Below are positions 1 through 64,000 of a DNA stretch of 64,000 nucleotides, piece after piece. The notes under the pieces were generated by a model. That model did no database searches. It was not told where the DNA came from and worked only from the letters and a program-made list of their open reading frames with translations. Each line of letters opens with the position of its first letter. Positions within the stretch are counted from its first letter, which is position 1. This DNA is from Micrococcus cohnii. Lineage in GTDB: Bacteria; Actinomycetota; Actinomycetes; Actinomycetales; Micrococcaceae. Both the position numbers and the translations under genes were made by a program. The stretch covers positions 558,001 through 622,000 of the forward strand of contig NZ_JACHNA010000001.1 in NCBI RefSeq assembly GCF_014205175.1, in the 5' to 3' direction.

Positions 1-518
1 ACACGTACCGCAAAATCGGCGGCGAGTTCGAAGTCACCGACGACGGCATCCGCTTCTGGCACGCCGGCGGTGAACTGAAGCCGCTGGTGCTGGAGACCGA
101 TGTGCACCCGGGCTTCATGACCGACTGGCAGCAGCCGCTCGTCGTCGCGCTGACCCGGGCCGCCGGCGTCTCGATCGTCCACGAGACCGTGTACGAAAAC
201 CGTTTCGGGTTCACGGACGCCCTGGTGCGCATGGGCGCTTCGATCCAGTTGCATCGCGAGTGCCTGGGGTCCGTGCCGTGCCGCTTCGGGCAGCGCAACT
301 TCCTGCACTCGGCCGTCATCTCCGGTCCGACGACGCTGTCCGGGGCCGACTTCGATATCCCGGATCTGCGCGGCGGCTTCTCCCACCTCATCGCGGCGCT
401 CGCCGCGCGGGGCACGTCGCACGCGACCGGGCTGGAGATCATCAACCGTGGTTACGAGCACTTCATGGACAAGCTCCAGGGTCTCGGCGCCGATGTCGAA
501 CTGACCGACGACGCCTGA
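1..518 (+). CDS. murA: UDP-N-acetylglucosamine 1-carboxyvinyltransferase, 3' part
   Basis: This is the C-terminal ~170 residues of MurA; the reading frame is open from base 3 and the start lies before the window. MurA transfers enolpyruvate from PEP to UDP-GlcNAc, the first committed step of peptidoglycan synthesis, in the cytoplasm. The visible part carries the conserved segments PGFMTDWQQP, TVYENRFGF, SGPTTLSGADFDIPDLRGG and INRGYEHFMDKL, which are typical of the second half of the enzyme. The catalytic Cys region lies outside the window. The stop codon overlaps the plsC start (TGATG), so the two are translationally coupled. Confidence 0.96.
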   Translation, partial: TYRKIGGEFEVTDDGIRFWHAGGELKPLVLETDVHPGFMTDWQQPLVVALTRAAGVSIVHETVYENRFGFTDALVRMGASIQLHRECLGSVPCRFGQRNFLHSAVISGPTTLSGADFDIPDLRGGFSHLIAALAARGTSHATGLEIINRGYEHFMDKLQGLGADVELTDDA

Positions 519-1327
519 TGCGAGCCGCGCCCGCCACCGCCGAGGACGGCGTCCTCCCCGCCGCCGGGGCGGACACCCCGACGACGCCGTCGGCACCCGC
601 CAGCGCGCGCCCCGCCCTGTCGACCCGGCTGGGCTTCATGGCGGCGGCCGTGATCGTGCGTCCGGCCATGCGCCTGCTGGTGCGCCAGCGCTGGGAGCAC
701 GTCGAACGCATCCCACGTTCCGGCGCCATCCTTGCGGTGAACCACATCTCGGAGATCGACCCGGTCTCGATCGCCCACATGGTCTACAACCGGGGCATGC
801 TGCCGACGTTCCTCGCGAAATCCGAGCTGTGGGACGTGCCCGTGCTGGGCACGGTCCTCGATGTGCTGGGCATGGTGCCGGTGCAGCGAGTGGGCGACGG
901 CGGCCGTTCGCTCGAGGCTGCCCGAGGCGTCCTCGACCGCGGCGGCGCCGTCATCGTCTACCCCGAGGGCACCGTGACCCGCGATCCCGACGGGTGGCCG
1001 ATGGCGGGCCGCTCGGGGGCGGTGCGACTGGCCTTGCAGACCGGCGCTCCGCTCGTGCCGGTGGGGCAGTGGGGCATTCACCAGCTGCTTCCCTACCGGG
1101 CCCGTCGGCTCGCGGTGTGGCCGCGTAAGACCGCGCGCGTGCTCGTCGGGCATCCGGTCGATTTGTCGGACCTGCGGCAGTCTGCCGGCACGGCCTCAGC
1201 GCTGCGCGAGGGCACCGACCGCATGATGGAGGCCATCACCGACCTGGTCGGCCACCTGCGCGGCCAGAGGCCTCCCGAGCGGCGGTTCGACCCCCGCGGT
1301 CGCGGCGCGGCGGAGGTGCGCGCATGA
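518..1327 (+). CDS. plsC: 1-acyl-sn-glycerol-3-phosphate acyltransferase
   Basis: A 269-aa member of the PlsC/LPLAT family, which acylates lysophosphatidic acid to phosphatidic acid at the membrane. The catalytic NHxxxxD motif (NHISEID, from about residue 75) and the substrate-binding EGT motif (YPEGT, about residue 150) are both intact. The N-terminal ~35 residues are Ala/Pro-rich and not conserved in the family. The start is the ATG sharing one base with the murA stop; longer in-frame starts would run back inside murA. It overlaps gpsA by 4 nt (ATGA), so phospholipid assembly is coupled to glycerol-3-phosphate supply. Confidence 0.93.
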   Translation: MRAAPATAEDGVLPAAGADTPTTPSAPASARPALSTRLGFMAAAVIVRPAMRLLVRQRWEHVERIPRSGAILAVNHISEIDPVSIAHMVYNRGMLPTFLAKSELWDVPVLGTVLDVLGMVPVQRVGDGGRSLEAARGVLDRGGAVIVYPEGTVTRDPDGWPMAGRSGAVRLALQTGAPLVPVGQWGIHQLLPYRARRLAVWPRKTARVLVGHPVDLSDLRQSAGTASALREGTDRMMEAITDLVGHLRGQRPPERRFDPRGRGAAEVRA

Positions 1328-2361
1328 GCCGGGCGGAGCGCGTCGCGGTGCTCGGCGCTGGCAGCTGGGGCACCGCGTTCGCCACTGTGCTGGGGCAGAG
1401 CACGGCGCCTGTCGGCGCGCGCGCCGAGCAGATTGTGCTGTGGTCCCGTCGTCCCGAGGTGGCCGAGTCCGTCACCACGCGGCACGAGAACCCCGAGTAT
1501 CTGCCTGACGTCGAGCTGCCGTCTCACGTTAGCGCCACGACCTCTCTCGAGGAGGCGGTACGCGAGAGCGGTGTGGTCGTGGTCGCGGTCCCCGCGCAGA
1601 CGGTGCGCGCCACGCTCGCACGGGTGCGTGATCACCTGGCCCCCGACGCGGTCGTGGTCTCGCTCGTCAAGGGCCTCGAGAGAGAGACGGACGCACGCAT
1701 GTCCGAGGTCTGCGCCGGCGAGCTGGACCTGGCCGAGGACCGGTTCGCCGTCGTCTCCGGACCCAATCTCGCCCTCGAGATCGCGCGGGGCGAACCCACC
1801 GCCACGGTTGTCGCCTCCCGATCGAACGCGACGGCCGAGCGGGTCGCCGCGCTCATGGCCGGACGCACGTTCCGCCCGTACACGAACCACGACGTCGTCG
1901 GCGTGGAGGTCGGCGGCGTGGTCAAGAACGTCATCGCCCTGGCGGTGGGGATCTGTGACGGCCAGGGGCTCGGGGACAACTCGAAGGCCTCCGTGATCAC
2001 CCGCGGACTGGCCGAGACCACCCGTCTGGCCATCGCCCTGGGCGGCGAAGCCGAGACGATGGCGGGCCTGGCGGGACTGGGGGACCTGGTGGCGACGTGC
2101 GCGTCACCGCTGTCCCGCAACCGCAGCGCCGGCCGTCTGATCGGCACCGGGCTCACCGTCGACGAGGCCGTGGCCGCCATGAAACAGACGGCGGAGGGCA
2201 TCAAGTCCGTCTCCGCCGTCGTCCACCTCGCACGGCAGCACGGAGTCGAGATGCCCATCTGCGAGGCCATCAACGCCGTGGTCAACGGCGAGCTCGAGGT
2301 GTCGACGCTCGCCGAGCTGCTGCTCTCACGCAATCTGAAATCGGAAGGACGCCGCGCATGA
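1324..2361 (+). CDS. gpsA: Glycerol-3-phosphate dehydrogenase [NAD(P)+]
   Basis: A 345-aa full-length GpsA, which reduces dihydroxyacetone phosphate to sn-glycerol-3-phosphate for phospholipid backbones. The N-terminal Rossmann motif is clear (VLGAGSWGTAF from residue 9). SLVKGLE, SGPNLALEIARGEP, VGGVVKNVIALAVGICDG and the helical C-terminal domain with AGLGDLVATC follow in family order. Its start overlaps the plsC stop (ATGA), and its own stop overlaps the ddl start (ATGA), giving a tight murA-plsC-gpsA-ddl operon. Confidence 0.97.
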   Translation: MSRAERVAVLGAGSWGTAFATVLGQSTAPVGARAEQIVLWSRRPEVAESVTTRHENPEYLPDVELPSHVSATTSLEEAVRESGVVVVAVPAQTVRATLARVRDHLAPDAVVVSLVKGLERETDARMSEVCAGELDLAEDRFAVVSGPNLALEIARGEPTATVVASRSNATAERVAALMAGRTFRPYTNHDVVGVEVGGVVKNVIALAVGICDGQGLGDNSKASVITRGLAETTRLAIALGGEAETMAGLAGLGDLVATCASPLSRNRSAGRLIGTGLTVDEAVAAMKQTAEGIKSVSAVVHLARQHGVEMPICEAINAVVNGELEVSTLAELLLSRNLKSEGRRA

Positions 2362-3506
2362 GCGAGACCGGCCCCCACCCCACCGCCGCGACCGGCGCCG
2401 CCGAGCGTCCGCGCGTCCTGCTGCTCTTCGGCGGCCGCTCGAGCGAGCACTCCGTCAGCTGCGTGACCGCCGCCGGCGTGCTCAACGCCGTCGACGACTC
2501 CCGCTGGGACGTCGTTCCGGTCGGAGTCGCTCCGTCGGGGCTCTGGTCCGCCGAGCCGATGGACATCGCCTCATGGGACCTGCGTTCGTCGCCGGCGCCG
2601 GAGGTCCCCGAGCCGGAGCGGCCCGTGAACCTGCGGGCCACGGCGGAGGGGCGGACCGAGCTGGTCGACGTCGATGGCTGCTCCCTCGGGCACATCGACG
2701 TCGTCTTCCCCCTGTTGCACGGGCCCTTCGGTGAGGACGGCACGATGCAGGGGCACTTCGAGACCCTGGACCTGCCCGCGGTCGGCTGCGGCGTGCTGGC
2801 CTCGGCCGTCGGCATGGACAAGCACTTCATGAAGGTGGCGTTTCAGGCAGCCGGGCTCGAGGTGGGCCCGTGGGAGCTGATCACGGACCGGCAGTGGCGG
2901 CGCGACCCCGACCACGCCCTGCGCCGGGCGGCGCGGCTCGAGTTCCCCGTGTTCGTCAAGCCCGCGCGGGCCGGTTCGTCCTTCGGGATCAGCCGCGTCC
3001 AGGACCCGGCCGATCTGCGCGCCGCCATCGAGCATGCCCGTCGTTTCGACCCGCGGGTCGTGGTCGAGGCGGGGATCCTGGGACGAGAGATCGAGTGCGC
3101 CGTGCTCGACGGTCACGGCACGGATGAGCCTCGGGCGTCGTTGCCCGGCGAGATCGTCGTCGTGGAGCAGGCCGGTGGACACCAGTTCTACGACTTCGAG
3201 GCGAAGTACCAGCAGCAGGGGGCCGCGGAGCTCTCCTGCCCGGCCGAGCTCGAGGAACCGGCCCAGCAGCAGCTGCGCGAACTCGCCGTGCGGGCCTTCG
3301 AGGCCGTCGACGGCGCCGGACTGGGGCGCTGCGACTTCTTCTACACGCCTGACGGGCGCTGGATCGTCAACGAGATCAACACGATGCCCGGTTTCACCCC
3401 GATCAGCATGTATCCGGCGCTCTGGGAGCGCAGCGGCATCGGCTACGCCCAGCTGGTCGACGAGCTGATCACCCTGGCGATCGAACGGGGACCGGGCCTG
3501 CACTGA
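2358..3506 (+). CDS. ddl: D-alanine--D-alanine ligase
   Basis: A 382-aa ATP-grasp ligase that joins two D-alanines for the peptidoglycan stem peptide. It shows the N-terminal LLFGGRSSEHSVSC motif, HGPFGEDGTMQG, the ATP-grasp segment FPVFVKPARAGSSFGISRV, and the C-terminal EINTMPGFTPISMYP loop that binds Mg2+ and substrate. The start at 2358 overlaps the gpsA stop by 4 nt and puts the first motif about 20 residues in, the normal distance. It is the last gene of the murA-led operon and faces the convergent DUF3515 gene across a repeat-bearing 106-bp gap. Confidence 0.97.
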   Translation: MSETGPHPTAATGAAERPRVLLLFGGRSSEHSVSCVTAAGVLNAVDDSRWDVVPVGVAPSGLWSAEPMDIASWDLRSSPAPEVPEPERPVNLRATAEGRTELVDVDGCSLGHIDVVFPLLHGPFGEDGTMQGHFETLDLPAVGCGVLASAVGMDKHFMKVAFQAAGLEVGPWELITDRQWRRDPDHALRRAARLEFPVFVKPARAGSSFGISRVQDPADLRAAIEHARRFDPRVVVEAGILGREIECAVLDGHGTDEPRASLPGEIVVVEQAGGHQFYDFEAKYQQQGAAELSCPAELEEPAQQQLRELAVRAFEAVDGAGLGRCDFFYTPDGRWIVNEINTMPGFTPISMYPALWERSGIGYAQLVDELITLAIERGPGLH

Positions 3507-3529
3507 CCGACCCGGCCGGGGCCGCGGGC

Positions 3530-3587
3530 CAGCGGTCCGGGCGCCCGAAGGCACGGGCTAGCGGCCCGGGCATCCGAAGGCACGAGC
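3530..3587. repeat. Tandem 29-bp direct repeat, two imperfect copies
   Basis: Copies at 3530-3558 and 3559-3587 match at about 24 of 29 positions (shared core GCGG-CCGGGC, then CCGAAGGCACG). They fill the gap between the convergent ddl and DUF3515 genes, so they are not coding. Confidence 0.7.
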
Positions 3588-3602
3588 CGCCAAGGTCGTG
3601 CC
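3579..3602. terminator. Possible bidirectional terminator hairpin between ddl and DUF3515
   Basis: GGCACGA (3579-3585) pairs perfectly with TCGTGCC (3596-3602) across a 10-nt loop. It lies between two convergent genes, where a terminator is expected. There is no T-tract, and 7 bp is modest, so support is partial. Confidence 0.4.
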
Positions 3603-3612
3603 GGCGCGCAGC

Positions 3613-4098
3613 TCAGCGGACCGGCTCGGCGTCCTCGAGGTTCACGCAGCCGCGTTCGGCCGGGATCTGGGAGACGGCCCCGCCGAGGCCGACCATGACC
3701 GCGTCCGAGGTGGCCCGTGACTTGTCGAAGAGCACCTCGACGGCCGGGTCCCGCCCGTAGGTGGTGATCCGCCAGTTCGCGTCCTCGTCCTTGACCACCC
3801 AATCCACGCCCTCCGCGGTGACGCACCGATCGGTCGTCGGCGCGGGCGGCTCGACGCCGCAGCGCAGCACGACGGCGGCCGGATCGCCCCAGACCGCGGT
3901 GGCTTGGCTGTCGGTCGGCCGCAACGGCTCGCCGCCGAGCTCCTCGGGCATCGCCACCATGGCGGAGGCGCAGACCGGGTCGTTCGCGTGCGGCGCGGCC
4001 TCGACGGTCGCGACGCGCCCCGAGCAGCCGGACGCGGCCAGCGCGGTCGCGGACAAGATCAGGGTGAGGGCGGTGCGGCGGCGGTCAGGAGGAAACAC
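3613..4098 (-). CDS. DUF3515 family lipoprotein
   Basis: A 161-aa protein of the actinobacterial DUF3515 family, function unknown. The N-terminus is a lipoprotein signal peptide: basic start, hydrophobic core LTLILSATALAA, then a lipobox-like A-S-G-C with Cys at about residue 25. This predicts anchoring to the outer face of the membrane. The mature part contains the family pattern around WGDPAAVVLRCG, a second Cys pair, and a late GC. In many actinobacteria the gene sits next to ddl, as here. The GTG start at 4098 is supported by a -10-like box six bases upstream, implying leaderless translation. Confidence 0.85.
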   Translation of the reverse strand: MFPPDRRRTALTLILSATALAASGCSGRVATVEAAPHANDPVCASAMVAMPEELGGEPLRPTDSQATAVWGDPAAVVLRCGVEPPAPTTDRCVTAEGVDWVVKDEDANWRITTYGRDPAVEVLFDKSRATSDAVMVGLGGAVSQIPAERGCVNLEDAEPVR

Positions 4099-4104
4099 CG
4101 CGCC

Positions 4105-4110
4105 AGCCTA
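4105..4110 (-). promoter_or_regulatory. -10 box of a leaderless promoter for the DUF3515 gene
   Basis: TAGGCT on the minus strand, 6 nt before the GTG start at 4098. No Shine-Dalgarno is present. Confidence 0.55.
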
Positions 4111-4163
4111 TCGAGGCCTGCCTGTCCGCGCAGTCCAGACCGGATGGGCGCCCAGTCGTGACC

Positions 4164-4169
4164 TACCAT
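4164..4169 (+). promoter_or_regulatory. Possible -10 box for the LCP gene
   Basis: TACCAT about 60 nt upstream of the GTG start at 4232. No good -35 was seen. Confidence 0.3.
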
Positions 4170-4231
4170 GGAGCCGATCAGCCCGGGGCGTCCTGCCGTG
4201 CTCCCCGGCCCGAGCCGACCTGGAGGCCTCC

Positions 4232-5326
4232 GTGAGCCGTTCCTCGAATTCTGCCCGCCCGCGACGCCGGCGCCCGGTGCTCCTGACGGTCGTCGGTCTG
4301 CTGTGTGCGGCCCTCATCGCGGCCGGCATCGGCATCGTCTGGTATTTCGGCGGCATCGCGCAGACCCTCGACGGCATCAAGCGCTTCGAGGGCACCGTGT
4401 TCCCCGAGGAGTCGTTGCGGCCGGGGCAGGGGCGCGAACCCTATGCACCGACGACGACGGGCCCCGGCGAGGTGCAGGGTCCCAAGGCCGCGGGCTCCGA
4501 GGAGGACGCCGACGACAAGGCCGTCGACATCGTGCTGATCGGTGCGGATTCGGGGGACCCGAACGGTGAGAAGAAAGACGTGGAGAGCCTGAATGAGGTG
4601 GGCCGCTCCGACACCATCATGTGGGTCCACATCGACGGTGGCCGCGAGAATGTGCAGGTCATGTCGATCATGCGTGACACCTGGCTGCCCGTGCCCGGTC
4701 ACGGCGATCGCAAGATCAACGCGGCCTTCGCGCTCGGCGGCGTGCCCACCGCCGTGGCCACCCTCGAGAACATGTTCCAGGCCAGGGTCGATCACGTCGT
4801 GGCCATCGACATGGCGGGGTTCAAAGATCTCGTCGACGCCCTGGGCGGGGTCACCGTGAACAACCCGCGCGAGTTCACCTCGGCGTTCACCACCGGGGAG
4901 AAGATCACCTTCGAGAAGGGGCCGATCGAACTCAACGGCGAGGAGGCCCTCGCGTTCGCGCGCGAACGCAAGACCTTCGGCGACGGCGACTTCACCCGCG
5001 TCGAGAACCAGCAGCTGCTCGTCAAGGCGATCGTCGCGAAATCGCTGTCGCGCACGAATCTGTCGAACCCGGAGTCGGTCCGCGGCTCGATCGAGGCCTT
5101 CGCCCCATACCTGACTTTCGACCAGTCACTCGACAACGGCCGACTGTTCGACCTGGCCTGGTCGATGCGTCACCTGCGGGGTGAGGACATCCAGATGTCG
5201 ACCGTGCCGACGAACGGCACCGGCATGGCCGGGGACCAGGCCGTGGTGTGGCCGGACTGGAAGAGCATCCGGCAGATCGGCAAGGGCATCCGGACGGGCA
5301 CCCTGGACGAGGTGCTGGCCCCATGA
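4232..5326 (+). CDS. LCP (LytR-CpsA-Psr) family cell-wall glycopolymer ligase
   Basis: A 364-aa membrane-anchored protein: about 15 basic N-terminal residues, one transmembrane helix (about residues 16-38), a short linker, then an extracellular LCP domain (about residues 95-330). Hallmarks are DIVLIGADSG, RSDTIMWVHID, SIMRDTWLPVPG followed by KINAAFALGG, MAGFKDLVDALGGV and ALAFARERKTFGDGDFTRVENQQ, including the conserved Arg/Asp residues that bind the polyprenyl-pyrophosphate substrate. LCP enzymes attach teichoic or teichuronic acids, arabinogalactan or capsule to peptidoglycan. The GTG start has TGGAGG just upstream. It overlaps the DAK2 gene by ATGA. A second LCP gene at 14691 heads the glycopolymer locus. 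Confidence 0.93.
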   Translation: MSRSSNSARPRRRRPVLLTVVGLLCAALIAAGIGIVWYFGGIAQTLDGIKRFEGTVFPEESLRPGQGREPYAPTTTGPGEVQGPKAAGSEEDADDKAVDIVLIGADSGDPNGEKKDVESLNEVGRSDTIMWVHIDGGRENVQVMSIMRDTWLPVPGHGDRKINAAFALGGVPTAVATLENMFQARVDHVVAIDMAGFKDLVDALGGVTVNNPREFTSAFTTGEKITFEKGPIELNGEEALAFARERKTFGDGDFTRVENQQLLVKAIVAKSLSRTNLSNPESVRGSIEAFAPYLTFDQSLDNGRLFDLAWSMRHLRGEDIQMSTVPTNGTGMAGDQAVVWPDWKSIRQIGKGIRTGTLDEVLAP

Positions 5327-6333
5327 CCCGGAGCTCGCAGCCCGGCTGGCCGCTGCTGCGCACGTGGCTGACGGTCGCGGAACGGAGCGCACACGCCACG
5401 GCCGCGCGACTGGACACGCTCAACGTCTTTCCGGTCCCGGACGCGGACACCGGGACGAACCTGCACGCCACGCTCTCCGCCGCCGCGGACCGTGCGCGGG
5501 CCCTCCCGGATGACTCGGCCCCCGACGCGGCGATGCGGGAGTGCGGCGTGGCCGCGCTGCGGGCAGCCCGCGGCAACTCCGGCACGCTGCTGGCGGTGAC
5601 CCTGGCCGGGATGGCCGAGCCGCTCGGCCCGAACAGTACCGTCGACGCGGCGACGCTGACCGCGTGTCTGGCCTCGGCCGAACGCGACGCGCGCGAGGCC
5701 TTGGCCGCCCCGTGCGAGGGAACCCTGCTCTCGGTGCTCTCCGCCGTGGCCTCCCACGCCGGGCAGGCCGTCGTGGAGGACGCGGAGACCGGCCTCGTAC
5801 CGCTGGTTGAATCCTGCGTTGACGTGGCCCATGAGGCGGTCCGTCGCACCGAGCAGCAGCTGGAGCCGTTGCGCGTCGCCGGGGTGGTCGACGCGGGTGC
5901 CGTCGGTCTGCTGTGGGTGCTGGAGTCGCTGCGCGCCGCTGTCGTCGCCGATGCGGTCCGGACCGACCTTGCCGACGACCTGCACGGCTTCGGGCCGCGA
6001 GAACGGGGAGCGGACGAGGCGACCGTCGTGTCCGAGGACGCTGACCCCGGCGGTGCGGGCGTCGAGGTGATGTGTCTGCTCGAGCTGTCTCCGCTCGGCG
6101 CCGCGTCGCTGCGTCAACGTCTCACCGAAGGCGCCGAGGCCGTGATCCTGGCACCCGTCACGCGCTCGGCGGGGCCCGAGTCCTCCGGGACATGGCGGGT
6201 GCACTTCCACGTGCCCGACGCCCAGACCGGGCACGCCCTGCTCTCGGACGCCGGTCCGCCGCAGCAGCTGACCGTCACGGACCTGAGCCGGAGCGGCCCC
6301 GGAACGGCTGACGCGCATGTCGGCTGCCGCTGA
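5323..6333 (+). CDS. DAK2 domain protein, short form
   Basis: A 336-aa protein with an N-terminal DAK2 (DhaL-like) domain: NVFPVPDADTGTNLHATLSAA carries the three-Asp Mg2+/ADP ligand set, followed by AALRAARGNSGTLLAV and, around residues 180-190, VVDAGAVGLLWVLESL. In Gram-positive FakA/YloV proteins this domain binds ATP and phosphorylates fatty acids held by FakB. FakA-like proteins usually run to about 550 aa, with middle and C-terminal domains. Here only ~110 residues follow DAK2, so a large part is missing or diverged. It overlaps the LCP gene upstream (ATGA) and recG downstream (17 nt). Substrate is unknown. Confidence 0.8.
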   Translation: MTRSSQPGWPLLRTWLTVAERSAHATAARLDTLNVFPVPDADTGTNLHATLSAAADRARALPDDSAPDAAMRECGVAALRAARGNSGTLLAVTLAGMAEPLGPNSTVDAATLTACLASAERDAREALAAPCEGTLLSVLSAVASHAGQAVVEDAETGLVPLVESCVDVAHEAVRRTEQQLEPLRVAGVVDAGAVGLLWVLESLRAAVVADAVRTDLADDLHGFGPRERGADEATVVSEDADPGGAGVEVMCLLELSPLGAASLRQRLTEGAEAVILAPVTRSAGPESSGTWRVHFHVPDAQTGHALLSDAGPPQQLTVTDLSRSGPGTADAHVGCR

Positions 6334-8596
6334 ACCGCATCCCTTCGACGTCCCGCTGCGCGGGCTGCTGGGTGCACGCACCGCCGGGCGGCTCGAGAAG
6401 GAACTCGGGCTGCGCACGTGCGGAGAGCTGCTCGACCACGTGCCCCGGCGCTGGATCGAACGCGGGGAACTGACGTCGATCGCGAGCCTGCCCATCGACG
6501 AGCAGGTCACCATCGTCGCCGAGGTCACCGATGTCTCCACGCGCCGCATGCACAGCAGACCCGGATTCATCGTCGACGTCACCGTCGCGGACCCCGACCT
6601 CGATGGGTCATCCGGCGCGAGCCTGTCCATGGCCTACTTCAACGGACACGAGGCACGCCGCCGCCTGAGCCCCGGCGTCCGTGCCATGTTCCAGGGGAAG
6701 ACGACCCTGTATCGCGGCAGGGTCACGCTCAACAACCCCGACTTCACGGTGCTCGACGCCGAGGCGGAGGGGGACCCGGATGTCCGGCCGCTGCCCGTCT
6801 ATCCGGCGACCGCGAAGCTGCCCAGCTGGGTCCTGCGCGAGGCCGTGGAGACCGTGCTCGACGGCGTGGACTGGGGCAGGGTCGAGGACGTCCCCGCACC
6901 GGCCGTCCGCGCGGCCATCGGCACGCAGACAGGCACGGTTGCGCTGCCCGACGTCGAGGGCGCCTACCGAGGCATGCACGCACCGGATGAGGTGTCCTGT
7001 GTGGAGCCGGCGCGCCAGAGCCTGGCCCTGCGGGAGGCGCTCGTGACCCAGGCGGGCCTGGCACGACGCCGGGCCGCGACTCGACGGCAGCAGGGCCGCG
7101 CCTGGCCGAGGGTCGAGGCGGGCCTGGTGGACGCGCTGCTGCAACGGCTGCCCTTCGAACGCACGCAGGGGCAGATCACGGTGGGGGAGCGGATCGGCGC
7201 GGACCTGGCCGACTCGGCTCCGATGAGCCGGCTGCTGCAGGGCGATGTCGGTGCGGGCAAGACGCTCGTGGCCCTGCTGGCGATGCTGCAGGTCGTCGAC
7301 GCCGGCGGGCAGGCCGCGCTGGTGGCGCCCACCGAAGTGCTGGCCCAGCAGCACCACCGCAGCCTGCTGGAGCTGCTCGGACCGCTGGCCCGCAGGGGTG
7401 ACAGCGCCGCGGGGCACGGCCCCTTCTTGTTCGACGAGGCCGCGCAGTCGGGACCGACGACGCGGGTCGAACTGCTCACCGGGTCGATGCGCACGGCCGC
7501 GCGGCGCGAGGCGATGCTCGCGATGGCCTCGGGCCAGGCGGGCATCACCGTCGGCACCCACGCCCTGCTCTCGGAGAAGGTCGGCTTTGCGCAGCTGGGC
7601 CTCGTCGTCGTGGACGAACAGCACCGTTTCGGCGTCGACCAGCGCGAGGCCCTGCGGCGCGCCAACCCGGGAACGCATCTGCTGGTCATGTCCGCGACGC
7701 CGATCCCGCGCTCGGTCGCGATGACCGTCTTCGGCGACCTCGACCTCACGGTGCTCGAGGGGCTGCCGTCCGGGCGGCGCCCCGTGCGCACGCACGTGGC
7801 GCGCGTGGCGCACGGCCCGCGCATCGTCGACCGCGTGTGGGAGGTCATCTCCGAGCATGTGCGCGACGGGCGTCAGGCATTCGTGGTGTGCCCGCGGATC
7901 GACCCGGACCCGGAGGATCCCGCGCACGCCAACGTCGAGGACATGCTCGAGCGGATGCGGCGGCTGCCCGCGCTGGCCGGGGTGCGTGTGGCGGCCGTCC
8001 ACGGTCGCATGGAGCAGGCCGAGCAGGACGAGGTCATGCGTGCCGTCGCCGCCGGCGAGGTGGACGTGCTCGTGGCCACCACGGTGATCGAGGTCGGGGT
8101 GGACGTGCCCAACGCCAGCGTCATGGCCGTGCTCGACGCCGAGGACTTCGGCCTGTCGACCCTGCACCAGCTGCGCGGTCGGGTCGGACGCGGCGGGCAC
8201 CCGGCGCTGTGTCTGTTGGTCACGCGGCTGCCGGACGGGCACCGCAGCCTCGAGCGGCTCGAGGTGCTCGAGGCCACCGATGACGGGATGCGCATCGCTC
8301 GCGAGGACCTGCGTCAGCGCGGCGTGGGCGACGTGCTCGGCGCGGCACAGTCCGGGCTGCGGACCGGGCTGCGCCATCTGGACGTCGTGGGCGACGCCGC
8401 GCTCGTGGCGTTCGCGGCGGACGTCGTGATCGAGCCGGCATCCGCTTCCGGTGCGGCGTCGAACGAGGAGACATCGGCCGACGGGCCTCGCCGCGATGCG
8501 CTGCTGACGGACCGGGACCGGGCGCAGCTGGCGGCCGCCGTCGACCGGTTCGAGCGGCTGCGTACCGACGCGGTCGACTATGCCCGGAAGGGCTGA
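6317..8596 (+). CDS. recG: ATP-dependent DNA helicase RecG
   Basis: A 759-aa superfamily 2 helicase that remodels stalled replication forks and branch-migrates Holliday junctions. An N-terminal wedge/OB domain (residues ~60-160) is followed by the helicase core: Walker A GDVGAGKT at about residue 309, LVAPTEVLAQQHH, the DEQH box with downstream HRFGVDQR at about 432, MSATPIPRS, HGRMEQAEQDEVM, TTVIEVGVDVPNA and HQLRGRVGRG. It is a little longer than typical RecG because of a low-complexity insert before the C-terminus. The start lies inside the DAK2 gene; RecG next to a DAK2 gene and rsmD is common in Gram-positives. Confidence 0.97.
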   Translation: MSAAAEPHPFDVPLRGLLGARTAGRLEKELGLRTCGELLDHVPRRWIERGELTSIASLPIDEQVTIVAEVTDVSTRRMHSRPGFIVDVTVADPDLDGSSGASLSMAYFNGHEARRRLSPGVRAMFQGKTTLYRGRVTLNNPDFTVLDAEAEGDPDVRPLPVYPATAKLPSWVLREAVETVLDGVDWGRVEDVPAPAVRAAIGTQTGTVALPDVEGAYRGMHAPDEVSCVEPARQSLALREALVTQAGLARRRAATRRQQGRAWPRVEAGLVDALLQRLPFERTQGQITVGERIGADLADSAPMSRLLQGDVGAGKTLVALLAMLQVVDAGGQAALVAPTEVLAQQHHRSLLELLGPLARRGDSAAGHGPFLFDEAAQSGPTTRVELLTGSMRTAARREAMLAMASGQAGITVGTHALLSEKVGFAQLGLVVVDEQHRFGVDQREALRRANPGTHLLVMSATPIPRSVAMTVFGDLDLTVLEGLPSGRRPVRTHVARVAHGPRIVDRVWEVISEHVRDGRQAFVVCPRIDPDPEDPAHANVEDMLERMRRLPALAGVRVAAVHGRMEQAEQDEVMRAVAAGEVDVLVATTVIEVGVDVPNASVMAVLDAEDFGLSTLHQLRGRVGRGGHPALCLLVTRLPDGHRSLERLEVLEATDDGMRIAREDLRQRGVGDVLGAAQSGLRTGLRHLDVVGDAALVAFAADVVIEPASASGAASNEETSADGPRRDALLTDRDRAQLAAAVDRFERLRTDAVDYARKG

Positions 8597-8630
8597 GCAG
8601 CAGGACCGAGGCCATGGAAAGGAGCAGCTG

Positions 8631-9197
8631 ATGAGCCGAATCATCGCCGGGGCCGCCGCGGGCGCGCGCCTGGGTTCCGTGCCGGGCACGGGCACACGGC
8701 CGACGACCGACAGGACCAAGGAGGCCCTGTTCTCGTGGCTGGAGGCACGCGGGTGGTGCGAGGGCACAGACGTGCTCGACCTGTTCGCCGGTTCGGGGGC
8801 CCTCGGCCTCGAGGCGCTCAGCCGCGGTGCCGCCTCGGTGGTGCTGGTGGAGCGGGACCGACGCGCCGCCCAGGTGTGTCGGGCCAATGCGGCGCTGGTG
8901 GCCCGGGCCGCCGGCGGCCGCCCCGCGCGCGTGCTGGTCCAGGCTGTGGAGCGTTTCCTCGCCTCTGCGGAGGCCGAGTCGGCGGACCTCGTGCTTGCGG
9001 ATCCGCCGTACCCGCTCGACGGGGACGAGCTGACCGCGGTTCTCGAGGCGGCCGCAGCGGCGCTCGCGCCCGGAGGTCTGCTGGTGTTGGAGCGCTCTGT
9101 CCGCAGCGCCCCGCCGGCTGCACCCGGGCGCCTCGAACCGGTCGAGAGTCGCACCTACGGCGAGAGCGCGCTGTACTTCTGGCAGGACCCGCGCTAA
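8631..9197 (+). CDS. rsmD: 16S rRNA (guanine(966)-N(2))-methyltransferase
   Basis: A 188-aa SAM-dependent methyltransferase that modifies G966 of 16S rRNA on the assembled small subunit. It shows the N-terminal RIIAGAAAGARL and RPTTDRTKEALFSWL, SAM-binding DLFAGSGALGLEALSRGA, and the catalytic N-methyltransferase motif DPPY at about residue 124. The ATG at 8631 is preceded by AAAGGAG at normal spacing, which fixes the start. It lies 34 nt after recG. Only 10 bp separate its stop from that of the convergent aminotransferase gene. In many actinobacteria rsmD is paired with coaD; here the aminotransferase gene lies between them on the other strand. Confidence 0.95.
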   Translation: MSRIIAGAAAGARLGSVPGTGTRPTTDRTKEALFSWLEARGWCEGTDVLDLFAGSGALGLEALSRGAASVVLVERDRRAAQVCRANAALVARAAGGRPARVLVQAVERFLASAEAESADLVLADPPYPLDGDELTAVLEAAAAALAPGGLLVLERSVRSAPPAAPGRLEPVESRTYGESALYFWQDPR

Positions 9198-9207
9198 GGG
9201 AGGTGGC

Positions 9208-10458
9208 TCAGCGTCGCAGCGTGTCGGCATGCCGAGCCAGGCGCTGCATGCCCTCGGCGAGCACGTCCGGCTCCTTGCAGAAGGCCAGGCGCAGCCACGA
9301 GGACAACGTCTCGGAGCTGGAGGCGCACAGCGCGCTGACCGGCACCGGCGTCACGCCCGCGCTCCTGGTCCACTCGAGGGCGGCGGCCATCGCATCCGTC
9401 GTGCCCCACGGTGTGAGGTCGACGGTCACGAAGTAGCCAGCCTGCGGCACGGTCGGCTCCAGCCCGACGGCCCGCAGTCCGTCGACGAGTAGGTCGCGCT
9501 GCCGGCGCAGGCGTGCGCGCTGCTCGGCGAGAAAAGGGCCGGACTGCGGCAGGTACGCGGCCACGGCCTGCTGATACGCCGGACCGGAAGAGAACGTCAG
9601 GTACTGCTTCACGGCCCGCACCGCCGCGACGTGCCGGGCCGCGCCGGTCAGCCAGCCCACCTTCCAGCCGGTCACCGCGAACGACTTGCCCGCGGAGGAG
9701 GCCGTGAGCACCGTCTCGCCGGTGGGATCCAGGGCGCGCAGCGTGACGTGTTCGCCGTCGTAGACGAGGTGATCGTAGACCTCGTCCGAGAGCACGAGCA
9801 CCCCGCGTTCGGCGCAACCCTCGATCAGGCGTCGCAGCAGCGCCGGCGGGTACACCGCTCCCGTCGGGTTGTGCGGGGTGTTGAGCACGAGCAGGCGGGT
9901 GCGATCCGTGACCGCGGCGAGCAGGCGCTCCGGGTCCGGCTGGAAGTCGGGGGCGGACACCGGCACCCGCACGTGTTGAGCGCCGGCCAGCGCGATCGCC
10001 GCGGCGTGGGCGTCGTAGAACGGCTCGACGGTGATCACCTCCTCGCCCGGCTCGACGAACGCCAGGACCGTGGCCGTGATCGCCTCGGTCGTCCCCGTCG
10101 TCACGAGCACCTCGGACTCGGGATCCTCGGTGACGCCCCAGTGCTCCGTCCGGTGCATCGCAACGGCCTGGCGCAGCGCTGGCAGTCCGGCGCCGGGGGC
10201 GTACTGGTTGGGCCCGCGCAGCACGGCATCGGCGGCCAGGCGCAACAGCTGTTCGGGGCCGTCACGGTCCGGAAAGCCCTGGCCGAGGTTCACCGCCTCG
10301 TGCTCGGCCGCCGCGGCGGACATCCGCTCGAAGATCGTCGGGGTGGGCGCGCCGTCGTGCCACAGGCCGGCGGCTTCGGCCGTCCGGCGCCAGCGCTGGT
10401 CGGGTGAACGGACCGGGCGGGGGTCGTGGTGCGGTGCGGTCGCAGACGTCTCGGGCAT
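9208..10458 (-). CDS. Class I/II PLP-dependent aminotransferase
   Basis: A 416-aa fold-type I aminotransferase. It has the N-terminal AVNLGQGFPDRDGPEQLL motif, the cofactor-stacking Asn/Tyr segments (LVLNTPHNPTGAVY, LVLSDEVYDHLVYDG), the Schiff-base Lys in SSAGKSFAVTGWKVGW (Lys at about residue 258), and the C-terminal substrate-carboxylate Arg in SSWLRLAFCK. It resembles the methionine/kynurenine/N-succinyldiaminopimelate aminotransferase group, so a role in lysine (DapC) or methionine metabolism is possible, but specificity cannot be read from sequence. The ATG at 10458 is chosen because a -10-like TACGCT lies six bases upstream; the frame stays open further upstream but lacks any start signal. 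Confidence 0.9.
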   Translation of the reverse strand: MPETSATAPHHDPRPVRSPDQRWRRTAEAAGLWHDGAPTPTIFERMSAAAAEHEAVNLGQGFPDRDGPEQLLRLAADAVLRGPNQYAPGAGLPALRQAVAMHRTEHWGVTEDPESEVLVTTGTTEAITATVLAFVEPGEEVITVEPFYDAHAAAIALAGAQHVRVPVSAPDFQPDPERLLAAVTDRTRLLVLNTPHNPTGAVYPPALLRRLIEGCAERGVLVLSDEVYDHLVYDGEHVTLRALDPTGETVLTASSAGKSFAVTGWKVGWLTGAARHVAAVRAVKQYLTFSSGPAYQQAVAAYLPQSGPFLAEQRARLRRQRDLLVDGLRAVGLEPTVPQAGYFVTVDLTPWGTTDAMAAALEWTRSAGVTPVPVSALCASSSETLSSWLRLAFCKEPDVLAEGMQRLARHADTLRR

Positions 10459-10464
10459 GGCCCG

Positions 10465-10470
10465 AGCGTA
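10465..10470 (-). promoter_or_regulatory. -10 box of a leaderless promoter for the aminotransferase gene
   Basis: TACGCT on the minus strand, 6 nt before the ATG at 10458. No Shine-Dalgarno is present. Confidence 0.55.
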
Positions 10471-10520
10471 GCCCAGGCCACATCCGATCGTGCGGGCAGG
10501 GGGCACGGGCACGGCTGGGC

Positions 10521-10526
10521 TAGCGT
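10521..10526 (+). promoter_or_regulatory. -10 box of a leaderless promoter for coaD
   Basis: TAGCGT followed by 7 nt and the coaD ATG at 10534. This and the aminotransferase box make a divergent leaderless pair. Confidence 0.55.
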
Positions 10527-10533
10527 GGAGACC

Positions 10534-11010
10534 ATGCGCAGAGCGGTGTGTCCCGGATCCTTCGACCCTCTTCATCTCGGCCACGTGGAGGTCATCGCCC
10601 GAGCCGCCAGGCTCGCGGACGAGGTGCTCGTGGCCGTCTCGGTGAACCCGGCGAAGAACTATCGCTTCTCGATGCATGAGCGCATCGAGATGATCGAGAC
10701 GACCTTCGCGTCCGAGCCCGGGGTGCGTGTGCTGCCTCTCGGCGCGGGGCTGATCGCCGAGTTCTGCCGAGAGGTGGAGGCCGATGCGCTCATCAAGGGA
10801 CTGCGCAGCGGCGCCGATCTGGAGTACGAGGCCCCCATGGCCACCATGAACAGGCACCTCACCGGGGTGGAGACGCTGTTCGTCCCGGCGGATCCGCGCT
10901 ACGGCCATCTCTCCTCCTCGCTCGTCAAGGAGGTGCACTCCCACGGCGGGGACGTCACCGCCTTCGTGCCGCTGGCGGTGGCCGAACGGCTCGCTGAGCC
11001 CGGGCGCTGA
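10534..11010 (+). CDS. coaD: Phosphopantetheine adenylyltransferase
   Basis: A 158-aa nucleotidyltransferase of normal CoaD length. It transfers AMP from ATP to 4'-phosphopantetheine, the penultimate step of coenzyme A synthesis. The N-terminal (T/S)xGH-type active site appears as CPGSFDPLHLGHVEVI. The conserved VSVNPAKNYRFSMHERIEMI, IKGLRSGADLEYEAPMATMNR and the ISST-like RYGHLSSSLVKEV motif follow. The start sits 7 nt after a -10 box, so the mRNA is probably leaderless. CoA and phosphopantetheine made by this pathway also serve the ACP encoded at 50688. Confidence 0.96.
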   Translation: MRRAVCPGSFDPLHLGHVEVIARAARLADEVLVAVSVNPAKNYRFSMHERIEMIETTFASEPGVRVLPLGAGLIAEFCREVEADALIKGLRSGADLEYEAPMATMNRHLTGVETLFVPADPRYGHLSSSLVKEVHSHGGDVTAFVPLAVAERLAEPGR

Positions 11011-11031
11011 CCACACCGCGCCGGGTCTGAA

Positions 11032-11037
11032 TAGACT
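11032..11037 (+). promoter_or_regulatory. Probable -10 box for galU
   Basis: TAGACT about 114 nt upstream of galU, with a CTGACC -35-like hexamer 19 nt further up (11007-11012). Confidence 0.4.
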
Positions 11038-11150
11038 GACCGGGCATCCGCTGCCCGCAGGGGAGCCGAGGACCGGCACGCCGCGTCGGGAACCCGCCCC
11101 GGCCCGCGAGCGTTCGGCCCACGGATCGATAGGAGAGGACAGGACCACAG

Positions 11151-12050
11151 ATGACTCGAACACCACGCGCGCGCAAGGCCGTCATCCCGGCCGCAGGACT
11201 GGGGACGCGTTTCCTCCCGGCGACGAAGGCCATGCCGAAGGAGATGCTCCCGGTCGTCGACCGGCCCGCCATCGAGTACGTCGTGCAGGAGGCCTTGGAT
11301 TCGCAGCTGCCGGACGTGCTGGTCATCACCGGGCGGAACAAGCGGGCCCTCGAGGATCATTTCGATCGGCATCCGGCTCTTGAGTCGGTCCTCGAGCGCA
11401 AGGGTGACGACGCCCGCCTGGCCGCGATCCGCCAGTCCGACCTGGTGGGCGACATGCACTATGTGCGCCAGGGCGAGGCCCTCGGACTCGGACACGCCGT
11501 GGGCTGCGCACGTCGGCACGTCGGCGACGAGCCCTTCGCGGTGCTGCTCGGCGACGACATCATCCACCATGAGGACGATCTGCTCCAGCGCATGATCGAC
11601 GTCCAGGCCGAGAAGGGCGGTTCCGTCATCGCGCTGATGGAGGTGCCCGAGGAGTCGGTGTCCTCGTACGGTGTGGCCGCCGTCGACGCCGTGCCGGGGG
11701 CCGACGACGTCGTCCGCGTGACGGATCTGGTCGAGAAGCCGGCGCGGCAGGACGCGCCGTCGAACCTGGCGATCATCGGACGGTACGTGCTGCACCCCGG
11801 TGTCTTCGACGTGCTCGATCACACGCCGCCCGGGCGCGGCGGTGAGATCCAGCTGACCGACGCGTTGCAGAGCCTGGCCCACGACGACTCCGAGCGCGGG
11901 GGCGTGCACGCCGTCGTCTTCCGCGGGCGCCGTTTCGACACCGGCGACAAGCTCGGCTACCTGCAGGCCGTCGTCGAGTTCGCCGCCGAGCACCCGCAGC
12001 TGGGGGAGGACATGCGCGCCTGGCTCAAGGAGTACGCGAACCGCGGCTGA
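11151..12050 (+). CDS. galU: UTP--glucose-1-phosphate uridylyltransferase
   Basis: A 299-aa GalU, which makes UDP-glucose from UTP and glucose-1-phosphate. It shows the nucleotidyltransferase signature PAAGLGTRFLPATKAMPKEMLPVVDRPAIEYVV, split here for length, then ITGRNKRALEDHFD, GLGHAVGCAR, LLGDDII, DLVEKP and GGEIQLTDAL. A Shine-Dalgarno-like ATAGGAGAGGA precedes the ATG. UDP-glucose would feed the glycosyltransferases of the 14.7-33.7 kb locus; in Micrococcus luteus, glucose is one of the two sugars of teichuronic acid. It is monocistronic by context, with its own promoter and another for the next unit. Confidence 0.96.
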   Translation: MTRTPRARKAVIPAAGLGTRFLPATKAMPKEMLPVVDRPAIEYVVQEALDSQLPDVLVITGRNKRALEDHFDRHPALESVLERKGDDARLAAIRQSDLVGDMHYVRQGEALGLGHAVGCARRHVGDEPFAVLLGDDIIHHEDDLLQRMIDVQAEKGGSVIALMEVPEESVSSYGVAAVDAVPGADDVVRVTDLVEKPARQDAPSNLAIIGRYVLHPGVFDVLDHTPPGRGGEIQLTDALQSLAHDDSERGGVHAVVFRGRRFDTGDKLGYLQAVVEFAAEHPQLGEDMRAWLKEYANRG

Positions 12051-12059
12051 GCGGCATCC

Positions 12060-12089
12060 TTGGTCGCCGATCGCCCCATCGGCTATCAT
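12060..12089 (+). promoter_or_regulatory. Promoter of the DUF177-rpmF-rnc-mutM unit
   Basis: TTGGTC (12060-12065), an 18-nt spacer and TATCAT (12084-12089), about 80 nt upstream of the DUF177 start. Confidence 0.6.
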
Positions 12090-12171
12090 GGACAGTCGGC
12101 TCCGTGGCATTCGCGTGCCATGAGGTCGAAGCAGATCCCTGAGACGACGGTTCCCGAAGGAGGCCGCACCG

Positions 12172-12753
12172 ATGAGCGTTGACCGCAACGCGCGCCGTCC
12201 TGCCTCCGAGTCGCCGTGGCGTGTTCCCGTGAAGGACCTGGTGCACAGCGCCGGGATCCAGCGGACCCTCCGGCATACGTGGCCTGCGCCCGAGCAGGTG
12301 GGCACCCCCGTGCTCGGCGTCGTCGCGGGTGAACCCGTCGACGTGGACATTCGTCTGGAGGCCGTCCACGAGGGCGTTCTCGTGACGGGGACGGCCGACC
12401 TCACCCTCACGGGCGAGTGCAGCCGCTGCCTCGATCCGATCGAGGCCGGCCACACGGCCGATCTGCAGGAGCTGTTCCTGGCCGAGCCGTCCCCCGAGGA
12501 CGACGAGGACCAGCACCTGATCGTCTACGAGACGATCGACCTGGAGCCCGTGCTCCGAGACGCCGTGGTCACGGCGCTGCCGTTCCAGCCGGTCTGCCGA
12601 CCGGACTGCGAGGGGCTGTGCGCCGACTGCGGCGTGCGACTCGAGGATGTGCCCGCCGGGCACGCCCATGAGCGCCTGGATCCGCGGTGGGCGGCTCTCG
12701 CCGACCTCGTGGACCGTGAGAAGACCTCCACCCCCGAGACAGAAGAGAGATAG
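12172..12753 (+). CDS. DUF177/YceD family protein
   Basis: A 193-aa member of the YceD/DUF177 family, which is almost always encoded directly before rpmF, as here. In other bacteria and plastids it is linked to 23S rRNA maturation or 50S assembly. The conserved core is [22 protein letters not shown]. The C-terminal C-x3-C-x5-C-x2-C cluster ([12 protein letters not shown]), in a GLC context, is probably structural or Zn-binding. GAAGGAGG lies just upstream of the ATG. The gene stops 2 nt before the rpmF start. Confidence 0.88.
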
Positions 12754-12755
12754 TC

Positions 12756-12959
12756 GTGGCAGTCCCCAAGCGGAAGATGTCCCGCGCCAACACCCGCGCC
12801 CGCCGTTCCCAGTGGAAGGCCCAGGCCCCCACCCTGATCAAGACCGTCGAGAACGGTCGCGTCTCCTACCGTCTGCCGCACCAGGCCGAGGTGAAGACCG
12901 ACGCCGCCGGCACGCCCCTGCACCTCGAGTACAAGGGCCGCAAGGTCGCCGACGCCTGA
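12756..12959 (+). CDS. rpmF: 50S ribosomal protein L32
   Basis: The 67-aa L32 protein, with the family N-terminus [20 protein letters not shown] after the initiator Met. The GTG start leaves the canonical AVPKRK end. No cysteine is present, so this is the zinc-independent (C-minus) form rather than the CxxC zinc-ribbon form; a Zn-responsive paralogue could exist elsewhere. It lies 2 nt after DUF177 and 1 nt before rnc, giving tight coupling. Confidence 0.97.
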
Positions 12960-12960
12960 T

Positions 12961-13695
12961 ATGGGCGTGGCCACCACGCGCCGCGGGGCAGCACCCGCAC
13001 CGGAACCTGCTGAGCTGTTCGAGCGTCTCGGCGTGCACATCACGTCCGAGACGCTCGAACGTGCTTTGACGCACCGTTCCTACGCATATGAGCACGGTGG
13101 GCTGCCCACCAACGAGCGCCTCGAGTTCCTCGGTGACGCCGTGCTCGGTTTCGTCGTGACCGACCATCTGTTCAAGGTCTTCCCGCACCTGGCCGAGGGA
13201 GACCTCGCGCGTCGACGCGCCTCGATCGTGTCCACGCACGCTCTGGCGAAGGTCTCGCGCGGCCTCGGCGTCGGCGCGCATCTGCGACTCGGCGAGGGGG
13301 AGACGCGCACCGGCGGTGCGGACAAGGACTCGATCCTCGCCGACGCCTTCGAAGCGCTGCTCGGCGCCGTGTACGTGGACCACGGCGCGGTCGCCGCCTC
13401 GGCCCTGGTGCATCGCCACATCGTGCCGTTGCTCGAGGACCCCGAGATCGCACGCCAGGGCACCGACTGGAAGACCGTCGTGTCCGAGGCCGCGTCGAAG
13501 CACGCGCTCGGCGAGGTCCGTTACGAGATCACGGGCCAGGGGCCGGCCCACGCGCCGCGCTTCGAAGCGGTGTGCCACGTCGGAGCTCGCCGGTATGCCA
13601 GTGCCGTCGCGAGCTCGAAGAAGCAGGCCGAGCGGGACGCCGCCGCCGAGTCCTGGCCCCTGATCGAAGCCGAGCTTCCGAACGCCTCGGCCTGA
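12961..13695 (+). CDS. rnc: Ribonuclease III
   Basis: A 244-aa RNase III that cleaves double-stranded RNA, including the rRNA precursor stems. The catalytic domain has LTHRSYAYEHGG and the signature NERLEFLGDAVLGFVVTDHL with the metal-binding Glu/Asp. The second acidic pair lies in DSILADAFEALLGAVYVDHG. The C-terminal double-stranded-RNA-binding domain (about residues 160-235) ends with SSKKQAERDAAAE. The start ATG lies 1 nt after the rpmF stop. The order rpmF-rnc-mutM is standard in actinobacteria. Confidence 0.97.
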   Translation: MGVATTRRGAAPAPEPAELFERLGVHITSETLERALTHRSYAYEHGGLPTNERLEFLGDAVLGFVVTDHLFKVFPHLAEGDLARRRASIVSTHALAKVSRGLGVGAHLRLGEGETRTGGADKDSILADAFEALLGAVYVDHGAVAASALVHRHIVPLLEDPEIARQGTDWKTVVSEAASKHALGEVRYEITGQGPAHAPRFEAVCHVGARRYASAVASSKKQAERDAAAESWPLIEAELPNASA

Positions 13696-13705
13696 ACCCG
13701 TCACG

Positions 13706-14593
13706 ATGCCCGAGCTGCCCGAGGCCGAGGTCGTACGACGAGGCATGGAGCCCTACGTCGCCGGAGCCGTGGCCGGACGCCTTCACGTGTGCGACGTCCG
13801 CGCGCTGCGTCGGTGCTCGGACGGTCCGGCGGCCCTCGCGGAGCTGCTGGACGGGGCCGTGCTCGCTCGGCCGCAGCGCCGCGGCAAGTTTCTCTGGGTG
13901 CCGTTGCAGTCGCCGCGGGGGCGTGCCGTGGTGGTGCACCTGGGCATGTCCGGACAGATTCGGGTGGATGACCCCGGTCGCGAGCACCAGCGGCACCTGC
14001 GGCTGCGTCTGCCGGTGCGGGGCGCCGACGGGGTGCTCCGGGAGCTGCGGTTTGTGGACCAGCGGCTCTTCGGGGGCTGGTGGGACGACGAGCTGACCCC
14101 GTGCCCCGTCACGGGAGAGCCAATCCCTGCCACCGCCGCGCACATCGCCCTGGACCCGCTGCACCCGGGGTTCGACTCGCGCGCCGTGGCCGCCGGCTGG
14201 CGATCCCGTCGCACGGCGGTGAAGCGAGCGCTGCTGGACCAGAGCGTGGTCTCCGGGATCGGCAACATCTACGCCGACGAAGCGCTCTGGGCCGCCCGTG
14301 TCCATCCGGAGCAGTCGCTTCAGCGGCTCTCTGTGGCCCGAGGCACCGCGGTCCTGGACGCCGCGGCGGACGTGATGCGCCGTGCCCTGGCCGTTGGCGG
14401 AACCAGCTTCGACGCCTTGTACGTCAATGTCGAGGGCCGCTCAGGGTATTTCGCCCGTTCCCTGAACGCGTACGGACGCACTGGCGAACCATGCCCGCGC
14501 TGCCTTCGCTCCGGCAGGGACGGCAGAATTCTCCGCGTCGCGTTCATGAACCGGGCCTCACATCTGTGCCCGGTCTGCCAGCGTCGACGGTGA
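13706..14593 (+). CDS. mutM: Formamidopyrimidine-DNA glycosylase (Fpg)
   Basis: A 295-aa base-excision repair enzyme that removes 8-oxoguanine and formamidopyrimidines and nicks the abasic site. It begins with the catalytic PELPEAEVVRRGM (Pro next to Met and Glu-3 as active-site residues). It contains KRALLDQSVVSGIGNIYADEALW, the helix-two-turn-helix DNA-binding element, and ends with the Cys4 zinc finger CPRC...CPVCQ. In many actinobacteria smc follows mutM; here the next gene is an LCP ligase and smc is absent from the window. Confidence 0.96.
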   Translation: MPELPEAEVVRRGMEPYVAGAVAGRLHVCDVRALRRCSDGPAALAELLDGAVLARPQRRGKFLWVPLQSPRGRAVVVHLGMSGQIRVDDPGREHQRHLRLRLPVRGADGVLRELRFVDQRLFGGWWDDELTPCPVTGEPIPATAAHIALDPLHPGFDSRAVAAGWRSRRTAVKRALLDQSVVSGIGNIYADEALWAARVHPEQSLQRLSVARGTAVLDAAADVMRRALAVGGTSFDALYVNVEGRSGYFARSLNAYGRTGEPCPRCLRSGRDGRILRVAFMNRASHLCPVCQRRR

Positions 14594-14690
14594 CCGGGTC
14601 GGCGCCCTGCGCTGGGCGAGGCGGTCCGTCGGGCGCGTCCGGGGTGCTCTAGGCTTCGGTGGAGCAGTGTCGTCTGGGAGGAGTGGATCG

Positions 14691-15893
14691 GTGGACGATC
14701 GTGCGGGATCGGGCCGTCTCGGTGCCGACCGAGGCGCGGACCAGCCCGAGGTCGCGGGAGCGTCGCATGAGCAGGACCGTGGCTCGGTGTCCTCAGGCAC
14801 ACCGCCCCGTCGCTCCCGGCGGCGACGCTGGCCGTGGGTGGTCGGGGCGATCGCCGTCGTGCTCGTTCTCGCTCTGGTCGCGGGCGTGCTCTACCTCAGC
14901 TCCGTGGCCCGCAGCTTCGACGACAACCGGACCACCGTCGACGCGCAGACTCAGCAGCGTGAGGCGGGCGACCCCGTGAACATCCTGCTGTTGGGCTCCG
15001 ACTCCCGCGCCGACGACGACCGCGAGGAGGGAAGCGAGCGCAAGGACACCATGATGCTCGTCCACATCCCGGCCGACGGCAGCGGCGTCTACGTCATCTC
15101 CCTGCTGCGCGATCTGTACGTGGACATTCCCGGTCACGGCCGGGACAAGCTCAACGCGGCCAGTGCCGAGGGCGGGTATCCGCTGCTGATCGACACCGTC
15201 GAGCAGATGTTCGACATCCCCGTGCATCACCTCGTCGAGATGGATTTCCAGGGCTTCCGCTCGGTGACCAGCGCGCTGGGCGGCGTGAGCGTGTGCAACC
15301 CGACGGCGTTCTCATCCGGGCAGAAGAACCCCAGCTACTTCCCGCGCGGCCAGATCCTGCTGCAGGACACCGCCGCCCTGCGCTACGTCCGCGAACGCCA
15401 TGCCTTCGGCGACGGTGATCTCAGTCGCGTCGAGAACCAGCAGCGCGTCGTCGAGAGCGCTCTGGGACGGTTCCTCAGCGTGGACGTGCTCGCGAACCCG
15501 GGGCGCACCAACGACGTCGTCTCGACCTTCTCTCGGCACCTGACGGTCGACGAAGGCCTGGACTCCCAGATCGTCGGACAGGTGGGCTGGCGCCTGCGGG
15601 ATCTGGACAAAGGCGACTTGGAGATGCTCACCGTCCCCTCGGGCGACGCGTTCAAGGACGCCCGCGGCCAGTCGGTCGTGGGCCAGGACGAGCAGCTCAT
15701 GCGGCAGCTGCGCGCGGCACTGGCCGACGATGACCTCGGCCGCTATGTCGAGGCCCGGGAGAAGGAAGAAGCCCAGGCCAAGAAGGAACGGCAGCAACGG
15801 CGGGCAGCTCAGGCCGAATCCGAGCCGACGAGCCAGGCCGAGGCGTCCGGCGCTGCGAAGCCCGAGCCGGCGGTGGACGAGCCGTGCGGCTGA
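14691..15893 (+). CDS. LCP (LytR-CpsA-Psr) family glycopolymer ligase, head of the glycopolymer locus
   Basis: A 400-aa LCP protein: ~50 charged cytoplasmic residues, a transmembrane helix (WVVGAIAVVLVLALVAGVLYL, about residues 53-73, here split by definition), and an extracellular LCP domain with NILLLGSDSR, KDTMMLVHIP, LLRDLYVDIPG, KLNAASAEGG, MDFQGFRSVTSALGGV and RYVRERHAFGDGDLSRVENQQR. It ends in a Glu/Lys/Ala-rich tail (AREKEEAQAKKERQQRR onward). The GTG at 14691 is preferred because GGGAGGAG lies 8 nt upstream. It overlaps the next glycosyltransferase by 10 nt. By position it is the best candidate for attaching this locus's polymer to peptidoglycan. Confidence 0.92.
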   Translation: MDDRAGSGRLGADRGADQPEVAGASHEQDRGSVSSGTPPRRSRRRRWPWVVGAIAVVLVLALVAGVLYLSSVARSFDDNRTTVDAQTQQREAGDPVNILLLGSDSRADDDREEGSERKDTMMLVHIPADGSGVYVISLLRDLYVDIPGHGRDKLNAASAEGGYPLLIDTVEQMFDIPVHHLVEMDFQGFRSVTSALGGVSVCNPTAFSSGQKNPSYFPRGQILLQDTAALRYVRERHAFGDGDLSRVENQQRVVESALGRFLSVDVLANPGRTNDVVSTFSRHLTVDEGLDSQIVGQVGWRLRDLDKGDLEMLTVPSGDAFKDARGQSVVGQDEQLMRQLRAALADDDLGRYVEAREKEEAQAKKERQQRRAAQAESEPTSQAEASGAAKPEPAVDEPCG

Positions 15894-17191
15894 CCGGCTC
15901 GGGTCCGCGCACGCTGAACGCCGGCGGCACCGCGGGTCGTAGCGCAGCCGAACGCGCTGCGGGCCGCGCACCCCGGCTGTGCCTGCTCATCCACTCCTAT
16001 GCCCCGGAGACCACGCCGCCGCAGCGGCGCTGGGACGCGTTCGTGCGCGCCTTCGTCGAGGCCGGGTGGAACGTCGACGTCATCGCGCCGACCGTGCCCG
16101 GCCGCGAGGACGGCCGCACCGGCACGGGCGCCCACGGCGAACGCATCGTGCGGACCCCGGCGCCGCGGTCCGGCGCCGGCGGCCGCAACTCCCGCTTCCT
16201 CGCCTCGGCCGTGCACGCCGTGCTGTGTCTGCCGGCGGCGCTGACGGTGCCGCGTCCGGACGTCGTGGTGGCGACGTTGCCGGCGTTGCCGATGGTCGTG
16301 CCCGCTCGAGTGCTGCGTCTGCTGTGGCGGCGTCCGCTGGTGCTGGAGATGCGAGACGCCTGGCCCGATCTCGCGCGCGAGGCCGAGGTCGGCGCCGGAC
16401 CGCTCGGCGCGGTGATGGACCGGCTCGTCACCGGCGCGCAGCGCAGCGCCGAGACGGTCGTGACTGTCACCGCCGGATTCGGAAAGCGCCTGGCGGCCCG
16501 AGGTGTCGACGTGCCGGTGCACGTGCCGAACGGCATCGCCGTCACGGCGGCGGCCCCGGTGACGCGACGGCAGCGCGAGGCCGGCGACGGCCTGCACGTG
16601 CTGTACCTGGGCAACCACGGCGAGAGCCAAGGACTCGAGGTGCTCGTGGAGGCCGCCGCGCTGCTTCGAGACCAGGCGCAGCCCTCGGATCCGCCGGTGA
16701 CCGTCCGGCTCGTGGGAGACGGGACCCGCCGTGAGGCGCTCGTCGCGCTCAACCGTCGATTGGGTGAGCCCGCGCAGCTGCTGCCCGCGGTCACGGGAGC
16801 CCAGGTGCGCGGCCAGTACGCGTGGGCCGACACCTGCCTGGTCATCCTGCGCGACGACTGGCCCAGCTTCGACTGGACGGTGCCCTCAAAGACCTACGAG
16901 CTGCTGGCGATGGACCAGCACATCACACCCGTGGTGCGCGGCGAGGCGGCCGAGGTCGTGCAGCAGGCGACCGGCGCGCAGCCGATCCCGGCGCGGGCCC
17001 AGGCCCTCGCCGACCATCTGCGCGCACTCGCGGCGGACCCGGAGTCCACCCGAACCTGCGGCCGTGGCCGGAAGTGGGTGAACCGGCACGCCGACCTGCA
17101 CGTGCTCGGCACGCGCATGGTGGAGACGGTCAGCGCCGCCGTCGAGCGCGGACGCCGCCCACGACGGAGGCGAGTCGGTCGGCGACGGTGA
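15884..17191 (+). CDS. GT4-like glycosyltransferase
   Basis: A 435-aa GT-B fold glycosyltransferase. After ~25 variable residues it has an N-terminal Rossmann domain (LCLLIHSYAPETTPPQRRW, VDVIAPTVPG, RPDVVVATLPALPMVVPA), a linker with VPNGI, and a C-terminal domain with VLYLGNHGESQGLEVLVEAAAL, VRLVGDG and VPSKTYELLAMDQHITPVV. This pattern matches WbuB/WcaI-type transferases that use UDP-sugar donors. The acceptor is unknown. The GTG start lies inside the LCP gene. The C-terminus is Arg-rich, and its last 62 bp overlap the 3' end of the convergent hydrolase gene. Confidence 0.88.
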   Translation: MRLTGSGPRTLNAGGTAGRSAAERAAGRAPRLCLLIHSYAPETTPPQRRWDAFVRAFVEAGWNVDVIAPTVPGREDGRTGTGAHGERIVRTPAPRSGAGGRNSRFLASAVHAVLCLPAALTVPRPDVVVATLPALPMVVPARVLRLLWRRPLVLEMRDAWPDLAREAEVGAGPLGAVMDRLVTGAQRSAETVVTVTAGFGKRLAARGVDVPVHVPNGIAVTAAAPVTRRQREAGDGLHVLYLGNHGESQGLEVLVEAAALLRDQAQPSDPPVTVRLVGDGTRREALVALNRRLGEPAQLLPAVTGAQVRGQYAWADTCLVILRDDWPSFDWTVPSKTYELLAMDQHITPVVRGEAAEVVQQATGAQPIPARAQALADHLRALAADPESTRTCGRGRKWVNRHADLHVLGTRMVETVSAAVERGRRPRRRRVGRRR

Positions 17192-18059
17192 CCGGCTCGG
17201 GGCGCGCGAAACCGGCCGCGGCGATGGCCCGGGCCGGACGCAGCGACAGGTCCGCGAGCGCGCTGAGGATCTCCCGGACGGTGTCAGAGGGGATCGCGAC
17301 GTGTCCCGGACCGTTGTCGTCCGTGCGGACATACAGGCGGCGTTCACCACGCGCCAGCTGCAGGAACGGCGTGAACTGGTGGTTGAAGAAGCGCTGATCC
17401 GCGCGGTTCTGGTAGATCAGCACGTCGTTGGTGAACGCTCCGGTTCCCGGCTCCACCGGTCGGCGCCGCACGAATCGCTCGATCACCGCGGTCCGCTGCG
17501 CCTCGGTCTGCGCCGACGGGTGCGCCACGTCCAGATACCGGTCCAGGCCGGCGGCGGGGGAGGCCTGCATGTCCAGGCGCGGGTTCACGGCGAGCACCAG
17601 CGCGTCCGGCAGGTGAGGGGCGTAGCGGATCGCGGAGTATCCACCGCCGGAGCTGCCGAACAGCACGGTGCGCACACCGCCCAGGCAGCGGGCCGCGTGG
17701 TGCAGCACGGGGCCGAGCTGCTCGGGCAGCGGGCCGGTGAGGTCATCGCCCAGGTACCAGCCGAGGTCGAGGTCACCCCGAGCGGTCGCGGGGTCGCTGA
17801 CGGCGATCAGGTTGACGCCGCAGTCTTCCGCGAGTCGGTTCCCCTGGAAGGCGGGCAGCAGCCGCACCCGCGAGGACAGTGAGGCGTTGAACACGATCAG
17901 GGTGACCGGGGCGCCCCGGTCCTCGATCAGCAGGTCGACGACGGACTCGCCGACCGGGACACTGTGCAGTCCGCGCTGCGGGCGGACCGAGACGAATTCC
18001 TGCGCGGAGGCGTAGCGCGTCTCGGCGGACCAGCGGGAGAGTCGGCGGGGGCGTTGCAT
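17130..18059 (-). CDS. Alpha/beta-hydrolase-like protein in the glycopolymer locus
   Basis: A 309-aa protein with an alpha/beta-hydrolase layout: VTLIVFNASLSSR and FQGNRLAEDCGVNLIAVSDP strands, then the nucleophile elbow TVLFGSSGGGYSAIRYAPHLP (GxSxG-like), then LVLAVNPRLDMQ. A late DNGPGHVAIP could supply the catalytic His. No signal peptide is seen, so it is cytoplasmic. Similar proteins occur beside glycosyltransferase genes in Gram-positive surface-polysaccharide clusters, but substrate is unknown; an O-acyl esterase or acyltransferase acting on the polymer is only a guess. The start at 18059 sits 6 nt after a -10-like TAACCT. The 3' end overlaps the convergent glycosyltransferase gene by 62 bp. 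Confidence 0.72.
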   Translation of the reverse strand: MQRPRRLSRWSAETRYASAQEFVSVRPQRGLHSVPVGESVVDLLIEDRGAPVTLIVFNASLSSRVRLLPAFQGNRLAEDCGVNLIAVSDPATARGDLDLGWYLGDDLTGPLPEQLGPVLHHAARCLGGVRTVLFGSSGGGYSAIRYAPHLPDALVLAVNPRLDMQASPAAGLDRYLDVAHPSAQTEAQRTAVIERFVRRRPVEPGTGAFTNDVLIYQNRADQRFFNHQFTPFLQLARGERRLYVRTDDNGPGHVAIPSDTVREILSALADLSLRPARAIAAAGFARPEPVTVADRLASVVGGVRARRRR

Positions 18060-18065
18060 GCGACA

Positions 18066-18071
18066 AGGTTA
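18066..18071 (-). promoter_or_regulatory. -10 box of a leaderless promoter for the hydrolase gene
   Basis: TAACCT on the minus strand, 6 nt before the ATG at 18059. Confidence 0.5.
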
Positions 18072-18151
18072 CCGAGTGGGCGCTGCGGTGCGGAGCAGGA
18101 CTCCACGAGGCGGCACCGGCCTGCCGCAGCGGATGCGCAGACGCGCGCTGT

Positions 18152-18157
18152 TAGTCT
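18152..18157 (+). promoter_or_regulatory. Possible -10 box for the 261-aa protein and downstream genes
   Basis: TAGTCT about 95 nt upstream of the ATG at 18253, in the divergent gap. Confidence 0.35.
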
Positions 18158-18252
18158 GGGCCGCAGCCCGCGCCGGGGTGTGTCTCGGTGGCGACCTCCG
18201 CGTCGTCGGGCGCAGAGTCATCACGCACAGACTGAGGGGCAGGAATTCCGGC

Positions 18253-19038
18253 ATGGCGCGCACGTCGATTCAGAAGGTGCTCAGGCGCTCCGCACAAACG
18301 ATCCCGCCGGACACGCGCCGGGTGCTGCGTCGCAAGGGCGGAGCGGTCCTGCGCCGCATGCCCACGCCCGTCGCACAGGAGATCCGGGACCTGTTCGGAG
18401 TGAAGTGGGGCCAGCAGAAGAACACGCGGGCCGCCGGGCGGGCGACCGACGCCCTCGGCCTGGCGACCGCCGAGAAGCAACGCCCCCGTCCCGCCGCCTC
18501 CCCGACCGTGACCGGACGCGGCGCGGCGGCCGTCGGCCCTGACCCCAAGGCGAGCGAGCGCCTGGAACGCGCCCTGGGTCTGGCCGATGTCTCCCGCGGC
18601 GCCACAGGGCAGCGGTCGATCGGCGGGATCCTCGCGCCGGACGTGCGCGGGCGTCTCGAGGAGGCCGGGCATCGGGTCGTCCCGTTCGTGCCGGGGACCT
18701 CGACGGCCCTCGCCCAGCGCGTCGAGTCGGTCGTGGTCGACCTGGAGGGATTCCGCGGAGTCTGGGCCGGTGCCCTCGACGCCACCGGCGTCTCCCTGTA
18801 CCGCGAACTCGACGCCGCTCTGAAGGCGGCCTCCGAGCGCGGCGTCACCTGCTGGCTGCTCGTCCGAGGCCCGCGAGCCCACCGCATCGGCGCGCTCGCG
18901 CTCATGCAGGCCCCGCACGTGCTCCCGCTGCGCGCGGGCGAAGACCGCGAACCCATGCACTTCACCGAGGACCCCGGGGACGCCCCGTACGGCCTCGCCG
19001 ACGTCCTTTCCGCCAGCGAGGAGGCCTACCGTGGCTGA
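18253..19038 (+). CDS. Unrecognised 261-aa protein of the glycopolymer locus
   Basis: I do not recognise this family. The first ~60 residues are strongly basic (KVLRRSAQTIPP, TRRVLRRKGGAVLRRM) and could form a membrane-surface or nucleic-acid-binding helix. An Ala/Pro/Arg-rich linker follows. Residues ~115-225 look like an alternating alpha/beta domain (RVESVVVDLEGFRGVWAGAL, RGVTCWLLVRGPRAHR), reminiscent of the N-terminal half of a GT-B fold but with no catalytic motif. There is no signal peptide or clear transmembrane helix. The ATG at 18253 follows AGGGGCAGGA. The stop overlaps the start of the 771-aa glycosyltransferase by 8 nt, so the two products are probably made together and may act as a complex. 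Confidence 0.6.
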   Translation: MARTSIQKVLRRSAQTIPPDTRRVLRRKGGAVLRRMPTPVAQEIRDLFGVKWGQQKNTRAAGRATDALGLATAEKQRPRPAASPTVTGRGAAAVGPDPKASERLERALGLADVSRGATGQRSIGGILAPDVRGRLEEAGHRVVPFVPGTSTALAQRVESVVVDLEGFRGVWAGALDATGVSLYRELDAALKAASERGVTCWLLVRGPRAHRIGALALMQAPHVLPLRAGEDREPMHFTEDPGDAPYGLADVLSASEEAYRG

Positions 19039-21346
19039 GCACCCGACCCCTGAGACCGCCGAGATCCCGGCAGCCGCCCGCGTGCGCGTGCTGTTGTACG
19101 GCGACGTCGACCTGAACGTCATGGACGGTTCGGCGATCTGGCTGCCCTCGATGGCCGAGACCCTCACGCGCGCCGGTGCCGAGGTGCACGTGCAGCTCAA
19201 GGCGGAGGAGCGCCGTGATCTGCTGACCGCGCCGCTGCGCGCGCTTGACGGCGTCACCGTGCTCGAGGCCCGCCCTCGCGCCGGACAGAACTCGATGGAA
19301 CCGGCGCGGGCCGCCACCGTCCTGGCCGAGGCGGATGAGCGGGAGCGCTACGACGTCGTGCTCGTGCGCGGCATCCACATGTGCAGTGAGCTGGCCGAGC
19401 GTCATGCCTTTCCGGGGCGCCTGTGGTCCTACGTCACCGAGTTCGGCTATGTCGCCGGTGAGTTCAGCTCCTCACGGCAGGAGACGATCGGCGCGATCGC
19501 CGCGGCCAGCCGTCTGATGCTGGCGCAGACCCCGCAGGCCCGCGCCGTGCTCGAGGCCATGGTCCCGGCCGCGGCGGGCCGTACTGAGATCCTCTCGCCG
19601 ATGGTCCCGGACGAGGTCCGACCCGTCGAGCGGTCGGCCGAACACGCCGCCGGACCGCTGCGGATGATCTACACGGGCAAGTTCGCCCACGACTGGCACA
19701 CCGACAAGATGCCCGCGATCCTCGAGCATCTCACCGAGGCCGGTGTCGAGGCGAGGCTGACGATGGTCGGCGACAAGGTCCACCGCGAGCCGAAGCGCAG
19801 CGGCTGGGCCTCGCGCATGCGTACGCTGCTCAACGCGGACATGCCCGGGTTCGAGTGGACGGGTGCGCTCAGCCGCGTCGAGTCCATGGACCGGATGGCT
19901 CACTCGGACGTGTCCCTGGGCTGGCGCGCGCCACGCCTGGATCTGTCCCTGGAGATCTCGACGAAGGTGCTCGAGAGCTGCGCGCTGGGTGTGCCGCCGC
20001 TGGTGAATCGCACCACGATCCACGAAGAGCTGCTGGGCACGGACTACCCGCTGTTCATCGACGCGCTCCGGGACGACGCCGAGGCCATCGCCCGGCGGCT
20101 GCAGGGCGTGCAAGAACGTCTTCCCGAGCTCTCGGCCCACGTGCTCGCGGCCGCCGAACCGTATCGCATGACCGCACGCGCTGAAGCCCTGCGCGGGTAC
20201 TTCGCCCGACTCGGGCTGCTCGATCAGGCTCCCGCCGCCGGAACGCTCAGCGCGGACGCGGGGCAGCATGCCTCGCCGCAGGCGGGCGAGAGCGGCGCCG
20301 CGCAGAGCGCCGACGCGCAGAACGCGGAGGCCGTGAGCGTGTCGCCGCGTCGGACCCGCGTCGTCGTGGCCGGACACGACCTGAAGTTCGCCGGCGAGCT
20401 CGTCGACATGCTGCGAGACGACCCGTCCGTCGAGCTGCGCCTGGACCACTGGTCGACCCTGCACAAGCACGACGAGTCCGCCTCGACGAAGCTGATCGAC
20501 TGGGCCGACGTCGTGGTGTGCGAGTGGGCCGGTCCCAACGCGGTCTGGTACTCGAAGCACAAGCGTCCCGGCCAGCGGCTGGTGGTGCGCCTGCACATGT
20601 TCGAGCTGCGAGGCGGCTGGCTCGAGAACATCGACACCGACGCCGTGGACGCCCTCGTCACCGTCTCAGGTCTCTACCGAGACCTGACGCGTGAGCACAT
20701 GGCGATCGACCCGGCGAAGGTCACGGTGATCCCCAACGCCGTCTCGGTGGCCGACCTCGATCGTCCCGGCCTGCCGGACCGCCGGTACCGGCTCGGCCTG
20801 GTCGGCATCGTTCCGCTGCGTAAGCGGCTGGACCGGGCCGTCGATCTGCTCGAGGCCCTGCGTCGGCACGATGACCGCTTCACCCTGCACATCCGCGGCC
20901 GCATGCCGTGGGAGTACGCACATGAGTGGCGCAAACCGCTGCAGCGCGAGGGATACCTCGATCTGTTCGCTCGCATCGGCGGATCCGATCTGCGCGAGGT
21001 CGTGGCCTTCGAGCCCTTCGGGGCGGACATGGGCACGTGGCTGACGAAGATCGGCTGGGTGCTCTCCCCGTCCACCACCGAGAGCTTCCACCTGGCCCCC
21101 GCCGAGGGCATGGTCTCCGGTGCCGTGCCGCTGGTCTGGCAGCGGCCGGGCGCGGTCGGCGTGTTCGGCGAGGACTTCGTCGTGCCGGACACGGAGGCCG
21201 CAGCCGAGCGCGTGCTGGCGGCCGTGGCCGATGACGAGCAGTATGGCCGTCTCAGCGATCTGAGCCGTCAGCGCGTGCAGGGCTACGACGAACGCGCGGT
21301 CGCCGCGCTGTGGCACGCCGCACTGTTCCCTGCCGCCGCGTCCTGA
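19031..21346 (+). CDS. Two-module glycosyltransferase, 771 aa
   Basis: Two GT-B units are joined in one chain. Module 1 (about residues 15-395) has VRVLLYGDVDLNVMDGSAIW, MIYTGKFAHDWHTDKM, TMVGDK and a donor-site segment DLSLEISTKVLESCALGVPPLVNR. An Ala/Gln/Ser-rich linker (about 400-438) follows. Module 2 (about 440-771) has VVVAGHDLKFAGELVDML, WADVVVCEWAGPNAVWYSKH, VTVIPNAVSV, GLVGIVPLRKRLDRAVDLL and SPSTTESFHLAPAEGMVSGAVPLVW. Module 2 is clearly paralogous to the C-terminal half of the protein at 28681-30534. Two active modules could add two sugars of a repeat unit, as in bifunctional polysaccharide synthases. Both modules look intact, but donors are unknown. Confidence 0.85.
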   Translation: MAEHPTPETAEIPAAARVRVLLYGDVDLNVMDGSAIWLPSMAETLTRAGAEVHVQLKAEERRDLLTAPLRALDGVTVLEARPRAGQNSMEPARAATVLAEADERERYDVVLVRGIHMCSELAERHAFPGRLWSYVTEFGYVAGEFSSSRQETIGAIAAASRLMLAQTPQARAVLEAMVPAAAGRTEILSPMVPDEVRPVERSAEHAAGPLRMIYTGKFAHDWHTDKMPAILEHLTEAGVEARLTMVGDKVHREPKRSGWASRMRTLLNADMPGFEWTGALSRVESMDRMAHSDVSLGWRAPRLDLSLEISTKVLESCALGVPPLVNRTTIHEELLGTDYPLFIDALRDDAEAIARRLQGVQERLPELSAHVLAAAEPYRMTARAEALRGYFARLGLLDQAPAAGTLSADAGQHASPQAGESGAAQSADAQNAEAVSVSPRRTRVVVAGHDLKFAGELVDMLRDDPSVELRLDHWSTLHKHDESASTKLIDWADVVVCEWAGPNAVWYSKHKRPGQRLVVRLHMFELRGGWLENIDTDAVDALVTVSGLYRDLTREHMAIDPAKVTVIPNAVSVADLDRPGLPDRRYRLGLVGIVPLRKRLDRAVDLLEALRRHDDRFTLHIRGRMPWEYAHEWRKPLQREGYLDLFARIGGSDLREVVAFEPFGADMGTWLTKIGWVLSPSTTESFHLAPAEGMVSGAVPLVWQRPGAVGVFGEDFVVPDTEAAAERVLAAVADDEQYGRLSDLSRQRVQGYDERAVAALWHAALFPAAAS

Positions 21347-21372
21347 AGCCGTCGCGGCCGCAGACCTATACT
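21343..21372 (+). promoter_or_regulatory. Promoter of wecC
   Basis: CTGAAG (21343-21348), an 18-nt spacer and TATACT (21367-21372). The -10 is one of the best in the window. Confidence 0.6.
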
Positions 21373-21452
21373 GGGCCAGACGCCCGGCGTCGAGGCGGGA
21401 CGAGTCGCTCCCGCACCGACGCGCACTCCCGAACACCCCGAAAGGGTCCCCC

Positions 21453-22706
21453 GTGACTGAGATCTCCACCGTGGCCGTCATCGGCCTCGGCTACATCGGC
21501 CTCCCGACCGCCGCGATCCTCGCGGAGAACGGCGTGCGCGTGCACGGCGTCGACGTCTCCGACCGCACCGTCGAGGCCGTGAACGCCGGGCGCGTGCCGT
21601 TCGTCGAGCCGGACCTGGCCGACTTCGTCTCCCGCGCCGTGGACAAGGGCCTGCTCAGCGCCTCCACGCAGACGCCGCCGGCGGACGCGTACATCGTGGC
21701 GGTGCCGACCCCGTTTAAGGACGGGCATCAGCCCGATCTGAGCTACATCGAGGCCGCCGCACGCGGACTCGCCCCGCAGCTGCGCGGAGACGAGCTCGTC
21801 ATCCTTGAGTCCACCTCGCCGCCGGGGGCGACCGAGCACATGGCCGAGGTCATCTACGCCGAGCGTCCCGAGCTGCGGGAGCCCGGCGTCGACGTCGCGC
21901 ACTGTCCTGAGCGCGTGCTGCCCGGCCGGGTCATGGTGGAGCTGGTCACCAACGACCGCATCGTTGGCGGCTCCACCCCGGAGGCTGCTCAGCGCGCCGA
22001 GAGCCTGTACCGCACCTTCTGCAAGGGCGAGATTCTGCTGACCGACTGCCGCACCGCGGAGATGGCCAAGCTCGTGGAGAACTCGTTCCGTGACGTGAAC
22101 ATCGCCTTCGCCAACGAGCTGTCGGTCATCTGCTCTGAGCTCGGCATCGATGTGTGGGAGCTCATCGAGCTGGCGAACCACCATCCGCGTGTGAACATCC
22201 TCCAGCCCGGCCCCGGCGTGGGCGGCCACTGCATCGCGGTGGACCCGTGGTTCATCGTGGACGCGGCTCCGAGCACGGCGCGACTGATCCGTTCGGCGCG
22301 CGAGATCAACGACGCGAAGCCGCAGTGGGTCATCGACCAGGTCAAGGCCGCCGCCTTCGACGTGCAGCAGCAGACCGGCCGCGCACCGCGCGTCGCCGCC
22401 CTGGGCCTGGCGTTCAAGCCGAACATCGACGATCTGCGCGAGTCCCCGGCCCTGAACATCGTGGACAGCATGGCCGAGCAGTTCACCGGCTCGCAGATCC
22501 TGGTGGCCGAGCCGCATGTGGACGAGCTCCCGCCGCGCCTGCAGGGTCGCGAGAACATCACGTTCCTCGACGCGTCCGAGGCCGTGGAGCAGGCCGATAT
22601 CGTCCTGCTGCTCGTGGACCACGATGCCTTCGGCCAGCTCGGCGCTGCCGCCGCGGGCAAGCGCGTGATCGACACGCGCGGCCAGTGGCGCGCCCAGCAG
22701 GGCTGA
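21453..22706 (+). CDS. wecC: UDP-N-acetyl-D-mannosamine dehydrogenase
   Basis: A 417-aa UDP-sugar 6-dehydrogenase. It has the NAD-binding VIGLGYIGLPTAAILAENG, CPERVLPGRVMVELVTNDRIVGG, AEMAKLVENSFRDVNIAFANEL, and the catalytic Cys in GPGVGGHCIAVDPWF. The GRV-MVEL and PERVLPG pattern and the partner wecB gene favour UDP-ManNAc (to UDP-ManNAcA) over UDP-glucose as substrate. The GTG start follows AAAGGG. It has its own promoter, and a hairpin separates it from the convergent 1315-aa gene. Known biology: ManNAcA is a component of Micrococcus luteus teichuronic acid. Confidence 0.93.
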   Translation: MTEISTVAVIGLGYIGLPTAAILAENGVRVHGVDVSDRTVEAVNAGRVPFVEPDLADFVSRAVDKGLLSASTQTPPADAYIVAVPTPFKDGHQPDLSYIEAAARGLAPQLRGDELVILESTSPPGATEHMAEVIYAERPELREPGVDVAHCPERVLPGRVMVELVTNDRIVGGSTPEAAQRAESLYRTFCKGEILLTDCRTAEMAKLVENSFRDVNIAFANELSVICSELGIDVWELIELANHHPRVNILQPGPGVGGHCIAVDPWFIVDAAPSTARLIRSAREINDAKPQWVIDQVKAAAFDVQQQTGRAPRVAALGLAFKPNIDDLRESPALNIVDSMAEQFTGSQILVAEPHVDELPPRLQGRENITFLDASEAVEQADIVLLLVDHDAFGQLGAAAAGKRVIDTRGQWRAQQG

Positions 22707-22725
22707 GCCCCGCCTGATCCGACGT

Positions 22726-22760
22726 CGGCGCGTCCTTCTGGTCCACGGGAGGGCGCGCCG
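22726..22760. terminator. Possible bidirectional terminator between wecC and the 1315-aa gene
   Basis: CGGCGCG-TCC (22726-22735) can pair with GGA-GGG-CGCGCCG (22748-22760), with a 3-nt bulge and a 12-nt loop, between convergent genes. Confidence 0.45.
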
Positions 22761-22796
22761 TCGGCGTCCGGGACGAGGCGTGCCCGGGCGGTCGCG

Positions 22797-25700
22797 TCAG
22801 CGACGCCGCCAGGACGGGTCGAGCACGTGCGCCGGCCCGGAGCACAGGACGGCCAGGGCCGCGTCGAGGGCCGCTCGCGCCCCGGTCCGGGCGTGCTCGA
22901 TCGCTCGGCGTGTCGGCGCGGGCAGGCCCGGCCCGCCGTGGACCGGGCTCTCGCGCAGCGCGGCACGCAGGGTCTCGCCCACGTCCGAAGCGGCCCGGTC
23001 CAGGGGCAGACAAAACTCAGCGCGTCCGAGCTGGGCGTAGTGCGCGCTCACCTTGGGGTCGTAGGACAGGCCCACGGCGGGCCCGCCGAGGCAGTGTCGC
23101 AGCAGACTCGCGTGCAGGCGCATCGCCACGAGCGCCGCGGCCCCGCCGAGCACGTGCAGCAGATGGCCGTGCGGTGCATCGGCCGGCAGCAGGGCCACCG
23201 GCACTCGTCCGGCGGCGGTTTCGACGAGGGCCTCGTACTCGTCCTCATCGGTGGGTTGCATCGCGACGAACCACAGGCCCAGACCGCACTGCCGGGCCAC
23301 GTCGACCACCGGGCCGAGGCAGGCACGCGGCCCGCGCGGGTCCAGACCCGCCGACGGCGCGTCCCAGGGACGCAGGTTCACCGCGATCCACCCCGGGGCG
23401 TCCGGGCCGGTCGGCACCGCGCCGTCCTGCCCGTCGGGCGCGCCGGGGTGGGAACCGGATGCGTGGAGATCGGGCAGCTGCAGCGCGTGGACGACGTCGG
23501 GGGCGACCGTCACCGTGGCCGGCCACGCCTGGCTCATCGGCTCCAGCAGGCGGCGGGATGCGTCATCGCGCACGCTCACGAGGTCGGCCTGCATCCCGGT
23601 CAGGTGCACCGCTGCCCGGGCGGCGGGGTCGGTCAGCGGTCCCACGCCCATGCCGTGCACCACGACCCGGCCTCCATGGGCGCGGACCATCAGCGGCAGC
23701 TGGGCCAGATGGGCGGGGGAGTAGCGGGTGCCGGTGAAGGTCCCGGCCAGGCCTCCGGCCCGAGCGATCGAGTAGTCGTGCCAGTGCCCGCCCGGGCCCA
23801 GCAGCACTCCACTGGACCGGGCGGCCCAGGCCTCGGCCTCGCGCAGGTCCGCGCGGGCGAACGCCTGGACGCCGTGTTCGCGCTCGACCGCGGCCGGATC
23901 CACGGCGGCGACGACGGGCACCACGTCTTCGCGAGTGCGCTCCAGCCGCTCGAGGAGCGTGCGCAGCAGCAGCTCGTCGCCGATGTTGCCGGCGCCGTAG
24001 TACCCGGAGATCAGCACGGTGCGTCCAGGACTGTCCGCCTCGGGGGACTGCGCCCCGGGCCCGGCCTGCTCCGGTGCGCCGGGCCGGGTCTCGGCAGGCT
24101 CGGCGACGCTGAGGTTGGGGACCGGTCGGGCAGCCGTGGACAGCGCCGTGGCCAGGAATGCGGTCAGCCGGTCCCGCAGGTCGGCGGGGCCGGCTGCGTC
24201 CGTCAGGCACACCGCCGCGTCGACGCCGAGCGAGGCATTGGGCACGGCGGCCGAGGGGTCGCGGACCAGAGCCGCTCGCACGAGGCCGTCGCGTTCCAGT
24301 CCTCGGGCGCACTCGGGTGTGGGACGCAGCCGCCGCCCCGCGAACAGCACCACCTGCGGCCGGGCACGCTGGACAAGGCGTTCCAGCGGTGCCAGATCCA
24401 CCTTCAGAGCGATGCCCCGGGCACCGGGCACCTCGTGCACGACGTCGTCGTGGCGCGCGACGTTCACCTCGAGCACTCGGTGGCCGAGCGCGTGCAGCGC
24501 GTCCACGACGGCTCGGTCCTCGTCCGCGTGCGGGTGCCTGCCGCCGTGCACCACCGCGATGCGCACCGGAGCCTGACCGAGCGGGGCTCGATCGTGCCGG
24601 GCCCGGGCCCGGCACCGCGCGGTCTCGAACCAGGCCGGCAGCAAGGCTCCGGCGTCGCTGGCCGAGCAGAAGAGTTCGCGATCGGACCGCGCCCGACCCG
24701 GACCCGCGTCGGTGTCCTGGCCGCCGCCGTTGAGGCGTGCGCGTGCCTCGGCGGCCGTGCCCGCGCGCAGCAAGCGCGGGGCGAACACGTCGGGCCGGTC
24801 GACGTCCTGCCAGCGGGGGGTCAGCACACGATCGGCCGCGCACAGCGCGTGACCGGTCAGGGCCGAGTGCACGCGGTGCCCGCGGATCGTGACCGGCTCG
24901 AGCAGCACTCGCCGCCGGCGCAGAGCGGCGCACAGCTGGGCAAGGTCCGCCTCGCGCAGCGTGGCCGGGTCGAGGCGCTCGGCCGGTGCTTCGGACTCGG
25001 CGCCGCCCTCGCCGTCCACGCGGGGGCTCGGAGCCCAGGCTCGCAGATCCGGTGCCTGGTCGTCGGTGGGGGCCACGCCCACGACGGCCGGCCGAGAGAG
25101 GGGAGACGTTCGCCGCACCAGGTCGAGGAACTCGCGTTCGACCAGGGCCGGCACGTGCACGGCGTCGCCCAGGCTGTGCAGCAGACCGGACCGTCGGACG
25201 ATGCCCGGGCCGACGCACACGACCAGGTCGACTGCCTGCGCCTGCGCGCGGGTGAGCGGCTCGTCGCGCAGCAGCAGGAGCGTGGCGATGCCGGCCTGTC
25301 GCAGTGCGCGCGCCGCGGCGACGTCCACGCCGACGCCTTCAGCGAGGACCAGCACGTCGGCCCCGGCCTGCCTGAGGGCGGGCACGGCCCGCCGCGGATC
25401 GATCAGCCACGACCAGGCGCCGGTGGCCGGATCTGCGATCTCGTCGACCGCCTCAGGACCCCAGAGCGCCGGCTCGGCTCCGTCGGCGTGCAGCTGCCGC
25501 AGCATCACGTCGAGGCCCGAGAACCGGGAGGGCTGACGCGCGTGCACGACCGCCACCCCGTGCATCGTGCCCGGCTCCGCCGTGACTGGCCTGTCGGCGG
25601 GCTCGGCCGCGCAGACCGTCGCGGTGAGCGCCGCGGACGCGGCAACCGCACCGCAGGTGGGCGCGTCGCCGTGGTCGGGGCCCGTCGTCGGCGTCGCGTC

Positions 25701-26744
25701 GAACCGCGTGAACCACAGGGCGCGTTCGCTGGCGTCCATTCGCCGCCAGTCCTCCTCGCCGGCGGCGAGCGCCTCGAATGCCATCACCCGGGCGGCCGCG
25801 CTGAAATGCGCATCGAACCGGCGTGACACGCCGGCGCTGAGCTCGTCGAGCGTCCCCTCGGCCAGGGCACGGGCGATCCAATCGTCCGCGTCGGCCACGG
25901 AATCGCAGACCGGCAGCTCGGGGAACGAGGCGATCGGCTCGGCGCCGGGACTGATGGAGACGATCGGCAGTCCCATCGCCGCGTACTGGACGACGCGACT
26001 GGGCAGCTCGAAACGCCCGAGCGCGTCCAGGCCGTCGAACCAGGTCGGTGAGCCACGGTGGTCGGCGAAGAACTGCGGGATGTTCAGCGCGAGTCGAGCG
26101 CGGGCGCCGGCGGCCACGACCTCGGCGTCCGTGTCGAGGAACCCCGCGCTGAGTCCGGCCGGGTCCTCCTCCACGCTCCCGTACACCCGCACGTCGTGTC
26201 GCATTGCCGCCAGCTGCGCATAGCGCCGCCGGCGCACCGGCCCGGCGAGGTTGCCCAGGAACATCACCGTGGCCTCCGCGGGCTGGCGGCCATAGACGTG
26301 GGGGAAGGCGATGTGATCGGTCCAGAACGGCAGGTTGACGCCCGTCGGCCGGCCGACCTGCTCTTCGTAGAACGCGAGCACGCGGGCGTCGCCGCAGTGC
26401 AGCACCAGGTCGTAGTCCTCGGGGGCCGACCGGTAGGACAGCCCGTAGAGCACCGGGTCGTCCGAGAGCCACGTCGCCAGCTGTCCGCCCGTGGCCCGCA
26501 GCGCCGCGAGCACCGGAGGGGGAGCGGAGGCAGGACGGAACACCAGGATCCAGTCCGGGCGGAACGCGCGGATGCGTTCCAGATGCGGTCCCGCGACGCG
26601 GAAGACTCGTTGCGGGTCGGCGACGTCGACGCCGCGGCCGAAGCGCCCGGTCGCGTAGACCTCGTGCCCGGCCGCGATGAACGCGCGCTCGAGGGAGGCG
26701 GTGACGTGAGCCTCCTGGATGGCGTCGAAGAACACGATTCTCAT
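22797..26744 (-). CDS. 1315-aa fusion: CgeB-like glycosyltransferase plus polysaccharide pyruvyltransferase
   Basis: Three parts are visible. Residues ~1-370 resemble CgeB/YkvP-type glycosyltransferases (MRIVFFDAIQEAHVTASLERA, FRPDWILVFRPASAPPP, LHCGDARVLAFYEEQVG, ATVMFLGNLAGPVRRRRYAQL, then LPSRVVQYAAMGLPIVSISPG). Residues ~400-890 are two or three degenerate Rossmann-like blocks (GVAVVHARQPSRFSGLDVML; VRIAVVHGGRHPHADEDRAV) with Ala/Gly/Arg-rich linkers. Residues ~905-1315 are a CsaB-like pyruvyltransferase (ISGYYGAGNIGDELLLRTLL, VLLGPGGHWHDY, VVHGMGVGPL, VAMRLHASLLRHCLGGPAVGLSYDPK). CsaB enzymes add pyruvate ketals to wall polysaccharides from PEP. The ATG at 26744 lies 10 nt after a -10 box; the longer frame upstream has no start signal. 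Confidence 0.83.
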   Translation of the reverse strand: MRIVFFDAIQEAHVTASLERAFIAAGHEVYATGRFGRGVDVADPQRVFRVAGPHLERIRAFRPDWILVFRPASAPPPVLAALRATGGQLATWLSDDPVLYGLSYRSAPEDYDLVLHCGDARVLAFYEEQVGRPTGVNLPFWTDHIAFPHVYGRQPAEATVMFLGNLAGPVRRRRYAQLAAMRHDVRVYGSVEEDPAGLSAGFLDTDAEVVAAGARARLALNIPQFFADHRGSPTWFDGLDALGRFELPSRVVQYAAMGLPIVSISPGAEPIASFPELPVCDSVADADDWIARALAEGTLDELSAGVSRRFDAHFSAAARVMAFEALAAGEEDWRRMDASERALWFTRFDATPTTGPDHGDAPTCGAVAASAALTATVCAAEPADRPVTAEPGTMHGVAVVHARQPSRFSGLDVMLRQLHADGAEPALWGPEAVDEIADPATGAWSWLIDPRRAVPALRQAGADVLVLAEGVGVDVAAARALRQAGIATLLLLRDEPLTRAQAQAVDLVVCVGPGIVRRSGLLHSLGDAVHVPALVEREFLDLVRRTSPLSRPAVVGVAPTDDQAPDLRAWAPSPRVDGEGGAESEAPAERLDPATLREADLAQLCAALRRRRVLLEPVTIRGHRVHSALTGHALCAADRVLTPRWQDVDRPDVFAPRLLRAGTAAEARARLNGGGQDTDAGPGRARSDRELFCSASDAGALLPAWFETARCRARARHDRAPLGQAPVRIAVVHGGRHPHADEDRAVVDALHALGHRVLEVNVARHDDVVHEVPGARGIALKVDLAPLERLVQRARPQVVLFAGRRLRPTPECARGLERDGLVRAALVRDPSAAVPNASLGVDAAVCLTDAAGPADLRDRLTAFLATALSTAARPVPNLSVAEPAETRPGAPEQAGPGAQSPEADSPGRTVLISGYYGAGNIGDELLLRTLLERLERTREDVVPVVAAVDPAAVEREHGVQAFARADLREAEAWAARSSGVLLGPGGHWHDYSIARAGGLAGTFTGTRYSPAHLAQLPLMVRAHGGRVVVHGMGVGPLTDPAARAAVHLTGMQADLVSVRDDASRRLLEPMSQAWPATVTVAPDVVHALQLPDLHASGSHPGAPDGQDGAVPTGPDAPGWIAVNLRPWDAPSAGLDPRGPRACLGPVVDVARQCGLGLWFVAMQPTDEDEYEALVETAAGRVPVALLPADAPHGHLLHVLGGAAALVAMRLHASLLRHCLGGPAVGLSYDPKVSAHYAQLGRAEFCLPLDRAASDVGETLRAALRESPVHGGPGLPAPTRRAIEHARTGARAALDAALAVLCSGPAHVLDPSWRRR

Positions 26745-26754
26745 GGCACGGCTC

Positions 26755-26777
26755 ACTCTATCCGGGCGCCCTAGAGT
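26755..26777. promoter_or_regulatory. Overlapping divergent promoters with mirror-image -10 boxes
   Basis: ACTCTA (26755-26760, which is TAGAGT on the minus strand) and TAGAGT (26772-26777, plus strand) form a perfect 6-bp inverted repeat with an 11-nt spacer. Each is the likely -10 for one of the two divergent glycosyltransferase genes, so the two RNA polymerase footprints overlap. Confidence 0.55.
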
Positions 26778-26880
26778 GGAGTGGTCGAGGAGCCCGGATC
26801 GGCCCCCGATCCACCGGGGTCCCCGTCGCATGAGGGGCGCCCGCGACCGCACAGCACCGCCGAGCCGCAGGAGACGACTG

Positions 26881-28668
26881 ATGCCCCGCCGTCCGCTGAC
26901 CTCCGTCCCGTGGGGGCGTCACGCGAGCCTGACCGCCCAGACCGTGGCCGAGCACGCGGTGGACGACCCCCTGCTGCTGGTGCTCCAGGGATCCCGTCGA
27001 CTCCCCGCCGCCGTGCGCACGCCGGCCGCGCGCCTGATCGGTGCGCTGGGCCGCGGGATGGCCACGCTTGCCCCGGCCCGAGGAGTGGGGTCGGTCGTCA
27101 GCGCGGTGAGCGAGCACATGCTCGGCCGCACCCCGCGGGCGCTCGAGCGGCTCGACGGCCCGGCCGCGGGCGGTCTGGTGGGTCGCGCCGACGCCTCCGT
27201 GCTGCTCGGCGATGACGCGCAGGCGCAGCGGCTGCTCGAGCGGGTCCCCGAGGATCGACGCGGGGCGCCGTGGCACGCCGTGGCCGCGCGCCTGGCGCTG
27301 CACCGCGGTGACCTCGACGGCGCCGTCGCGTACGCGGGCCGGCATCGGGTCAACCGGGCCTTGCGCCGGCGCATGGCCGGCGAACGGGAGGCCTTCACGG
27401 GGCACCGTCCGAGCCTGCCGGCCACGCCCGACTATGCGCCGCTGCCGGGACGTGTGTTGCACGTGCTGACCAACTCCCTGCCGCACACCTCCAGCGGCTA
27501 CGCCCAACGCAGCCATTCGACCCTCACCGCCCTCGACGCGGTGGGCGTCCAGGTGCGGGCCGTGACGCGGCCGGGCTACCCGACGGTGGTCGGGGTGCCG
27601 TGGGCCAGCGCCGAGGACCGGATCGGCCAAATCGTCTACCGGCGTCTGCTCCCGCACCGACTGGGCCAGGGCACAGCCGCGAGGATCGACCAGCACGCTC
27701 GCCTGCTGGCCGCCGAGGTCGAGCGTTTCCGGCCCGAGGCGCTGCACACCACCACCCACTTCGTGAACGCCGTCGCGGTGCGCGCCGTGGCCAAGGCCTA
27801 CGGCATCCCCTGGGTGTACGAGGTGCGCGGCCAGCTCGCGGACACCTGGGCGTCCAAGCGCACGGCCTCCGCCCTGTCCTCCCAACGGTACGCCGCGTTC
27901 GTGGCCGCCGAGGCCGAGGCCGCCTGCAGCGCCGACGCCGTCGTGACCCTCGGGGCGACCATGGCGCGCCGCCTGGTCGAGGCGGGAGTGTCCGAGGACC
28001 GGATCACCGTGTGCCCCAACGCGGTGGGCGAAGCCTTCCTCGACGAGCCCCCGGCCCGGGTTCACGCGCGAGCCCGTCTCGGTCTGGACCCCGAGCACGT
28101 CTACGTGGGCACCGTGTCCTCGATCGTCGGATACGAGGGGCTTGATGACCTGCTGCGCGCCGTCGCGCTGATCGCCCCCCGGTTCCCCCGGCTGCGCGTG
28201 TCGATCGCCGGTGACGGCGTCAGCCTGCCCGGGCTGCGCGCGCTCGCCGAGGAGCTGGGCATCGCGCACCTGTGCCGTTTCCCCGGCCGGATCGCCCGGC
28301 CCGAGGCCGTGTGGGAGCAGGCCAGCCTCGACGTGTTCGTCGTGCCGCGCAAGGACCTGCCCGTCACCCGGGCCGTGACCCCGATGAAGTCGATCGAGGC
28401 CTCGGCCTTCGCACGCCCCGTCGTCGCCTCCGATCTGCCGGCCCTGGCGGAGCTGGTCGAGGACGGCGTGACGGGCCGGCTCGCGCCCGCGCAGGACCCC
28501 CGGGCGCTGGCCGAGGTGCTCGCCGAGCTGGTGGCCGACCCGGAGCTGCGGGCCCGTCTGGGCGAGGGGGGGCGGGCCTGGGCCCTGTCCACCCGGACGT
28601 GGGCCGCCAACGCGCGGCGGTATGCGCAGGTCTACCGAGAGCTGGGGGTCCGCCTGCCCCGGACCTGA
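26881..28668 (+). CDS. GT4 glycosyltransferase with helical N-terminal extension, 595 aa
   Basis: Residues ~1-190 form an Ala/Leu/Arg-rich helical region that resembles tetratricopeptide-like repeats (LLGDDAQAQRLLERVPEDRRG, RLALHRGDLDGAVAYAGRH). Residues ~195-590 are a GT4 transferase: VLHVLTNSLPHTSSGYAQRSH with the Gly-rich donor loop, PWVYEVRGQL, VTLGATMARRLVEAGV, VCPNAV, VGTVSSIVGYEGLDDLL, VSIAGDG, and the EX7E region KSIEASAFARPVVASDLPAL. AGGAGACGACTG precedes the ATG at 26881. It is divergent from the 1315-aa gene and convergent with the 617-aa gene. The helical extension may dock it in a multi-enzyme complex (inference). Confidence 0.87.
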   Translation: MPRRPLTSVPWGRHASLTAQTVAEHAVDDPLLLVLQGSRRLPAAVRTPAARLIGALGRGMATLAPARGVGSVVSAVSEHMLGRTPRALERLDGPAAGGLVGRADASVLLGDDAQAQRLLERVPEDRRGAPWHAVAARLALHRGDLDGAVAYAGRHRVNRALRRRMAGEREAFTGHRPSLPATPDYAPLPGRVLHVLTNSLPHTSSGYAQRSHSTLTALDAVGVQVRAVTRPGYPTVVGVPWASAEDRIGQIVYRRLLPHRLGQGTAARIDQHARLLAAEVERFRPEALHTTTHFVNAVAVRAVAKAYGIPWVYEVRGQLADTWASKRTASALSSQRYAAFVAAEAEAACSADAVVTLGATMARRLVEAGVSEDRITVCPNAVGEAFLDEPPARVHARARLGLDPEHVYVGTVSSIVGYEGLDDLLRAVALIAPRFPRLRVSIAGDGVSLPGLRALAEELGIAHLCRFPGRIARPEAVWEQASLDVFVVPRKDLPVTRAVTPMKSIEASAFARPVVASDLPALAELVEDGVTGRLAPAQDPRALAEVLAELVADPELRARLGEGGRAWALSTRTWAANARRYAQVYRELGVRLPRT

Positions 28669-28680
28669 GCCGGGCGCCGT

Positions 28681-30534
28681 TCAGCGTGTGCCGAGCACCG
28701 CGTCGGCCAGGCGTGGCAGCACGACGCGGTCGGCCAGGTGCTCGCGCACGAATGCGGCGGCGTCGGCGGCTCGCTCGCGGCGGACGTCCTCGGTGGCGGT
28801 GGCCTCCCGGATGAGCGCGGTCAGCTGATCGACGTCGGCGGCGAGCCAGTGCCGCGGATAGATGAGGTCCGCCCCGGGCCAGGCCAGCGCGAGGGGCACG
28901 GCGCCGGCGAGGGCCGCGTCCGGCAGGGTGAAGTGGAACGACTCGAAGTCCGAGACGGACAGAGCCACGCCCACCCGCTCGTACCACGCGGTCATGTCGG
29001 GGCCGTGCGGGTCGAAGGCGACCGCCTCGGAGAGCGGAGCGTGCTCGCAGCGGGAGAACTGCCGCGCGTAGTAGGCGCGTTCTGCTTCCCGCCCGGACAT
29101 CCAGCCGGACTCGTCCGGGCGGTGCCCGCGCACCCGCAGCCGCCAGGGCGTCTCGGGATCGGCCTGGCTCAGGGCTGCCGCGACGTCCAGGGCTCGGTGC
29201 AGGCCCTTGCGCGCCGGCAGCATGCCGACCAGGCCGAGCGTGTGTCGCCGGGTCGTCGAGAGCTCCTGACGGCGCGGGGAAGGCCCGGGGAGCTGGACGG
29301 CGTTGGGAACCACCAGGGTCCGCGCCGCGGGCACACCATGGTCGCGCACGAGCGCGGCTCGCACGTGCCCGGCCACCGCGACGACCGCGTCGAGGCGTGC
29401 ATGCCGCACCCGCGCGGGGAAATCCGTGGTGACCTCTTGCAGATGGGCGCGTGCGGTGACCCGGACGCGGCGCGGGGCGTGGCGGGAGTACCAGACGGCG
29501 TTGCCGAGCATCCACTCGCAGAGCACGACGTCGGCCCAACCGGCCAGAGCTCGGGAGGCGTCCACGTCGTGGCGGGCATGGCCGTGCCACCGGTCGATCC
29601 GCACCTCGTGGCCGGCCCCGCGCAGGTGGTCGACGAGTCCTGCAGCGAACTTCAGGTCGTGCCCGGCGACCACGACGCGGCGCGGTTCCGCGATCACGCG
29701 GGCCGAGGGCCGTTCGGGGGTCGGGAGCGGCGCCGTGGCCGAGCCGCTGGTCAGGGCGTCGTCGAGCTGCGCCAGTCGCCCGGATCGGCCGGCATCGCGC
29801 AGCGAGTCAGCCGTCGGCCAATGCTGGTCGCCGCGGTGCAGCGGCCAGGCAGAAGGATCGAGTTCGCCGAGCGCAGCCACGTCGAGGACGGGCCGGTGCG
29901 CCGCCTGCGCCACACGGTGCCAGGCACCGTGCTGCCCGGTCTCGCGCGGGCCCACAAGCACGACTCGCTCGGCGAGCCCGGCCAGGGCGGCACGATGTCC
30001 CGGCGCGGGCTCGTGGACCCATCGCACACCGCGGCGGCGCAGGTCTGCCGGCGGCGTCGGGACGGCGCCCTGCGTGACCACGACCGTGCGCGACGCCGAC
30101 CTGGAGCGCCGGCCGGAGGAGTCCGTCCCGGAGGCGTTCGGCCCCCAGGAGGCGGCACCGTGGCGCGCGTCGAGCAGCTCGCTGAGCCGCACGGACCCTG
30201 CCTGGCCCGGGCCGCCGGGCGGCAGCACGAGCAGCAGCACGTCCTGGGCGCCGATCGACGCATCGGCGCTCAGCCGGTCCGGCAGACCGAGCCAGCGCAG
30301 CAGGGACGGAGCCGGAGGCAGCGGCGTCGGCAGAAGGCCGCGGTCGATCGGCGCGTCGGGCTCGGCGGGCCAGAGCCGGGCCGGCGGATCAGGCAGGCCG
30401 CGTGCGTGGCGGGTGAGGGACTCGCCGAGGTCGAGACGGCGGCGCAGGGCGCGGCGCGCATCACCGGTGATGCGTGTGCCACGGGTCCTTGCCGCGCGGG
30501 CCAGGCGTCGGACCGAGGAGCTCGGCTCACTCAC
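28681..30534 (-). CDS. Glycosyltransferase, 617 aa, paralogous to module 2 of the 771-aa protein
   Basis: The N-terminus is Arg-rich (VRRLARAARTRGTRITG). Residues ~80-270 form an alpha/beta region with no motif I can name (VLLLVLPPGG, TVVVTQGAVP, VVLVGPRETG). Residues ~283-617 are a GT-B-like module: VVVAGHDLKFAAGLVDHL, WADVVLCEWMLGNAVWYSRH, LVVPNAVQLPG, LGLVGMLPARKGLHRALDV and VSDFESFHFTLPDAALAGAVPLA. They line up with module 2 of the 771-aa protein along their whole length. The GTG start at 30534 overlaps the stop of the ABC ATPase gene as GTGA, so it is co-translated with the exporter. Confidence 0.82.
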   Translation of the reverse strand: MSEPSSSVRRLARAARTRGTRITGDARRALRRRLDLGESLTRHARGLPDPPARLWPAEPDAPIDRGLLPTPLPPAPSLLRWLGLPDRLSADASIGAQDVLLLVLPPGGPGQAGSVRLSELLDARHGAASWGPNASGTDSSGRRSRSASRTVVVTQGAVPTPPADLRRRGVRWVHEPAPGHRAALAGLAERVVLVGPRETGQHGAWHRVAQAAHRPVLDVAALGELDPSAWPLHRGDQHWPTADSLRDAGRSGRLAQLDDALTSGSATAPLPTPERPSARVIAEPRRVVVAGHDLKFAAGLVDHLRGAGHEVRIDRWHGHARHDVDASRALAGWADVVLCEWMLGNAVWYSRHAPRRVRVTARAHLQEVTTDFPARVRHARLDAVVAVAGHVRAALVRDHGVPAARTLVVPNAVQLPGPSPRRQELSTTRRHTLGLVGMLPARKGLHRALDVAAALSQADPETPWRLRVRGHRPDESGWMSGREAERAYYARQFSRCEHAPLSEAVAFDPHGPDMTAWYERVGVALSVSDFESFHFTLPDAALAGAVPLALAWPGADLIYPRHWLAADVDQLTALIREATATEDVRRERAADAAAFVREHLADRVVLPRLADAVLGTR

Positions 30535-31496
30535 GGCGCCGTGTGGCCGGTCGGCTCGTGGCCGTCGGCCCAGTCGATTCGCGTCAGGGCGGTGGCCTCG
30601 AGGCATTTCTGCCGGTGGATGCGCGCCTGCTTGAGCCGGTCGCGGCCCAGCATGATCGTGTACTTGCGGTACGCGTCCACGACCTCGTCCGGATCCCCGT
30701 CCATCGTCAGCTCGCCACGCTCGATCCACACCACGCGTGTGCACATTTCCCGGATCGTGCCGAGGGAGTGACTGACCAGGAACACGCAGCCGGCCTGCTC
30801 GCGCAGGTGGTCGATGCGGCGGCGGGTGCGTTCGCGGAACTGGGCGTCGCCGGTGTTCAGCGCCTCGTCGATCACGAGGATGTCCGGGTCCACCGAGGTG
30901 GCGATCGCGAACTGCAGGCGGGCGGCCATGCCGGAGGAGTACGCCTTCAGCGGCAAGGAGAGCGCGGTGTCGTCGAGGCCGGAGAGCTCCACGATCTGGT
31001 CGCGTTTCTTCGCGGCCGTCGCGGCGGACATGCCCATCGCCAGGCAGCCGAGCAGGATGTTGTCCTCGCCGGAGACCTGCCGGACCAGGGCGGCGTTGAC
31101 CCCGAGCATGATGGGCGTGCTCGTGGCGTACACCGACCCCGCCGTCGGCTGCATCTGCCCGGTGATCAGCTTCATGAGCGTCGACTTGCCCGAGCCGTTC
31201 GTGCCGATCACGCCGACGGACTCGCCGCGCCGGACGAGCAGGGACAGCGGCCTGAGTGCCTCGACCGTGCTGGTCGTCATGCCCGAGGCCCGGCGCCGGC
31301 GCGCCCCGGCGCCCTGGCCGCGCACGAGGGACTCCGCGGCGCGCACGGTGTAGGTCATCCCGACCTCGTCCAGCACCACCGCGCTCTGCCCGTCGGGCAC
31401 GCTGATGTGCTCGGTCGGGCGGGCGGGAGCCGTCCGCCGTCGTGTGCCGCGGGCCGCGGTCGCAGGCGCGTCCTTCTGCTGGGGCATGTCAGTCAC
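30531..31496 (-). CDS. ABC transporter ATPase for surface-polysaccharide export (TagH/Wzt-like)
   Basis: A 321-aa nucleotide-binding subunit. An Ala/Arg/Thr-rich N-terminus (about 30 residues) and a basic insert before the Walker A distinguish it. Walker A is IGTNGSGKSTLMK, the Q-loop region is MLGVNAALVRQVSGEDN, the signature is KAYSSGMAARLQFA, and Walker B is ILVIDEALNTGD, followed by the switch His in FLVSHSLGTI. This is the ABC-2 family that exports teichoic acids, O-antigens and capsules. It lacks the long C-terminal carbohydrate-binding domain of Wzt. The GTG at 31496 has GGAGAGGAG upstream and overlaps the permease stop (GTGA). Confidence 0.92.
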   Translation of the reverse strand: MTDMPQQKDAPATAARGTRRRTAPARPTEHISVPDGQSAVVLDEVGMTYTVRAAESLVRGQGAGARRRRASGMTTSTVEALRPLSLLVRRGESVGVIGTNGSGKSTLMKLITGQMQPTAGSVYATSTPIMLGVNAALVRQVSGEDNILLGCLAMGMSAATAAKKRDQIVELSGLDDTALSLPLKAYSSGMAARLQFAIATSVDPDILVIDEALNTGDAQFRERTRRRIDHLREQAGCVFLVSHSLGTIREMCTRVVWIERGELTMDGDPDEVVDAYRKYTIMLGRDRLKQARIHRQKCLEATALTRIDWADGHEPTGHTAP

Positions 31497-32383
31497 CGCT
31501 CCTCTCCGTAGCTCTGCTCGGCCCGCCAGAACACGACGGTGCCCACCACGAGCAGCACGGTCGTCCAGGCGAGAATCACGAGCCAACGCTCGAGCGGCGC
31601 GACGGTGCCGTAGAGCATCGACTGGCGCGCGATGTCCAGCACGCAGTACATCGGGTTCAGGTGCATCATCGTCACCAGAGCCGGGTGGTTCTCGAAGCGT
31701 TCGATGCTGAAGAACACCGCCGAGAGGTACAGCCAGATGCGCGTGCCGAAGTTCACGAGGTTCGACACATCCGCCCAGCGGGCCACGAGCCGGGCCAGCA
31801 GCAGCGAGAGCCCGACGTTGAAGAGCGTCTGGAGCAGCAGCAGTGGGATCAGCAGCAGCCACAGGAACGTGATGTGCTCCAGCGGCGGGATCACCAGCAC
31901 GAGGACGACCATCGTCGCCAGCGTGGGCAGGAAGACCAGCAGCTCGCGCATGTTCGTCGCGAGCACCAGCGTCGCTCGAGGGAAGCGGAAGGCCCGCACG
32001 ATCGCCATGTTCGAGGAGATCGCCCGGGAGCCGGCGCCGATCGCCTGCGAGGTGTAACGGAACATGAACACGCCGACGATCAGATACGCGACGAAGTTCT
32101 CGATGCCACGGCCGGTGCCCAGCAGCAGGCCGAACACGAAGTAGTAGGTGGCCCCGTTCAGGATCGGGTTCAGCACCATCCACAGTCGGCCCAGCGAGTT
32201 GACGGAGTTGCCGCTGGCGATGCGGGAGCGGGAGTCGAAGAGGATGAACGAGCGGTAGTCCCACAGCGACCTCAGATACGCGCCGAGCGGAGGACGGCCT
32301 CCGACGCGGGCGAGGCCGTCGGCCGACACCCGGTGGTGGCGGACGGGCGCTCGCGTGGCGGTGCGGGCTTCGGAGCCAGTCAT
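31493..32383 (-). CDS. ABC-2 permease for surface-polysaccharide export (TagG/Wzm-like)
   Basis: A 296-aa permease with about six hydrophobic helices in its last 240 residues. It has the family entry SLWDYRSFILFDSRSRIASGNS, LGRLWMVLNPILNGATYYFVFG, VFMFRYTSQAI, FRFPRATLVLATNMRELL and NLVNFGTRIWLYLSAVFFSIERF. With the ATPase it would move a lipid-linked polymer across the membrane. This makes the locus ABC-transporter dependent; no Wzx/Wzy pair is visible. The ATG at 32383 follows AAGGTGAG. It is first in a three-gene minus-strand operon (permease-ATPase-glycosyltransferase), divergent from wecB. Confidence 0.92.
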   Translation of the reverse strand: MTGSEARTATRAPVRHHRVSADGLARVGGRPPLGAYLRSLWDYRSFILFDSRSRIASGNSVNSLGRLWMVLNPILNGATYYFVFGLLLGTGRGIENFVAYLIVGVFMFRYTSQAIGAGSRAISSNMAIVRAFRFPRATLVLATNMRELLVFLPTLATMVVLVLVIPPLEHITFLWLLLIPLLLLQTLFNVGLSLLLARLVARWADVSNLVNFGTRIWLYLSAVFFSIERFENHPALVTMMHLNPMYCVLDIARQSMLYGTVAPLERWLVILAWTTVLLVVGTVVFWRAEQSYGEER

Positions 32384-32442
32384 CGAACTCTCACCTTCCG
32401 GCCGGACGTGCGGGTCTGGCCCCGCGGGAGCTGTAGTGGCCG

Positions 32443-32448
32443 ATTCTA
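32443..32448 (-). promoter_or_regulatory. -10 box of the exporter operon
   Basis: TAGAAT on the minus strand, about 60 nt upstream of the permease ATG. No clear -35 was seen. Confidence 0.5.
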
Positions 32449-32467
32449 CCCGCGCGGGGCCCTGTCG

Positions 32468-32473
32468 TAGACT
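32468..32473 (+). promoter_or_regulatory. -10 box of wecB
   Basis: TAGACT about 106 nt upstream of the wecB GTG, in the same divergent gap as the exporter promoter. Confidence 0.45.
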
Positions 32474-32579
32474 CGCACACGTCGACGTCCCGCCCGCCGG
32501 CGGGGCCGACAGCCGGGCGAGCGCGGACCGTCTCTGCACCATGTGGGCCCGGGAGCACGCCGACCCTCAGGAGAGCATC

Positions 32580-33746
32580 GTGAAGAAGATCATGCCGATC
32601 TACGGCACCCGCCCCGAGGCGATCAAGGTCGCACCGATCGTCAAGGCGCTGCAGGCCGATGAACGCTTCGACTGCGTCGTCGCCGTGACCGGGCAGCACC
32701 GCGAGATGCTCGACCAGGTCAACCAGCTGTTCGGCATTGAGCCGGACCACGACCTGGACATCATCCAGCCCCGCCAGACCCTGAACTCGATCTTCGCGAA
32801 GATCCTCGACGGCATGGACCGCATCCTGTCCGAGGAGAAGCCGGACGCCGTCGTCGTCCAGGGCGACACGACCACGTCGACGGCGGGCGCGATCGCCGCG
32901 TTCAACCTTCAGATCCCCGTCGTCCACGCCGAGGCTGGACTGCGCAGCTTCGACATCATGTCGCCGTTCCCCGAGGAGGCCAACCGCAAGATCACCTCCC
33001 AGATCGCGGCCCTGCATTTGGCGCCGACGCGCGTGTCCAAGGCGAACCTGCTGCGCGAGGCCGTCGTGGAGTCCGACGTGTACGTCACCGGCAACACCGT
33101 GATCGACGCCTTGCTCGAGGTCGTCGACAAGAAGATCCCGTTCACGGACCCGCAGCTGGCCGAGGTGGCCGCCACGGTCGAGGACGGCACGAAGGTCGTG
33201 CTGGTCACCACCCACCGCCGGGAGAACCAGGGTGAGGCCATGCGCGGGGTCGGCCGCGCCCTCGCCCGGCTGGCCGCGGGCAACGAGGACGTGCTCTTCG
33301 TGCTGCCGGCGCACAAGAACCCGGTCGTCCGAGAAGCCGTTCTGCCGTACCTGGAGGGCCTGCAGAACGTGGTGGTCACCGAGCCGCTGGCCTACGGCGA
33401 GTTCACGCACATGCTCTCGCTGGCGAACGTCGTGCTGACCGACTCCGGGGGCGTTCAGGAGGAGGCGCCGGGCCTGGGCAAGCCGGTGCTCGTGATGCGC
33501 GAGAACACCGAGCGCCCCGAGGCCGTTGAGGCCGGCACCGTGCGCCTGATCGGCACGGCCGAGGATGTCGTGGTCGAGCAGGTCCAGACCCTGCTGCACG
33601 ACGAGGCGGCTTACACGGCGATGGCCAATGCTGTGAACCCCTACGGCGACGGCAAGGCGGCCGAGCGCACCGTCTCGGGCATCGCGCAGCTGCTCGGGGT
33701 CGGCGAGCGCATGCCGGCCTTCGACGACGGTCTCGGTCGGGACTGA
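32580..33746 (+). CDS. wecB: UDP-N-acetylglucosamine 2-epimerase (non-hydrolysing)
   Basis: A 388-aa MnaA/WecB epimerase that interconverts UDP-GlcNAc and UDP-ManNAc. Motifs are GTRPEAIKVAPIVKAL, VTGQHREMLDQV, VVQGDTTTSTAGAIAAF, HAEAGLRS, PFPEEANRKITSQIA, VLVTTHRRENQGEAM and LTDSGGVQEEAPGLGKPVLVMRENTERPEA. The GTG start follows AGGAGAGC. With wecC this gives UDP-ManNAcA, the uronic-acid donor of ManNAcA-containing wall polymers. wecB and wecC flank the glycosyltransferase genes about 10 kb apart instead of forming an operon. Confidence 0.96.
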   Translation: MKKIMPIYGTRPEAIKVAPIVKALQADERFDCVVAVTGQHREMLDQVNQLFGIEPDHDLDIIQPRQTLNSIFAKILDGMDRILSEEKPDAVVVQGDTTTSTAGAIAAFNLQIPVVHAEAGLRSFDIMSPFPEEANRKITSQIAALHLAPTRVSKANLLREAVVESDVYVTGNTVIDALLEVVDKKIPFTDPQLAEVAATVEDGTKVVLVTTHRRENQGEAMRGVGRALARLAAGNEDVLFVLPAHKNPVVREAVLPYLEGLQNVVVTEPLAYGEFTHMLSLANVVLTDSGGVQEEAPGLGKPVLVMRENTERPEAVEAGTVRLIGTAEDVVVEQVQTLLHDEAAYTAMANAVNPYGDGKAAERTVSGIAQLLGVGERMPAFDDGLGRD

Positions 33747-33763
33747 GGGCCCGCCGGCTTCAG

Positions 33764-33823
33764 GAGCGCTCCGGACCGGTCAAGAGCGCTCCTGGCTGGT
33801 CAAGAGCGTTCCGGGCCGGTCGA
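33764..33823. repeat. Three tandem 20-bp repeats at the 3' end of the MFS gene
   Basis: Copies at 33764-33783, 33784-33803 and 33804-33823 share GAGCG-TCC-GG--GGTC and differ at a few positions. The MFS stop codon (33800-33802) lies at the edge of copy 2, so copy 3 is coding and copies 1-2 are not. Each unit begins with the self-complementary GAGCGCTC or a variant of it. Confidence 0.8.
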
Positions 33824-35104
33824 TGTCGGCGGGGGCGGCACCACGGTCGGCAGCGCGCCGGTGCGCGGCCCGCCGGGCGTGACCGGACGGTTCGTCTCCG
33901 GCGCCCGCAGCCACGCCAGGGCGCCGATCGCCAGCACCGCGCCGGTGGCCAGGAACGCCCACTGCCAGCCGAAGGCGTCGGCCAGGGCTCCGGCGATCAG
34001 AGGCCCGGTGATCGCCCCGAGATCGGCTGACATCTGCGCGGTGGACATGACCGGTCCGGCCTTGCGGTCCTGGCCCACCATGTCCGAGATGGCCGCCTGC
34101 TGGGGCGAGTTCAGGGTGCCCGTGCCCGCGCCCGCGAGCAGACACGCCAGTAGGAACAGCAGCGGCGAGCCGACCAGGCCGATCACCGAGGTGAACACCG
34201 CCGTGGTGGTCAGGCCCAGCAGGATCAGCGGCTTGCGCCCGTGGACGTCGGACAGCCGGGAACTGAACGTCACGGCGGTGACGTTGCCGGCGGCGAAGAG
34301 GGAGAGCGACAGCCCGGCCATCATCGCGCCGTCGACGTGCCAGCCGCCGATCGCCGCCGTCGTGAACGCCCCGGCGGCGTACAGGGGAGTGATCGCATTG
34401 CGCACGCCGAACGTCGCCCAGCCGTTCGAGAAGAAGGACGTGAGCACGGCTCGATACGCAGGCAGGCGCACGGCCTCGCCCAGGGGCATCGACGGGCGGG
34501 CGTCGCCGTCCGCGCGGTCGGCCAGGCGCACGTCTTTCAGCTGGACGAAGACCAGCCCGGCGGCGGCCACCAGCGCGGTGCCGTAGATCAGGAACGGGAT
34601 GCGGAAGCCGAACACCGACAGGACCGAACCGACGATCGGACCGACGATGTTGCCGATCAGGAACGCGGAGGCGTACGCACCGGAGACGCGGCCACGCATG
34701 GCCGGAGGGGACTTGCGTGCCAGGAAGGCCATGGCCGAGACGGTGAACAGCGTCGAACCGATCCCGCCGAGGGCGCGGAAGGCGATCAGCTGCTCGAAGG
34801 TCTGCGCGAACGCGGTCAGGAACATCGATGCGGCGACGATGAGCACGCCCGCCATGTAGACCGAGGTCTCGCCGAGCCGATTCGTGAGGCGCCCGGAGAC
34901 GGGTGCGAACAGCAGTCGAGTCAGGCCGAACGCAGAGACGACGGCGGCGGCCGCGGTCGCGGAGGCGTCGAAGGAGTGGGCGTATTGCGGCAGCAAAGGA
35001 GCGATCAGCCCGAACCCGATGGCGATGATGAACGCCGCCCCCACGAGGACACGGATCTCACGGGGCAGGGGTGGCCGGTGTGTCCGGGAGGTGCGGGCAG
35101 GCAT
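33800..35104 (-). CDS. MFS transporter (DHA1-type)
   Basis: A 434-aa major facilitator with about 12 predicted helices. It shows VLVGAAFIIAIGFGLIAPLLPQYA in helix 1, the motif A-like loop FAPVSGRLTNRLGE between helices 2 and 3, and a second half starting near LTSFFSNGWATFGVRNAITPLY with LSDVHGRKPLILLG. This family covers drug and metabolite efflux; the substrate cannot be read from sequence. The ATG at 35104 is preferred over one 6 codons upstream because a -10-like GACAAT lies 6 nt before it. The C-terminal residues are encoded by a tandem 20-bp repeat. Confidence 0.88.
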   Translation of the reverse strand: MPARTSRTHRPPLPREIRVLVGAAFIIAIGFGLIAPLLPQYAHSFDASATAAAAVVSAFGLTRLLFAPVSGRLTNRLGETSVYMAGVLIVAASMFLTAFAQTFEQLIAFRALGGIGSTLFTVSAMAFLARKSPPAMRGRVSGAYASAFLIGNIVGPIVGSVLSVFGFRIPFLIYGTALVAAAGLVFVQLKDVRLADRADGDARPSMPLGEAVRLPAYRAVLTSFFSNGWATFGVRNAITPLYAAGAFTTAAIGGWHVDGAMMAGLSLSLFAAGNVTAVTFSSRLSDVHGRKPLILLGLTTTAVFTSVIGLVGSPLLFLLACLLAGAGTGTLNSPQQAAISDMVGQDRKAGPVMSTAQMSADLGAITGPLIAGALADAFGWQWAFLATGAVLAIGALAWLRAPETNRPVTPGGPRTGALPTVVPPPPTSTGPERS

Positions 35105-35110
35105 GGCCGG

Positions 35111-35116
35111 ATTGTC
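35111..35116 (-). promoter_or_regulatory. -10 box of a leaderless promoter for the MFS gene
   Basis: GACAAT on the minus strand, 6 nt before the ATG at 35104. Confidence 0.45.
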
Positions 35117-35193
35117 GCACATGTCACGTCTGGCGGGCGCCAGGCTGGACGTCCCGGCTCTGCGTCAGTCGGGACCGCGGTCGGGGACTGTGA

Positions 35194-35199
35194 AACACT
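35194..35199 (+). promoter_or_regulatory. Possible -10 box of a leaderless promoter for ftsY
   Basis: AACACT, 6 nt before the GTG at 35206. A poor -10 match, listed because its spacing repeats the pattern seen at other genes. Confidence 0.3.
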
Positions 35200-35205
35200 G
35201 GCCCG

Positions 35206-36390
35206 GTGGAAATCGTGCTCATCATCGCAGTAGTCATCGCCCTCGCCGTCGGGCTCGCCCTCGTGGGCCTGCTCGACCGCCGTCCGGCGCCGCCGAAGCA
35301 CGCCTATCCGGAGGTCCGCGACGCGGACGACCCGGAGCCCGGCGGCTCCCACGCGGCCGTCCTCGAGCAGGACCCCGACACCGCGGCGGCAGTCGATCAG
35401 GACGTCGACGGGACCCCGGTCGAGGAGGAAGCCGCCGAACCGCAGGTCCAGCTCGAGCGGCCGGAGGCGGCCGGCACCCGCCTGCAGCGTCTGCGCGCGC
35501 GCCTGCTGAAGTCGAACAACGTCTTCGGCAAGGGCCTGCTGGCTCTGCTCAGCCGGGACACGATCGACGAGGAGGTGTGGGACGAGGTCGAGGAGACCCT
35601 GCTCATGGCGGACCTCGGCACCGAGCCGACGCTCGAGCTCGTCGAGCGGCTGCGTGACCGTGTGCGCGTGGAGGGCACCCAGGACGCCGATCAGGTGCGT
35701 GCCATGCTCCGTGAGGAGCTGCTGACCATGGTCGACCCGTCGATGGACCGCCGCCTCGAGGCCTCGCGCAAGGGCGACCGCCCGGCCATCACGATGGTCG
35801 TGGGGGTCAATGGCGTCGGCAAGACCACGACCGTCGGCAAGCTGGCCCGCGTGCTCGTTGCCGAGGACCGCAGGGTCGTGCTCGGCGCGGCGGACACCTT
35901 CCGCGCCGCCGCGGCCGAGCAGCTGGCCACGTGGGGCGCTCGCGTCGGCGTGGACACCGTCCGTTCGGAGAAGGAGGGCGCCGACCCGGCGTCGGTCGCC
36001 TTCGAGGCCGTCGACGAGGGCATCCGCCAGGAGGCCGATGTCGTGCTGGTCGACACCGCCGGCCGACTGCAGAACAAGGCCAACCTCATGGACGAGCTGG
36101 GCAAGATCAAGCGCGTCATCGAGAAGCGCGGCGAGGTCGACGAGGTGCTGCTCGTCCTCGACGCGACGACCGGCCAGAACGGCCTGAACCAGGCCAAGGT
36201 GTTCGCCGAGGTCGTGGACGTGACCGGCATCGTGCTGACCAAGCTGGACGGCACCGCCAAGGGTGGCATCGTCGTCGCGATTCAGCGCGAGCTGGGCGTG
36301 CCGGTGAAGCTTGTCGGCCTCGGCGAGGGCCCGGACGACCTCGCCCCGTTCACCGCCGAGGGCTTCGTGGACGCGCTGCTGGCTGAGTGA
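35206..36390 (+). CDS. ftsY: Signal recognition particle receptor FtsY
   Basis: A 394-aa SRP GTPase receptor. The first ~20 residues form a hydrophobic membrane anchor ([20 protein letters not shown]), then an acidic/Pro linker (to ~residue 85), then the NG domain: [25 protein letters not shown]1 [18 protein letters not shown] (about residues 203-220), G2/G3 [13 protein letters not shown] and [11 protein letters not shown], and G4 [11 protein letters not shown]. It guides ribosome-SRP complexes to the membrane with Ffh, encoded next. In many actinobacteria smc precedes ftsY; here the glycopolymer locus and an MFS gene take that place. Confidence 0.97.
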
Positions 36391-36443
36391 ACCGCGCCCG
36401 GGTCTCAGGCCCGGTCGACGCCGACGGCGTCCCTCCAGGTTGC

Positions 36444-36449
36444 TACCCT
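36444..36449 (+). promoter_or_regulatory. Possible -10 box for ffh
   Basis: TACCCT about 143 nt upstream of ffh. Weak, with no clear -35. Confidence 0.25.
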
Positions 36450-36591
36450 GGTGGGGCGCCGTCGGCGTCTGCGCCCTCGTCACGTATGTGCGGGCGAGGC
36501 CGTGCGTGGCGCTGTACGAGCCCAGCACGGGCGTCTCGCCGCAGGGCGGGGCGGCCCTGTCCGTATCCGCTTCCTAAGGACCTCATCCGCC

Positions 36592-38190
36592 GTGTTCAAC
36601 TCCCTGTCTGATCGTCTGTCCAGCACCTTCAAGAACCTGAAGGGCAAGGGTCGGCTGACCGAGGCGGACATCGACGCCACCGCGCGCGAGATCCGCCGGG
36701 CCCTGCTCGATGCGGACGTGGCGGTCCCGGTCGTGCGCTCGTTCATCGCGGGCGTCAAGGAGCGGGCGCTGGGCGAGGAGGTCTCCCAGGCGCTGAACCC
36801 CGGCCAGCAGGTCGTGAAGATCGTCAACGACGAGCTCGTGACGATCCTCGGCGGCGAGACCCGGCACATCCAACACGCCAAGACAGGCACGACGATCATC
36901 ATGCTCGTGGGCCTGCAGGGCGCCGGCAAGACGACCCTGGCGGGCAAGCTCGCCCACCAGCTCAAGTCCCAGGGCCACACTCCGCTGCTCGTGGCCTGCG
37001 ACCTGCAGCGGCCCAACGCCGTCAAGCAGCTGCAGGTCGGCGGCGAACGGGCCGGGGTGCCCGTCTTCGCTCCGCACCCCGGCGTGTCGAGCGAGTTCGA
37101 GGCCGCCACCGGCGACCCCGTTCAGGTGGCCCGGGACGGTGTGGCGGAGGCCAACAGTCGCTATCACGACGTCGTCATCATCGACACCGCCGGTCGACTC
37201 GGCGTGGACCAGGAGCTCATGCAGCAGGCCTCGGACATCCGCGCCGCGGTGAACCCCAACGAGGTGCTGTTCGTCATCGACTCGATGATCGGCCAGGACG
37301 CGGTGGCGACGGCCCAGGCCTTCAACGAGGGCGTCGGATTCACCGGCGTGGTGCTGACGAAGCTCGACGGCGACGCGCGCGGCGGCGCCGCCCTGTCCGT
37401 GCGGCATGTCACCGGCAAGCCGATCATGTTCGCCTCGACCGGCGAATCCCTCAAGGACTTCGAGGTCTTCCACCCGGACCGCATGGCCTCGCGCATCCTC
37501 GACATGGGCGATGTGCTTTCGCTGATCGAGCAGGCCGAGCAGAACTGGGACCGCGGCGAGGCCGAGAAGATGGCCAAGAAGTTCGCCGATCAGGAGGACT
37601 TCACCCTCGATGACTTCCTGAGCCAGATGCAGCAGCTCAAGAAGATGGGCTCGATGAAGAAGATGCTCATGATGATGCCGGGGGCCCAGGGCATGCGGCA
37701 GCAGCTTGAGCAGTTCGACGAGAGGTCCATCGATCGCGTCGAGGCGGTCATCCGTTCCATGACCCCTCATGAGCGCGTCGCCCCGAAGATCATCAACGGC
37801 TCCCGCCGTGCTCGCATCGCGAAGGGCTCGGGTGTGCAGGTCTCCGAGGTGAACGCGCTGCTCGAGCGATTCGGTCAGGCCCAGAAGATGATGAAGAAGA
37901 TGGCCTCCGGCGGTGGCATGCCCGGCATGCCCGGCATGCCGGGCATGGGTCCGGGCCCCGGCAAGGGCGGCGGCAACCGCAAGAAGGGCAAGGGCGGGAA
38001 CAAGAACAAGGTGAAGTCCGGCAATCCGGCCAAGGCCGAGGCCGAGCGCAAGGCCCTGGCGGAGCGGCAGGCGAAGCAGGCCCAGAGCCCCGGCTCGATG
38101 TTCGGGCAGAACGGGTTCGACCCGGAGAGCTTCAGCCCGCAGGATCTGAACCTGCCCTCCGGCTTCGAGAAGTACCTGCGCGATCGCTGA
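36592..38190 (+). CDS. ffh: Signal recognition particle protein Ffh
   Basis: A 532-aa SRP54 GTPase. It has an N domain, G1 LVGLQGAGKTTLAGKLA (about residue 105), the RPNAVKQL motif, DTAGRLGVD, and TKLDGDARGGAALSV. A Met-rich M domain (about residues 330-460) contains MQQLKKMGSMKKMLMMMPG and the RNA-binding segment IINGSRRARIAKGSG. After it comes a low-complexity tail with MPG repeats (about residue 442), a Lys/Gly-rich stretch and a final NLPSGFEKYLRDR. The GTG start follows AAGGA. It binds signal sequences with 4.5S RNA, whose gene was not found in this window. Confidence 0.97.
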   Translation: MFNSLSDRLSSTFKNLKGKGRLTEADIDATAREIRRALLDADVAVPVVRSFIAGVKERALGEEVSQALNPGQQVVKIVNDELVTILGGETRHIQHAKTGTTIIMLVGLQGAGKTTLAGKLAHQLKSQGHTPLLVACDLQRPNAVKQLQVGGERAGVPVFAPHPGVSSEFEAATGDPVQVARDGVAEANSRYHDVVIIDTAGRLGVDQELMQQASDIRAAVNPNEVLFVIDSMIGQDAVATAQAFNEGVGFTGVVLTKLDGDARGGAALSVRHVTGKPIMFASTGESLKDFEVFHPDRMASRILDMGDVLSLIEQAEQNWDRGEAEKMAKKFADQEDFTLDDFLSQMQQLKKMGSMKKMLMMMPGAQGMRQQLEQFDERSIDRVEAVIRSMTPHERVAPKIINGSRRARIAKGSGVQVSEVNALLERFGQAQKMMKKMASGGGMPGMPGMPGMGPGPGKGGGNRKKGKGGNKNKVKSGNPAKAEAERKALAERQAKQAQSPGSMFGQNGFDPESFSPQDLNLPSGFEKYLRDR

Positions 38191-38246
38191 CCTGCTGGGC
38201 GGCGCCGGCGCGCGGTGCGGGTCGACGTGTGCGCGGAACCGATCTC

Positions 38247-38255
38247 TGGCATAAT
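38247..38255 (+). promoter_or_regulatory. Extended -10 promoter for rpsP
   Basis: TGGCATAAT (TGn plus a CATAAT -10), giving a leader of about 130 nt before rpsP. No clear -35. Confidence 0.55.
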
Positions 38256-38390
38256 GGCAGGGCACTGGACCGCGTCGGACGACCCTCTATCCTCCCCGCG
38301 GTCCCGTCCCGCAGCCAGGTTGTGCCGGATGCCCCCACGTCCCGAGCCTGATCGTTGCACCCCAGACCAGAAACAGGAGTAACCACCAAC

Positions 38391-38834
38391 GTGGCTGTCA
38401 AGATTCGACTGAAGCGCATGGGCAAGATCCGTGCACCGCACTACCGCGTCGTCGTCATGGACTCGCGCACTCGCCGCGATGGCCGTGCCATCGAGGAGAT
38501 CGGCAAGTACCACCCGACCGAGGAGCCCTCGTTCATCGAGATCAACTCGGAGCGCGCCCAGTACTGGCTCTCCGTCGGCGCCCAGCCGACCGAGCAGGTC
38601 GCCGCACTGCTGAAGGTCACCGGCGACTGGCAGAAGTTCAAGGGCGAGGCCGGCACCGAGGGCACGCTCAAGACGAAGGCCGAGAAGGAGGCCTTCGTGG
38701 CCCCCGAGAAGGGCTCGGTGCTGCTCCCGGAGAAGCCGAAGGAGGAGCCCGCTGAGGCCGAGTCGTCCGAGGCTGAGTCGGCGGAGACCGCTGAGGCCCC
38801 CGCCGAGGAGTCCGAGGCCGAGAAGGCCGAGTGA
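38391..38834 (+). CDS. rpsP: 30S ribosomal protein S16
   Basis: A 147-aa S16. Residues 1-85 are the ribosomal domain ([53 protein letters not shown]). After ~110 the protein continues as an acidic Glu/Ala/Ser tail (repeats of AEAESSE type), a feature of several actinobacterial S16 proteins and absent from the ~82-aa E. coli form. A GTG start gives the canonical (M)AVKIRL end, with CAGGAG upstream. The stop overlaps the khpA start (GTGA). Confidence 0.96.
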
Positions 38835-39073
38835 GCATGCTCGCCGAGGCCCTCGAGCACCTGGTGCGCGGCATCGTCGACACGCCGGAGGCGGTGCGCG
38901 TGGACACGCGGCGTCAGCCCCGGGGCGAGAAGCTCGAGGTGCGTGTCGATCCGGCCGACCTCGGCCGCGTGATCGGCCGCCAGGGACGCACCGCGTCCGC
39001 TCTGCGGGCGGTGCTCGACGGCCTGGCCGGCCACCCCGTCCGCATGGATGTGGTGGACACCGACCGCCGTTGA
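38831..39073 (+). CDS. khpA: KH-domain RNA-binding protein KhpA
   Basis: An 80-aa single-KH protein with the GxxG loop in [18 protein letters not shown]. KhpA pairs with KhpB/Jag in Firmicutes to bind RNA and influence cell shape and division. The position between rpsP and rimM is standard in Gram-positives. The GTG start overlaps the rpsP stop; an ATG two codons later is an alternative. Normal length. Confidence 0.94.
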
Positions 39074-39113
39074 GCCTCGGCATGCGAGCACGCCGCGTGA
39101 GCGTCTCGACATC

Positions 39114-39164
39114 GGCCCGCCGCCGTTCCTCTCGACCCGGTCGAGGACGGGACGACGGCGGGCC
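39114..39164 (+). terminator. Long hairpin between khpA and rimM, possible terminator or attenuator
   Basis: GGCCCGCCG (39114-39122) pairs with CGGCGGGCC (39156-39164), and an inner stem is built on TCGACC/GGTCGA with bulges. TTCGTC follows. It sits 40 nt after khpA and 80 nt before rimM. Confidence 0.5.
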
Positions 39165-39243
39165 TTCGTCATCTCGGGACGACCGAGCACCGTTCCGACC
39201 AGCCCGCACCGTCCCTCTGTCCCGTCATCTCGAGAGGTCTGCC

Positions 39244-39831
39244 ATGCACTCCACCGACAATCCTGAGGATCAGGTCCGCCTCGCCCGTATCGGCAAGCCG
39301 CACGGGATACGCGGGGAGGTGACGGTGCAGGTCTTCACCGACGAGCCGGACGCCCGTTTCGCCCCCGGCAATGTGGTCGCGGTGCGATCGCAGTCCCCGG
39401 GCGCACCGGCGCATCTGACCGTCAGCCGCGCCCGCTGGAACAAGCAGATCCTCGTGCTCGGATTCCAGGAGATCTCCGATCGCAACGGGGCCGAGGCCCT
39501 GCGTGGAAGCCAGCTCTTCGGTTCGGTGCAGGACCGTGACGACGATGACTCCTGGTACGAGGAGGACCTGCTCGACCTCGAAGTGCACGTGGACGGGCGT
39601 CGGGTGGGTGTGGTCACCGGGCTGCTTACGGGAACGGTCCAGGACCTGCTGCAGGTCGCCGTCGACGGACAGGATGAGCCGGCGCTCGTGCCGTTCGTCG
39701 AGCAGATCGTGCCCGAGGTCGACGTTGAGGCCGGGGTCGTCGTGGTCACCCCGCCGCCGGGACTGTTGGCCGTCAACGCGCCGGATCCGGGCGAGGAGCC
39801 CGGGCGTCCCGACGGCGAACGGGAGGGCTGA
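39244..39831 (+). CDS. rimM: Ribosome maturation factor RimM
   Basis: A 195-aa 16S rRNA processing factor that binds S19 and the 30S head. The N-terminal barrel holds VRLARIGKPHGIRGEVTVQVFTD; the PRC-barrel half holds WYEEDLLDLEVHVDGRRVGVV, VQDLLQVAVDG and ALVPFVEQIVPEVDVEAGVVVV. The ATG at 39244 gives a normal-length N-terminus; the frame upstream is open but Arg/Ser-rich and non-homologous. GAGAGG is the probable ribosome binding site. It stops 3 nt before trmD. Confidence 0.95.
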   Translation: MHSTDNPEDQVRLARIGKPHGIRGEVTVQVFTDEPDARFAPGNVVAVRSQSPGAPAHLTVSRARWNKQILVLGFQEISDRNGAEALRGSQLFGSVQDRDDDDSWYEEDLLDLEVHVDGRRVGVVTGLLTGTVQDLLQVAVDGQDEPALVPFVEQIVPEVDVEAGVVVVTPPPGLLAVNAPDPGEEPGRPDGEREG

Positions 39832-39834
39832 GCG

Positions 39835-40539
39835 GTGCGCATCGACGTCGTCTCGATCTTCCCGGAGTACCTGGCGGCACTGGAGCTGTCCCTGATCGGG
39901 CGGGCCCGCCAGGACGGCCTGCTGGACGTGCGGGTGCATGATCTGCGCGAGTTCACCTTCGACCGGCACCGCACCGTCGACGACACCCCGTACGGCGGGG
40001 GCGCCGGCATGGTGATGAAGCCCGAGCCGTGGGCGCTGGCGCTCGAGTCCATCGCCGATGACGCGGCCGCGAGCGGTGTGGCCGACCGGCCGACGCTGCT
40101 GGTGCCCACGCCCTCCGGTGAGGTGTTCCGACAGGCGACGGCGGCGCAGCTGGCCGAGCAGCAGCACCTGGTGATCGCGTGCGGACGGTACGAGGGCATC
40201 GACGAGCGGGTGTTCGACTGGGCCTCGGAGCGGTTCGACGTGCGTCTGGTGAGCCTCGGCGACTATGTGCTCAACGGCGGGGAGGTCGCCGCCCTCGCCA
40301 TGGTCGAAGCGGTCGGGCGCCTGCTGCCGGGAGTGGTCGGCAATCCCCACTCGCTCGTCGAGGAGTCCCACTCCGACGGGCTGCTCGAGTACCCGGTGTA
40401 CACCAAACCCGCCCAGTGGCGCGGCCACGAAGTGCCGCCGATCCTGCTCTCGGGCGACCACGGGCGTATCGCGTCCTGGCGGCGCGAGCAGCAACTCGAG
40501 CGGACGCGGGCACGTCGTCCTGATCTGCTCTCGGACTGA
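39835..40539 (+). CDS. trmD: tRNA (guanine(37)-N1)-methyltransferase
   Basis: A 234-aa SPOUT-class methyltransferase that makes m1G37 next to the anticodon and prevents frameshifting. The conserved order [60 protein letters not shown], the knot motif [27 protein letters not shown], and [19 protein letters not shown] is complete. The GTG start lies 3 nt after rimM. TrmD and rplS end the classic rpsP-khpA-rimM-trmD-rplS cluster. Confidence 0.97.
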
Positions 40540-40610
40540 CCTGTCTGAGCTGTGGGTGAGGGTCGAGCCGATCGTCGCCGCTGATCCTCGCCTCGCGGGC
40601 CGGCATGGTG

Positions 40611-40619
40611 TGGCACAAT
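40611..40619 (+). promoter_or_regulatory. Extended -10 promoter for rplS
   Basis: TGGCACAAT, giving a leader of roughly 190 nt before rplS. It resembles the rpsP promoter box (TGGCATAAT). No known leader motif was recognised in the untranslated region. Confidence 0.5.
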
Positions 40620-40815
40620 GGGTCCCTGCGTCTGCTGGGCGTCGGTCCTGCCACAGGGGGACGGCGTCGACAGTGAGACCGCCGGGGACGACACTCCGTC
40701 GACCCGGTCACACCGCGTGACGGGCACCGCGCCGCACCTGCCTCGGGACTGCGTGCGCTCCGCCCGCCTCTGACAACGTGGGGGACCTGTGGCGCCCGCG
40801 TAGGAGAATGCGATC

Positions 40816-41169
40816 ATGCACATTCTTGATTCCTTCGACTCTGCCTCGCTGCGCTCTGACGTCCCGGAGTTCGCTCCGGGCGACACCGTGAAGGTCCACG
40901 TGAACATCGTCGAGGGCAAGACCTCGCGTATCCAGGTGTTCCAGGGCTTCGTCATGGGCCGCCAGGGCCATGGCGTGCGCGAGACCTTCCGCGTGCGCAA
41001 GGTGTCCTTCGGCGTGGGCGTGGAGCGCGTGTTCCCGGTCCACTCCCCGGTCATCGACAAGATCGAGGTCGTGACCAAGGGCGACGTGCGCCGCGCGAAG
41101 CTCTACTACATGCGCGACCGCCACGGCAAGGCCGCCCGCATCCGCGAGAAGCGCGCCGACGCGAAGTGA
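40816..41169 (+). CDS. rplS: 50S ribosomal protein L19
   Basis: A 117-aa L19 located at the subunit interface. Recognisable segments are [59 protein letters not shown] and [28 protein letters not shown] lies upstream of the ATG. Normal length. A strong hairpin that could terminate this transcript lies 65 nt downstream, inside the start of the next gene. Confidence 0.97.
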
Positions 41170-41224
41170 TCCCGTGCGGGACGGGCCGTCAGGTTCGTTC
41201 CGTGTGTCGGGACGCGATGTCGTG

Positions 41225-41980
41225 ATGACGAGAACAGAGCCCCGTGACCCGCAGCGGTCACGGGGCTCTGTCGCGTTGGGGGCGGCGGGCACGCACACGC
41301 CGACGATCGACACCACGGACGGTCGGGAGCCTCGGGACCCGGCATGGTGGCTGTGGGCGCTCGGGCTGACGGTCGTGATCGCCGTCGTGGCCGCTGCGGT
41401 GCTCCGGGCCCTGCTCGGGCCGGTGTTCCTGGTGCCCTCGGCCTCGATGGAGCCGACTCTGCGGCCCGGCGACCGGGTGCGTGTGGACAGCTCGGTCGAG
41501 GGTGGGCAGGGCCTGCGCCGCGGCGACGTCGTGGTCTTCGACGGGGCCGGCAGCCTGGCGCCGTACACCGGCCGCACGTCCCTCGAACGAGGCCTGGAGG
41601 ACGTCGCCGCGTTCTGGGGCTTCCGCGCGCGGCAGGACGTGTACGTCAAACGCGTCGTGGGGCTGGCGGGGGACCGGGTCGAGTGCTGCGACGATCAGGG
41701 TCGGATCACGGTCGACGGGCAGCCGCTCGAGGAGCCGTACCTGGGGCGCACGATCACCGCTGACGATCCCGCCAGCCGCACGCCGTTCTCCTTCGAGGTC
41801 CCCGCGGGCCGCATGGTGGTGCTGGGGGACAACCGGGAGGCCTCAGTGGACTCGCGCTCGTTGCTCGGCGCGCCCGGCGGCGGTCTCATCCCCGTCGAGA
41901 AAGTCACCGGTCGCGTGGAGTCGATCGCGTGGCCGTGGACCCGGCGGCAGTCGGTCCCGGCCAGCGAGGACATGCCGTGA
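41225..41980 (+). CDS. lepB: Type I signal peptidase, first of a tandem pair
   Basis: A 251-aa membrane protease that cleaves Sec and Tat signal peptides outside the membrane. One N-terminal helix (WWLWALGLTVVIAVVAAAVL, about residues 39-58) is followed by catalytic Ser in VPSASMEPTLRPGD (about residue 73), catalytic Lys in YVKRVVGLAGD (about residue 142), and the box E segment VLGDNREASVDSR. An insert before the Lys box (TGRTSLERGLEDVAAFWGF) is unusual. The start is uncertain: ATG 41225 has no good ribosome site, and a 16-bp hairpin covers codons 4-16; the TTG at 41275, after the hairpin, is an alternative. It overlaps lepB2 (GTGA). Confidence 0.88.
   Translation: MTRTEPRDPQRSRGSVALGAAGTHTPTIDTTDGREPRDPAWWLWALGLTVVIAVVAAAVLRALLGPVFLVPSASMEPTLRPGDRVRVDSSVEGGQGLRRGDVVVFDGAGSLAPYTGRTSLERGLEDVAAFWGFRARQDVYVKRVVGLAGDRVECCDDQGRITVDGQPLEEPYLGRTITADDPASRTPFSFEVPAGRMVVLGDNREASVDSRSLLGAPGGGLIPVEKVTGRVESIAWPWTRRQSVPASEDMP
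41234..41271 (+). terminator. Perfect 16-bp hairpin, probable rplS terminator, inside the annotated lepB start
   Basis: ACAGAGCCCCGTGACC (41234-41249) is fully complementary to GGTCACGGGGCTCTGT (41256-41271) with a 6-nt loop. No T-run follows, as is common in high-GC actinobacteria. Confidence 0.65.
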
Positions 41981-42627
41981 GCGCCGCAGCGGCACGACCG
42001 CGGCTGCGTGCGGTCGGACTCGTCATGCTGGCCGTGCTCGTGGCCGCGCTGGTGCTCAAGGCCTGCGTGGTGCGCACCTTCGTGATCCCGTCGGCGTCCA
42101 TGGAGCCGACCCTGCGCGCCGGCGATCGCGTGGCCGTCAGTCTGATCACCGATGAGGTGCGCCGCGGCGACGTCATCGTCTTCGAGGACACGAAGGGGTG
42201 GCTTCCCGCGCCGCCGCCGCGTTCGGCCATGATGAACGCCGTGCGGTTCCTGGGACTGGCGCCCGCCACGGGCGACGAGCATCTCGCCAAACGGGTCGTC
42301 GGCCTGCCGGGAGACACTGTGAGCCACCGGCCGGGCGAGCCGTGGCTGCGCGTCAACGGCGTTCCGCTGTCCGAGCCCTATCTGCATGCGGACGCTCCTG
42401 CAGCGGACCGCGCGTTCGAGGTGCAGGTGCCGCCGGGGCGGCTGTGGGTGCTCGGCGACCACCGCACCCGTTCGGTGGACTCCCGTCATCATCGCGGCGG
42501 GCCCGGCGACGGTTTCATCAGTCTCGACGACGTCGTGGGACCGGTCGAGGCGCGGGTGTGGCCCATTGACCGGTGGGCGCTCGTGGACGGCGACGGGACG
42601 GGCACCGAGACGGAGCGGGCGCAATGA
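41977..42627 (+). CDS. lepB: Type I signal peptidase, second of a tandem pair
   Basis: A 216-aa signal peptidase I. The N-terminal helix VGLVMLAVLVAALVLKACVV precedes the catalytic Ser in IPSASMEPTLRAGD (about residue 40) and the catalytic Lys in LAKRVVGLPGDTV (about residue 105). Box E reads VLGDHRTRSVDSR. The GTG start overlaps the stop of the first lepB gene. The two paralogues share the Ser and Lys boxes almost word for word but differ in the insert before the Lys box, suggesting different substrate ranges. It overlaps rnhB by ATGA. Confidence 0.92.
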   Translation: MSAAAARPRLRAVGLVMLAVLVAALVLKACVVRTFVIPSASMEPTLRAGDRVAVSLITDEVRRGDVIVFEDTKGWLPAPPPRSAMMNAVRFLGLAPATGDEHLAKRVVGLPGDTVSHRPGEPWLRVNGVPLSEPYLHADAPAADRAFEVQVPPGRLWVLGDHRTRSVDSRHHRGGPGDGFISLDDVVGPVEARVWPIDRWALVDGDGTGTETERAQ

Positions 42628-43346
42628 GCGCGGACCTGCACCTGGAGAACGACCTGGCCGTCCGCCTGGACGGGCCCGGGCCGCACCTGGTGGCGGGCAT
42701 GGACGAGGTCGGCCGTGGTGCGCTGGCCGGGCCGGTCGTCGTGGGCGCGGCCGCCGTGTGGATCGGCGACGACACCGATGCCGGGGCGGGCGCCGTCAGG
42801 CAGCCGGTGCTGCGGGACTCCAAGGCGCTGACGGACCGGCGCCGCCGTGCGCTCGTGCCTGAGATCCGGGCGTGGGCCGCCGGCGTCGGGATCGGTGAGG
42901 CACGGGCGGGAGAAGTCGATGAGCTCGGCATCACCGGGGCCCTGGCGCTGGCAGGGAAGCGGGCGTGGGAGCAGCTGAGGCAGGCGGCCGGCACGGTGCC
43001 CCACGCGCTGATCCTCGACGGCCGGGACGACTGGCTGACCCGTCACGGGGCGGGGGTGCCGCGCCCGAGCATGCAGGTCAAGGCCGAGGACCTCTCAGCG
43101 ACCGTCGCCGCCGCTGCGATCTGCGCGAAGGTGCACCGCGACGACCTGATGATCGCCCTCGACGCCGAGCACCCGCAGTACGGCTGGGCCCAGAACAAGG
43201 GGTATGGCGCGGCGGTGCACCGGGCCGCGCTGCTGGAGCACGGGACGAGCCCGTACCATCGGCTGAGCTGGAACCTGGGCGTGCCCGGCACGGGACCGGC
43301 CGCCCTGTTCGCCATGGACGTGACACGCGGAGCAGGAGAAGCATGA
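42624..43346 (+). CDS. rnhB: Ribonuclease HII
   Basis: A 240-aa RNase HII that removes RNA from RNA/DNA hybrids and misincorporated ribonucleotides. The active site is visible in VAGMDEVGRGALAGPVVVGA (Asp-Glu pair), DSKALTDRRR, LILDGRDDW (third Asp) and the fourth acidic site around HRDDLMIALD. HPQYGWAQNKGYG is the family's substrate loop. The ATG at 42624 overlaps lepB2 and is followed by coupled DUF2469, the usual actinobacterial order. Confidence 0.96.
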   Translation: MSADLHLENDLAVRLDGPGPHLVAGMDEVGRGALAGPVVVGAAAVWIGDDTDAGAGAVRQPVLRDSKALTDRRRRALVPEIRAWAAGVGIGEARAGEVDELGITGALALAGKRAWEQLRQAAGTVPHALILDGRDDWLTRHGAGVPRPSMQVKAEDLSATVAAAAICAKVHRDDLMIALDAEHPQYGWAQNKGYGAAVHRAALLEHGTSPYHRLSWNLGVPGTGPAALFAMDVTRGAGEA

Positions 43347-43690
43347 GCCAGGACGACATCGAGGACTACGAGGCCGAGTCCGAGCTGCAGCTCTACCGCG
43401 AGTACCGGGACGTCGTCTCACTGTTCCGCTACGTCGTGGAGACCGAGCGGCGGTTCTATCTGGCCAACGACGTGACGCTCACGCCGCGGCAGTCCGGCGC
43501 GGACGTGTACTTCGAGCTGACCCTCGAGGACGCGTGGGTGTGGGACGTCTATCGGCACGCCCGCTTCATCAAGCGCGTGCGCGTGCTGACGTTCAAGGAC
43601 GTCAACATCGAAGAGCTGCCAGTCGCCCCCGAGCTGTCCGTGCCGACCGAGGAGCCCGGGACCACGGAGCAGGGCCCCGGCCGCACCTGA
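43343..43690 (+). CDS. DUF2469 family protein
   Basis: A 115-aa acidic protein of the actinobacterial DUF2469 family, function unknown. It is nearly always found between rnhB and yraN, as here. Conserved blocks are EDYEAESELQLYREYRDVV, LFRYVVETERRFYLANDV, FELTLEDAWVWDVYR and RFIKRVRVLTFKDVNIEEL. The start overlaps the rnhB stop (ATGA). The last 20 residues are a Pro/Glu/Thr-rich tail. No membrane or secretion signal is present. Confidence 0.93.
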   Translation: MSQDDIEDYEAESELQLYREYRDVVSLFRYVVETERRFYLANDVTLTPRQSGADVYFELTLEDAWVWDVYRHARFIKRVRVLTFKDVNIEELPVAPELSVPTEEPGTTEQGPGRT

Positions 43691-43715
43691 GCGATTCGGC
43701 CACCTGGGCCAGGAC

Positions 43716-43757
43716 GGCAGGGGACCTGCCACAGGCGGACGACCGTCGCCACGACGG
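43716..43757 (+). terminator. Two small tandem hairpins after DUF2469
   Basis: GGCAGG-GGA-CCTGCC (43716-43730) and CCGTCG-CCA-CGACGG (43743-43757), each a perfect 6-bp stem with a 3-nt loop, lie in the 187-bp gap before yraN. Termination or RNA processing is possible. Confidence 0.4.
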
Positions 43758-43877
43758 CGCCCGCTCCTGCACAGGCATCCCCGTCACCGCGCAGGTCCAC
43801 CGGCTCGCCCCGGACGCTGTGCCCGTGCCGGTCGTCGTCGCCGCCGCTGATCCACCGTGGGGGCAGGAGGTGCAGCG

Positions 43878-44327
43878 ATGACGAGGACGAGCACACAGGA
43901 CACGATGGAGCCGGCCACGCTCGGTGCGAGTGCGCGTACGACGGCGGGAAGGACGCAAGCCGGTGCCAGGCGCACGGCGCTGGGCAGATTCGGCGAAGAG
44001 ACCGCCGCCCGGTGGCTCGCGGGGCAGGGGTACCGCGTCGTGGCCCGCAACTGGCGCGGTGTCGACGGCGAGCTGGACCTGGTCGCCGAGCACGGTGGCT
44101 GGTGGGTGGGCGTCGAGGTGAAGACCCGCTCTGGACTCGGCTATGGGGACCCCTTGGAGGCGATCACACCGCGCAAGCTGCGTCGGCTGCATCGGCTCAC
44201 CCGGCAGTGGTGGAACGAGAGCCCGCTGACCGAGCGTACCGATCGGTGGCGGGTGGATGCGGTGGCGGTGTTGGTCCCGCCCGGCGGTGGCGTGCGTGTC
44301 GATCTCGTGCAGGACGTGCGCCCATGA
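43878..44327 (+). CDS. YraN family (UPF0102) putative endonuclease
   Basis: A 149-aa member of the YraN/UPF0102 family with a restriction-endonuclease-like fold. The family pattern is seen in LGRFGEETAARWLAGQGYRV, NWRGVDGELDLVAE (acidic site), VGVEVKTRSGLGYGDPLEAI (ExK-type site) and RKLRRLHRL. It is often encoded before comM and dprA, as here, which suggests DNA processing, but its role is not established. The ATG at 43878 follows CAGGAGGTG. It overlaps the comM start by 4 nt (ATGA). Confidence 0.9.
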   Translation: MTRTSTQDTMEPATLGASARTTAGRTQAGARRTALGRFGEETAARWLAGQGYRVVARNWRGVDGELDLVAEHGGWWVGVEVKTRSGLGYGDPLEAITPRKLRRLHRLTRQWWNESPLTERTDRWRVDAVAVLVPPGGGVRVDLVQDVRP

Positions 44328-45898
44328 GCGGGATCGGACGCACCCGCTCCATCACCCTGGCCGGGCTGCGGGGGAGCGTTGTCGAAGTGGAGGCGGACAT
44401 CGCCCAGTCACTGCCCGGATTCACTCTGCTGGGACTGCCCGATCAGTCCCTGCAGGAGAGCCGCGATCGAATCAGGTCGGCCGCACGGAACGCGGGCCTG
44501 CCGCTGACGCGCAGACACCTGACGGTGAACCTGCTTCCCGCCGGCGTGCACAAGCGGGGCTCCTGCCATGACCTTGCCATCGTCATGGCCGCCTATGCCG
44601 CCGACGGCGCGGTGCGCGGGGCGCACGGTCCGGTGTTCCTGGCGGAGCTGGGCCTGGACGGTTCGCTGCACGGTGCTGCGGACACCGTCGCGCTGGCCAT
44701 GGCCGCCGTCGAGGCCGGACACCGCGACCTGGTCGTTGCCGCCGATGCGGTGGGCCAGGCGGCGCTGGTCCCGGGCGCACGAGTGCGCGGCTACGGGCAC
44801 CTTCACCACGTGGTGCGCGCTTTTGGAGGTCGGCCCGATCCGGTGCCGGGAGTGGCCTCGCACGGCCAGGCCGTCGAGCCGGCGACACGGGACGGGCGTG
44901 AGGAGGGTGCGTCGAACGTCGGAGACCTGGCCGAGGTGTGCGGACAGCTCGAGGCCCGCTATGCCCTCGAAGTGGCCGCGGCGGGTGGTCACCACGTGCT
45001 GCTGCGTGGACGCCCCGGGGCGGGCAAGACCATGCTGGCCGAACGGATGCCCGGCATCCTGCCGCCGCTCGATGATCGGACGGCGCTGCAAGTCACCGCG
45101 CTGCGCTCGCTGCGCGGCGACGCACCCAGTCCGAGCGGCCTGGACACGCGGCCACCGTTCGAGGCGCCCCACCACTCGGCCTCGACCGCCGCACTGGTCG
45201 GCGGCGGAGCGGGCCTGGCCCGTCCGGGGGCGGCCTCCCTCGCCCACGGCGGGGTCCTGTTCTTGGACGAGGCGCCGGAGTTCTCCCGCTCCGCGCTGGA
45301 AGCGCTGCGCCAGCCCCTCGAGTCCGGACGTGTGCAGCTGCACCGCGCCCTGGCCACCGTCGAGTACCCGGCGCGCTTCCAGCTCGTGCTGGCGGCCAAC
45401 CCCTGCCCGTGCGGACACGGAGACGGGGCCGCCACCTCGTGCGAGTGCTCGGTGGCCCAGCGCCGGCGGTACCGGGAACGGCTGTCCGGGCCGCTGCTCG
45501 ACCGGGTGGACATGCAGGTCAGCGTCCAGCCTCTGACCGGTGCCGAGCTCTCGGCGGGGCGTACCGGCGAGCCGAGCGCGCGGATCGCCCGGCGCGTGGC
45601 GAACGCGGCGCGAGCACAGCGGCACCGCTGGAGGCAGGCCGGTGACACAGCGGGTGCGGCGCTGAGCAATGCCCGTGTTCCCGCCTCCGTGCTGCGTCAT
45701 GGCCGGTTCGCCCTCGCACCGAGCACCCGGGCGCCCCTGGATGCGGCCGTGGACACCGGCCTGCTCAGCGGACGCGGCCACACGCGGGTGCTGCGCGTGG
45801 CCTGGAGCGTCGCCGATCTTCGCGGCGCGGACTGTCCCTCGCGTGACGACGTCGACGTCGCCCTGCATCTGCGGCAGAACGCGGAGGAGAACGCATGA
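44324..45898 (+). CDS. comM: YifB/ComM-like AAA+ ATPase (Mg-chelatase family)
   Basis: A 524-aa protein: an N-terminal Lon-like fold (residues ~1-170, ADIAQSLPGFTLLGLPDQSLQESRDRI), then an AAA+ domain with Walker A RGRPGAGKTMLA (about residue 228), Walker B GGVLFLDEAPEFSR, sensor NPCPCGHGD, and a C-terminal magnesium-chelatase segment (about 425-520). In Vibrio and Haemophilus, ComM is a branch-migration helicase that extends donor DNA during natural transformation. It overlaps yraN upstream and dprA downstream (ATGA each). Micrococcus luteus is known to be naturally transformable, which fits. Confidence 0.92.
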   Translation: MSGIGRTRSITLAGLRGSVVEVEADIAQSLPGFTLLGLPDQSLQESRDRIRSAARNAGLPLTRRHLTVNLLPAGVHKRGSCHDLAIVMAAYAADGAVRGAHGPVFLAELGLDGSLHGAADTVALAMAAVEAGHRDLVVAADAVGQAALVPGARVRGYGHLHHVVRAFGGRPDPVPGVASHGQAVEPATRDGREEGASNVGDLAEVCGQLEARYALEVAAAGGHHVLLRGRPGAGKTMLAERMPGILPPLDDRTALQVTALRSLRGDAPSPSGLDTRPPFEAPHHSASTAALVGGGAGLARPGAASLAHGGVLFLDEAPEFSRSALEALRQPLESGRVQLHRALATVEYPARFQLVLAANPCPCGHGDGAATSCECSVAQRRRYRERLSGPLLDRVDMQVSVQPLTGAELSAGRTGEPSARIARRVANAARAQRHRWRQAGDTAGAALSNARVPASVLRHGRFALAPSTRAPLDAAVDTGLLSGRGHTRVLRVAWSVADLRGADCPSRDDVDVALHLRQNAEENA

Positions 45899-47163
45899 GC
45901 GGGGCATCGCCTGCGAACCTCGGGCGCCCCGGTGGCCCGGCTCAGCGACCCCGGGACGAGGTCCGCCTGGCGCGTGCGGCGCTGTCGCGGCTCGTCGAGC
46001 CCGGGGACCACACAGCGGCTGTGCTCGTCGGTGCTGTGGGTCCATGCCGGGCCCTCGCGGTGATGACGGGGCAAGACTGCCTCACCGGCGACGAGCACCA
46101 GCGCGCGGCCGCCGAGGCGGGATCGGATGAGACCTGGACGCGTCGCTTCGCCGCCGGACGCCGACGGTGGCAGACCCGGGCGGCCCAGCTTGACCCGGCC
46201 GCAGACCTGATCGCGATGCATCGGATGGGCGGGGGCCTGCTGATCCCCGAGGACGACGCATGGCCCCGCCAGCTCGACGACCTAGGCATCGAAAGACCGT
46301 TCGGACTCTGGTACCGGGGCGAGGTCCCGCCGCCCGAGGTCGGCGACACGCTCGCCGCGGTGGGCAGCCGCGAGGCGACCTCTTACGGACGCCTGGTTAC
46401 GGAGCGCCTCATCGGGCAAGCCGCCCAGGCGGGCCTGAGCATCGTCTCCGGCGGGGCATACGGGATTGACGGGATCGCACACCGCACCGCCCTCGAACGC
46501 GGCGTCGGGCGTCCCACGACGCTCGCGGTGTTGGCCGGCGGCCTGGACCGGTTCTACCCGTCCGGTCATCGGCAGATGCTCGGCCAGATCGCCGCCACGG
46601 GCCTGCTGCTCTCGGAGATGCCCCCGGGGGCCAGCCCCACCCGTCACCGGTTCCTGCACCGCAATCGCCTCATCGCGGCCCTAGCGGGGGCGGTGGTGGT
46701 CCTGGAAGCTCGGTGGCGCTCGGGAGCCCAGAACACCGCGCATCATGCCCTGCGGATCGGCCGCGAGGTCGGGGTCGTGCCGGGGCCGATCACCTCGCCC
46801 TCCTCGGCCGGTTGCCACCGCCTTCTGCTGGAGACACCGGCACGCCTGGTCATGGACACCGAATCGGTCCTCGACCTCGTGCCGGGAGGCCGACCAGTGC
46901 AGGGCGAGCCCGGGCTCGCTCTGATGGTCCCGGACGGCCGGCGGGCTCGGGACCGGGCCGCGGTGGATGTGCTCGATGAGCTCGACGAACTCGAGTCACG
47001 CGTCTACGAAGCCCTGGCCCCGCGCACCCACCGGTGCGTGGACGAGCTCTCGACGGCTGCGGGCCTGCCCGTGCCGCAGCTGCTGACGGGACTGCAGCGC
47101 CTGGCCCGCCGCGGCCTGGCCGAGCAGAGCGACCAGCGGTGGCGCGCAGTGCGGCCCTCATGA
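45895..47163 (+). CDS. dprA: DNA-processing protein DprA
   Basis: A 422-aa DprA. It has an N-terminal variable region (~130 aa), a Rossmann-like DNA-binding domain (GLWYRGEVPP, LAAVGSREATSYGRLVTERL, IVSGGAYGIDGIAHRTALE, LAVLAGGLDRFYPSGHRQM, SEMPPGASPTRHRFLHRNRLIAAL, VVVLEARWRSGAQNTAHHAL), and a C-terminal winged-helix domain (VYEALAPRTHRCVDELSTAAGL). It protects incoming single-stranded DNA and loads RecA during transformation. It overlaps comM. Slightly long at the N-terminus. Confidence 0.95.
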   Translation: MSGASPANLGRPGGPAQRPRDEVRLARAALSRLVEPGDHTAAVLVGAVGPCRALAVMTGQDCLTGDEHQRAAAEAGSDETWTRRFAAGRRRWQTRAAQLDPAADLIAMHRMGGGLLIPEDDAWPRQLDDLGIERPFGLWYRGEVPPPEVGDTLAAVGSREATSYGRLVTERLIGQAAQAGLSIVSGGAYGIDGIAHRTALERGVGRPTTLAVLAGGLDRFYPSGHRQMLGQIAATGLLLSEMPPGASPTRHRFLHRNRLIAALAGAVVVLEARWRSGAQNTAHHALRIGREVGVVPGPITSPSSAGCHRLLLETPARLVMDTESVLDLVPGGRPVQGEPGLALMVPDGRRARDRAAVDVLDELDELESRVYEALAPRTHRCVDELSTAAGLPVPQLLTGLQRLARRGLAEQSDQRWRAVRPS

Positions 47164-47228
47164 GGGTGCGGACTCGATTCAGTGCGTCCCGGTGCCCGTC
47201 GTGTGCTCGGAGCGTCGAGCGAGCGTGG

Positions 47229-47234
47229 CACAGT
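47229..47234 (+). promoter_or_regulatory. -10 box of a leaderless promoter for xerC
   Basis: CACAGT, 6 nt before the ATG at 47241. It resembles the CACAAT boxes of rplS and DUF3145. Confidence 0.4.
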
Positions 47235-47240
47235 GGGAGC

Positions 47241-48236
47241 ATGCCCGAGCCGTCCCACCCCGCCGATGCCGCCCGGATCGAGGCATTCGTCGAGCACCTG
47301 CGCCACGAACGACACAGCAGCGAGCACACGTGGCGCAGCTACGCGGCGGACCTGCGGCATCTGGCGGACCACTTGGCCGGCCCAGCCTCCGGGACGAACT
47401 GCGACGCCGCCGCCCTGGACATGGCCGACCTCGAGGACCTGCGCGGCTGGCTGGCCGCCATGGCCGCATCCGGCCTGGCCCGCGGCACACTGACCCGGCG
47501 TTTGAGCGCGGCCCGCGGGTACTTCGGCTGGGCCCGGCGGCAGGGCCTGCGCGAGGACGACCCGTCCCTGCGCCTGTCCGCGCCCGCGCCGAAGCCCGCA
47601 CTGCCCGCCGTGCTTCAACCAGGGCAGATGGAGCGTCTGTTCCAGACCGCCCGGCACCGGGTCGAGGACACCGTCGACGACCCGCGCCAGCACGCGCTCG
47701 CGCTCCGTGACGCCGCGCTGTTCGAGCTGCTCTACGCGACCGGCATCCGCGTCTCCGAGGCCAGCGGGCTCGACGTGGACGACCTCGACGCCGAGCGCCG
47801 CGTGGTCCGTGTGCTGGGCAAAGGCGACCGGGAACGCACCGTCCCGCTCGGCGTCCCCGCCGCGCACGCCCTGCAGGTATGGCTGCGCCTGGGCCGCCCC
47901 GTCCTCGCCCGCGCCCATGAGGGCAGCGCCCACACAGACGGTGCCCGCGGCCCGACTCAGGCCGCGATGTTCCTGGGGGCCCGCGGCGGCCGCATGGGAG
48001 TCCGGCAGATGCGTGAGCGCGTCGACCGGGCGCTCGCCGGGCTTGGCGACACCTCCGCCCGCGGACCGCACGCCCTGCGCCACACCGCCGCCACCCACCT
48101 GCTTGACGGCGGCGCCGACCTGCGCAGCGTGCAGGAGGTCCTGGGCCACTCCTCGTTGCGCACCACGCAGGTGTACACCCACGTCTCGATCGATCGGCTG
48201 CGCGAGGGCTACCGTCAGGCGCATCCGCGCGCGTGA
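47241..48236 (+). CDS. xerC: Tyrosine recombinase XerC
   Basis: A 331-aa tyrosine recombinase. The N-terminal SAM-like domain (AFVEHLRHERHSSEHTWRSYAADL, LTRRLSAARGYFGWARRQG) and the catalytic domain with all key residues are present: Arg in LLYATGIRVSEASGL, Lys in VLGKGDRERTVPL, HxxR in HALRHTAATHLLDGGADL, and HSS...TQVYTHVS with the nucleophilic Tyr. With XerD it resolves chromosome dimers at dif. In some actinobacteria it follows dprA, as here; rpsB, which usually comes next, is not present, so gene order breaks after xerC. Confidence 0.94.
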   Translation: MPEPSHPADAARIEAFVEHLRHERHSSEHTWRSYAADLRHLADHLAGPASGTNCDAAALDMADLEDLRGWLAAMAASGLARGTLTRRLSAARGYFGWARRQGLREDDPSLRLSAPAPKPALPAVLQPGQMERLFQTARHRVEDTVDDPRQHALALRDAALFELLYATGIRVSEASGLDVDDLDAERRVVRVLGKGDRERTVPLGVPAAHALQVWLRLGRPVLARAHEGSAHTDGARGPTQAAMFLGARGGRMGVRQMRERVDRALAGLGDTSARGPHALRHTAATHLLDGGADLRSVQEVLGHSSLRTTQVYTHVSIDRLREGYRQAHPRA

Positions 48237-48258
48237 GCCCGACTGCACGCCGTCCGCG

Positions 48259-48287
48259 TTGCCGGGCCGACGGCCCTCGGGCACAAT
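48259..48287 (+). promoter_or_regulatory. Promoter of the DUF3145 gene
   Basis: TTGCCG (48259-48264), a 17-nt spacer and CACAAT (48282-48287). Confidence 0.5.
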
Positions 48288-48343
48288 GAGGGGGGCGTCT
48301 GCGCGGCCTCGCGCGCCGTCCCGGCATCTGATCTGGAGGAACC

Positions 48344-48853
48344 GTGTCCCACGTCGTCACCGGCGGTACGGTGCAGATCCACTCGGCCCCCGCCGCCCTG
48401 TGCCCCCACGTGGAATGGGCCCTGGCCCCACTGCTGGGTGAGGGCGCGACGGCCGACCTCGACTGGACGCCCCAGCCTGCCGCACGCGGCAGCTATCGCG
48501 CCGAACTGCCCTGGCACGGCCGCCCCGGCACGGGTGCCATGCTGGCCTCCGCCCTGCGCGACTGCGGACCCCTGCGCTTCGAGGTCACCGAACGTCCGGC
48601 CCCCGGCATTGACGGCTCCCGCTGGTCCGGCACTCCCGAGCTGGGCATCTTCCACGCCATGACCGACGTCGCCGGCAACATCGTCGTGGGGGAAGAGCGC
48701 ATCCGCTATGCCTATGAGCAGGGCCGCGGCGACCTCAGCGCCGTGCTCCACGAGCTCTCCCTCGCCCTCGGCGAGGCCTGGGACGACGAGCTCGAGCCCT
48801 TCCGTCAGGCAGCCGACGGGGCTGCCGTCCGCTGGCTCGGCACGGCCGGCTGA
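48344..48853 (+). CDS. DUF3145 family protein
   Basis: A 169-aa protein of the DUF3145 family, restricted to actinobacteria and of unknown function. Recognisable blocks are GGTVQIHSAPAALCPHVEWAL, LDWTPQPAARGSYRAEL, LASALRDCGPLRFEVTE and a long ELSLALGEAWDDELEPFR end. In relatives this gene is often near the fatty-acid cluster, as here. The GTG start follows GGAGGAACC. No signal peptide or membrane helix was seen. Confidence 0.9.
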   Translation: MSHVVTGGTVQIHSAPAALCPHVEWALAPLLGEGATADLDWTPQPAARGSYRAELPWHGRPGTGAMLASALRDCGPLRFEVTERPAPGIDGSRWSGTPELGIFHAMTDVAGNIVVGEERIRYAYEQGRGDLSAVLHELSLALGEAWDDELEPFRQAADGAAVRWLGTAG

Positions 48854-48866
48854 AAGAGCAGCGCCG

Positions 48867-49196
48867 ATGTCCCGCGCCACCGAGAACACCGACTTCGACT
48901 GCGCCGCCTGCGGTCGCCACGTCCCGGCCCTGACCAACGGCTCGTACCGCAACCACTGCCCCCACTGCCTCAGCTCCGTCCATGTCGACGTGCGCCCCGG
49001 CGACAGGGCCTCGCACTGCCACGGGATCATGCGCGCGGTGGCCGTGGACTACCACCCCAAGAAGGGATTCCAGCTGGTGCACGAGTGCCAGGGGTGCGGG
49101 CACCGCCAGAAGAACAAGGTCGCCGAGCACTGCCGCGTGCCCGACGACCGGGACCTGATCCTCGCCCTGCAGGCGCGCAACACCCCCTGGGGCTGA
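48867..49196 (+). CDS. RNHCP domain zinc-ribbon protein
   Basis: A 109-aa protein with the RNHCP domain, named for its motif: here YRNHCPHCLSSVHVDVRPGD, preceded by FDCAACGRHVP and followed by CHGIMRAVAVDYHPKKGF and HECQGCGHRQKNKVAEHC. The several CxxC pairs suggest one or two zinc ribbons. The function of the family is unknown. The ATG at 48867 comes 14 nt after DUF3145. The cysteines start about 11 residues in, as in the family. No secretion signal is present. Confidence 0.88.
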   Translation: MSRATENTDFDCAACGRHVPALTNGSYRNHCPHCLSSVHVDVRPGDRASHCHGIMRAVAVDYHPKKGFQLVHECQGCGHRQKNKVAEHCRVPDDRDLILALQARNTPWG

Positions 49197-49250
49197 CCCG
49201 TCAGGGGCCGCTGCCAGGGGGGTGTCCTCGCCCGCCGGAGCGGGGCCGCC

Positions 49251-50498
49251 TCAGCGCCCGGTGAACACGGCCACGGCGTTGTGGCCGCCGAAGCCGAACG
49301 AGTTCTTCATGACGACCCGCTGGCCTTCGGGCAGGACCCCGGGCTCGCCGGTGACGACGTTCAGGTCGATCTCCGGGTCCTGCTCGTCCAGGTTGATCGT
49401 GACCGGCGCCGTGCCGTGGTGAGCGGCGAGCACCGAGAGCACGGACTCGATCGCGCCCGAGGCGCCCAGCAGGTGGCCGGTCTGCGACTTCGTCGCCGAG
49501 ACCTGCACGTCCGCCAGGTGGTCGCCGAACACGCTGCGCATCGCGTGGTACTCCGGCTTGTCGCCCACCGGGGTCGACGTGGCGTGCGCGTTCACATGGC
49601 ACACCGCCGAGGGCTCGAGGCCAGCGTCGTCGAGGGCGGCGCGCATTGCACGGGAGGCACCCAGGCCCTCCGGCTCGGGGGCGGTGATGTGGTGCGAGTC
49701 GGAGGTGACCCCGGTGCCCGAGAGCTCGGCGTAGACGCGGGCTCCCCGGGCAGCGGCGTGCTCCTCGGACTCGACGATGAGCACGCCGGCCCCCTCGCCG
49801 AGGACGAAGCCGTCGCGGTCCACGTCGTACGGGCGCGAGGCGGCCTGCGGGTCGTCGTTGCGGCGAGACATCGCCTGCATCGCGGAGAACGCGGCGATCG
49901 GCAGCGGGTGGATCGCGGCCTCGGTCGAGCCGCACATGACGACGTCAGCCGTGCCCGAGCGGATCAGCGCCAGGGCGGTGCTGAGGGACTCCGTGCCGGA
50001 AGCGCACGCGGAGACGACCGTGTGCGCGCCGGCGCGGGCGCCGAACTCCAGGCTCAGGGCGCCGGCCGCGCCATTGGGCATCAGCATCGGGACGGTCATG
50101 GGCATCACCCGGCGGGGCCCACGCTCGCGCAGAGTGTCCCAGCCGTCCAACAGCGTCCACACACCGCCGATGCCGGTGCCGAAGGCGATCGCGAAACGGT
50201 CGTGGTCGATGTCCGCGTCCTCGCCGAAGCCCGCGTCCGCCCACGCCTCGCGCGCGGCGACGGTCGCCATCTGCATCGCCGGGTCCTGGCGCTTGAGCTC
50301 GACCTTCTTCAGGACCTCAGAGGTCGGCACGCTCAGCTGCGCGGCGAAGGTGACGGGCAGGTCGTTCTCCTGGACCCAGTCCTGCTCGAGGGGCGCGGCG
50401 CCCGAGACGCCGGCCAGGGCGTTGGTCCAGAACGTGGGGACGTCGCCACCGATCGGCGTCGTGGCACCGAGGCCGGTGATCACTGCGGTACGGGTCAT
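49251..50498 (-). CDS. fabF: 3-oxoacyl-ACP synthase II
   Basis: A 415-aa condensing enzyme that elongates acyl-ACP with malonyl-ACP. The Cys-His-His triad is visible: Cys in VVSACASGTES, His in CHVNAHATSTPVGD, and His in SQTGHLLGASGAIES. The protein starts with AVITGLGATTPIGG and ends with SFGFGGHNAVAVF, both typical. It is the last gene of the fabD-fabH-acpP-fabF operon, separated from acpP by a 189-bp gap with a very strong hairpin, so its expression is probably reduced relative to acpP. Confidence 0.97.
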   Translation of the reverse strand: MTRTAVITGLGATTPIGGDVPTFWTNALAGVSGAAPLEQDWVQENDLPVTFAAQLSVPTSEVLKKVELKRQDPAMQMATVAAREAWADAGFGEDADIDHDRFAIAFGTGIGGVWTLLDGWDTLRERGPRRVMPMTVPMLMPNGAAGALSLEFGARAGAHTVVSACASGTESLSTALALIRSGTADVVMCGSTEAAIHPLPIAAFSAMQAMSRRNDDPQAASRPYDVDRDGFVLGEGAGVLIVESEEHAAARGARVYAELSGTGVTSDSHHITAPEPEGLGASRAMRAALDDAGLEPSAVCHVNAHATSTPVGDKPEYHAMRSVFGDHLADVQVSATKSQTGHLLGASGAIESVLSVLAAHHGTAPVTINLDEQDPEIDLNVVTGEPGVLPEGQRVVMKNSFGFGGHNAVAVFTGR

Positions 50499-50624
50499 GT
50501 CAGGGGAATCCTTGTCAGCTTGTCGCGGTCAGCGGAAGGCGGGGAACGCGGCCACGTCGCGGGGGAGGGGCAGCACGCGGCCGTCTCGGGCGAGCGCACC
50601 GGGACGAATCCGGCCCGGTGCAGA

Positions 50625-50667
50625 ACCGGGCCGGGGCGACCGCTGCTCAGCGGCGCCCCGGCCCGGT
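50625..50667 (-). terminator. Strong terminator/attenuator between acpP and fabF
   Basis: A stem of 14 bp (50625-50638 with 50654-50667, ACCGGGCCGGGGCG and its exact complement) continues through one bulged base into a further 6 bp (CCGCTG/CAGCGG) and a 2-nt apex. It lies 20 nt after the acpP stop. A second hairpin, GCACCGGG/CCCGGTGC, follows at 50596-50621. Confidence 0.8.
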
Positions 50668-50687
50668 CATGCGCCTGGAGGAGACGA

Positions 50688-50933
50688 TCAGGCCTGGGCC
50701 TTCTCGATGTAGTCCACGGCATCCTGGACGGTCTTGAGGTTCTTGACCTCCTCGTCCGGGATCTTCACGTCGAACTTCTCCTCGGCGTTGACCACGATGG
50801 TCATCATCGAGATCGAGTCGATGTCCAGGTCGTCGGTGAACGACTTGTCGAGCTGGACCTCGTCGGTCTCCAGACCGGTCTCCTCGTTCACGATCTCGGC
50901 GAGGCCGGCGAGGATCTCTTCCTTGGAAGCCAT
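50688..50933 (-). CDS. acpP: Acyl carrier protein
   Basis: An 81-aa acidic helical protein that carries acyl chains on a 4'-phosphopantetheine arm. The attachment Ser is in DDLDIDSISMMTIVV; most ACPs read DSL at this site, and this one reads DSI. Normal length; ends VDYIEKAQA. The ATG at 50933 follows AGGAGACGCCCC. Its upstream spacer contains a tandem 21-bp repeat, and its downstream spacer a strong terminator, so it may be separately regulated to give excess ACP. Confidence 0.96.
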   Translation of the reverse strand: MASKEEILAGLAEIVNEETGLETDEVQLDKSFTDDLDIDSISMMTIVVNAEEKFDVKIPDEEVKNLKTVQDAVDYIEKAQA

Positions 50934-50950
50934 GGGGCGTCTCCTTCTGG

Positions 50951-50992
50951 TTGGTGGGTACTACGGAAAACTTGGTGGGTACTGCGGAAAAC
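50951..50992. repeat. Tandem 21-bp direct repeat upstream of acpP
   Basis: Copies at 50951-50971 and 50972-50992 (TTGGTGGGTACT-CGGAAAAC) are identical except for one base. They fill most of the fabH-acpP gap. Confidence 0.85.
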
Positions 50993-51013
50993 AGTGAATC
51001 AGATGGCGGCCCG

Positions 51014-52066
51014 TCAGGGCAGGCGCACGACCTGCGCGCCGTAGACGAGGCCGGCACCGAAGCCGATCTGTAGGGCCAGGCCGCCGCTGAGCTCAGGGCG
51101 CTCCTCGAGCAGACGGTGCATCGCCAGCGGGATCGAGGCCGCGGACGTGTTGCCGGCCTCAGCGATGTCCCGGGCGATGGCGACCGACTCGGGAAGGCCC
51201 AGCTGCTTGGCGAACTCGTCCACGATGCGCATGTTCGCCTGGTGGGGGATGAACGCGGCCAGGTCCTCCGGGCGCACGCCGGCCTCCTCGAGCGTCTGGC
51301 GGGCGACCTTCGCCATGGACCACACGGCCCAGCGGAACACCGACGGTCCGTCCTGGCGCAGGGTCGGCCACAGCGGGTCCTCGGTGGCCGTCAGGCACGA
51401 GACATCACCGGTCTCGATCGCCTTCTCGACGGCCTCGCGCATCGTGAGCTGCGAGTGGGTCATGGCGATCGCGTCCCAACGCTCTCCCTCCGAGCCCCAC
51501 TGGCTCTTGGAGATCCCGGGCTCCTCGCTTGCGGACACGATCACCGCACCCGCGCCGTCGCCGAGCAGGAAGGAGATGGAGCGGTCCGTCGGGTCGATCA
51601 CGTCGGAGAGCTTCTCGACGCCGACGACGAGCACGTTGTCCACGGCGCCGGAACGCACGAGCGCGTCGGCCTGGGCGACGCCGTAGCAGTAGCCCGCGCA
51701 GGCCGCGGAGATGTCGAAGGCCGGCGCCGGGGTCGCGCCCAGCGCGGCCGTCAGGGCGGCGGCGGCCGAGGGCGTCGCGTGCGGGAAGGTGACCGTGGCG
51801 ACGATCACGGCGCCCAGCTCCGAACCCTGAAGCCCGGCCCGTTCCAGCGCCTGTCGGGAGGCTGCCTCCGCCATGGACAGCACGGTCTCGTCTTTCGTCG
51901 CGCGCTGTCGGGTGACGATGCCGGTGCGTTGGCGGATCCACTCGTCGGAGGAGTTGATCGGTTCGACGATGTCCTCGTTCGGCACGAGGGTGGCGGGGCG
52001 GTAGGCGCCGATCGCCGTGATGCGGCTGGCGGCGACCGGGGCCGACTGGTTCAGGGAGACGGTCAT
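51014..52066 (-). CDS. fabH: 3-oxoacyl-ACP synthase III
   Basis: A 350-aa initiating condensing enzyme that joins an acyl-CoA starter to malonyl-ACP; in Micrococcaceae, branched starters are typical. The catalytic Cys is in FDISAACAGYCYGV, the His in FIPHQANMRI and the Asn in EAGNTSAASIPLAM. The N-terminus ITAIGAYRPATLVPN and EWIRQRTGIVTRQ are standard, and the C-terminus is GFGAGLVYGAQVV. The ATG at 52066 follows GAAGAAG. It is second in the fab operon. Confidence 0.97.
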   Translation of the reverse strand: MTVSLNQSAPVAASRITAIGAYRPATLVPNEDIVEPINSSDEWIRQRTGIVTRQRATKDETVLSMAEAASRQALERAGLQGSELGAVIVATVTFPHATPSAAAALTAALGATPAPAFDISAACAGYCYGVAQADALVRSGAVDNVLVVGVEKLSDVIDPTDRSISFLLGDGAGAVIVSASEEPGISKSQWGSEGERWDAIAMTHSQLTMREAVEKAIETGDVSCLTATEDPLWPTLRQDGPSVFRWAVWSMAKVARQTLEEAGVRPEDLAAFIPHQANMRIVDEFAKQLGLPESVAIARDIAEAGNTSAASIPLAMHRLLEERPELSGGLALQIGFGAGLVYGAQVVRLP

Positions 52067-52147
52067 GCTGGCACTTCTTCCTTGGCGAACGGACGGGGGT
52101 CCGAGGCGGAGCGGCGGCGAGCTCGGCTCAGCGACGCTCCGTCTCGG

Positions 52148-53080
52148 TCAGGCGGTGTGCTCCGCGATGAACGCGGCCGCGGCGTCGAGGTCCTCAGGGG
52201 TCTTGACTGCCAGGGTAGCGGTCCCCCTCATGCCGCGCTTGGCCAGGCCGGTGAGCGTGCCACCGGGCAGCAGCTCGAGGACGCCGGTCACCCCACGTTC
52301 GACGAGGGTTCTCATGCAGGCGTCCCAGCGCACGGGCCGGGTCACCTGCTCGACGATCCGGTTCAGCGCGTCCGCGCCCGAGTCGACCACGGCACCCTCA
52401 CGGTTGGACAGCAGCGGGAGGCGCGGGTCGGCGGGGGAGAGGCCGGCCACGTGCTCGGCGACGGCGGGCACGGCGGGAGCCATGTGCTCGGTGTGGAACG
52501 CGCCGGCGACCTTGAGCGGGACGACGCGGGCCTTGGCTGGCGGGTCTGACGTGAGCGCCTGCAGCGCGGACGCCGTGCCGGCGGCGACGATCTGGCCGGC
52601 CCCATTGACGTTGGCCGGGGTCAGTCCATACGTGGTGAGGGCATCCACTACCTCGTCCTGGTCGCCGCCGAGCACGGCGGCCATCCCGGTCGGCTCGGCC
52701 GCCGCGGCGGTCGCCATCTCGGTGGCGCGCACCCGCACGAGGGACCCGGCGTCCTCGGCCGAGAGCACGCCCGCGATGTGCGCGGCGGTGATCTCGCCGA
52801 CCGAGTGTCCCGCCACGATGACGCGGTCCGGGTTCACATCCGGCAGGGACAGGGCGCTGGCGCTGAGCACACCGGCCGCCACGATCAGCGGCTGGGCATG
52901 GGCTGTGTCCTTGATCGTCTCCTCATCGGCCTCGGTGCCGAGGGTGGCGAGGTCGAGCCCGGTGGTCTCGGAGAGCGAGGCGAGCAGCTCGGCCGCGCCG
53001 GGGCTCTCCGTCCACGGAGTGAGGAAGCCGGGAGTCTGGGATCCCTGTCCGGGGCACACGATGGCAAGCATGGGCTCCAT
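52148..53080 (-). CDS. fabD: Malonyl-CoA:ACP transacylase
   Basis: A 310-aa transferase that loads malonyl groups from CoA to ACP. The nucleophile Ser lies in VIVAGHSVGEITAAH, the Gln in CPGQGSQTPGF, and the His in VAGAFHTEHMAPA. The C-terminal half includes LLSNREGAVVDSG and ELLPGGTLTGLAKRG. The ATG at 53080 and another 9 nt later (MLAIVC) are both possible. It is first in the fab operon, 70 nt after the regulator's stop, with a palindrome in the gap. Confidence 0.96.
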   Translation of the reverse strand: MEPMLAIVCPGQGSQTPGFLTPWTESPGAAELLASLSETTGLDLATLGTEADEETIKDTAHAQPLIVAAGVLSASALSLPDVNPDRVIVAGHSVGEITAAHIAGVLSAEDAGSLVRVRATEMATAAAAEPTGMAAVLGGDQDEVVDALTTYGLTPANVNGAGQIVAAGTASALQALTSDPPAKARVVPLKVAGAFHTEHMAPAVPAVAEHVAGLSPADPRLPLLSNREGAVVDSGADALNRIVEQVTRPVRWDACMRTLVERGVTGVLELLPGGTLTGLAKRGMRGTATLAVKTPEDLDAAAAFIAEHTA

Positions 53081-53113
53081 GGTGTCAGCAACCAGGGGTC
53101 GCGGGGGCGTAGG

Positions 53114-53127
53114 GGGTTCGAGAACCC
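53114..53127. promoter_or_regulatory. Palindrome upstream of fabD, candidate operator
   Basis: GGGTTC-GA-GAACCC is a perfect 6-bp inverted repeat, about 34 nt from the fabD start. An extra GGGTTC half-site lies at 53145-53150. It is suggested as a binding site for the adjacent regulator. Confidence 0.45.
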
Positions 53128-53150
53128 TGGGGGCGTTGTTTGGAGGGTTC

Positions 53151-54404
53151 CTACAAGTCCGTGTGGGCTGGGTCCGACCACGGATGCCGGTCCGGGATCA
53201 GATCCGGGCCCACGTCATGGGAGCCGGAATCGGCCAGGCGGCCCACGGTGATCGCGGTGCGCAGCACGTAGGCATCGCGCGGGACGAGCGGGTCCCAGCC
53301 GGTCAGCTCACTGACCCGGCGCAGCCGATAACGCACGGTATTGGTGTGAATGAACAAAGCGCGGGCGGTGGCCTCGAGGGAATGGCCGAGCGCACCGTAG
53401 GTGTCGACGGTCTCCAACAGCGCCGGGCCGGCGTCGACGAGGGGCTCGTACACGCCGTGCACCAGGCTCTGGCGGGCGGTCGGATCGCCCATCAGGGCGC
53501 GCTCGGGTAACACCTCGTGCGTCGGCGTGGGGCGCGGGGCCCGCGGGTGGGCCGGAGCCGCGGCCAGGGCCGCGAACGCATGTCGCGCGGACACGTGTGC
53601 CTCGTGCAGGGAATCGACCACCGGACCGACGGTCACCGGCCCGTCGCCGAACCACGGCGTCAGGGCCGCAGCGGTCGTCCCCGCCTCCTCGACCGAGCCG
53701 ATCACCAGCACGAGGCGTTCGGCCTGCACGCCCACCAGGACGTCGCAGCGCTGTCGGGCGGCGGCTCGACGCAGACCGGGGACGAAGGCCGGCTTGTCCG
53801 TTCCGGGGGCCGCGCCGGCCATCACCATGACGCCGGTGCCGCTGTTCCAGCCGATCGCGGTGGCGCGGTGCCGGATTTCGTCCGGGTCCTGCCCGCGCAG
53901 GACGGCACCGAGCAAGACCGCCTCCAGGCGAGAGTCCCAGGCACCGCGGGTCTCGGCTGCCCGTGCGTAGACGTCGGCGAGGGCGAAGGCGATCTCACGC
54001 GAGTAGCGCAGCACGGACTCGCGCACGGCCGCCTGGTCGCGTTCCTGGACGATCTCCGGCACCGAGGACTCCACGACATCGACGACGGTCCGGATCAACT
54101 GGAGGGCCCGCTGCAGGTTGATCGAGCGGGTGAGCTCGGTGGGCGCCTGCCCGAACACCTCCGTGAGGAAGTGACCGGTGCTGAGGCTGTGCTGTTCGAA
54201 CCAGTCGACGAATCCGGCCAGGCCGCGCTGCGCGACCAGGCCCAGCGCGCTGCGTTCGTCCGGGGTGAGCTGTCGGTACCAGGGCAGGGTCGCGTCCAGC
54301 CGCTGCAGTGTGGCGGTGTTGAGTTGGCCCAGGTGGGCGCGCAGCCGCGCGAGAGACTCGGCCGAGATCGATCGCGGCGCGGTGACCGTGCGTGAATCGG
54401 GCAT
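53151..54404 (-). CDS. PucR/CdaR-type regulator of fatty-acid synthesis (FasR-like)
   Basis: A 417-aa regulator with an N-terminal alpha-helical region (about residues 1-150), a GGDEF-like middle domain (~160-300), and a C-terminal PucR helix-turn-helix: LVHGVYEPLVDAGPALLETVDTYGALGHSLEATARAL (described here by position ~320-356), then HTNTVRYRLRRVSELTGWDP. In Streptomyces coelicolor, FasR of this family lies directly upstream of fabD and activates the fab operon; Mycobacterium tuberculosis has the same order aceE-regulator-fabD. The ATG at 54404 is supported by TAAGAT 7 nt upstream. Confidence 0.88.
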   Translation of the reverse strand: MPDSRTVTAPRSISAESLARLRAHLGQLNTATLQRLDATLPWYRQLTPDERSALGLVAQRGLAGFVDWFEQHSLSTGHFLTEVFGQAPTELTRSINLQRALQLIRTVVDVVESSVPEIVQERDQAAVRESVLRYSREIAFALADVYARAAETRGAWDSRLEAVLLGAVLRGQDPDEIRHRATAIGWNSGTGVMVMAGAAPGTDKPAFVPGLRRAAARQRCDVLVGVQAERLVLVIGSVEEAGTTAAALTPWFGDGPVTVGPVVDSLHEAHVSARHAFAALAAAPAHPRAPRPTPTHEVLPERALMGDPTARQSLVHGVYEPLVDAGPALLETVDTYGALGHSLEATARALFIHTNTVRYRLRRVSELTGWDPLVPRDAYVLRTAITVGRLADSGSHDVGPDLIPDRHPWSDPAHTDL

Positions 54405-54411
54405 GTGGTGG

Positions 54412-54417
54412 ATCTTA
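54412..54417 (-). promoter_or_regulatory. -10 box of a leaderless promoter for the FasR-like gene
   Basis: TAAGAT on the minus strand, 7 nt before the ATG at 54404. It lies downstream of the aceE terminator hairpin. Confidence 0.55.
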
Positions 54418-54462
54418 ACGACGGGGCCTCGGATCGTGAGCCGGGCTGGGCCCACAACGAGG

Positions 54463-54508
54463 CCGGGCCGACCACGCGTCCGCGACTGCGGAAGCGTGGC
54501 CGGCCCGG
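54463..54508 (-). terminator. Terminator of aceE
   Basis: CCGGGCCGACCACGC (54463-54477) pairs with the segment at 54494-54508 over 15 bp with one mismatch; a small CCGC/GCGG stem lies in the loop. It begins 16 nt after the aceE stop. Confidence 0.75.
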
Positions 54509-54524
54509 GGACGTCGAGGCGGCG

Positions 54525-57275
<2,751 letters not shown>

Positions 57276-57402
57276 GCTGCCTCCTCGTCTCAGGCGGAGG
57301 CGGTGGCCCCCGCGTCGTTCTCAGCCGGGGGACGCGCACGCGCACGCCAAACGTGGCGGCATGACGCGACGCCCCCTGATGCAAAGAGGTGGTCGTGCGA
57401 TC

Positions 57403-57408
57403 ACACTA
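57403..57408 (-). promoter_or_regulatory. -10 box for aceE
   Basis: TAGTGT on the minus strand, giving a leader of about 120 nt before aceE. Confidence 0.45.
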
Positions 57409-57455
57409 CCCGCGGCGGGCCCCGCCTGGCTCGTCGACGGGGTCTCGGGTGTGCG

Positions 57456-57470
57456 TACAGTGGTAACTGT
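57456..57470 (+). promoter_or_regulatory. -10 box for DUF3052, overlapped by a small palindrome
   Basis: TACAGT (57456-57461) is a -10 candidate about 78 nt upstream of DUF3052. ACAGT-GGTA-ACTGT (57457-57470) is a perfect inverted repeat covering it and could be an operator. Confidence 0.4.
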
Positions 57471-57538
57471 CACCCGAAAGGGCGGGCCGACGGGGACCGC
57501 GCCCCGACCCGCCAACTGACCGAGGAGGTCTCTTCTAC

Positions 57539-57970
57539 ATGGACGCTGAGTCCACCGCGACTGGCGCACAGGGCGCCGTGCTCTCTGAGCTCGGCCTCAC
57601 CGAGGGCGAATACGTCCAGGAGTTCGGCTTCGACGAGGACGTCGACCATGCGATGCGGGAACGCCTCGAGGCGGGGCTCGGCACGCAGTTGCAGGCGGAG
57701 GAGGAGCACGAGCCCGTCGAGGCCGTGATCCTGTGGTGGCGTCATGACGACGGAGACGTGACCGACCTGACGGACGCCCTCGTGGACGCGCAGCGCAGCC
57801 TGGACGAGGGGCCGGTGTGGGTACTGACCCCGCGCAAGGGGCGCGAGGGTCACGTGTCCCCGGCGGATCTGCAGGAGGCCGCCCCCGTGGCGGGCCTGCA
57901 CGTGACCACCGGTGCCGGGGTGAGCGAACACTGGGCCGCCACGCGGCTCGTGCAGAAGCGTGGCGGCTGA
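57539..57970 (+). CDS. DUF3052 family protein
   Basis: A 143-aa acidic protein of the actinobacterial DUF3052 family, function unknown. The conserved blocks are LGLTEGEYVQEFGFDEDVD, EAVILWWRHDDGDVTDLTDAL, GPVWVLTPRKGREGHVSPADLQEAA and WAATRLVQKRG. The gene is divergent from aceE and next to a peroxiredoxin, the same neighbourhood as in Mycobacterium. GAGGAGGT lies upstream of the ATG at good spacing. No membrane segment. Confidence 0.92.
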   Translation: MDAESTATGAQGAVLSELGLTEGEYVQEFGFDEDVDHAMRERLEAGLGTQLQAEEEHEPVEAVILWWRHDDGDVTDLTDALVDAQRSLDEGPVWVLTPRKGREGHVSPADLQEAAPVAGLHVTTGAGVSEHWAATRLVQKRGG

Positions 57971-57976
57971 GCGGAG

Positions 57977-58507
57977 ATGACGGACGCGCCGTCACCGGAC
58001 GTCGAGGGCGTCGCACCCCCGGCCCTGCGCGACACCTTCGGGCAGCCGTGGCCGTGTCCGCCGATCGTCGGTCCGGACGCGTCGGCCGGACGCGGTGAGG
58101 TCGAGGCCGCGTGGCTGGTGTTCCTCCCCGGGGCCTTCACGCCGGTGTGCACCTCCGAGCTGACGTGGCTGGCAGAGATGGCCGTGGGCTTCGCACATAC
58201 CGCCGACGAGGGCGGGCCGCGGGTGGGTGTGCGTGTGATCTCGTGCGATGCCGCACCTGTGCTGCGGCGTGTGGCGGAGGAGACCGGGGCTCCCGATGAG
58301 CTCGTGCTGCTCTCCGACTTCTGGCCCCACGGCGCCGCTGCCGATCACTACGGGCTGCTCGACCGTCAAACGGGACGGCCGCGACGGGTCTCCGTCCTCG
58401 TCGACGCCGATGGCGTCGAGCACGGCCGCGTGACCGCCGAGCCGGGCCGGGCTCGCACGCGCACCGAGCACGAGACCGTGACCGAGCAGTGGTCGGCGAA
58501 CCGGTAG
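57977..58507 (+). CDS. AhpE-like peroxiredoxin
   Basis: A 176-aa thiol peroxidase of the AhpE/redoxin class that reduces peroxides. The peroxidatic Cys is in FLPGAFTPVCTSELTWLAEM, with the supporting Pro, Thr and downstream Arg of the family. A second Cys in VISCDAAPVLRRV follows a typical strand and might act in recycling. The start lies 6 nt after DUF3052, so the two are co-transcribed. The family's N-terminal region here is short and Pro-rich. Confidence 0.9.
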   Translation: MTDAPSPDVEGVAPPALRDTFGQPWPCPPIVGPDASAGRGEVEAAWLVFLPGAFTPVCTSELTWLAEMAVGFAHTADEGGPRVGVRVISCDAAPVLRRVAEETGAPDELVLLSDFWPHGAAADHYGLLDRQTGRPRRVSVLVDADGVEHGRVTAEPGRARTRTEHETVTEQWSANR

Positions 58508-58510
58508 GCT
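58505..58510 (+). promoter_or_regulatory. Possible -10 box for tRNA-Val
   Basis: TAGGCT, 13 nt before the mature tRNA 5' end, overlapping the peroxiredoxin stop codon. Confidence 0.35.
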
Positions 58511-58523
58511 GTCCGTCGTTCAC

Positions 58524-58597
58524 GGACCTATAGCTCAGTTGGCTAGAGCATCTCGTTTACACCGAGAGGGTCGGGGGTTCGAGTCCCTCTGGGTCCA
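58524..58597 (+). tRNA. tRNA-Val (anticodon TAC)
   Basis: A complete cloverleaf: acceptor GGACCTA with TGGGTCC, D stem GCTC/GAGC, anticodon stem TCTCG/CGAGA with loop TTTACAC (anticodon TAC at 58558-58560), a 5-nt variable loop, and T loop TTCGAGT. Position 73 is A. The 3' CCA is not encoded. The TAC anticodon reads GUA and, by wobble, GUG. Confidence 0.97.
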
Positions 58598-58618
58598 CTG
58601 TTGTCTCTGGGCCTCGTC

Positions 58619-59107
58619 TCAGGGGCGCTCGCGACCGTCGTGCACGAACCGCGCGGGACCGGCTTCCAAGCCCCAGCGCAGCCCGCGGGCGTGCAGTTCC
58701 GGCATCTGCGGAACCTCGTCCACGGCGAACCAGGCGACCTCGAGGTTCTCCTCGTCACCCACGGCGGCCTCACCCGCCACGGCGTCCATGACCATCACCA
58801 CGTCGAGATACTGCACGCGGTCTCCGTTGGGGTAGGCGACCTCATGCGTGGTCCCCACCCCGGCCAGGCGTCGCGGCACGCACTGCACACAGGTCTCCTC
58901 TGCCACTTCGCGCACCGCCGTCTCCGCCGGCTCCTCACCGGGGTCGATGATGCCCGCCGGCAGCGTCCAGGCGCCGTTGTCGGCTCGGCGCACCAGCAGC
59001 ACCTCACCGTCGTCGTCGCGCAGCACAACCGCCTTGCAGCCGGAGAGCCACAGCGGGGCATGGCCGACTTTCTCGCGCAGGTCCAGAATGAACTCGGGAG
59101 TCGCCAT
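58619..59107 (-). CDS. Nudix hydrolase
   Basis: A 162-aa Nudix protein. The box is complete: G(x5)E(x7)REVAEE in PAGIIDPGEEPAETAVREVAEETCV, described by position ~50-74. Strands KAVVLRDDDGEVLLVRRAD precede it. The family hydrolyses nucleoside diphosphates linked to another group; the substrate here is unknown (it resembles NADH/ADP-ribose pyrophosphatase-like or MutT-like members). The ATG at 59107 is supported by TAGCCT 6 nt upstream. The stop lies 21 nt from the convergent tRNA gene. Confidence 0.93.
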   Translation of the reverse strand: MATPEFILDLREKVGHAPLWLSGCKAVVLRDDDGEVLLVRRADNGAWTLPAGIIDPGEEPAETAVREVAEETCVQCVPRRLAGVGTTHEVAYPNGDRVQYLDVVMVMDAVAGEAAVGDEENLEVAWFAVDEVPQMPELHARGLRWGLEAGPARFVHDGRERP

Positions 59108-59113
59108 GGCGGC

Positions 59114-59119
59114 AGGCTA
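59114..59119 (-). promoter_or_regulatory. -10 box of a leaderless promoter for the Nudix gene
   Basis: TAGCCT on the minus strand, 6 nt before the ATG at 59107. Confidence 0.55.
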
Positions 59120-59233
59120 CGGCAGTGAGGGCGGCAGCCCCAGACGCTGCGCTCGTCGGAGTCCATGCGGGCACTAGCCTGGGAGGTCGTCACCGACGTC
59201 CGTGTCGTCCCCGTCATGTGGAAGGAGCCGCCC

Positions 59234-59746
59234 GTGCCCGCCGACCCGCCCTCCGCCCAGCCCCACGGGTTCTGGCGCCTGCCCTCCGATGACGGGCGGC
59301 GCCGTCACCTCGCGGTCATCACCGGCGGCGAGGCCGGGCAGACCATGCTCTTCCTCGACGACGGCGGCTGGCGCGTGCTCGCCCTGTTCGAGGATGCCCT
59401 CGCCGGTCGCGCGGCAGCGCGGACGCTGGATGCCCTGCTGCAGAGCGTGGGCTACCTCCGCATGGGCGGCGAGGACGTGCTCGACGGCGCCGATACGGCG
59501 CGGCCCGGCGTGGAGTGGGTCGGCTACGACCAGGTGCCGGAGGAACAGGACGTCGTCGATCAGCACCAGCCCGAGCCGCGGGCCCGCCTGTGGGTGCTGC
59601 CGTCCACCGACGGGCGCACCGTCGGCCTCAAGCTGCCGGGGCACCCACGCTGGGACGACGCCGTCGCCCAGTTCGTCGACGTGGCGGCGGCTCGCGCCGC
59701 CGTGCGGGCCGTGGACGAGCTCGTGGGCGCCGCCGGCCGTCGCTGA
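59234..59746 (+). CDS. Unrecognised 170-aa protein with an internal repeat
   Basis: I do not recognise the family. The protein seems to contain two related halves: FWRLPSDDGR near residue 13 and LWVLPSTDGR near residue 118, each followed by a strand and an Ala-rich helix (ALAGRAAARTLDALLQ; AAARAAVRAVDELVG). No Cys, signal peptide or membrane helix. The GTG start at 59234 is chosen because GAAGGAG lies 6 nt upstream; an ATG 18 nt earlier would place that site inside the gene. It is flanked by the divergent Nudix gene and by ppk2. Confidence 0.7.
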   Translation: MPADPPSAQPHGFWRLPSDDGRRRHLAVITGGEAGQTMLFLDDGGWRVLALFEDALAGRAAARTLDALLQSVGYLRMGGEDVLDGADTARPGVEWVGYDQVPEEQDVVDQHQPEPRARLWVLPSTDGRTVGLKLPGHPRWDDAVAQFVDVAAARAAVRAVDELVGAAGRR

Positions 59747-59914
59747 CGCAATCCGCGCACGCCGCGGCCGCAGGGTTCATCCGTTGTTCATCGGAGGCAG
59801 CCGTGCGGGCGAGCAAACATCACCGCGCGCTATCCATAATGGGGTCAAGACCGACTGCGAACGCACGTGGCCTCGCATCAGCGGGCCTCGTGGCCGGGAA
59901 ATGAGGACGAGAAC

Positions 59915-60832
59915 ATGGTGGAACTGCTCACCCCCGACACGCCGCGCGAGAACCTGCGCGAGTTCATCGACAAGCTCCGCGACGGTGGCTACACCGTCTC
60001 CGACGGCCACACGAACGACCCGGACCTGATCGACCCGCACGGTCGCGCGGTCGAGACCTGGCGGGAGGACTACCCGTACGAGACGCGCATGTCCCGCGAG
60101 GAGTACGAGCTGGAGAAGTACCGGCTGCAGATCGAGCTGCTCAAGCTCCAGTACTGGGGTGAGGACACCGGCCAGCGTCACATCATCGTGTTCGAGGGCC
60201 GCGACGCCGCCGGCAAGGGCGGCACCATCAAACGCTTCACCGAGCACCTGAACCCCCGCACGGCGCGCGTCGTGGCGCTGAACAAACCCTCGGACCGTGA
60301 GCAGGGCCAGTGGTACTTCCAGCGGTACATCAACCATTTTCCGACCGCCGGTGAGATCGTGCTGTTCGACCGTTCCTGGTACAACCGGGCCGGAGTCGAG
60401 CGCGTCATGGGGTTCTCGACCGAGGACCAGTACACCCGGTTCATGAACCAGGTCCCCCTGTTCGAGAAGATGCTGGTGGACGACGGCATCCACCTGACCA
60501 AGTTCTGGTTCTCGGTGACGCAGACCGAGCAGCGCACCCGCTTTGCGATCCGTCAGATCGACCCGGTGCGGCAATGGAAGCTCTCGCCGATGGATCTGGA
60601 GTCTCTGGACCGCTGGGAGGCCTACACCGAGGCCAAGGAGGCGATGTTCCGGCACACGGACACCGACCACGCCCCCTGGATTTCGATTCGCTCCAACGAC
60701 AAGAAGCGTGCCCGTCTGAACGCCATGCGCTACTTCCTCTCCCAGTTCGAGTACGAGGGCAAGGACCACGAGGTGGTCGGCGAGCCGGACCCGAACATCA
60801 TCCGACGCGGCCGCGACGCCGTCGGCGACTGA
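59915..60832 (+). CDS. ppk2: Polyphosphate kinase 2
   Basis: A 305-aa PPK2, which transfers phosphate between polyphosphate and nucleotides. The P-loop fold is clear: Walker A FEGRDAAGKGGTIKRF (about residues 93-108), NPRTARVVALNKPSDREQGQWYFQRYI, Walker B IVLFDRSWYNRAGVERVMGF, lid module QTEQRTRFAIRQIDPVRQWKLSPMD, and NDKKRARLNAMRYFLSQFEY. This is the single-domain type. The ATG at 59915 follows GAGGACGAGAAC. Direction (ADP/GDP phosphorylation or polyP synthesis) cannot be read directly. Confidence 0.95.
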   Translation: MVELLTPDTPRENLREFIDKLRDGGYTVSDGHTNDPDLIDPHGRAVETWREDYPYETRMSREEYELEKYRLQIELLKLQYWGEDTGQRHIIVFEGRDAAGKGGTIKRFTEHLNPRTARVVALNKPSDREQGQWYFQRYINHFPTAGEIVLFDRSWYNRAGVERVMGFSTEDQYTRFMNQVPLFEKMLVDDGIHLTKFWFSVTQTEQRTRFAIRQIDPVRQWKLSPMDLESLDRWEAYTEAKEAMFRHTDTDHAPWISIRSNDKKRARLNAMRYFLSQFEYEGKDHEVVGEPDPNIIRRGRDAVGD

Positions 60833-61001
60833 CCCCGCCGCCGCGTCCGGCGTGCCAGTCGGGCGCCCTCGCGTCAGAACCCCGGTGGGGCGGCCGGCCG
60901 CTCAGCAGGCGGGTCGCTGCGTGGTGTCCGGCGTAGTCTGGGGCACCGACACCCCGACAGTCAGTGGCGCCGTGGGCGGCGCCGGGAAGGCGACACCGAC
61001 A

Positions 61002-62501
61002 ATGACGACGAATCAGCAACGAGGCACCGCCGACATCGGCGTCACCGGTCTGGCCGTGATGGGCGCCAACCTGGCCCGCAACTTCGCCCGCAACGGCTAC
61101 ACGGTGGCCCTGCACAACCGCAGCCGCGCCCGGACCGACCAGCTGGTGGCCGAGCACGGGCATGAGGGCACCTTCGTGGCAACTGAGTCCCTCGAGGAGC
61201 TCGTGGCCTCGCTCGCCGTCCCGCGGCGCGTGCTGATCATGGTCAAAGCCGGTCAGCCGGTCGACGACGTCATCGACCAGCTCATCCCGCTGCTCGAGGC
61301 CGGGGACATCGTGATCGACGCGGGCAACTCGCACTACGAGGACACTCGCCGCCGCGAGGCCGCTCTCGCGCAGCAGGGTCTGCACTTCGTCGGCGTCGGC
61401 GTCTCGGGCGGGGAGGAAGGCGCGCTCAACGGTCCGGCGATCATGCCCGGCGGCCCCGAGAAGTCCTACGAGGCGCTCGGCCCGATGCTCGAGAAGATCT
61501 CCGCCCACCACGACGGCGAGCCGTGCTGCGCGTGGGTCGGCACCGACGGCGCCGGCCACTACGTGAAGATGGTCCACAACGGCATCGAGTACGCCGACAT
61601 GCAGGTGATCGGTGAGGCATACGACCTGCTGCGCCGTGTCGGCGGGATCGAACCGGCTGAACAGGCCGAGATCTTCACCGCATGGAACCAGACTGACCTG
61701 GCGTCCTATCTGATCGAGATCACCGCCGAGGTGCTCGCCCAGAAGGACGAGGCCACCGGCGGTCCGCTCGTCGACGTGATCGTGGACGAGGCCGGCCAGA
61801 AGGGCACCGGCCGGTGGACGGCCATCTCGGGCCTCGACGTCGGAGCTCCCGTCGCGGCGATCGCCGAGTCCGTGTTCGCCAGGTCGCTGTCCTCGCAGCC
61901 GCACGTGCGCGAGGTCGCCCGCCGCACGCTCGCCGCGGGCATCGAGTCCGTCGAGGCCCCGCAGCCGGCCGACCGGGAGGAATTCGTCGAGGACGTGCGC
62001 CAGGCGCTCTTCGCCTCCAAGCTCGTGGCTTATGCCCAGGGCATGGACATGCTGGCCGCCGCCGCGCAGGAGTACGGCTGGAGCCTGGACCTGGGCACCA
62101 TCGCCTCGCTGTGGCGCGACGGGTGCATCATCCGCGCGGACCTGTTGGACGTGATCATGAAGGCCTTCGGTGGCCGCGACACCGACCGCCATCCCGAGCC
62201 CGGCACCCGCGCCGAGGGTCAGCCGGTGAATCTGCTGTTCGCCCCGGAGTTCTCTCAGGCGATCGCCGAAGCTCTGCCGGCATGGCGTCGGGTGGTGGCG
62301 ACCGCGGTGACCGCGGGCGTGCCGGTGCCGGTGTTCTCCTCGGCGCTGGCCTACTACGACGGTCTGCGCGCCGATCGCCTGCCCGCCGCGCTCGTCCAGG
62401 GCCAACGCGACTACTTCGGCGCCCACACCTACCGCCGCACCGACCGCGACGGATCGTTCCACACGCTGTGGTCCGCAGACCGCAGCGAGGTCGAGGCGTG
62501 A
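61002..62501 (+). CDS. gnd: 6-phosphogluconate dehydrogenase (decarboxylating)
   Basis: A 499-aa long-form Gnd that converts 6-phosphogluconate to ribulose-5-phosphate with NADP. The Rossmann motif GVTGLAVMGANLARNFARNGY is followed by HNRSRARTDQL, GVGVSGGEEGALNGPAIMPGG, catalytic Lys in AGHYVKMVHNGIEYADMQ (about residue 189), and the C-terminal FAPEFSQAI...RDYFGAHTYRRTD region. The Arg of HNRS and the length near 480-500 indicate the NADP type. The ATG at 61002 is chosen by homology. Transcription ends at a strong hairpin shared with the convergent carboxypeptidase gene. Confidence 0.96.
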   Translation: MTTNQQRGTADIGVTGLAVMGANLARNFARNGYTVALHNRSRARTDQLVAEHGHEGTFVATESLEELVASLAVPRRVLIMVKAGQPVDDVIDQLIPLLEAGDIVIDAGNSHYEDTRRREAALAQQGLHFVGVGVSGGEEGALNGPAIMPGGPEKSYEALGPMLEKISAHHDGEPCCAWVGTDGAGHYVKMVHNGIEYADMQVIGEAYDLLRRVGGIEPAEQAEIFTAWNQTDLASYLIEITAEVLAQKDEATGGPLVDVIVDEAGQKGTGRWTAISGLDVGAPVAAIAESVFARSLSSQPHVREVARRTLAAGIESVEAPQPADREEFVEDVRQALFASKLVAYAQGMDMLAAAAQEYGWSLDLGTIASLWRDGCIIRADLLDVIMKAFGGRDTDRHPEPGTRAEGQPVNLLFAPEFSQAIAEALPAWRRVVATAVTAGVPVPVFSSALAYYDGLRADRLPAALVQGQRDYFGAHTYRRTDRDGSFHTLWSADRSEVEA

Positions 62502-62531
62502 TGCGCCCCGCGTGAGACGACGAACTCCCGC

Positions 62532-62573
62532 GACGGAGGGCCCCGCATGAGCACTCATGCGGGGCCCGCCGTC
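62532..62573. terminator. Strong bidirectional terminator between gnd and the carboxypeptidase gene
   Basis: GGGCCCCGCATGAG (62538-62551) and CTCATGCGGGGCCC (62554-62567) are exact complements, extended by GACGG/CCGTC across one mismatch. It lies between two convergent stops. Confidence 0.85.
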
Positions 62574-62589
62574 TGTCCGGGGCGCGAGC

Positions 62590-63762
62590 TCAGGCCGGGA
62601 TGACCCCGCCCCAGTCCGTGACGTAGGCCTCGACCGGTGCGTGCGGGATCTCATCCCATACGGCAGGATCGACCTCGGTGACTGTGCTGTCGGCCCAGCC
62701 GGTGAGCAGCGCCATGGTCGCGACCACGTTCTGCTTCAGCAACTTTCCCCGTGCCTTCTGTCCGAGGCCTCCCTCCCGCGTGTTGCCCGAGGTCTCGAAG
62801 AAGACCGCCGGGTTCGCGTGACCGTCAGCGTTCAGGCCGTTCCAGTTCAGGCCGAGCATCATCGCCGAGACGACGCCGCCGCGGATGTCGATCACCTGCC
62901 CGTCGCCAACGTCGTAGCGGTCGGCCGAGATGTGGCCGCGGTGGCGCACCGACTGCCACACGTGGCCGATCATCTGGCGGGTGAGCACGTCGTACTCCCC
63001 GCCGCGGACCTCGGGCAGGGTGGGGCCACCGGGGGCGAGCGAGACGCCGAGGGAGAACGAGATGTCCTCACCGGTCTGTGCAGACTGTTTGACGGACTGG
63101 TGGTGCAGGTCGAGCACGAACGAGGGACGCACACGCGTCCAGTACTCGTACCAGGCGCGGGACTCACGGGCACGGAACCCGTCCAGCCGCCAGTCCCGGT
63201 TCAGGTCCACGGTGACCGGCGCGCCCTCGGCGTCGCGCACCGGAGCGTCCTGGGCGCGGTCCCACAGCGTGGTGGTGCGCGTGTTCATCTCCGAGCCGTC
63301 GGGGTTGTACATCGGGATCACGTGGACGGTGAACTCGTCCCGGACCCGGGCGACATCGGCCGAACCGCCCGCGGCGAGCCGGTCGAGCACCGTCACACAG
63401 GCGTCCAGCCCATAGGGCTCGTCCCCGTGGACACGGCCCTGGATCCACACTGGCTCGGGGCCGTGGCCCACGGTGGCGACGTACAGCTCGCGGCCCTGCT
63501 CGGAGAACTGCTCGGCGGTGCCCTGCTCGCTCAGCGTCGTCACACGCACCGCACCGCCGCTGGCGCGGGCGATCCGCTCCAGTTCACGCTGCATGTCCGC
63601 GTACGAGCGGATCGCGCCGGTGGGGGTGCGGTTCTCGGGCGGCAGGGAGCCGGTGGCGGCCGCGCCCGGAGCGAGGGAGGGAGCGGCCAGCGCGGCGGTG
63701 AGCGTCGCCAGGGCGCTGCGACGGGTCAGGGAGCGGGAGGCAGAACGGGTGAGCTCGGTCAT
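62590..63762 (-). CDS. Tat-exported M14 family zinc carboxypeptidase
   Basis: A 390-aa secreted peptidase. The N-terminus is a Tat signal: SRSLTRRSALATLTAALAAP with the twin Arg, ending near AAA-T about residue 36. The M14 zinc site is visible: HxxE in WIQGRVHGDEPYGLDA and the later His in FVLDLHHQSVK; the catalytic Glu fits FFETSGN. Asn/Arg in DLNRDWRLDGF bind the substrate carboxylate. Export in folded form suits a metalloenzyme. The substrate may be peptidoglycan peptides or extracellular peptides; this is open. The ATG at 63762 is 6 nt after a -10 box. Confidence 0.9.
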   Translation of the reverse strand: MTELTRSASRSLTRRSALATLTAALAAPSLAPGAAATGSLPPENRTPTGAIRSYADMQRELERIARASGGAVRVTTLSEQGTAEQFSEQGRELYVATVGHGPEPVWIQGRVHGDEPYGLDACVTVLDRLAAGGSADVARVRDEFTVHVIPMYNPDGSEMNTRTTTLWDRAQDAPVRDAEGAPVTVDLNRDWRLDGFRARESRAWYEYWTRVRPSFVLDLHHQSVKQSAQTGEDISFSLGVSLAPGGPTLPEVRGGEYDVLTRQMIGHVWQSVRHRGHISADRYDVGDGQVIDIRGGVVSAMMLGLNWNGLNADGHANPAVFFETSGNTREGGLGQKARGKLLKQNVVATMALLTGWADSTVTEVDPAVWDEIPHAPVEAYVTDWGGVIPA

Positions 63763-63768
63763 GCCGAC

Positions 63769-63774
63769 AGCGTA
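63769..63774 (-). promoter_or_regulatory. -10 box of a leaderless promoter for the carboxypeptidase gene
   Basis: TACGCT on the minus strand, 6 nt before the ATG at 63762, with GTGACG 17 nt further up (63792-63797) as a -35. This is the best-supported leaderless promoter in the window. Confidence 0.6.
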
Positions 63775-63815
63775 TCCCTGAATGTGCTGACCGTCACATT
63801 CGCTGTGGCTGTGGC

Positions 63816-64000
63816 TCAGATGTACATCGCCGGGTCGACGTACTCGGCCGGGTCCACCAGCGGGGCCTTCTCCTTCTCGCATGAGCGCAGCCGGTAGGTC
63901 GCCGGGATGCCGGTGGCGATCGCATCCGCCGGCGTGTCCTTGACGACGACCGCATTGGCCCCGACGGCGCTGCCGGCGCCCACCTCGACGGGGCCCAGGA
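63816..64000 (-). CDS. cysE: Serine O-acetyltransferase, 3' part
   Basis: An open frame enters from the right end and stops with TGA at 63816. It gives about 60 C-terminal residues with left-handed beta-helix repeats: [20 protein letters not shown], then [16 protein letters not shown], then a tail ending EYVDPAMYI. The helix end and the tail fit serine acetyltransferases, which acetylate serine for cysteine synthesis. Another hexapeptide-repeat acetyltransferase (for example a sugar O-acetyltransferase) is possible, because the catalytic His lies outside the window. The start is not visible. Confidence 0.72.

Follow-up and report, generated by a model that had tools for sequence, protein, structure and literature searches.

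Between mutM and ftsY in the window, the 64,000-nucleotide stretch of Micrococcus cohnii DNA analysed here, lies a gene locus in which UDP-ManNAcA supply genes, an exporter, an LCP ligase and glycosyltransferases form a real unit. The reading frames used were backed by third-codon-position G+C and by a simple gene finder. Four plus-strand open reading frames (22827–25826, 28738–30771, 30474–31511 and 31442–32470) were rejected as genes, since they belong to no family and carry the wrong codon-position signal. A promoter and terminator scan returned nothing exceeding shuffles.

Precursor supply, export and attachment genes

The wecB and wecC genes named in the earlier note both scored over curated cut-offs. 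WecB, a UDP-GlcNAc 2-epimerase (about 32541–33746, plus strand), reached 451.4 bits against TIGR00236 (cut-off 210.15; the scored ORF starts at 32355), and WecC, a UDP-N-acetyl-D-mannosamine dehydrogenase (21453–22706, plus strand) carrying the motif GGHCIAVDP, reached 581.9 bits against the PRK11064 equivalog (cut-off 459). WecC was present in all 11 Micrococcus genomes, the window genome included (78–86% identity in the other ten), and in none of the 11 did the next-best match exceed 37% identity across more than 100 residues. An Epimerase_2 gene likewise occurred in every one of the 11, as a single copy in eight and with a second copy in three. The galU gene reported nearby was also found, on the plus strand at 11151–12050 (TIGR01099, 330.4 bits against a cut-off of 326.8); GalU, for UDP-glucose supply, is a conserved neighbour and probably a housekeeping enzyme.

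The ABC-2 permease and ATPase pair of the earlier note held up in domain and solved-structure matches. The TagH/Wzt-type ATPase (30531–31487, minus strand) matched TagH (7dd0, 1e-46) and TarH (6jbh, 2.3e-44); its match to the NF010066 TagH model (9.8e-49) was below cut-off, and ABC_tran was its sole Pfam domain over gathering. The adjacent TarG/Wzm-type permease (31493–32383, minus strand) matched PF01061 (5.1e-10) and TarG (6jbh, 1.8e-12), so that among solved structures the pair lies nearest to the wall teichoic acid exporters TagH/TarGH. An LCP family glycopolymer ligase, as had been claimed, is encoded at 14667–15893 on the plus strand (gene finder start 14838; PF03816, 9.5e-36), with TagT, TagU and TagV among its solved relatives. 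Its gene adjoins mutM in 10 of 10 Micrococcus genomes for which that side was fetched, including the window; in G044, one extra called ORF separates the two. On the ftsY side, an MFS transporter gene (33800–35044, minus strand; PF07690, 1.7e-59) is conserved and is treated as a candidate member only.

That no lipid-carrier initiator is visible was correct for the locus, where none was found, and does not extend to the genome. A protein outside the locus (L091, at G000:C1:493 kb, G000 being the window genome) meets PF00953 and scores 102.1 bits against the WecA model TIGR02380, below its cut-off of 326.05; MraY of the same genome is a separate protein (L092). As judged from these matches, L091 is likely to be the initiator.

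Glycosyltransferases, the pyruvyltransferase fusion and accessory proteins

Of the five large glycosyltransferases described earlier, four contain such domains; the fifth ends in a pyruvyltransferase domain, and the description of the assembly enzymes as unusually large fails for the first of them. This protein, GTa (15884–17191, plus strand), is a WcaI-like GT4-type enzyme of 435 aa (PF13579, 3.5e-11; NF007640, 3.5e-16, below cut-off) and is 53–57% identical to counterparts in nine genomes. GT771 (19031–21346, plus strand) joins two glycosyltransferase-like halves in one protein. Its C half matched PF13692, PF13439 and PF00534 over gathering, and its N half matched PF13524 below the gathering score. 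The C half profile gave 6n1x (1.8e-7) as the best solved structure, with TarM at 0.0017, the N half gave a best E of 0.025, and a full-length search of solved structures returned no useful relative. GT595 (26881–28668, plus strand) consists of an N-terminal extension and a GT4-type domain (PF00534, 5.7e-25), nearest among solved structures to 3c4q/3c48, 6kih, 8dvz and 3okc. GT617 (28681–30534, minus strand) combines a variable N part with a domain that is 40% identical to the GT771 C half (PF13692, 3.9e-4, below gathering score).

Formation of a beta-ManNAcA linkage needs an inverting enzyme, and GT4-type enzymes are retaining; the recognisable transferases of the locus appear to resemble the GT4 type. 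GT26 (WecG/TagA, PF03808) was considered as the ManNAcA transferase and rejected, being present in one of the 11 genomes (G090) and absent from both the window genome and G124, the genome taken as M. luteus NCTC 2665 (2,501,097 bp). This suggests that the ManNAcA transferase of the locus is of a different kind.

The fifth protein, of 1315 aa (22797–26744, minus strand), matched PF04230 over the whole profile (1–280 of 280; 9.8e-14, 52.4 bits against a gathering score of 25.3), and the conserved residues of this pyruvyltransferase half are present in an alignment of 11 sequences. It also matched the CsaB equivalog TIGR03609 (1.1e-40), yet at 139.9 bits this match fell below the cut-off of 213.1. 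The N half, which we presume to be CgeB-like, matched no Pfam family at a threshold as loose as E 1, on which ground a glycosyltransferase assignment was rejected. One relative of this half was likewise without a match, another had a chance-level CoA_binding_2 match alone, and no useful relative of the fusion protein was found among solved structures.

In each of the 10 other genomes that were examined, the two halves lie in distinct frames. In all nine other sampled genomes that have the N half, the pyruvyltransferase half lies within 4.2 kb of it, which argues for a linked role of the N half; both are inside the wecC-containing locus in G044, G090, G151, G060, G034 and G119. Six further genomes of the same sample have the pyruvyltransferase half without the N half, so the tie between them is one-sided.

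Both accessory ORFs listed in the earlier note were found where it had placed them. The protein hyp309 (17130–18059, minus strand) carries a GSSGGG motif, which by motif only we take to be alpha/beta-hydrolase-like. It had no match in Pfam or NCBIfam and no useful solved-structure relative, and by tblastn it was unmatched in the other Micrococcus loci fetched. Across the order, 47 of 396 genomes (including that of the window) had a match, in some cases within a frame of 600–1500 aa. The second, hyp261 (18253–19038, plus strand), overlaps the start of GT771 and had no Pfam match and, when a longer ORF was searched, no NCBIfam match. It adjoins GT771 in all eight Micrococcus loci fetched whole there and in two of three Citricoccus-type loci; G149 and G108 have neither GT771 nor hyp261.

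Variation among Micrococcus species and the link to M. luteus

Within the contig stretches fetched, the other Micrococcus genomes have the core of the locus at this same position. Between close species, exporter and polymerase types differ sharply and in concert. The middle cassette also varies, consisting of the pyruvyltransferase unit in some genomes and of a second set of aminouronic-acid genes (WbpA/B/D/E-like) in others. The latter is found in G124, where the aminotransferase gene is interrupted. From gene content, the mutM–ftsY site looks serotype-like, and these differences in cassette and exporter make a variant polymer probable in the window strain.

The M. luteus polymer has the structure [-4-beta-ManNAcA-(1-6)-alpha-Glc-1-]n, and its synthesis draws on UDP-GlcNAc, UDP-ManNAcA and UDP-Glc (PMC3005890). 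The same site and core are present in G124, where the single Epimerase_2 gene and the single close WecC both lie in the locus. As these are its sole recognised UDP-ManNAcA genes, the locus is very probably the one for teichuronic acid, and M. luteus should require it to make its ManNAcA–Glc polymer. The system compares closely with the M. luteus teichuronic acid synthetase (TUAS): the activated sugars needed match the encoded enzymes, the genus is the same and G124 has the same site. By contrast, the TUAS model requires no transporter and has two kinds of subunit, of 54 and 52.5 kDa in the purified enzyme (PMC3005890), whereas the locus encodes an ABC exporter and transferases of other sizes, and the window strain in addition has a pyruvyltransferase cassette. 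In G124, the conserved transferases encoded at this site (42.0, 80.4, 63.9 and 63.1 kDa) do not fit the TUAS subunits, the nearest mass being that of a cassette transferase (56.9 kDa). A 479-aa neighbour of a dehydrogenase gene (G124:C1:614.8 kb) was rejected as a synthetase candidate, its best model being an NAD(P)H-quinone dehydrogenase. Our literature search, which did not cover the 2010 Fleming-strain genome paper, found no paper naming M. luteus teichuronic acid genes.

Proposed pathway and alternative readings

Taken together, the results make it likely that the window carries a local variant of the Micrococcus wall teichuronic acid locus. The earlier inference of teichuronic acid or a close relative made by an ABC route gains support, at the level of sequence, from the G124 locus and the exporter matches. 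By homology, WecB and WecC convert UDP-GlcNAc to UDP-ManNAcA, GalU supplies UDP-glucose, and the LCP protein falls among the enzymes that attach lipid-linked wall polymers to peptidoglycan. The WecA-like PF00953 protein would initiate the chain at the cytoplasmic face by forming GlcNAc-PP-lipid, and GTa, GT771, GT595 and GT617 would build a linkage unit and an alternating glucose/ManNAcA chain, to be exported by the TarGH-type ABC pair and fixed to peptidoglycan through a phosphodiester by the LCP ligase. For the window strain, the most likely role of the fusion's pyruvyltransferase half is to put a pyruvate ketal on the chain or on an added side sugar. As weaker guesses, hyp309, with its hydrolase-like motif, may attach or cleave off an acyl group, and hyp261 probably works together with GT771.

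Another possibility is that the locus makes a different ManNAcA surface polymer, such as a capsule or secondary wall polysaccharide, and that M. luteus teichuronic acid takes no more than its UDP-ManNAcA from here, being assembled by genes at another site. The misfit of the synthetase subunit masses to every conserved transferase of the locus and the sharp exporter and polymerase differences between close species favour this reading, as do the extra sugar genes of G124, which find no reflection in the known M. luteus polymer. However, in the genomes examined an LCP ligase, a wall-polymer type exporter and the transferases share one site with the UDP-ManNAcA genes, and we regard a separate assembly locus as unlikely. 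Far less probable still is that the ManNAcA polymer of the window genome comes from its locus at G000:C1:1331–1345 kb and that the window locus makes something else. The Epimerase_2 at 1334 kb there does exceed the wecB cut-off (253.2 bits against 210.15) and is accompanied by an NDP-sugar dehydrogenase, but the latter falls short of the UDP-ManNAcA cut-off (207.9 against 459) and a second Epimerase_2 is found in just three of the 11 Micrococcus genomes. The epimerase also adjoins Polysacc_synt_2 and Polysacc_synt_C genes, an arrangement that we take to be the CapE/CapF pattern of the FucNAc pathway, and was rejected as a rival ManNAcA source for that reason. A second complete teichuronic acid locus elsewhere in the genome, which the earlier note had set against its own reading, thus did not clearly emerge.

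Within the preferred reading, that of a teichuronic acid locus, the site of pyruvylation can be placed differently. The pyruvyltransferase half may act on the backbone, for example by placing a 2,3-ketal on the uronic acid or by modifying glucose or the terminal sugar with a ketal, with no side sugar involved; we hold this to be quite possible, if short of probable. It is in keeping with the Promicromonospora teichuronic-like polymer, which contains 2,3-pyruvylated GlcA and 6-linked glucose (PMC6801904), and with an N half whose lack of a family match leaves a transferase role only putative. Set against it is the constant company that the pyruvyltransferase half keeps with the N half wherever the latter occurs, one-sided as that tie is. 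More tentatively, we suggest that the site is a serotype-like hub in which UDP-ManNAcA supply is fixed, exporter and polymerase are swapped jointly and the middle cassette is swapped as well. The window cassette would then give a pyruvylated ManNAcA teichuronic acid, and the known M. luteus structure would be a simplified product, the second aminouronic-acid pathway being interrupted in the type strain.

Other known systems resemble the locus in part. Like TarGH/TagGH export with LCP attachment, it has an ABC pair nearest to those exporters and an LCP protein related to TagT/U/V, but its chain would be made of sugars, and a classical teichoic acid was rejected because the TagB/TagF-type polymerase (PF04464) is found in none of the 11 Micrococcus genomes. 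The tua system of B. subtilis uses a flippase/polymerase route with GlcA. It shares with the window locus the class of phosphate-free uronic acid wall polymers, but differs from its ABC route and ManNAcA; no window-locus protein had a Pfam match to a Wzx-type flippase or Wzy-type polymerase. CsaB-type pyruvyltransferases are matched almost full length by the window domain (PF04230, TIGR03609), whereas the window protein lies below the equivalog cut-off, is fused to an unclassified half and sits within a ManNAcA locus. In the Streptomyces utr teichuronic-like cluster (PMC13274773), variable loci similarly surround a few core genes, and the enzymes for its precursors are similar to the WbpA/B/D/E-like cassette found in other species of Micrococcus; the utr chain is carried on wall teichoic acid, whereas in Micrococcus no TagB/TagF-type enzyme was found and wecB/wecC form the core.

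The locus would provide a defined gene set for M. luteus teichuronic acid, a polymer known as an enzyme system and a structure (PMC3005890), and it predicts export by an ABC transporter, contrary to the transporter-free model in the literature. Cassette type should in turn predict which species bear wall pyruvate or a second aminouronic acid. In Streptomyces, antibacterial particles use polymers of the teichuronic class as receptors (PMC13274773), and the variable Micrococcus locus may therefore reflect such attack.

Gene content of the mutM–ftsY locus

The window genome is a single contig of 2.28 Mb. An NCBIfam profile search placed WecB and WecC of the polymer locus, both named in the earlier note, above their curated cut-offs, and the ABC pair, LCP protein and GalU were likewise supported by Pfam or NCBIfam. 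Four of the five glycosyltransferases that the earlier note counted were also supported by these libraries, while the fifth, of 1,315 aa, ends in a polysaccharide pyruvyltransferase domain (PF04230, 52.4 bits versus a gathering score of 25.3). This protein scored 139.9 bits against the CsaB equivalog model TIGR03609, under the cut-off of 213.1, and so is not CsaB by that model. Its N-terminal half is strongly conserved across 11 aligned sequences but had no Pfam match at a threshold as loose as E 1; it may be a CgeB-like transferase. The Pfam match of GT617 fell below the gathering score, and the protein is 40% identical to the C-terminal half of GT771. The minus strand carries the genes for the 1,315-aa protein, GT617, both ABC proteins (ATPase and permease) and hyp309 as well as an MFS gene, to judge from base composition by codon position and from a simple gene finder.

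Hyp309 contains the motif GSSGGG, typical of alpha/beta-hydrolases. It was matched in 47 of 396 genomes of the order (window genome counted), several times inside long frames, and in no other Micrococcus locus examined. The hyp261 gene overlaps that of GT771 and its product matched no family in Pfam or NCBIfam; two distant relatives (L162 and L106) begin with hydrophobic stretches, as read from the alignment, and in the Citricoccus-type genome G060 hyp261 is missing beside GT771.

A second LCP protein lies at window 3761–5326, 9 kb upstream of the first, and a third at G000:C1:151.9 kb. SMC was absent among the proteins scanned between mutM and ftsY (window 14594–35205); the polymer locus fills the place where smc is found in other actinobacteria.

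Conservation across Micrococcus and exchange of locus parts

Among 11 Micrococcus genomes, window genome counted, WecC was matched in every one, at 78–86% identity in the ten besides the window, and the second-best long match in any of them reached at most 37%. Epimerase_2 was likewise found in all 11, single in eight and double in the window genome, G068 and G139. The mutM–ftsY interval was examined whole in seven genomes besides the window (G124, G044, G149, G014, G090, G139 and G068) and in pieces in G108, G151 and G150. LCP–GTa adjoins mutM in 10/10 genomes (window counted, G151 left out), with one extra called ORF separating mutM from LCP in G044. At the ftsY end, 10/10 genomes (window counted, G150 left out) have the ABC pair and wecB. 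A GT595 counterpart was found in all 11 genomes and GT771 in nine; G149 and G108 have neither GT771 nor hyp261, and instead hold a protein of ~1,480 aa joining GT595-like and GT617-like parts. These proteins (L064 in G149, L074 in G108) are putative giant transferases, and frames of ~1,430–1,550 aa with the same C-terminal domain are numerous across the family. LCP, GTa, wecC, GT595 and GT771 also adjoin mutM in three Citricoccus-type genomes, which belong to a related genus. A GT771 relative of ~41% identity occurs in Nocardiopsis and a few relatives (L112–L135, L137, L143, L149–L152, L161, L163, L164), in most loci with wecB-like and wecC-like genes nearby in a different arrangement.

The nearest of the ten relatives to the window strain is G108, by both wecB (90%) and FtsY (86%), yet identity to the window proteins is as low as 40 and 42% for its ABC pair and 38% for its polymerase domain. 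The corresponding values for seven other genomes (G124, G044, G014, G090, G139, G068 and G151) are 66–76% and 56–61%, and G149 has a third ABC type, 45–46% identical to that of the window, with a polymerase at 45%. Exporter and polymerase thus seem, from these identities, to have been exchanged together, with wecB and wecC retained.

Probable assignment to teichuronic acid

We favour reading the locus as a local variant of the Micrococcus wall teichuronic acid gene set. The polymer of M. luteus has the repeat [-4-beta-ManNAcA-(1-6)-alpha-Glc-1-]n, with UDP-GlcNAc, UDP-ManNAcA and UDP-Glc as its precursors (PMC3005890). In G124, taken as M. luteus NCTC 2665, the sole Epimerase_2 gene and the sole close WecC in the 11-genome search both fall within this locus, whose other products include transferases, an LCP ligase and an exporter of TarGH-like type. 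TagB/TagF-type polymerases were found in 0/11 Micrococcus genomes, a control search being positive in three of 14 named genomes. The earlier note saw no lipid-carrier initiator; the window genome does encode two PF00953 proteins, MraY, which scores above its cut-off, and a candidate initiator that resembles WecA but scores under the WecA cut-off.

Against this assignment, the M. luteus synthetase subunits are of 54 and 52.5 kDa and the published model works without a transporter (PMC3005890). None of the conserved transferases of the G124 locus (42.0, 80.4, 63.9 and 63.1 kDa) fits these sizes; one cassette transferase is of 56.9 kDa. GT26 was found in one of 11 Micrococcus genomes, G090. In profile searches against solved structures, the C-terminal half of GT771 matched GT4-type enzymes (best 6n1x, 1.8e-7; TarM, 0.0017), its N-terminal half gave weak matches (best E 0.025), and GT595 matched 3c4q/3c48 and similar structures. 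GT4-type enzymes of this sort are retaining, whereas beta-ManNAcA calls for an inverting enzyme. We found no publication naming genes for M. luteus teichuronic acid in a search that did not extend to the 2010 Fleming strain genome paper, which may hold an earlier gene assignment.

Central cassette and pyruvyltransferase unit

The central cassette varies as well. In four of the eight loci examined whole (G124, G044, G014 and G068), it holds a second NDP-sugar dehydrogenase, and the genes after it correspond in size. Profile scans identified this dehydrogenase, a hexapeptide acetyltransferase and a Gfo/Idh-type dehydrogenase in G124 and a DegT-type aminotransferase in G044, and the cassette of all four is, as predicted from sequence, a WbpA/B/D/E-like set for a diacetamido-uronic acid. 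A comparable set is described for Streptomyces (PMC13274773). The aminotransferase is intact in G044 and G014; in the one reference sequence for G124 it carries an in-frame stop (L060/L061, G124:C1, about 972.0–973.1 kb), an interruption that could explain why a diacetamido sugar is absent from the known M. luteus polymer.

The 1,315-aa protein was matched in 16 of 149 genomes drawn from the family: the window genome, nine others in which both halves were matched, and six that matched over the pyruvyltransferase half only (one weakly). The two halves are at most 4.2 kb apart in all nine. They lie within a wecC-containing locus in G044, G090, the three Citricoccus-type genomes and G151 (from outside the draw). 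In G020, G092, G109 and G017 the 35–38 kb of locus examined gave no match to wecB or wecC. Because the halves are separate open frames in 10/10 of these genomes (the nine and G151), the window strain is the only one in which the fusion was seen. The two frames of G109 (746 and 993 aa; 1,740 with the stop read through) are consecutive and in the same phase, and in G119, a Citricoccus-type genome, the pyruvyltransferase half is itself split over two frames. Pyruvate is borne by a teichuronic-like polymer of Promicromonospora, as 2,3-pyruvylated GlcA beside 6-linked glucose (PMC6801904).

A second pyruvyltransferase (PF04230) of the window genome lies in a second surface polysaccharide locus at G000:C1:1331032–1344521 (L080/L081), together with CapE/CapF-like genes, the second Epimerase_2, a DegT aminotransferase and an NDP-sugar dehydrogenase.
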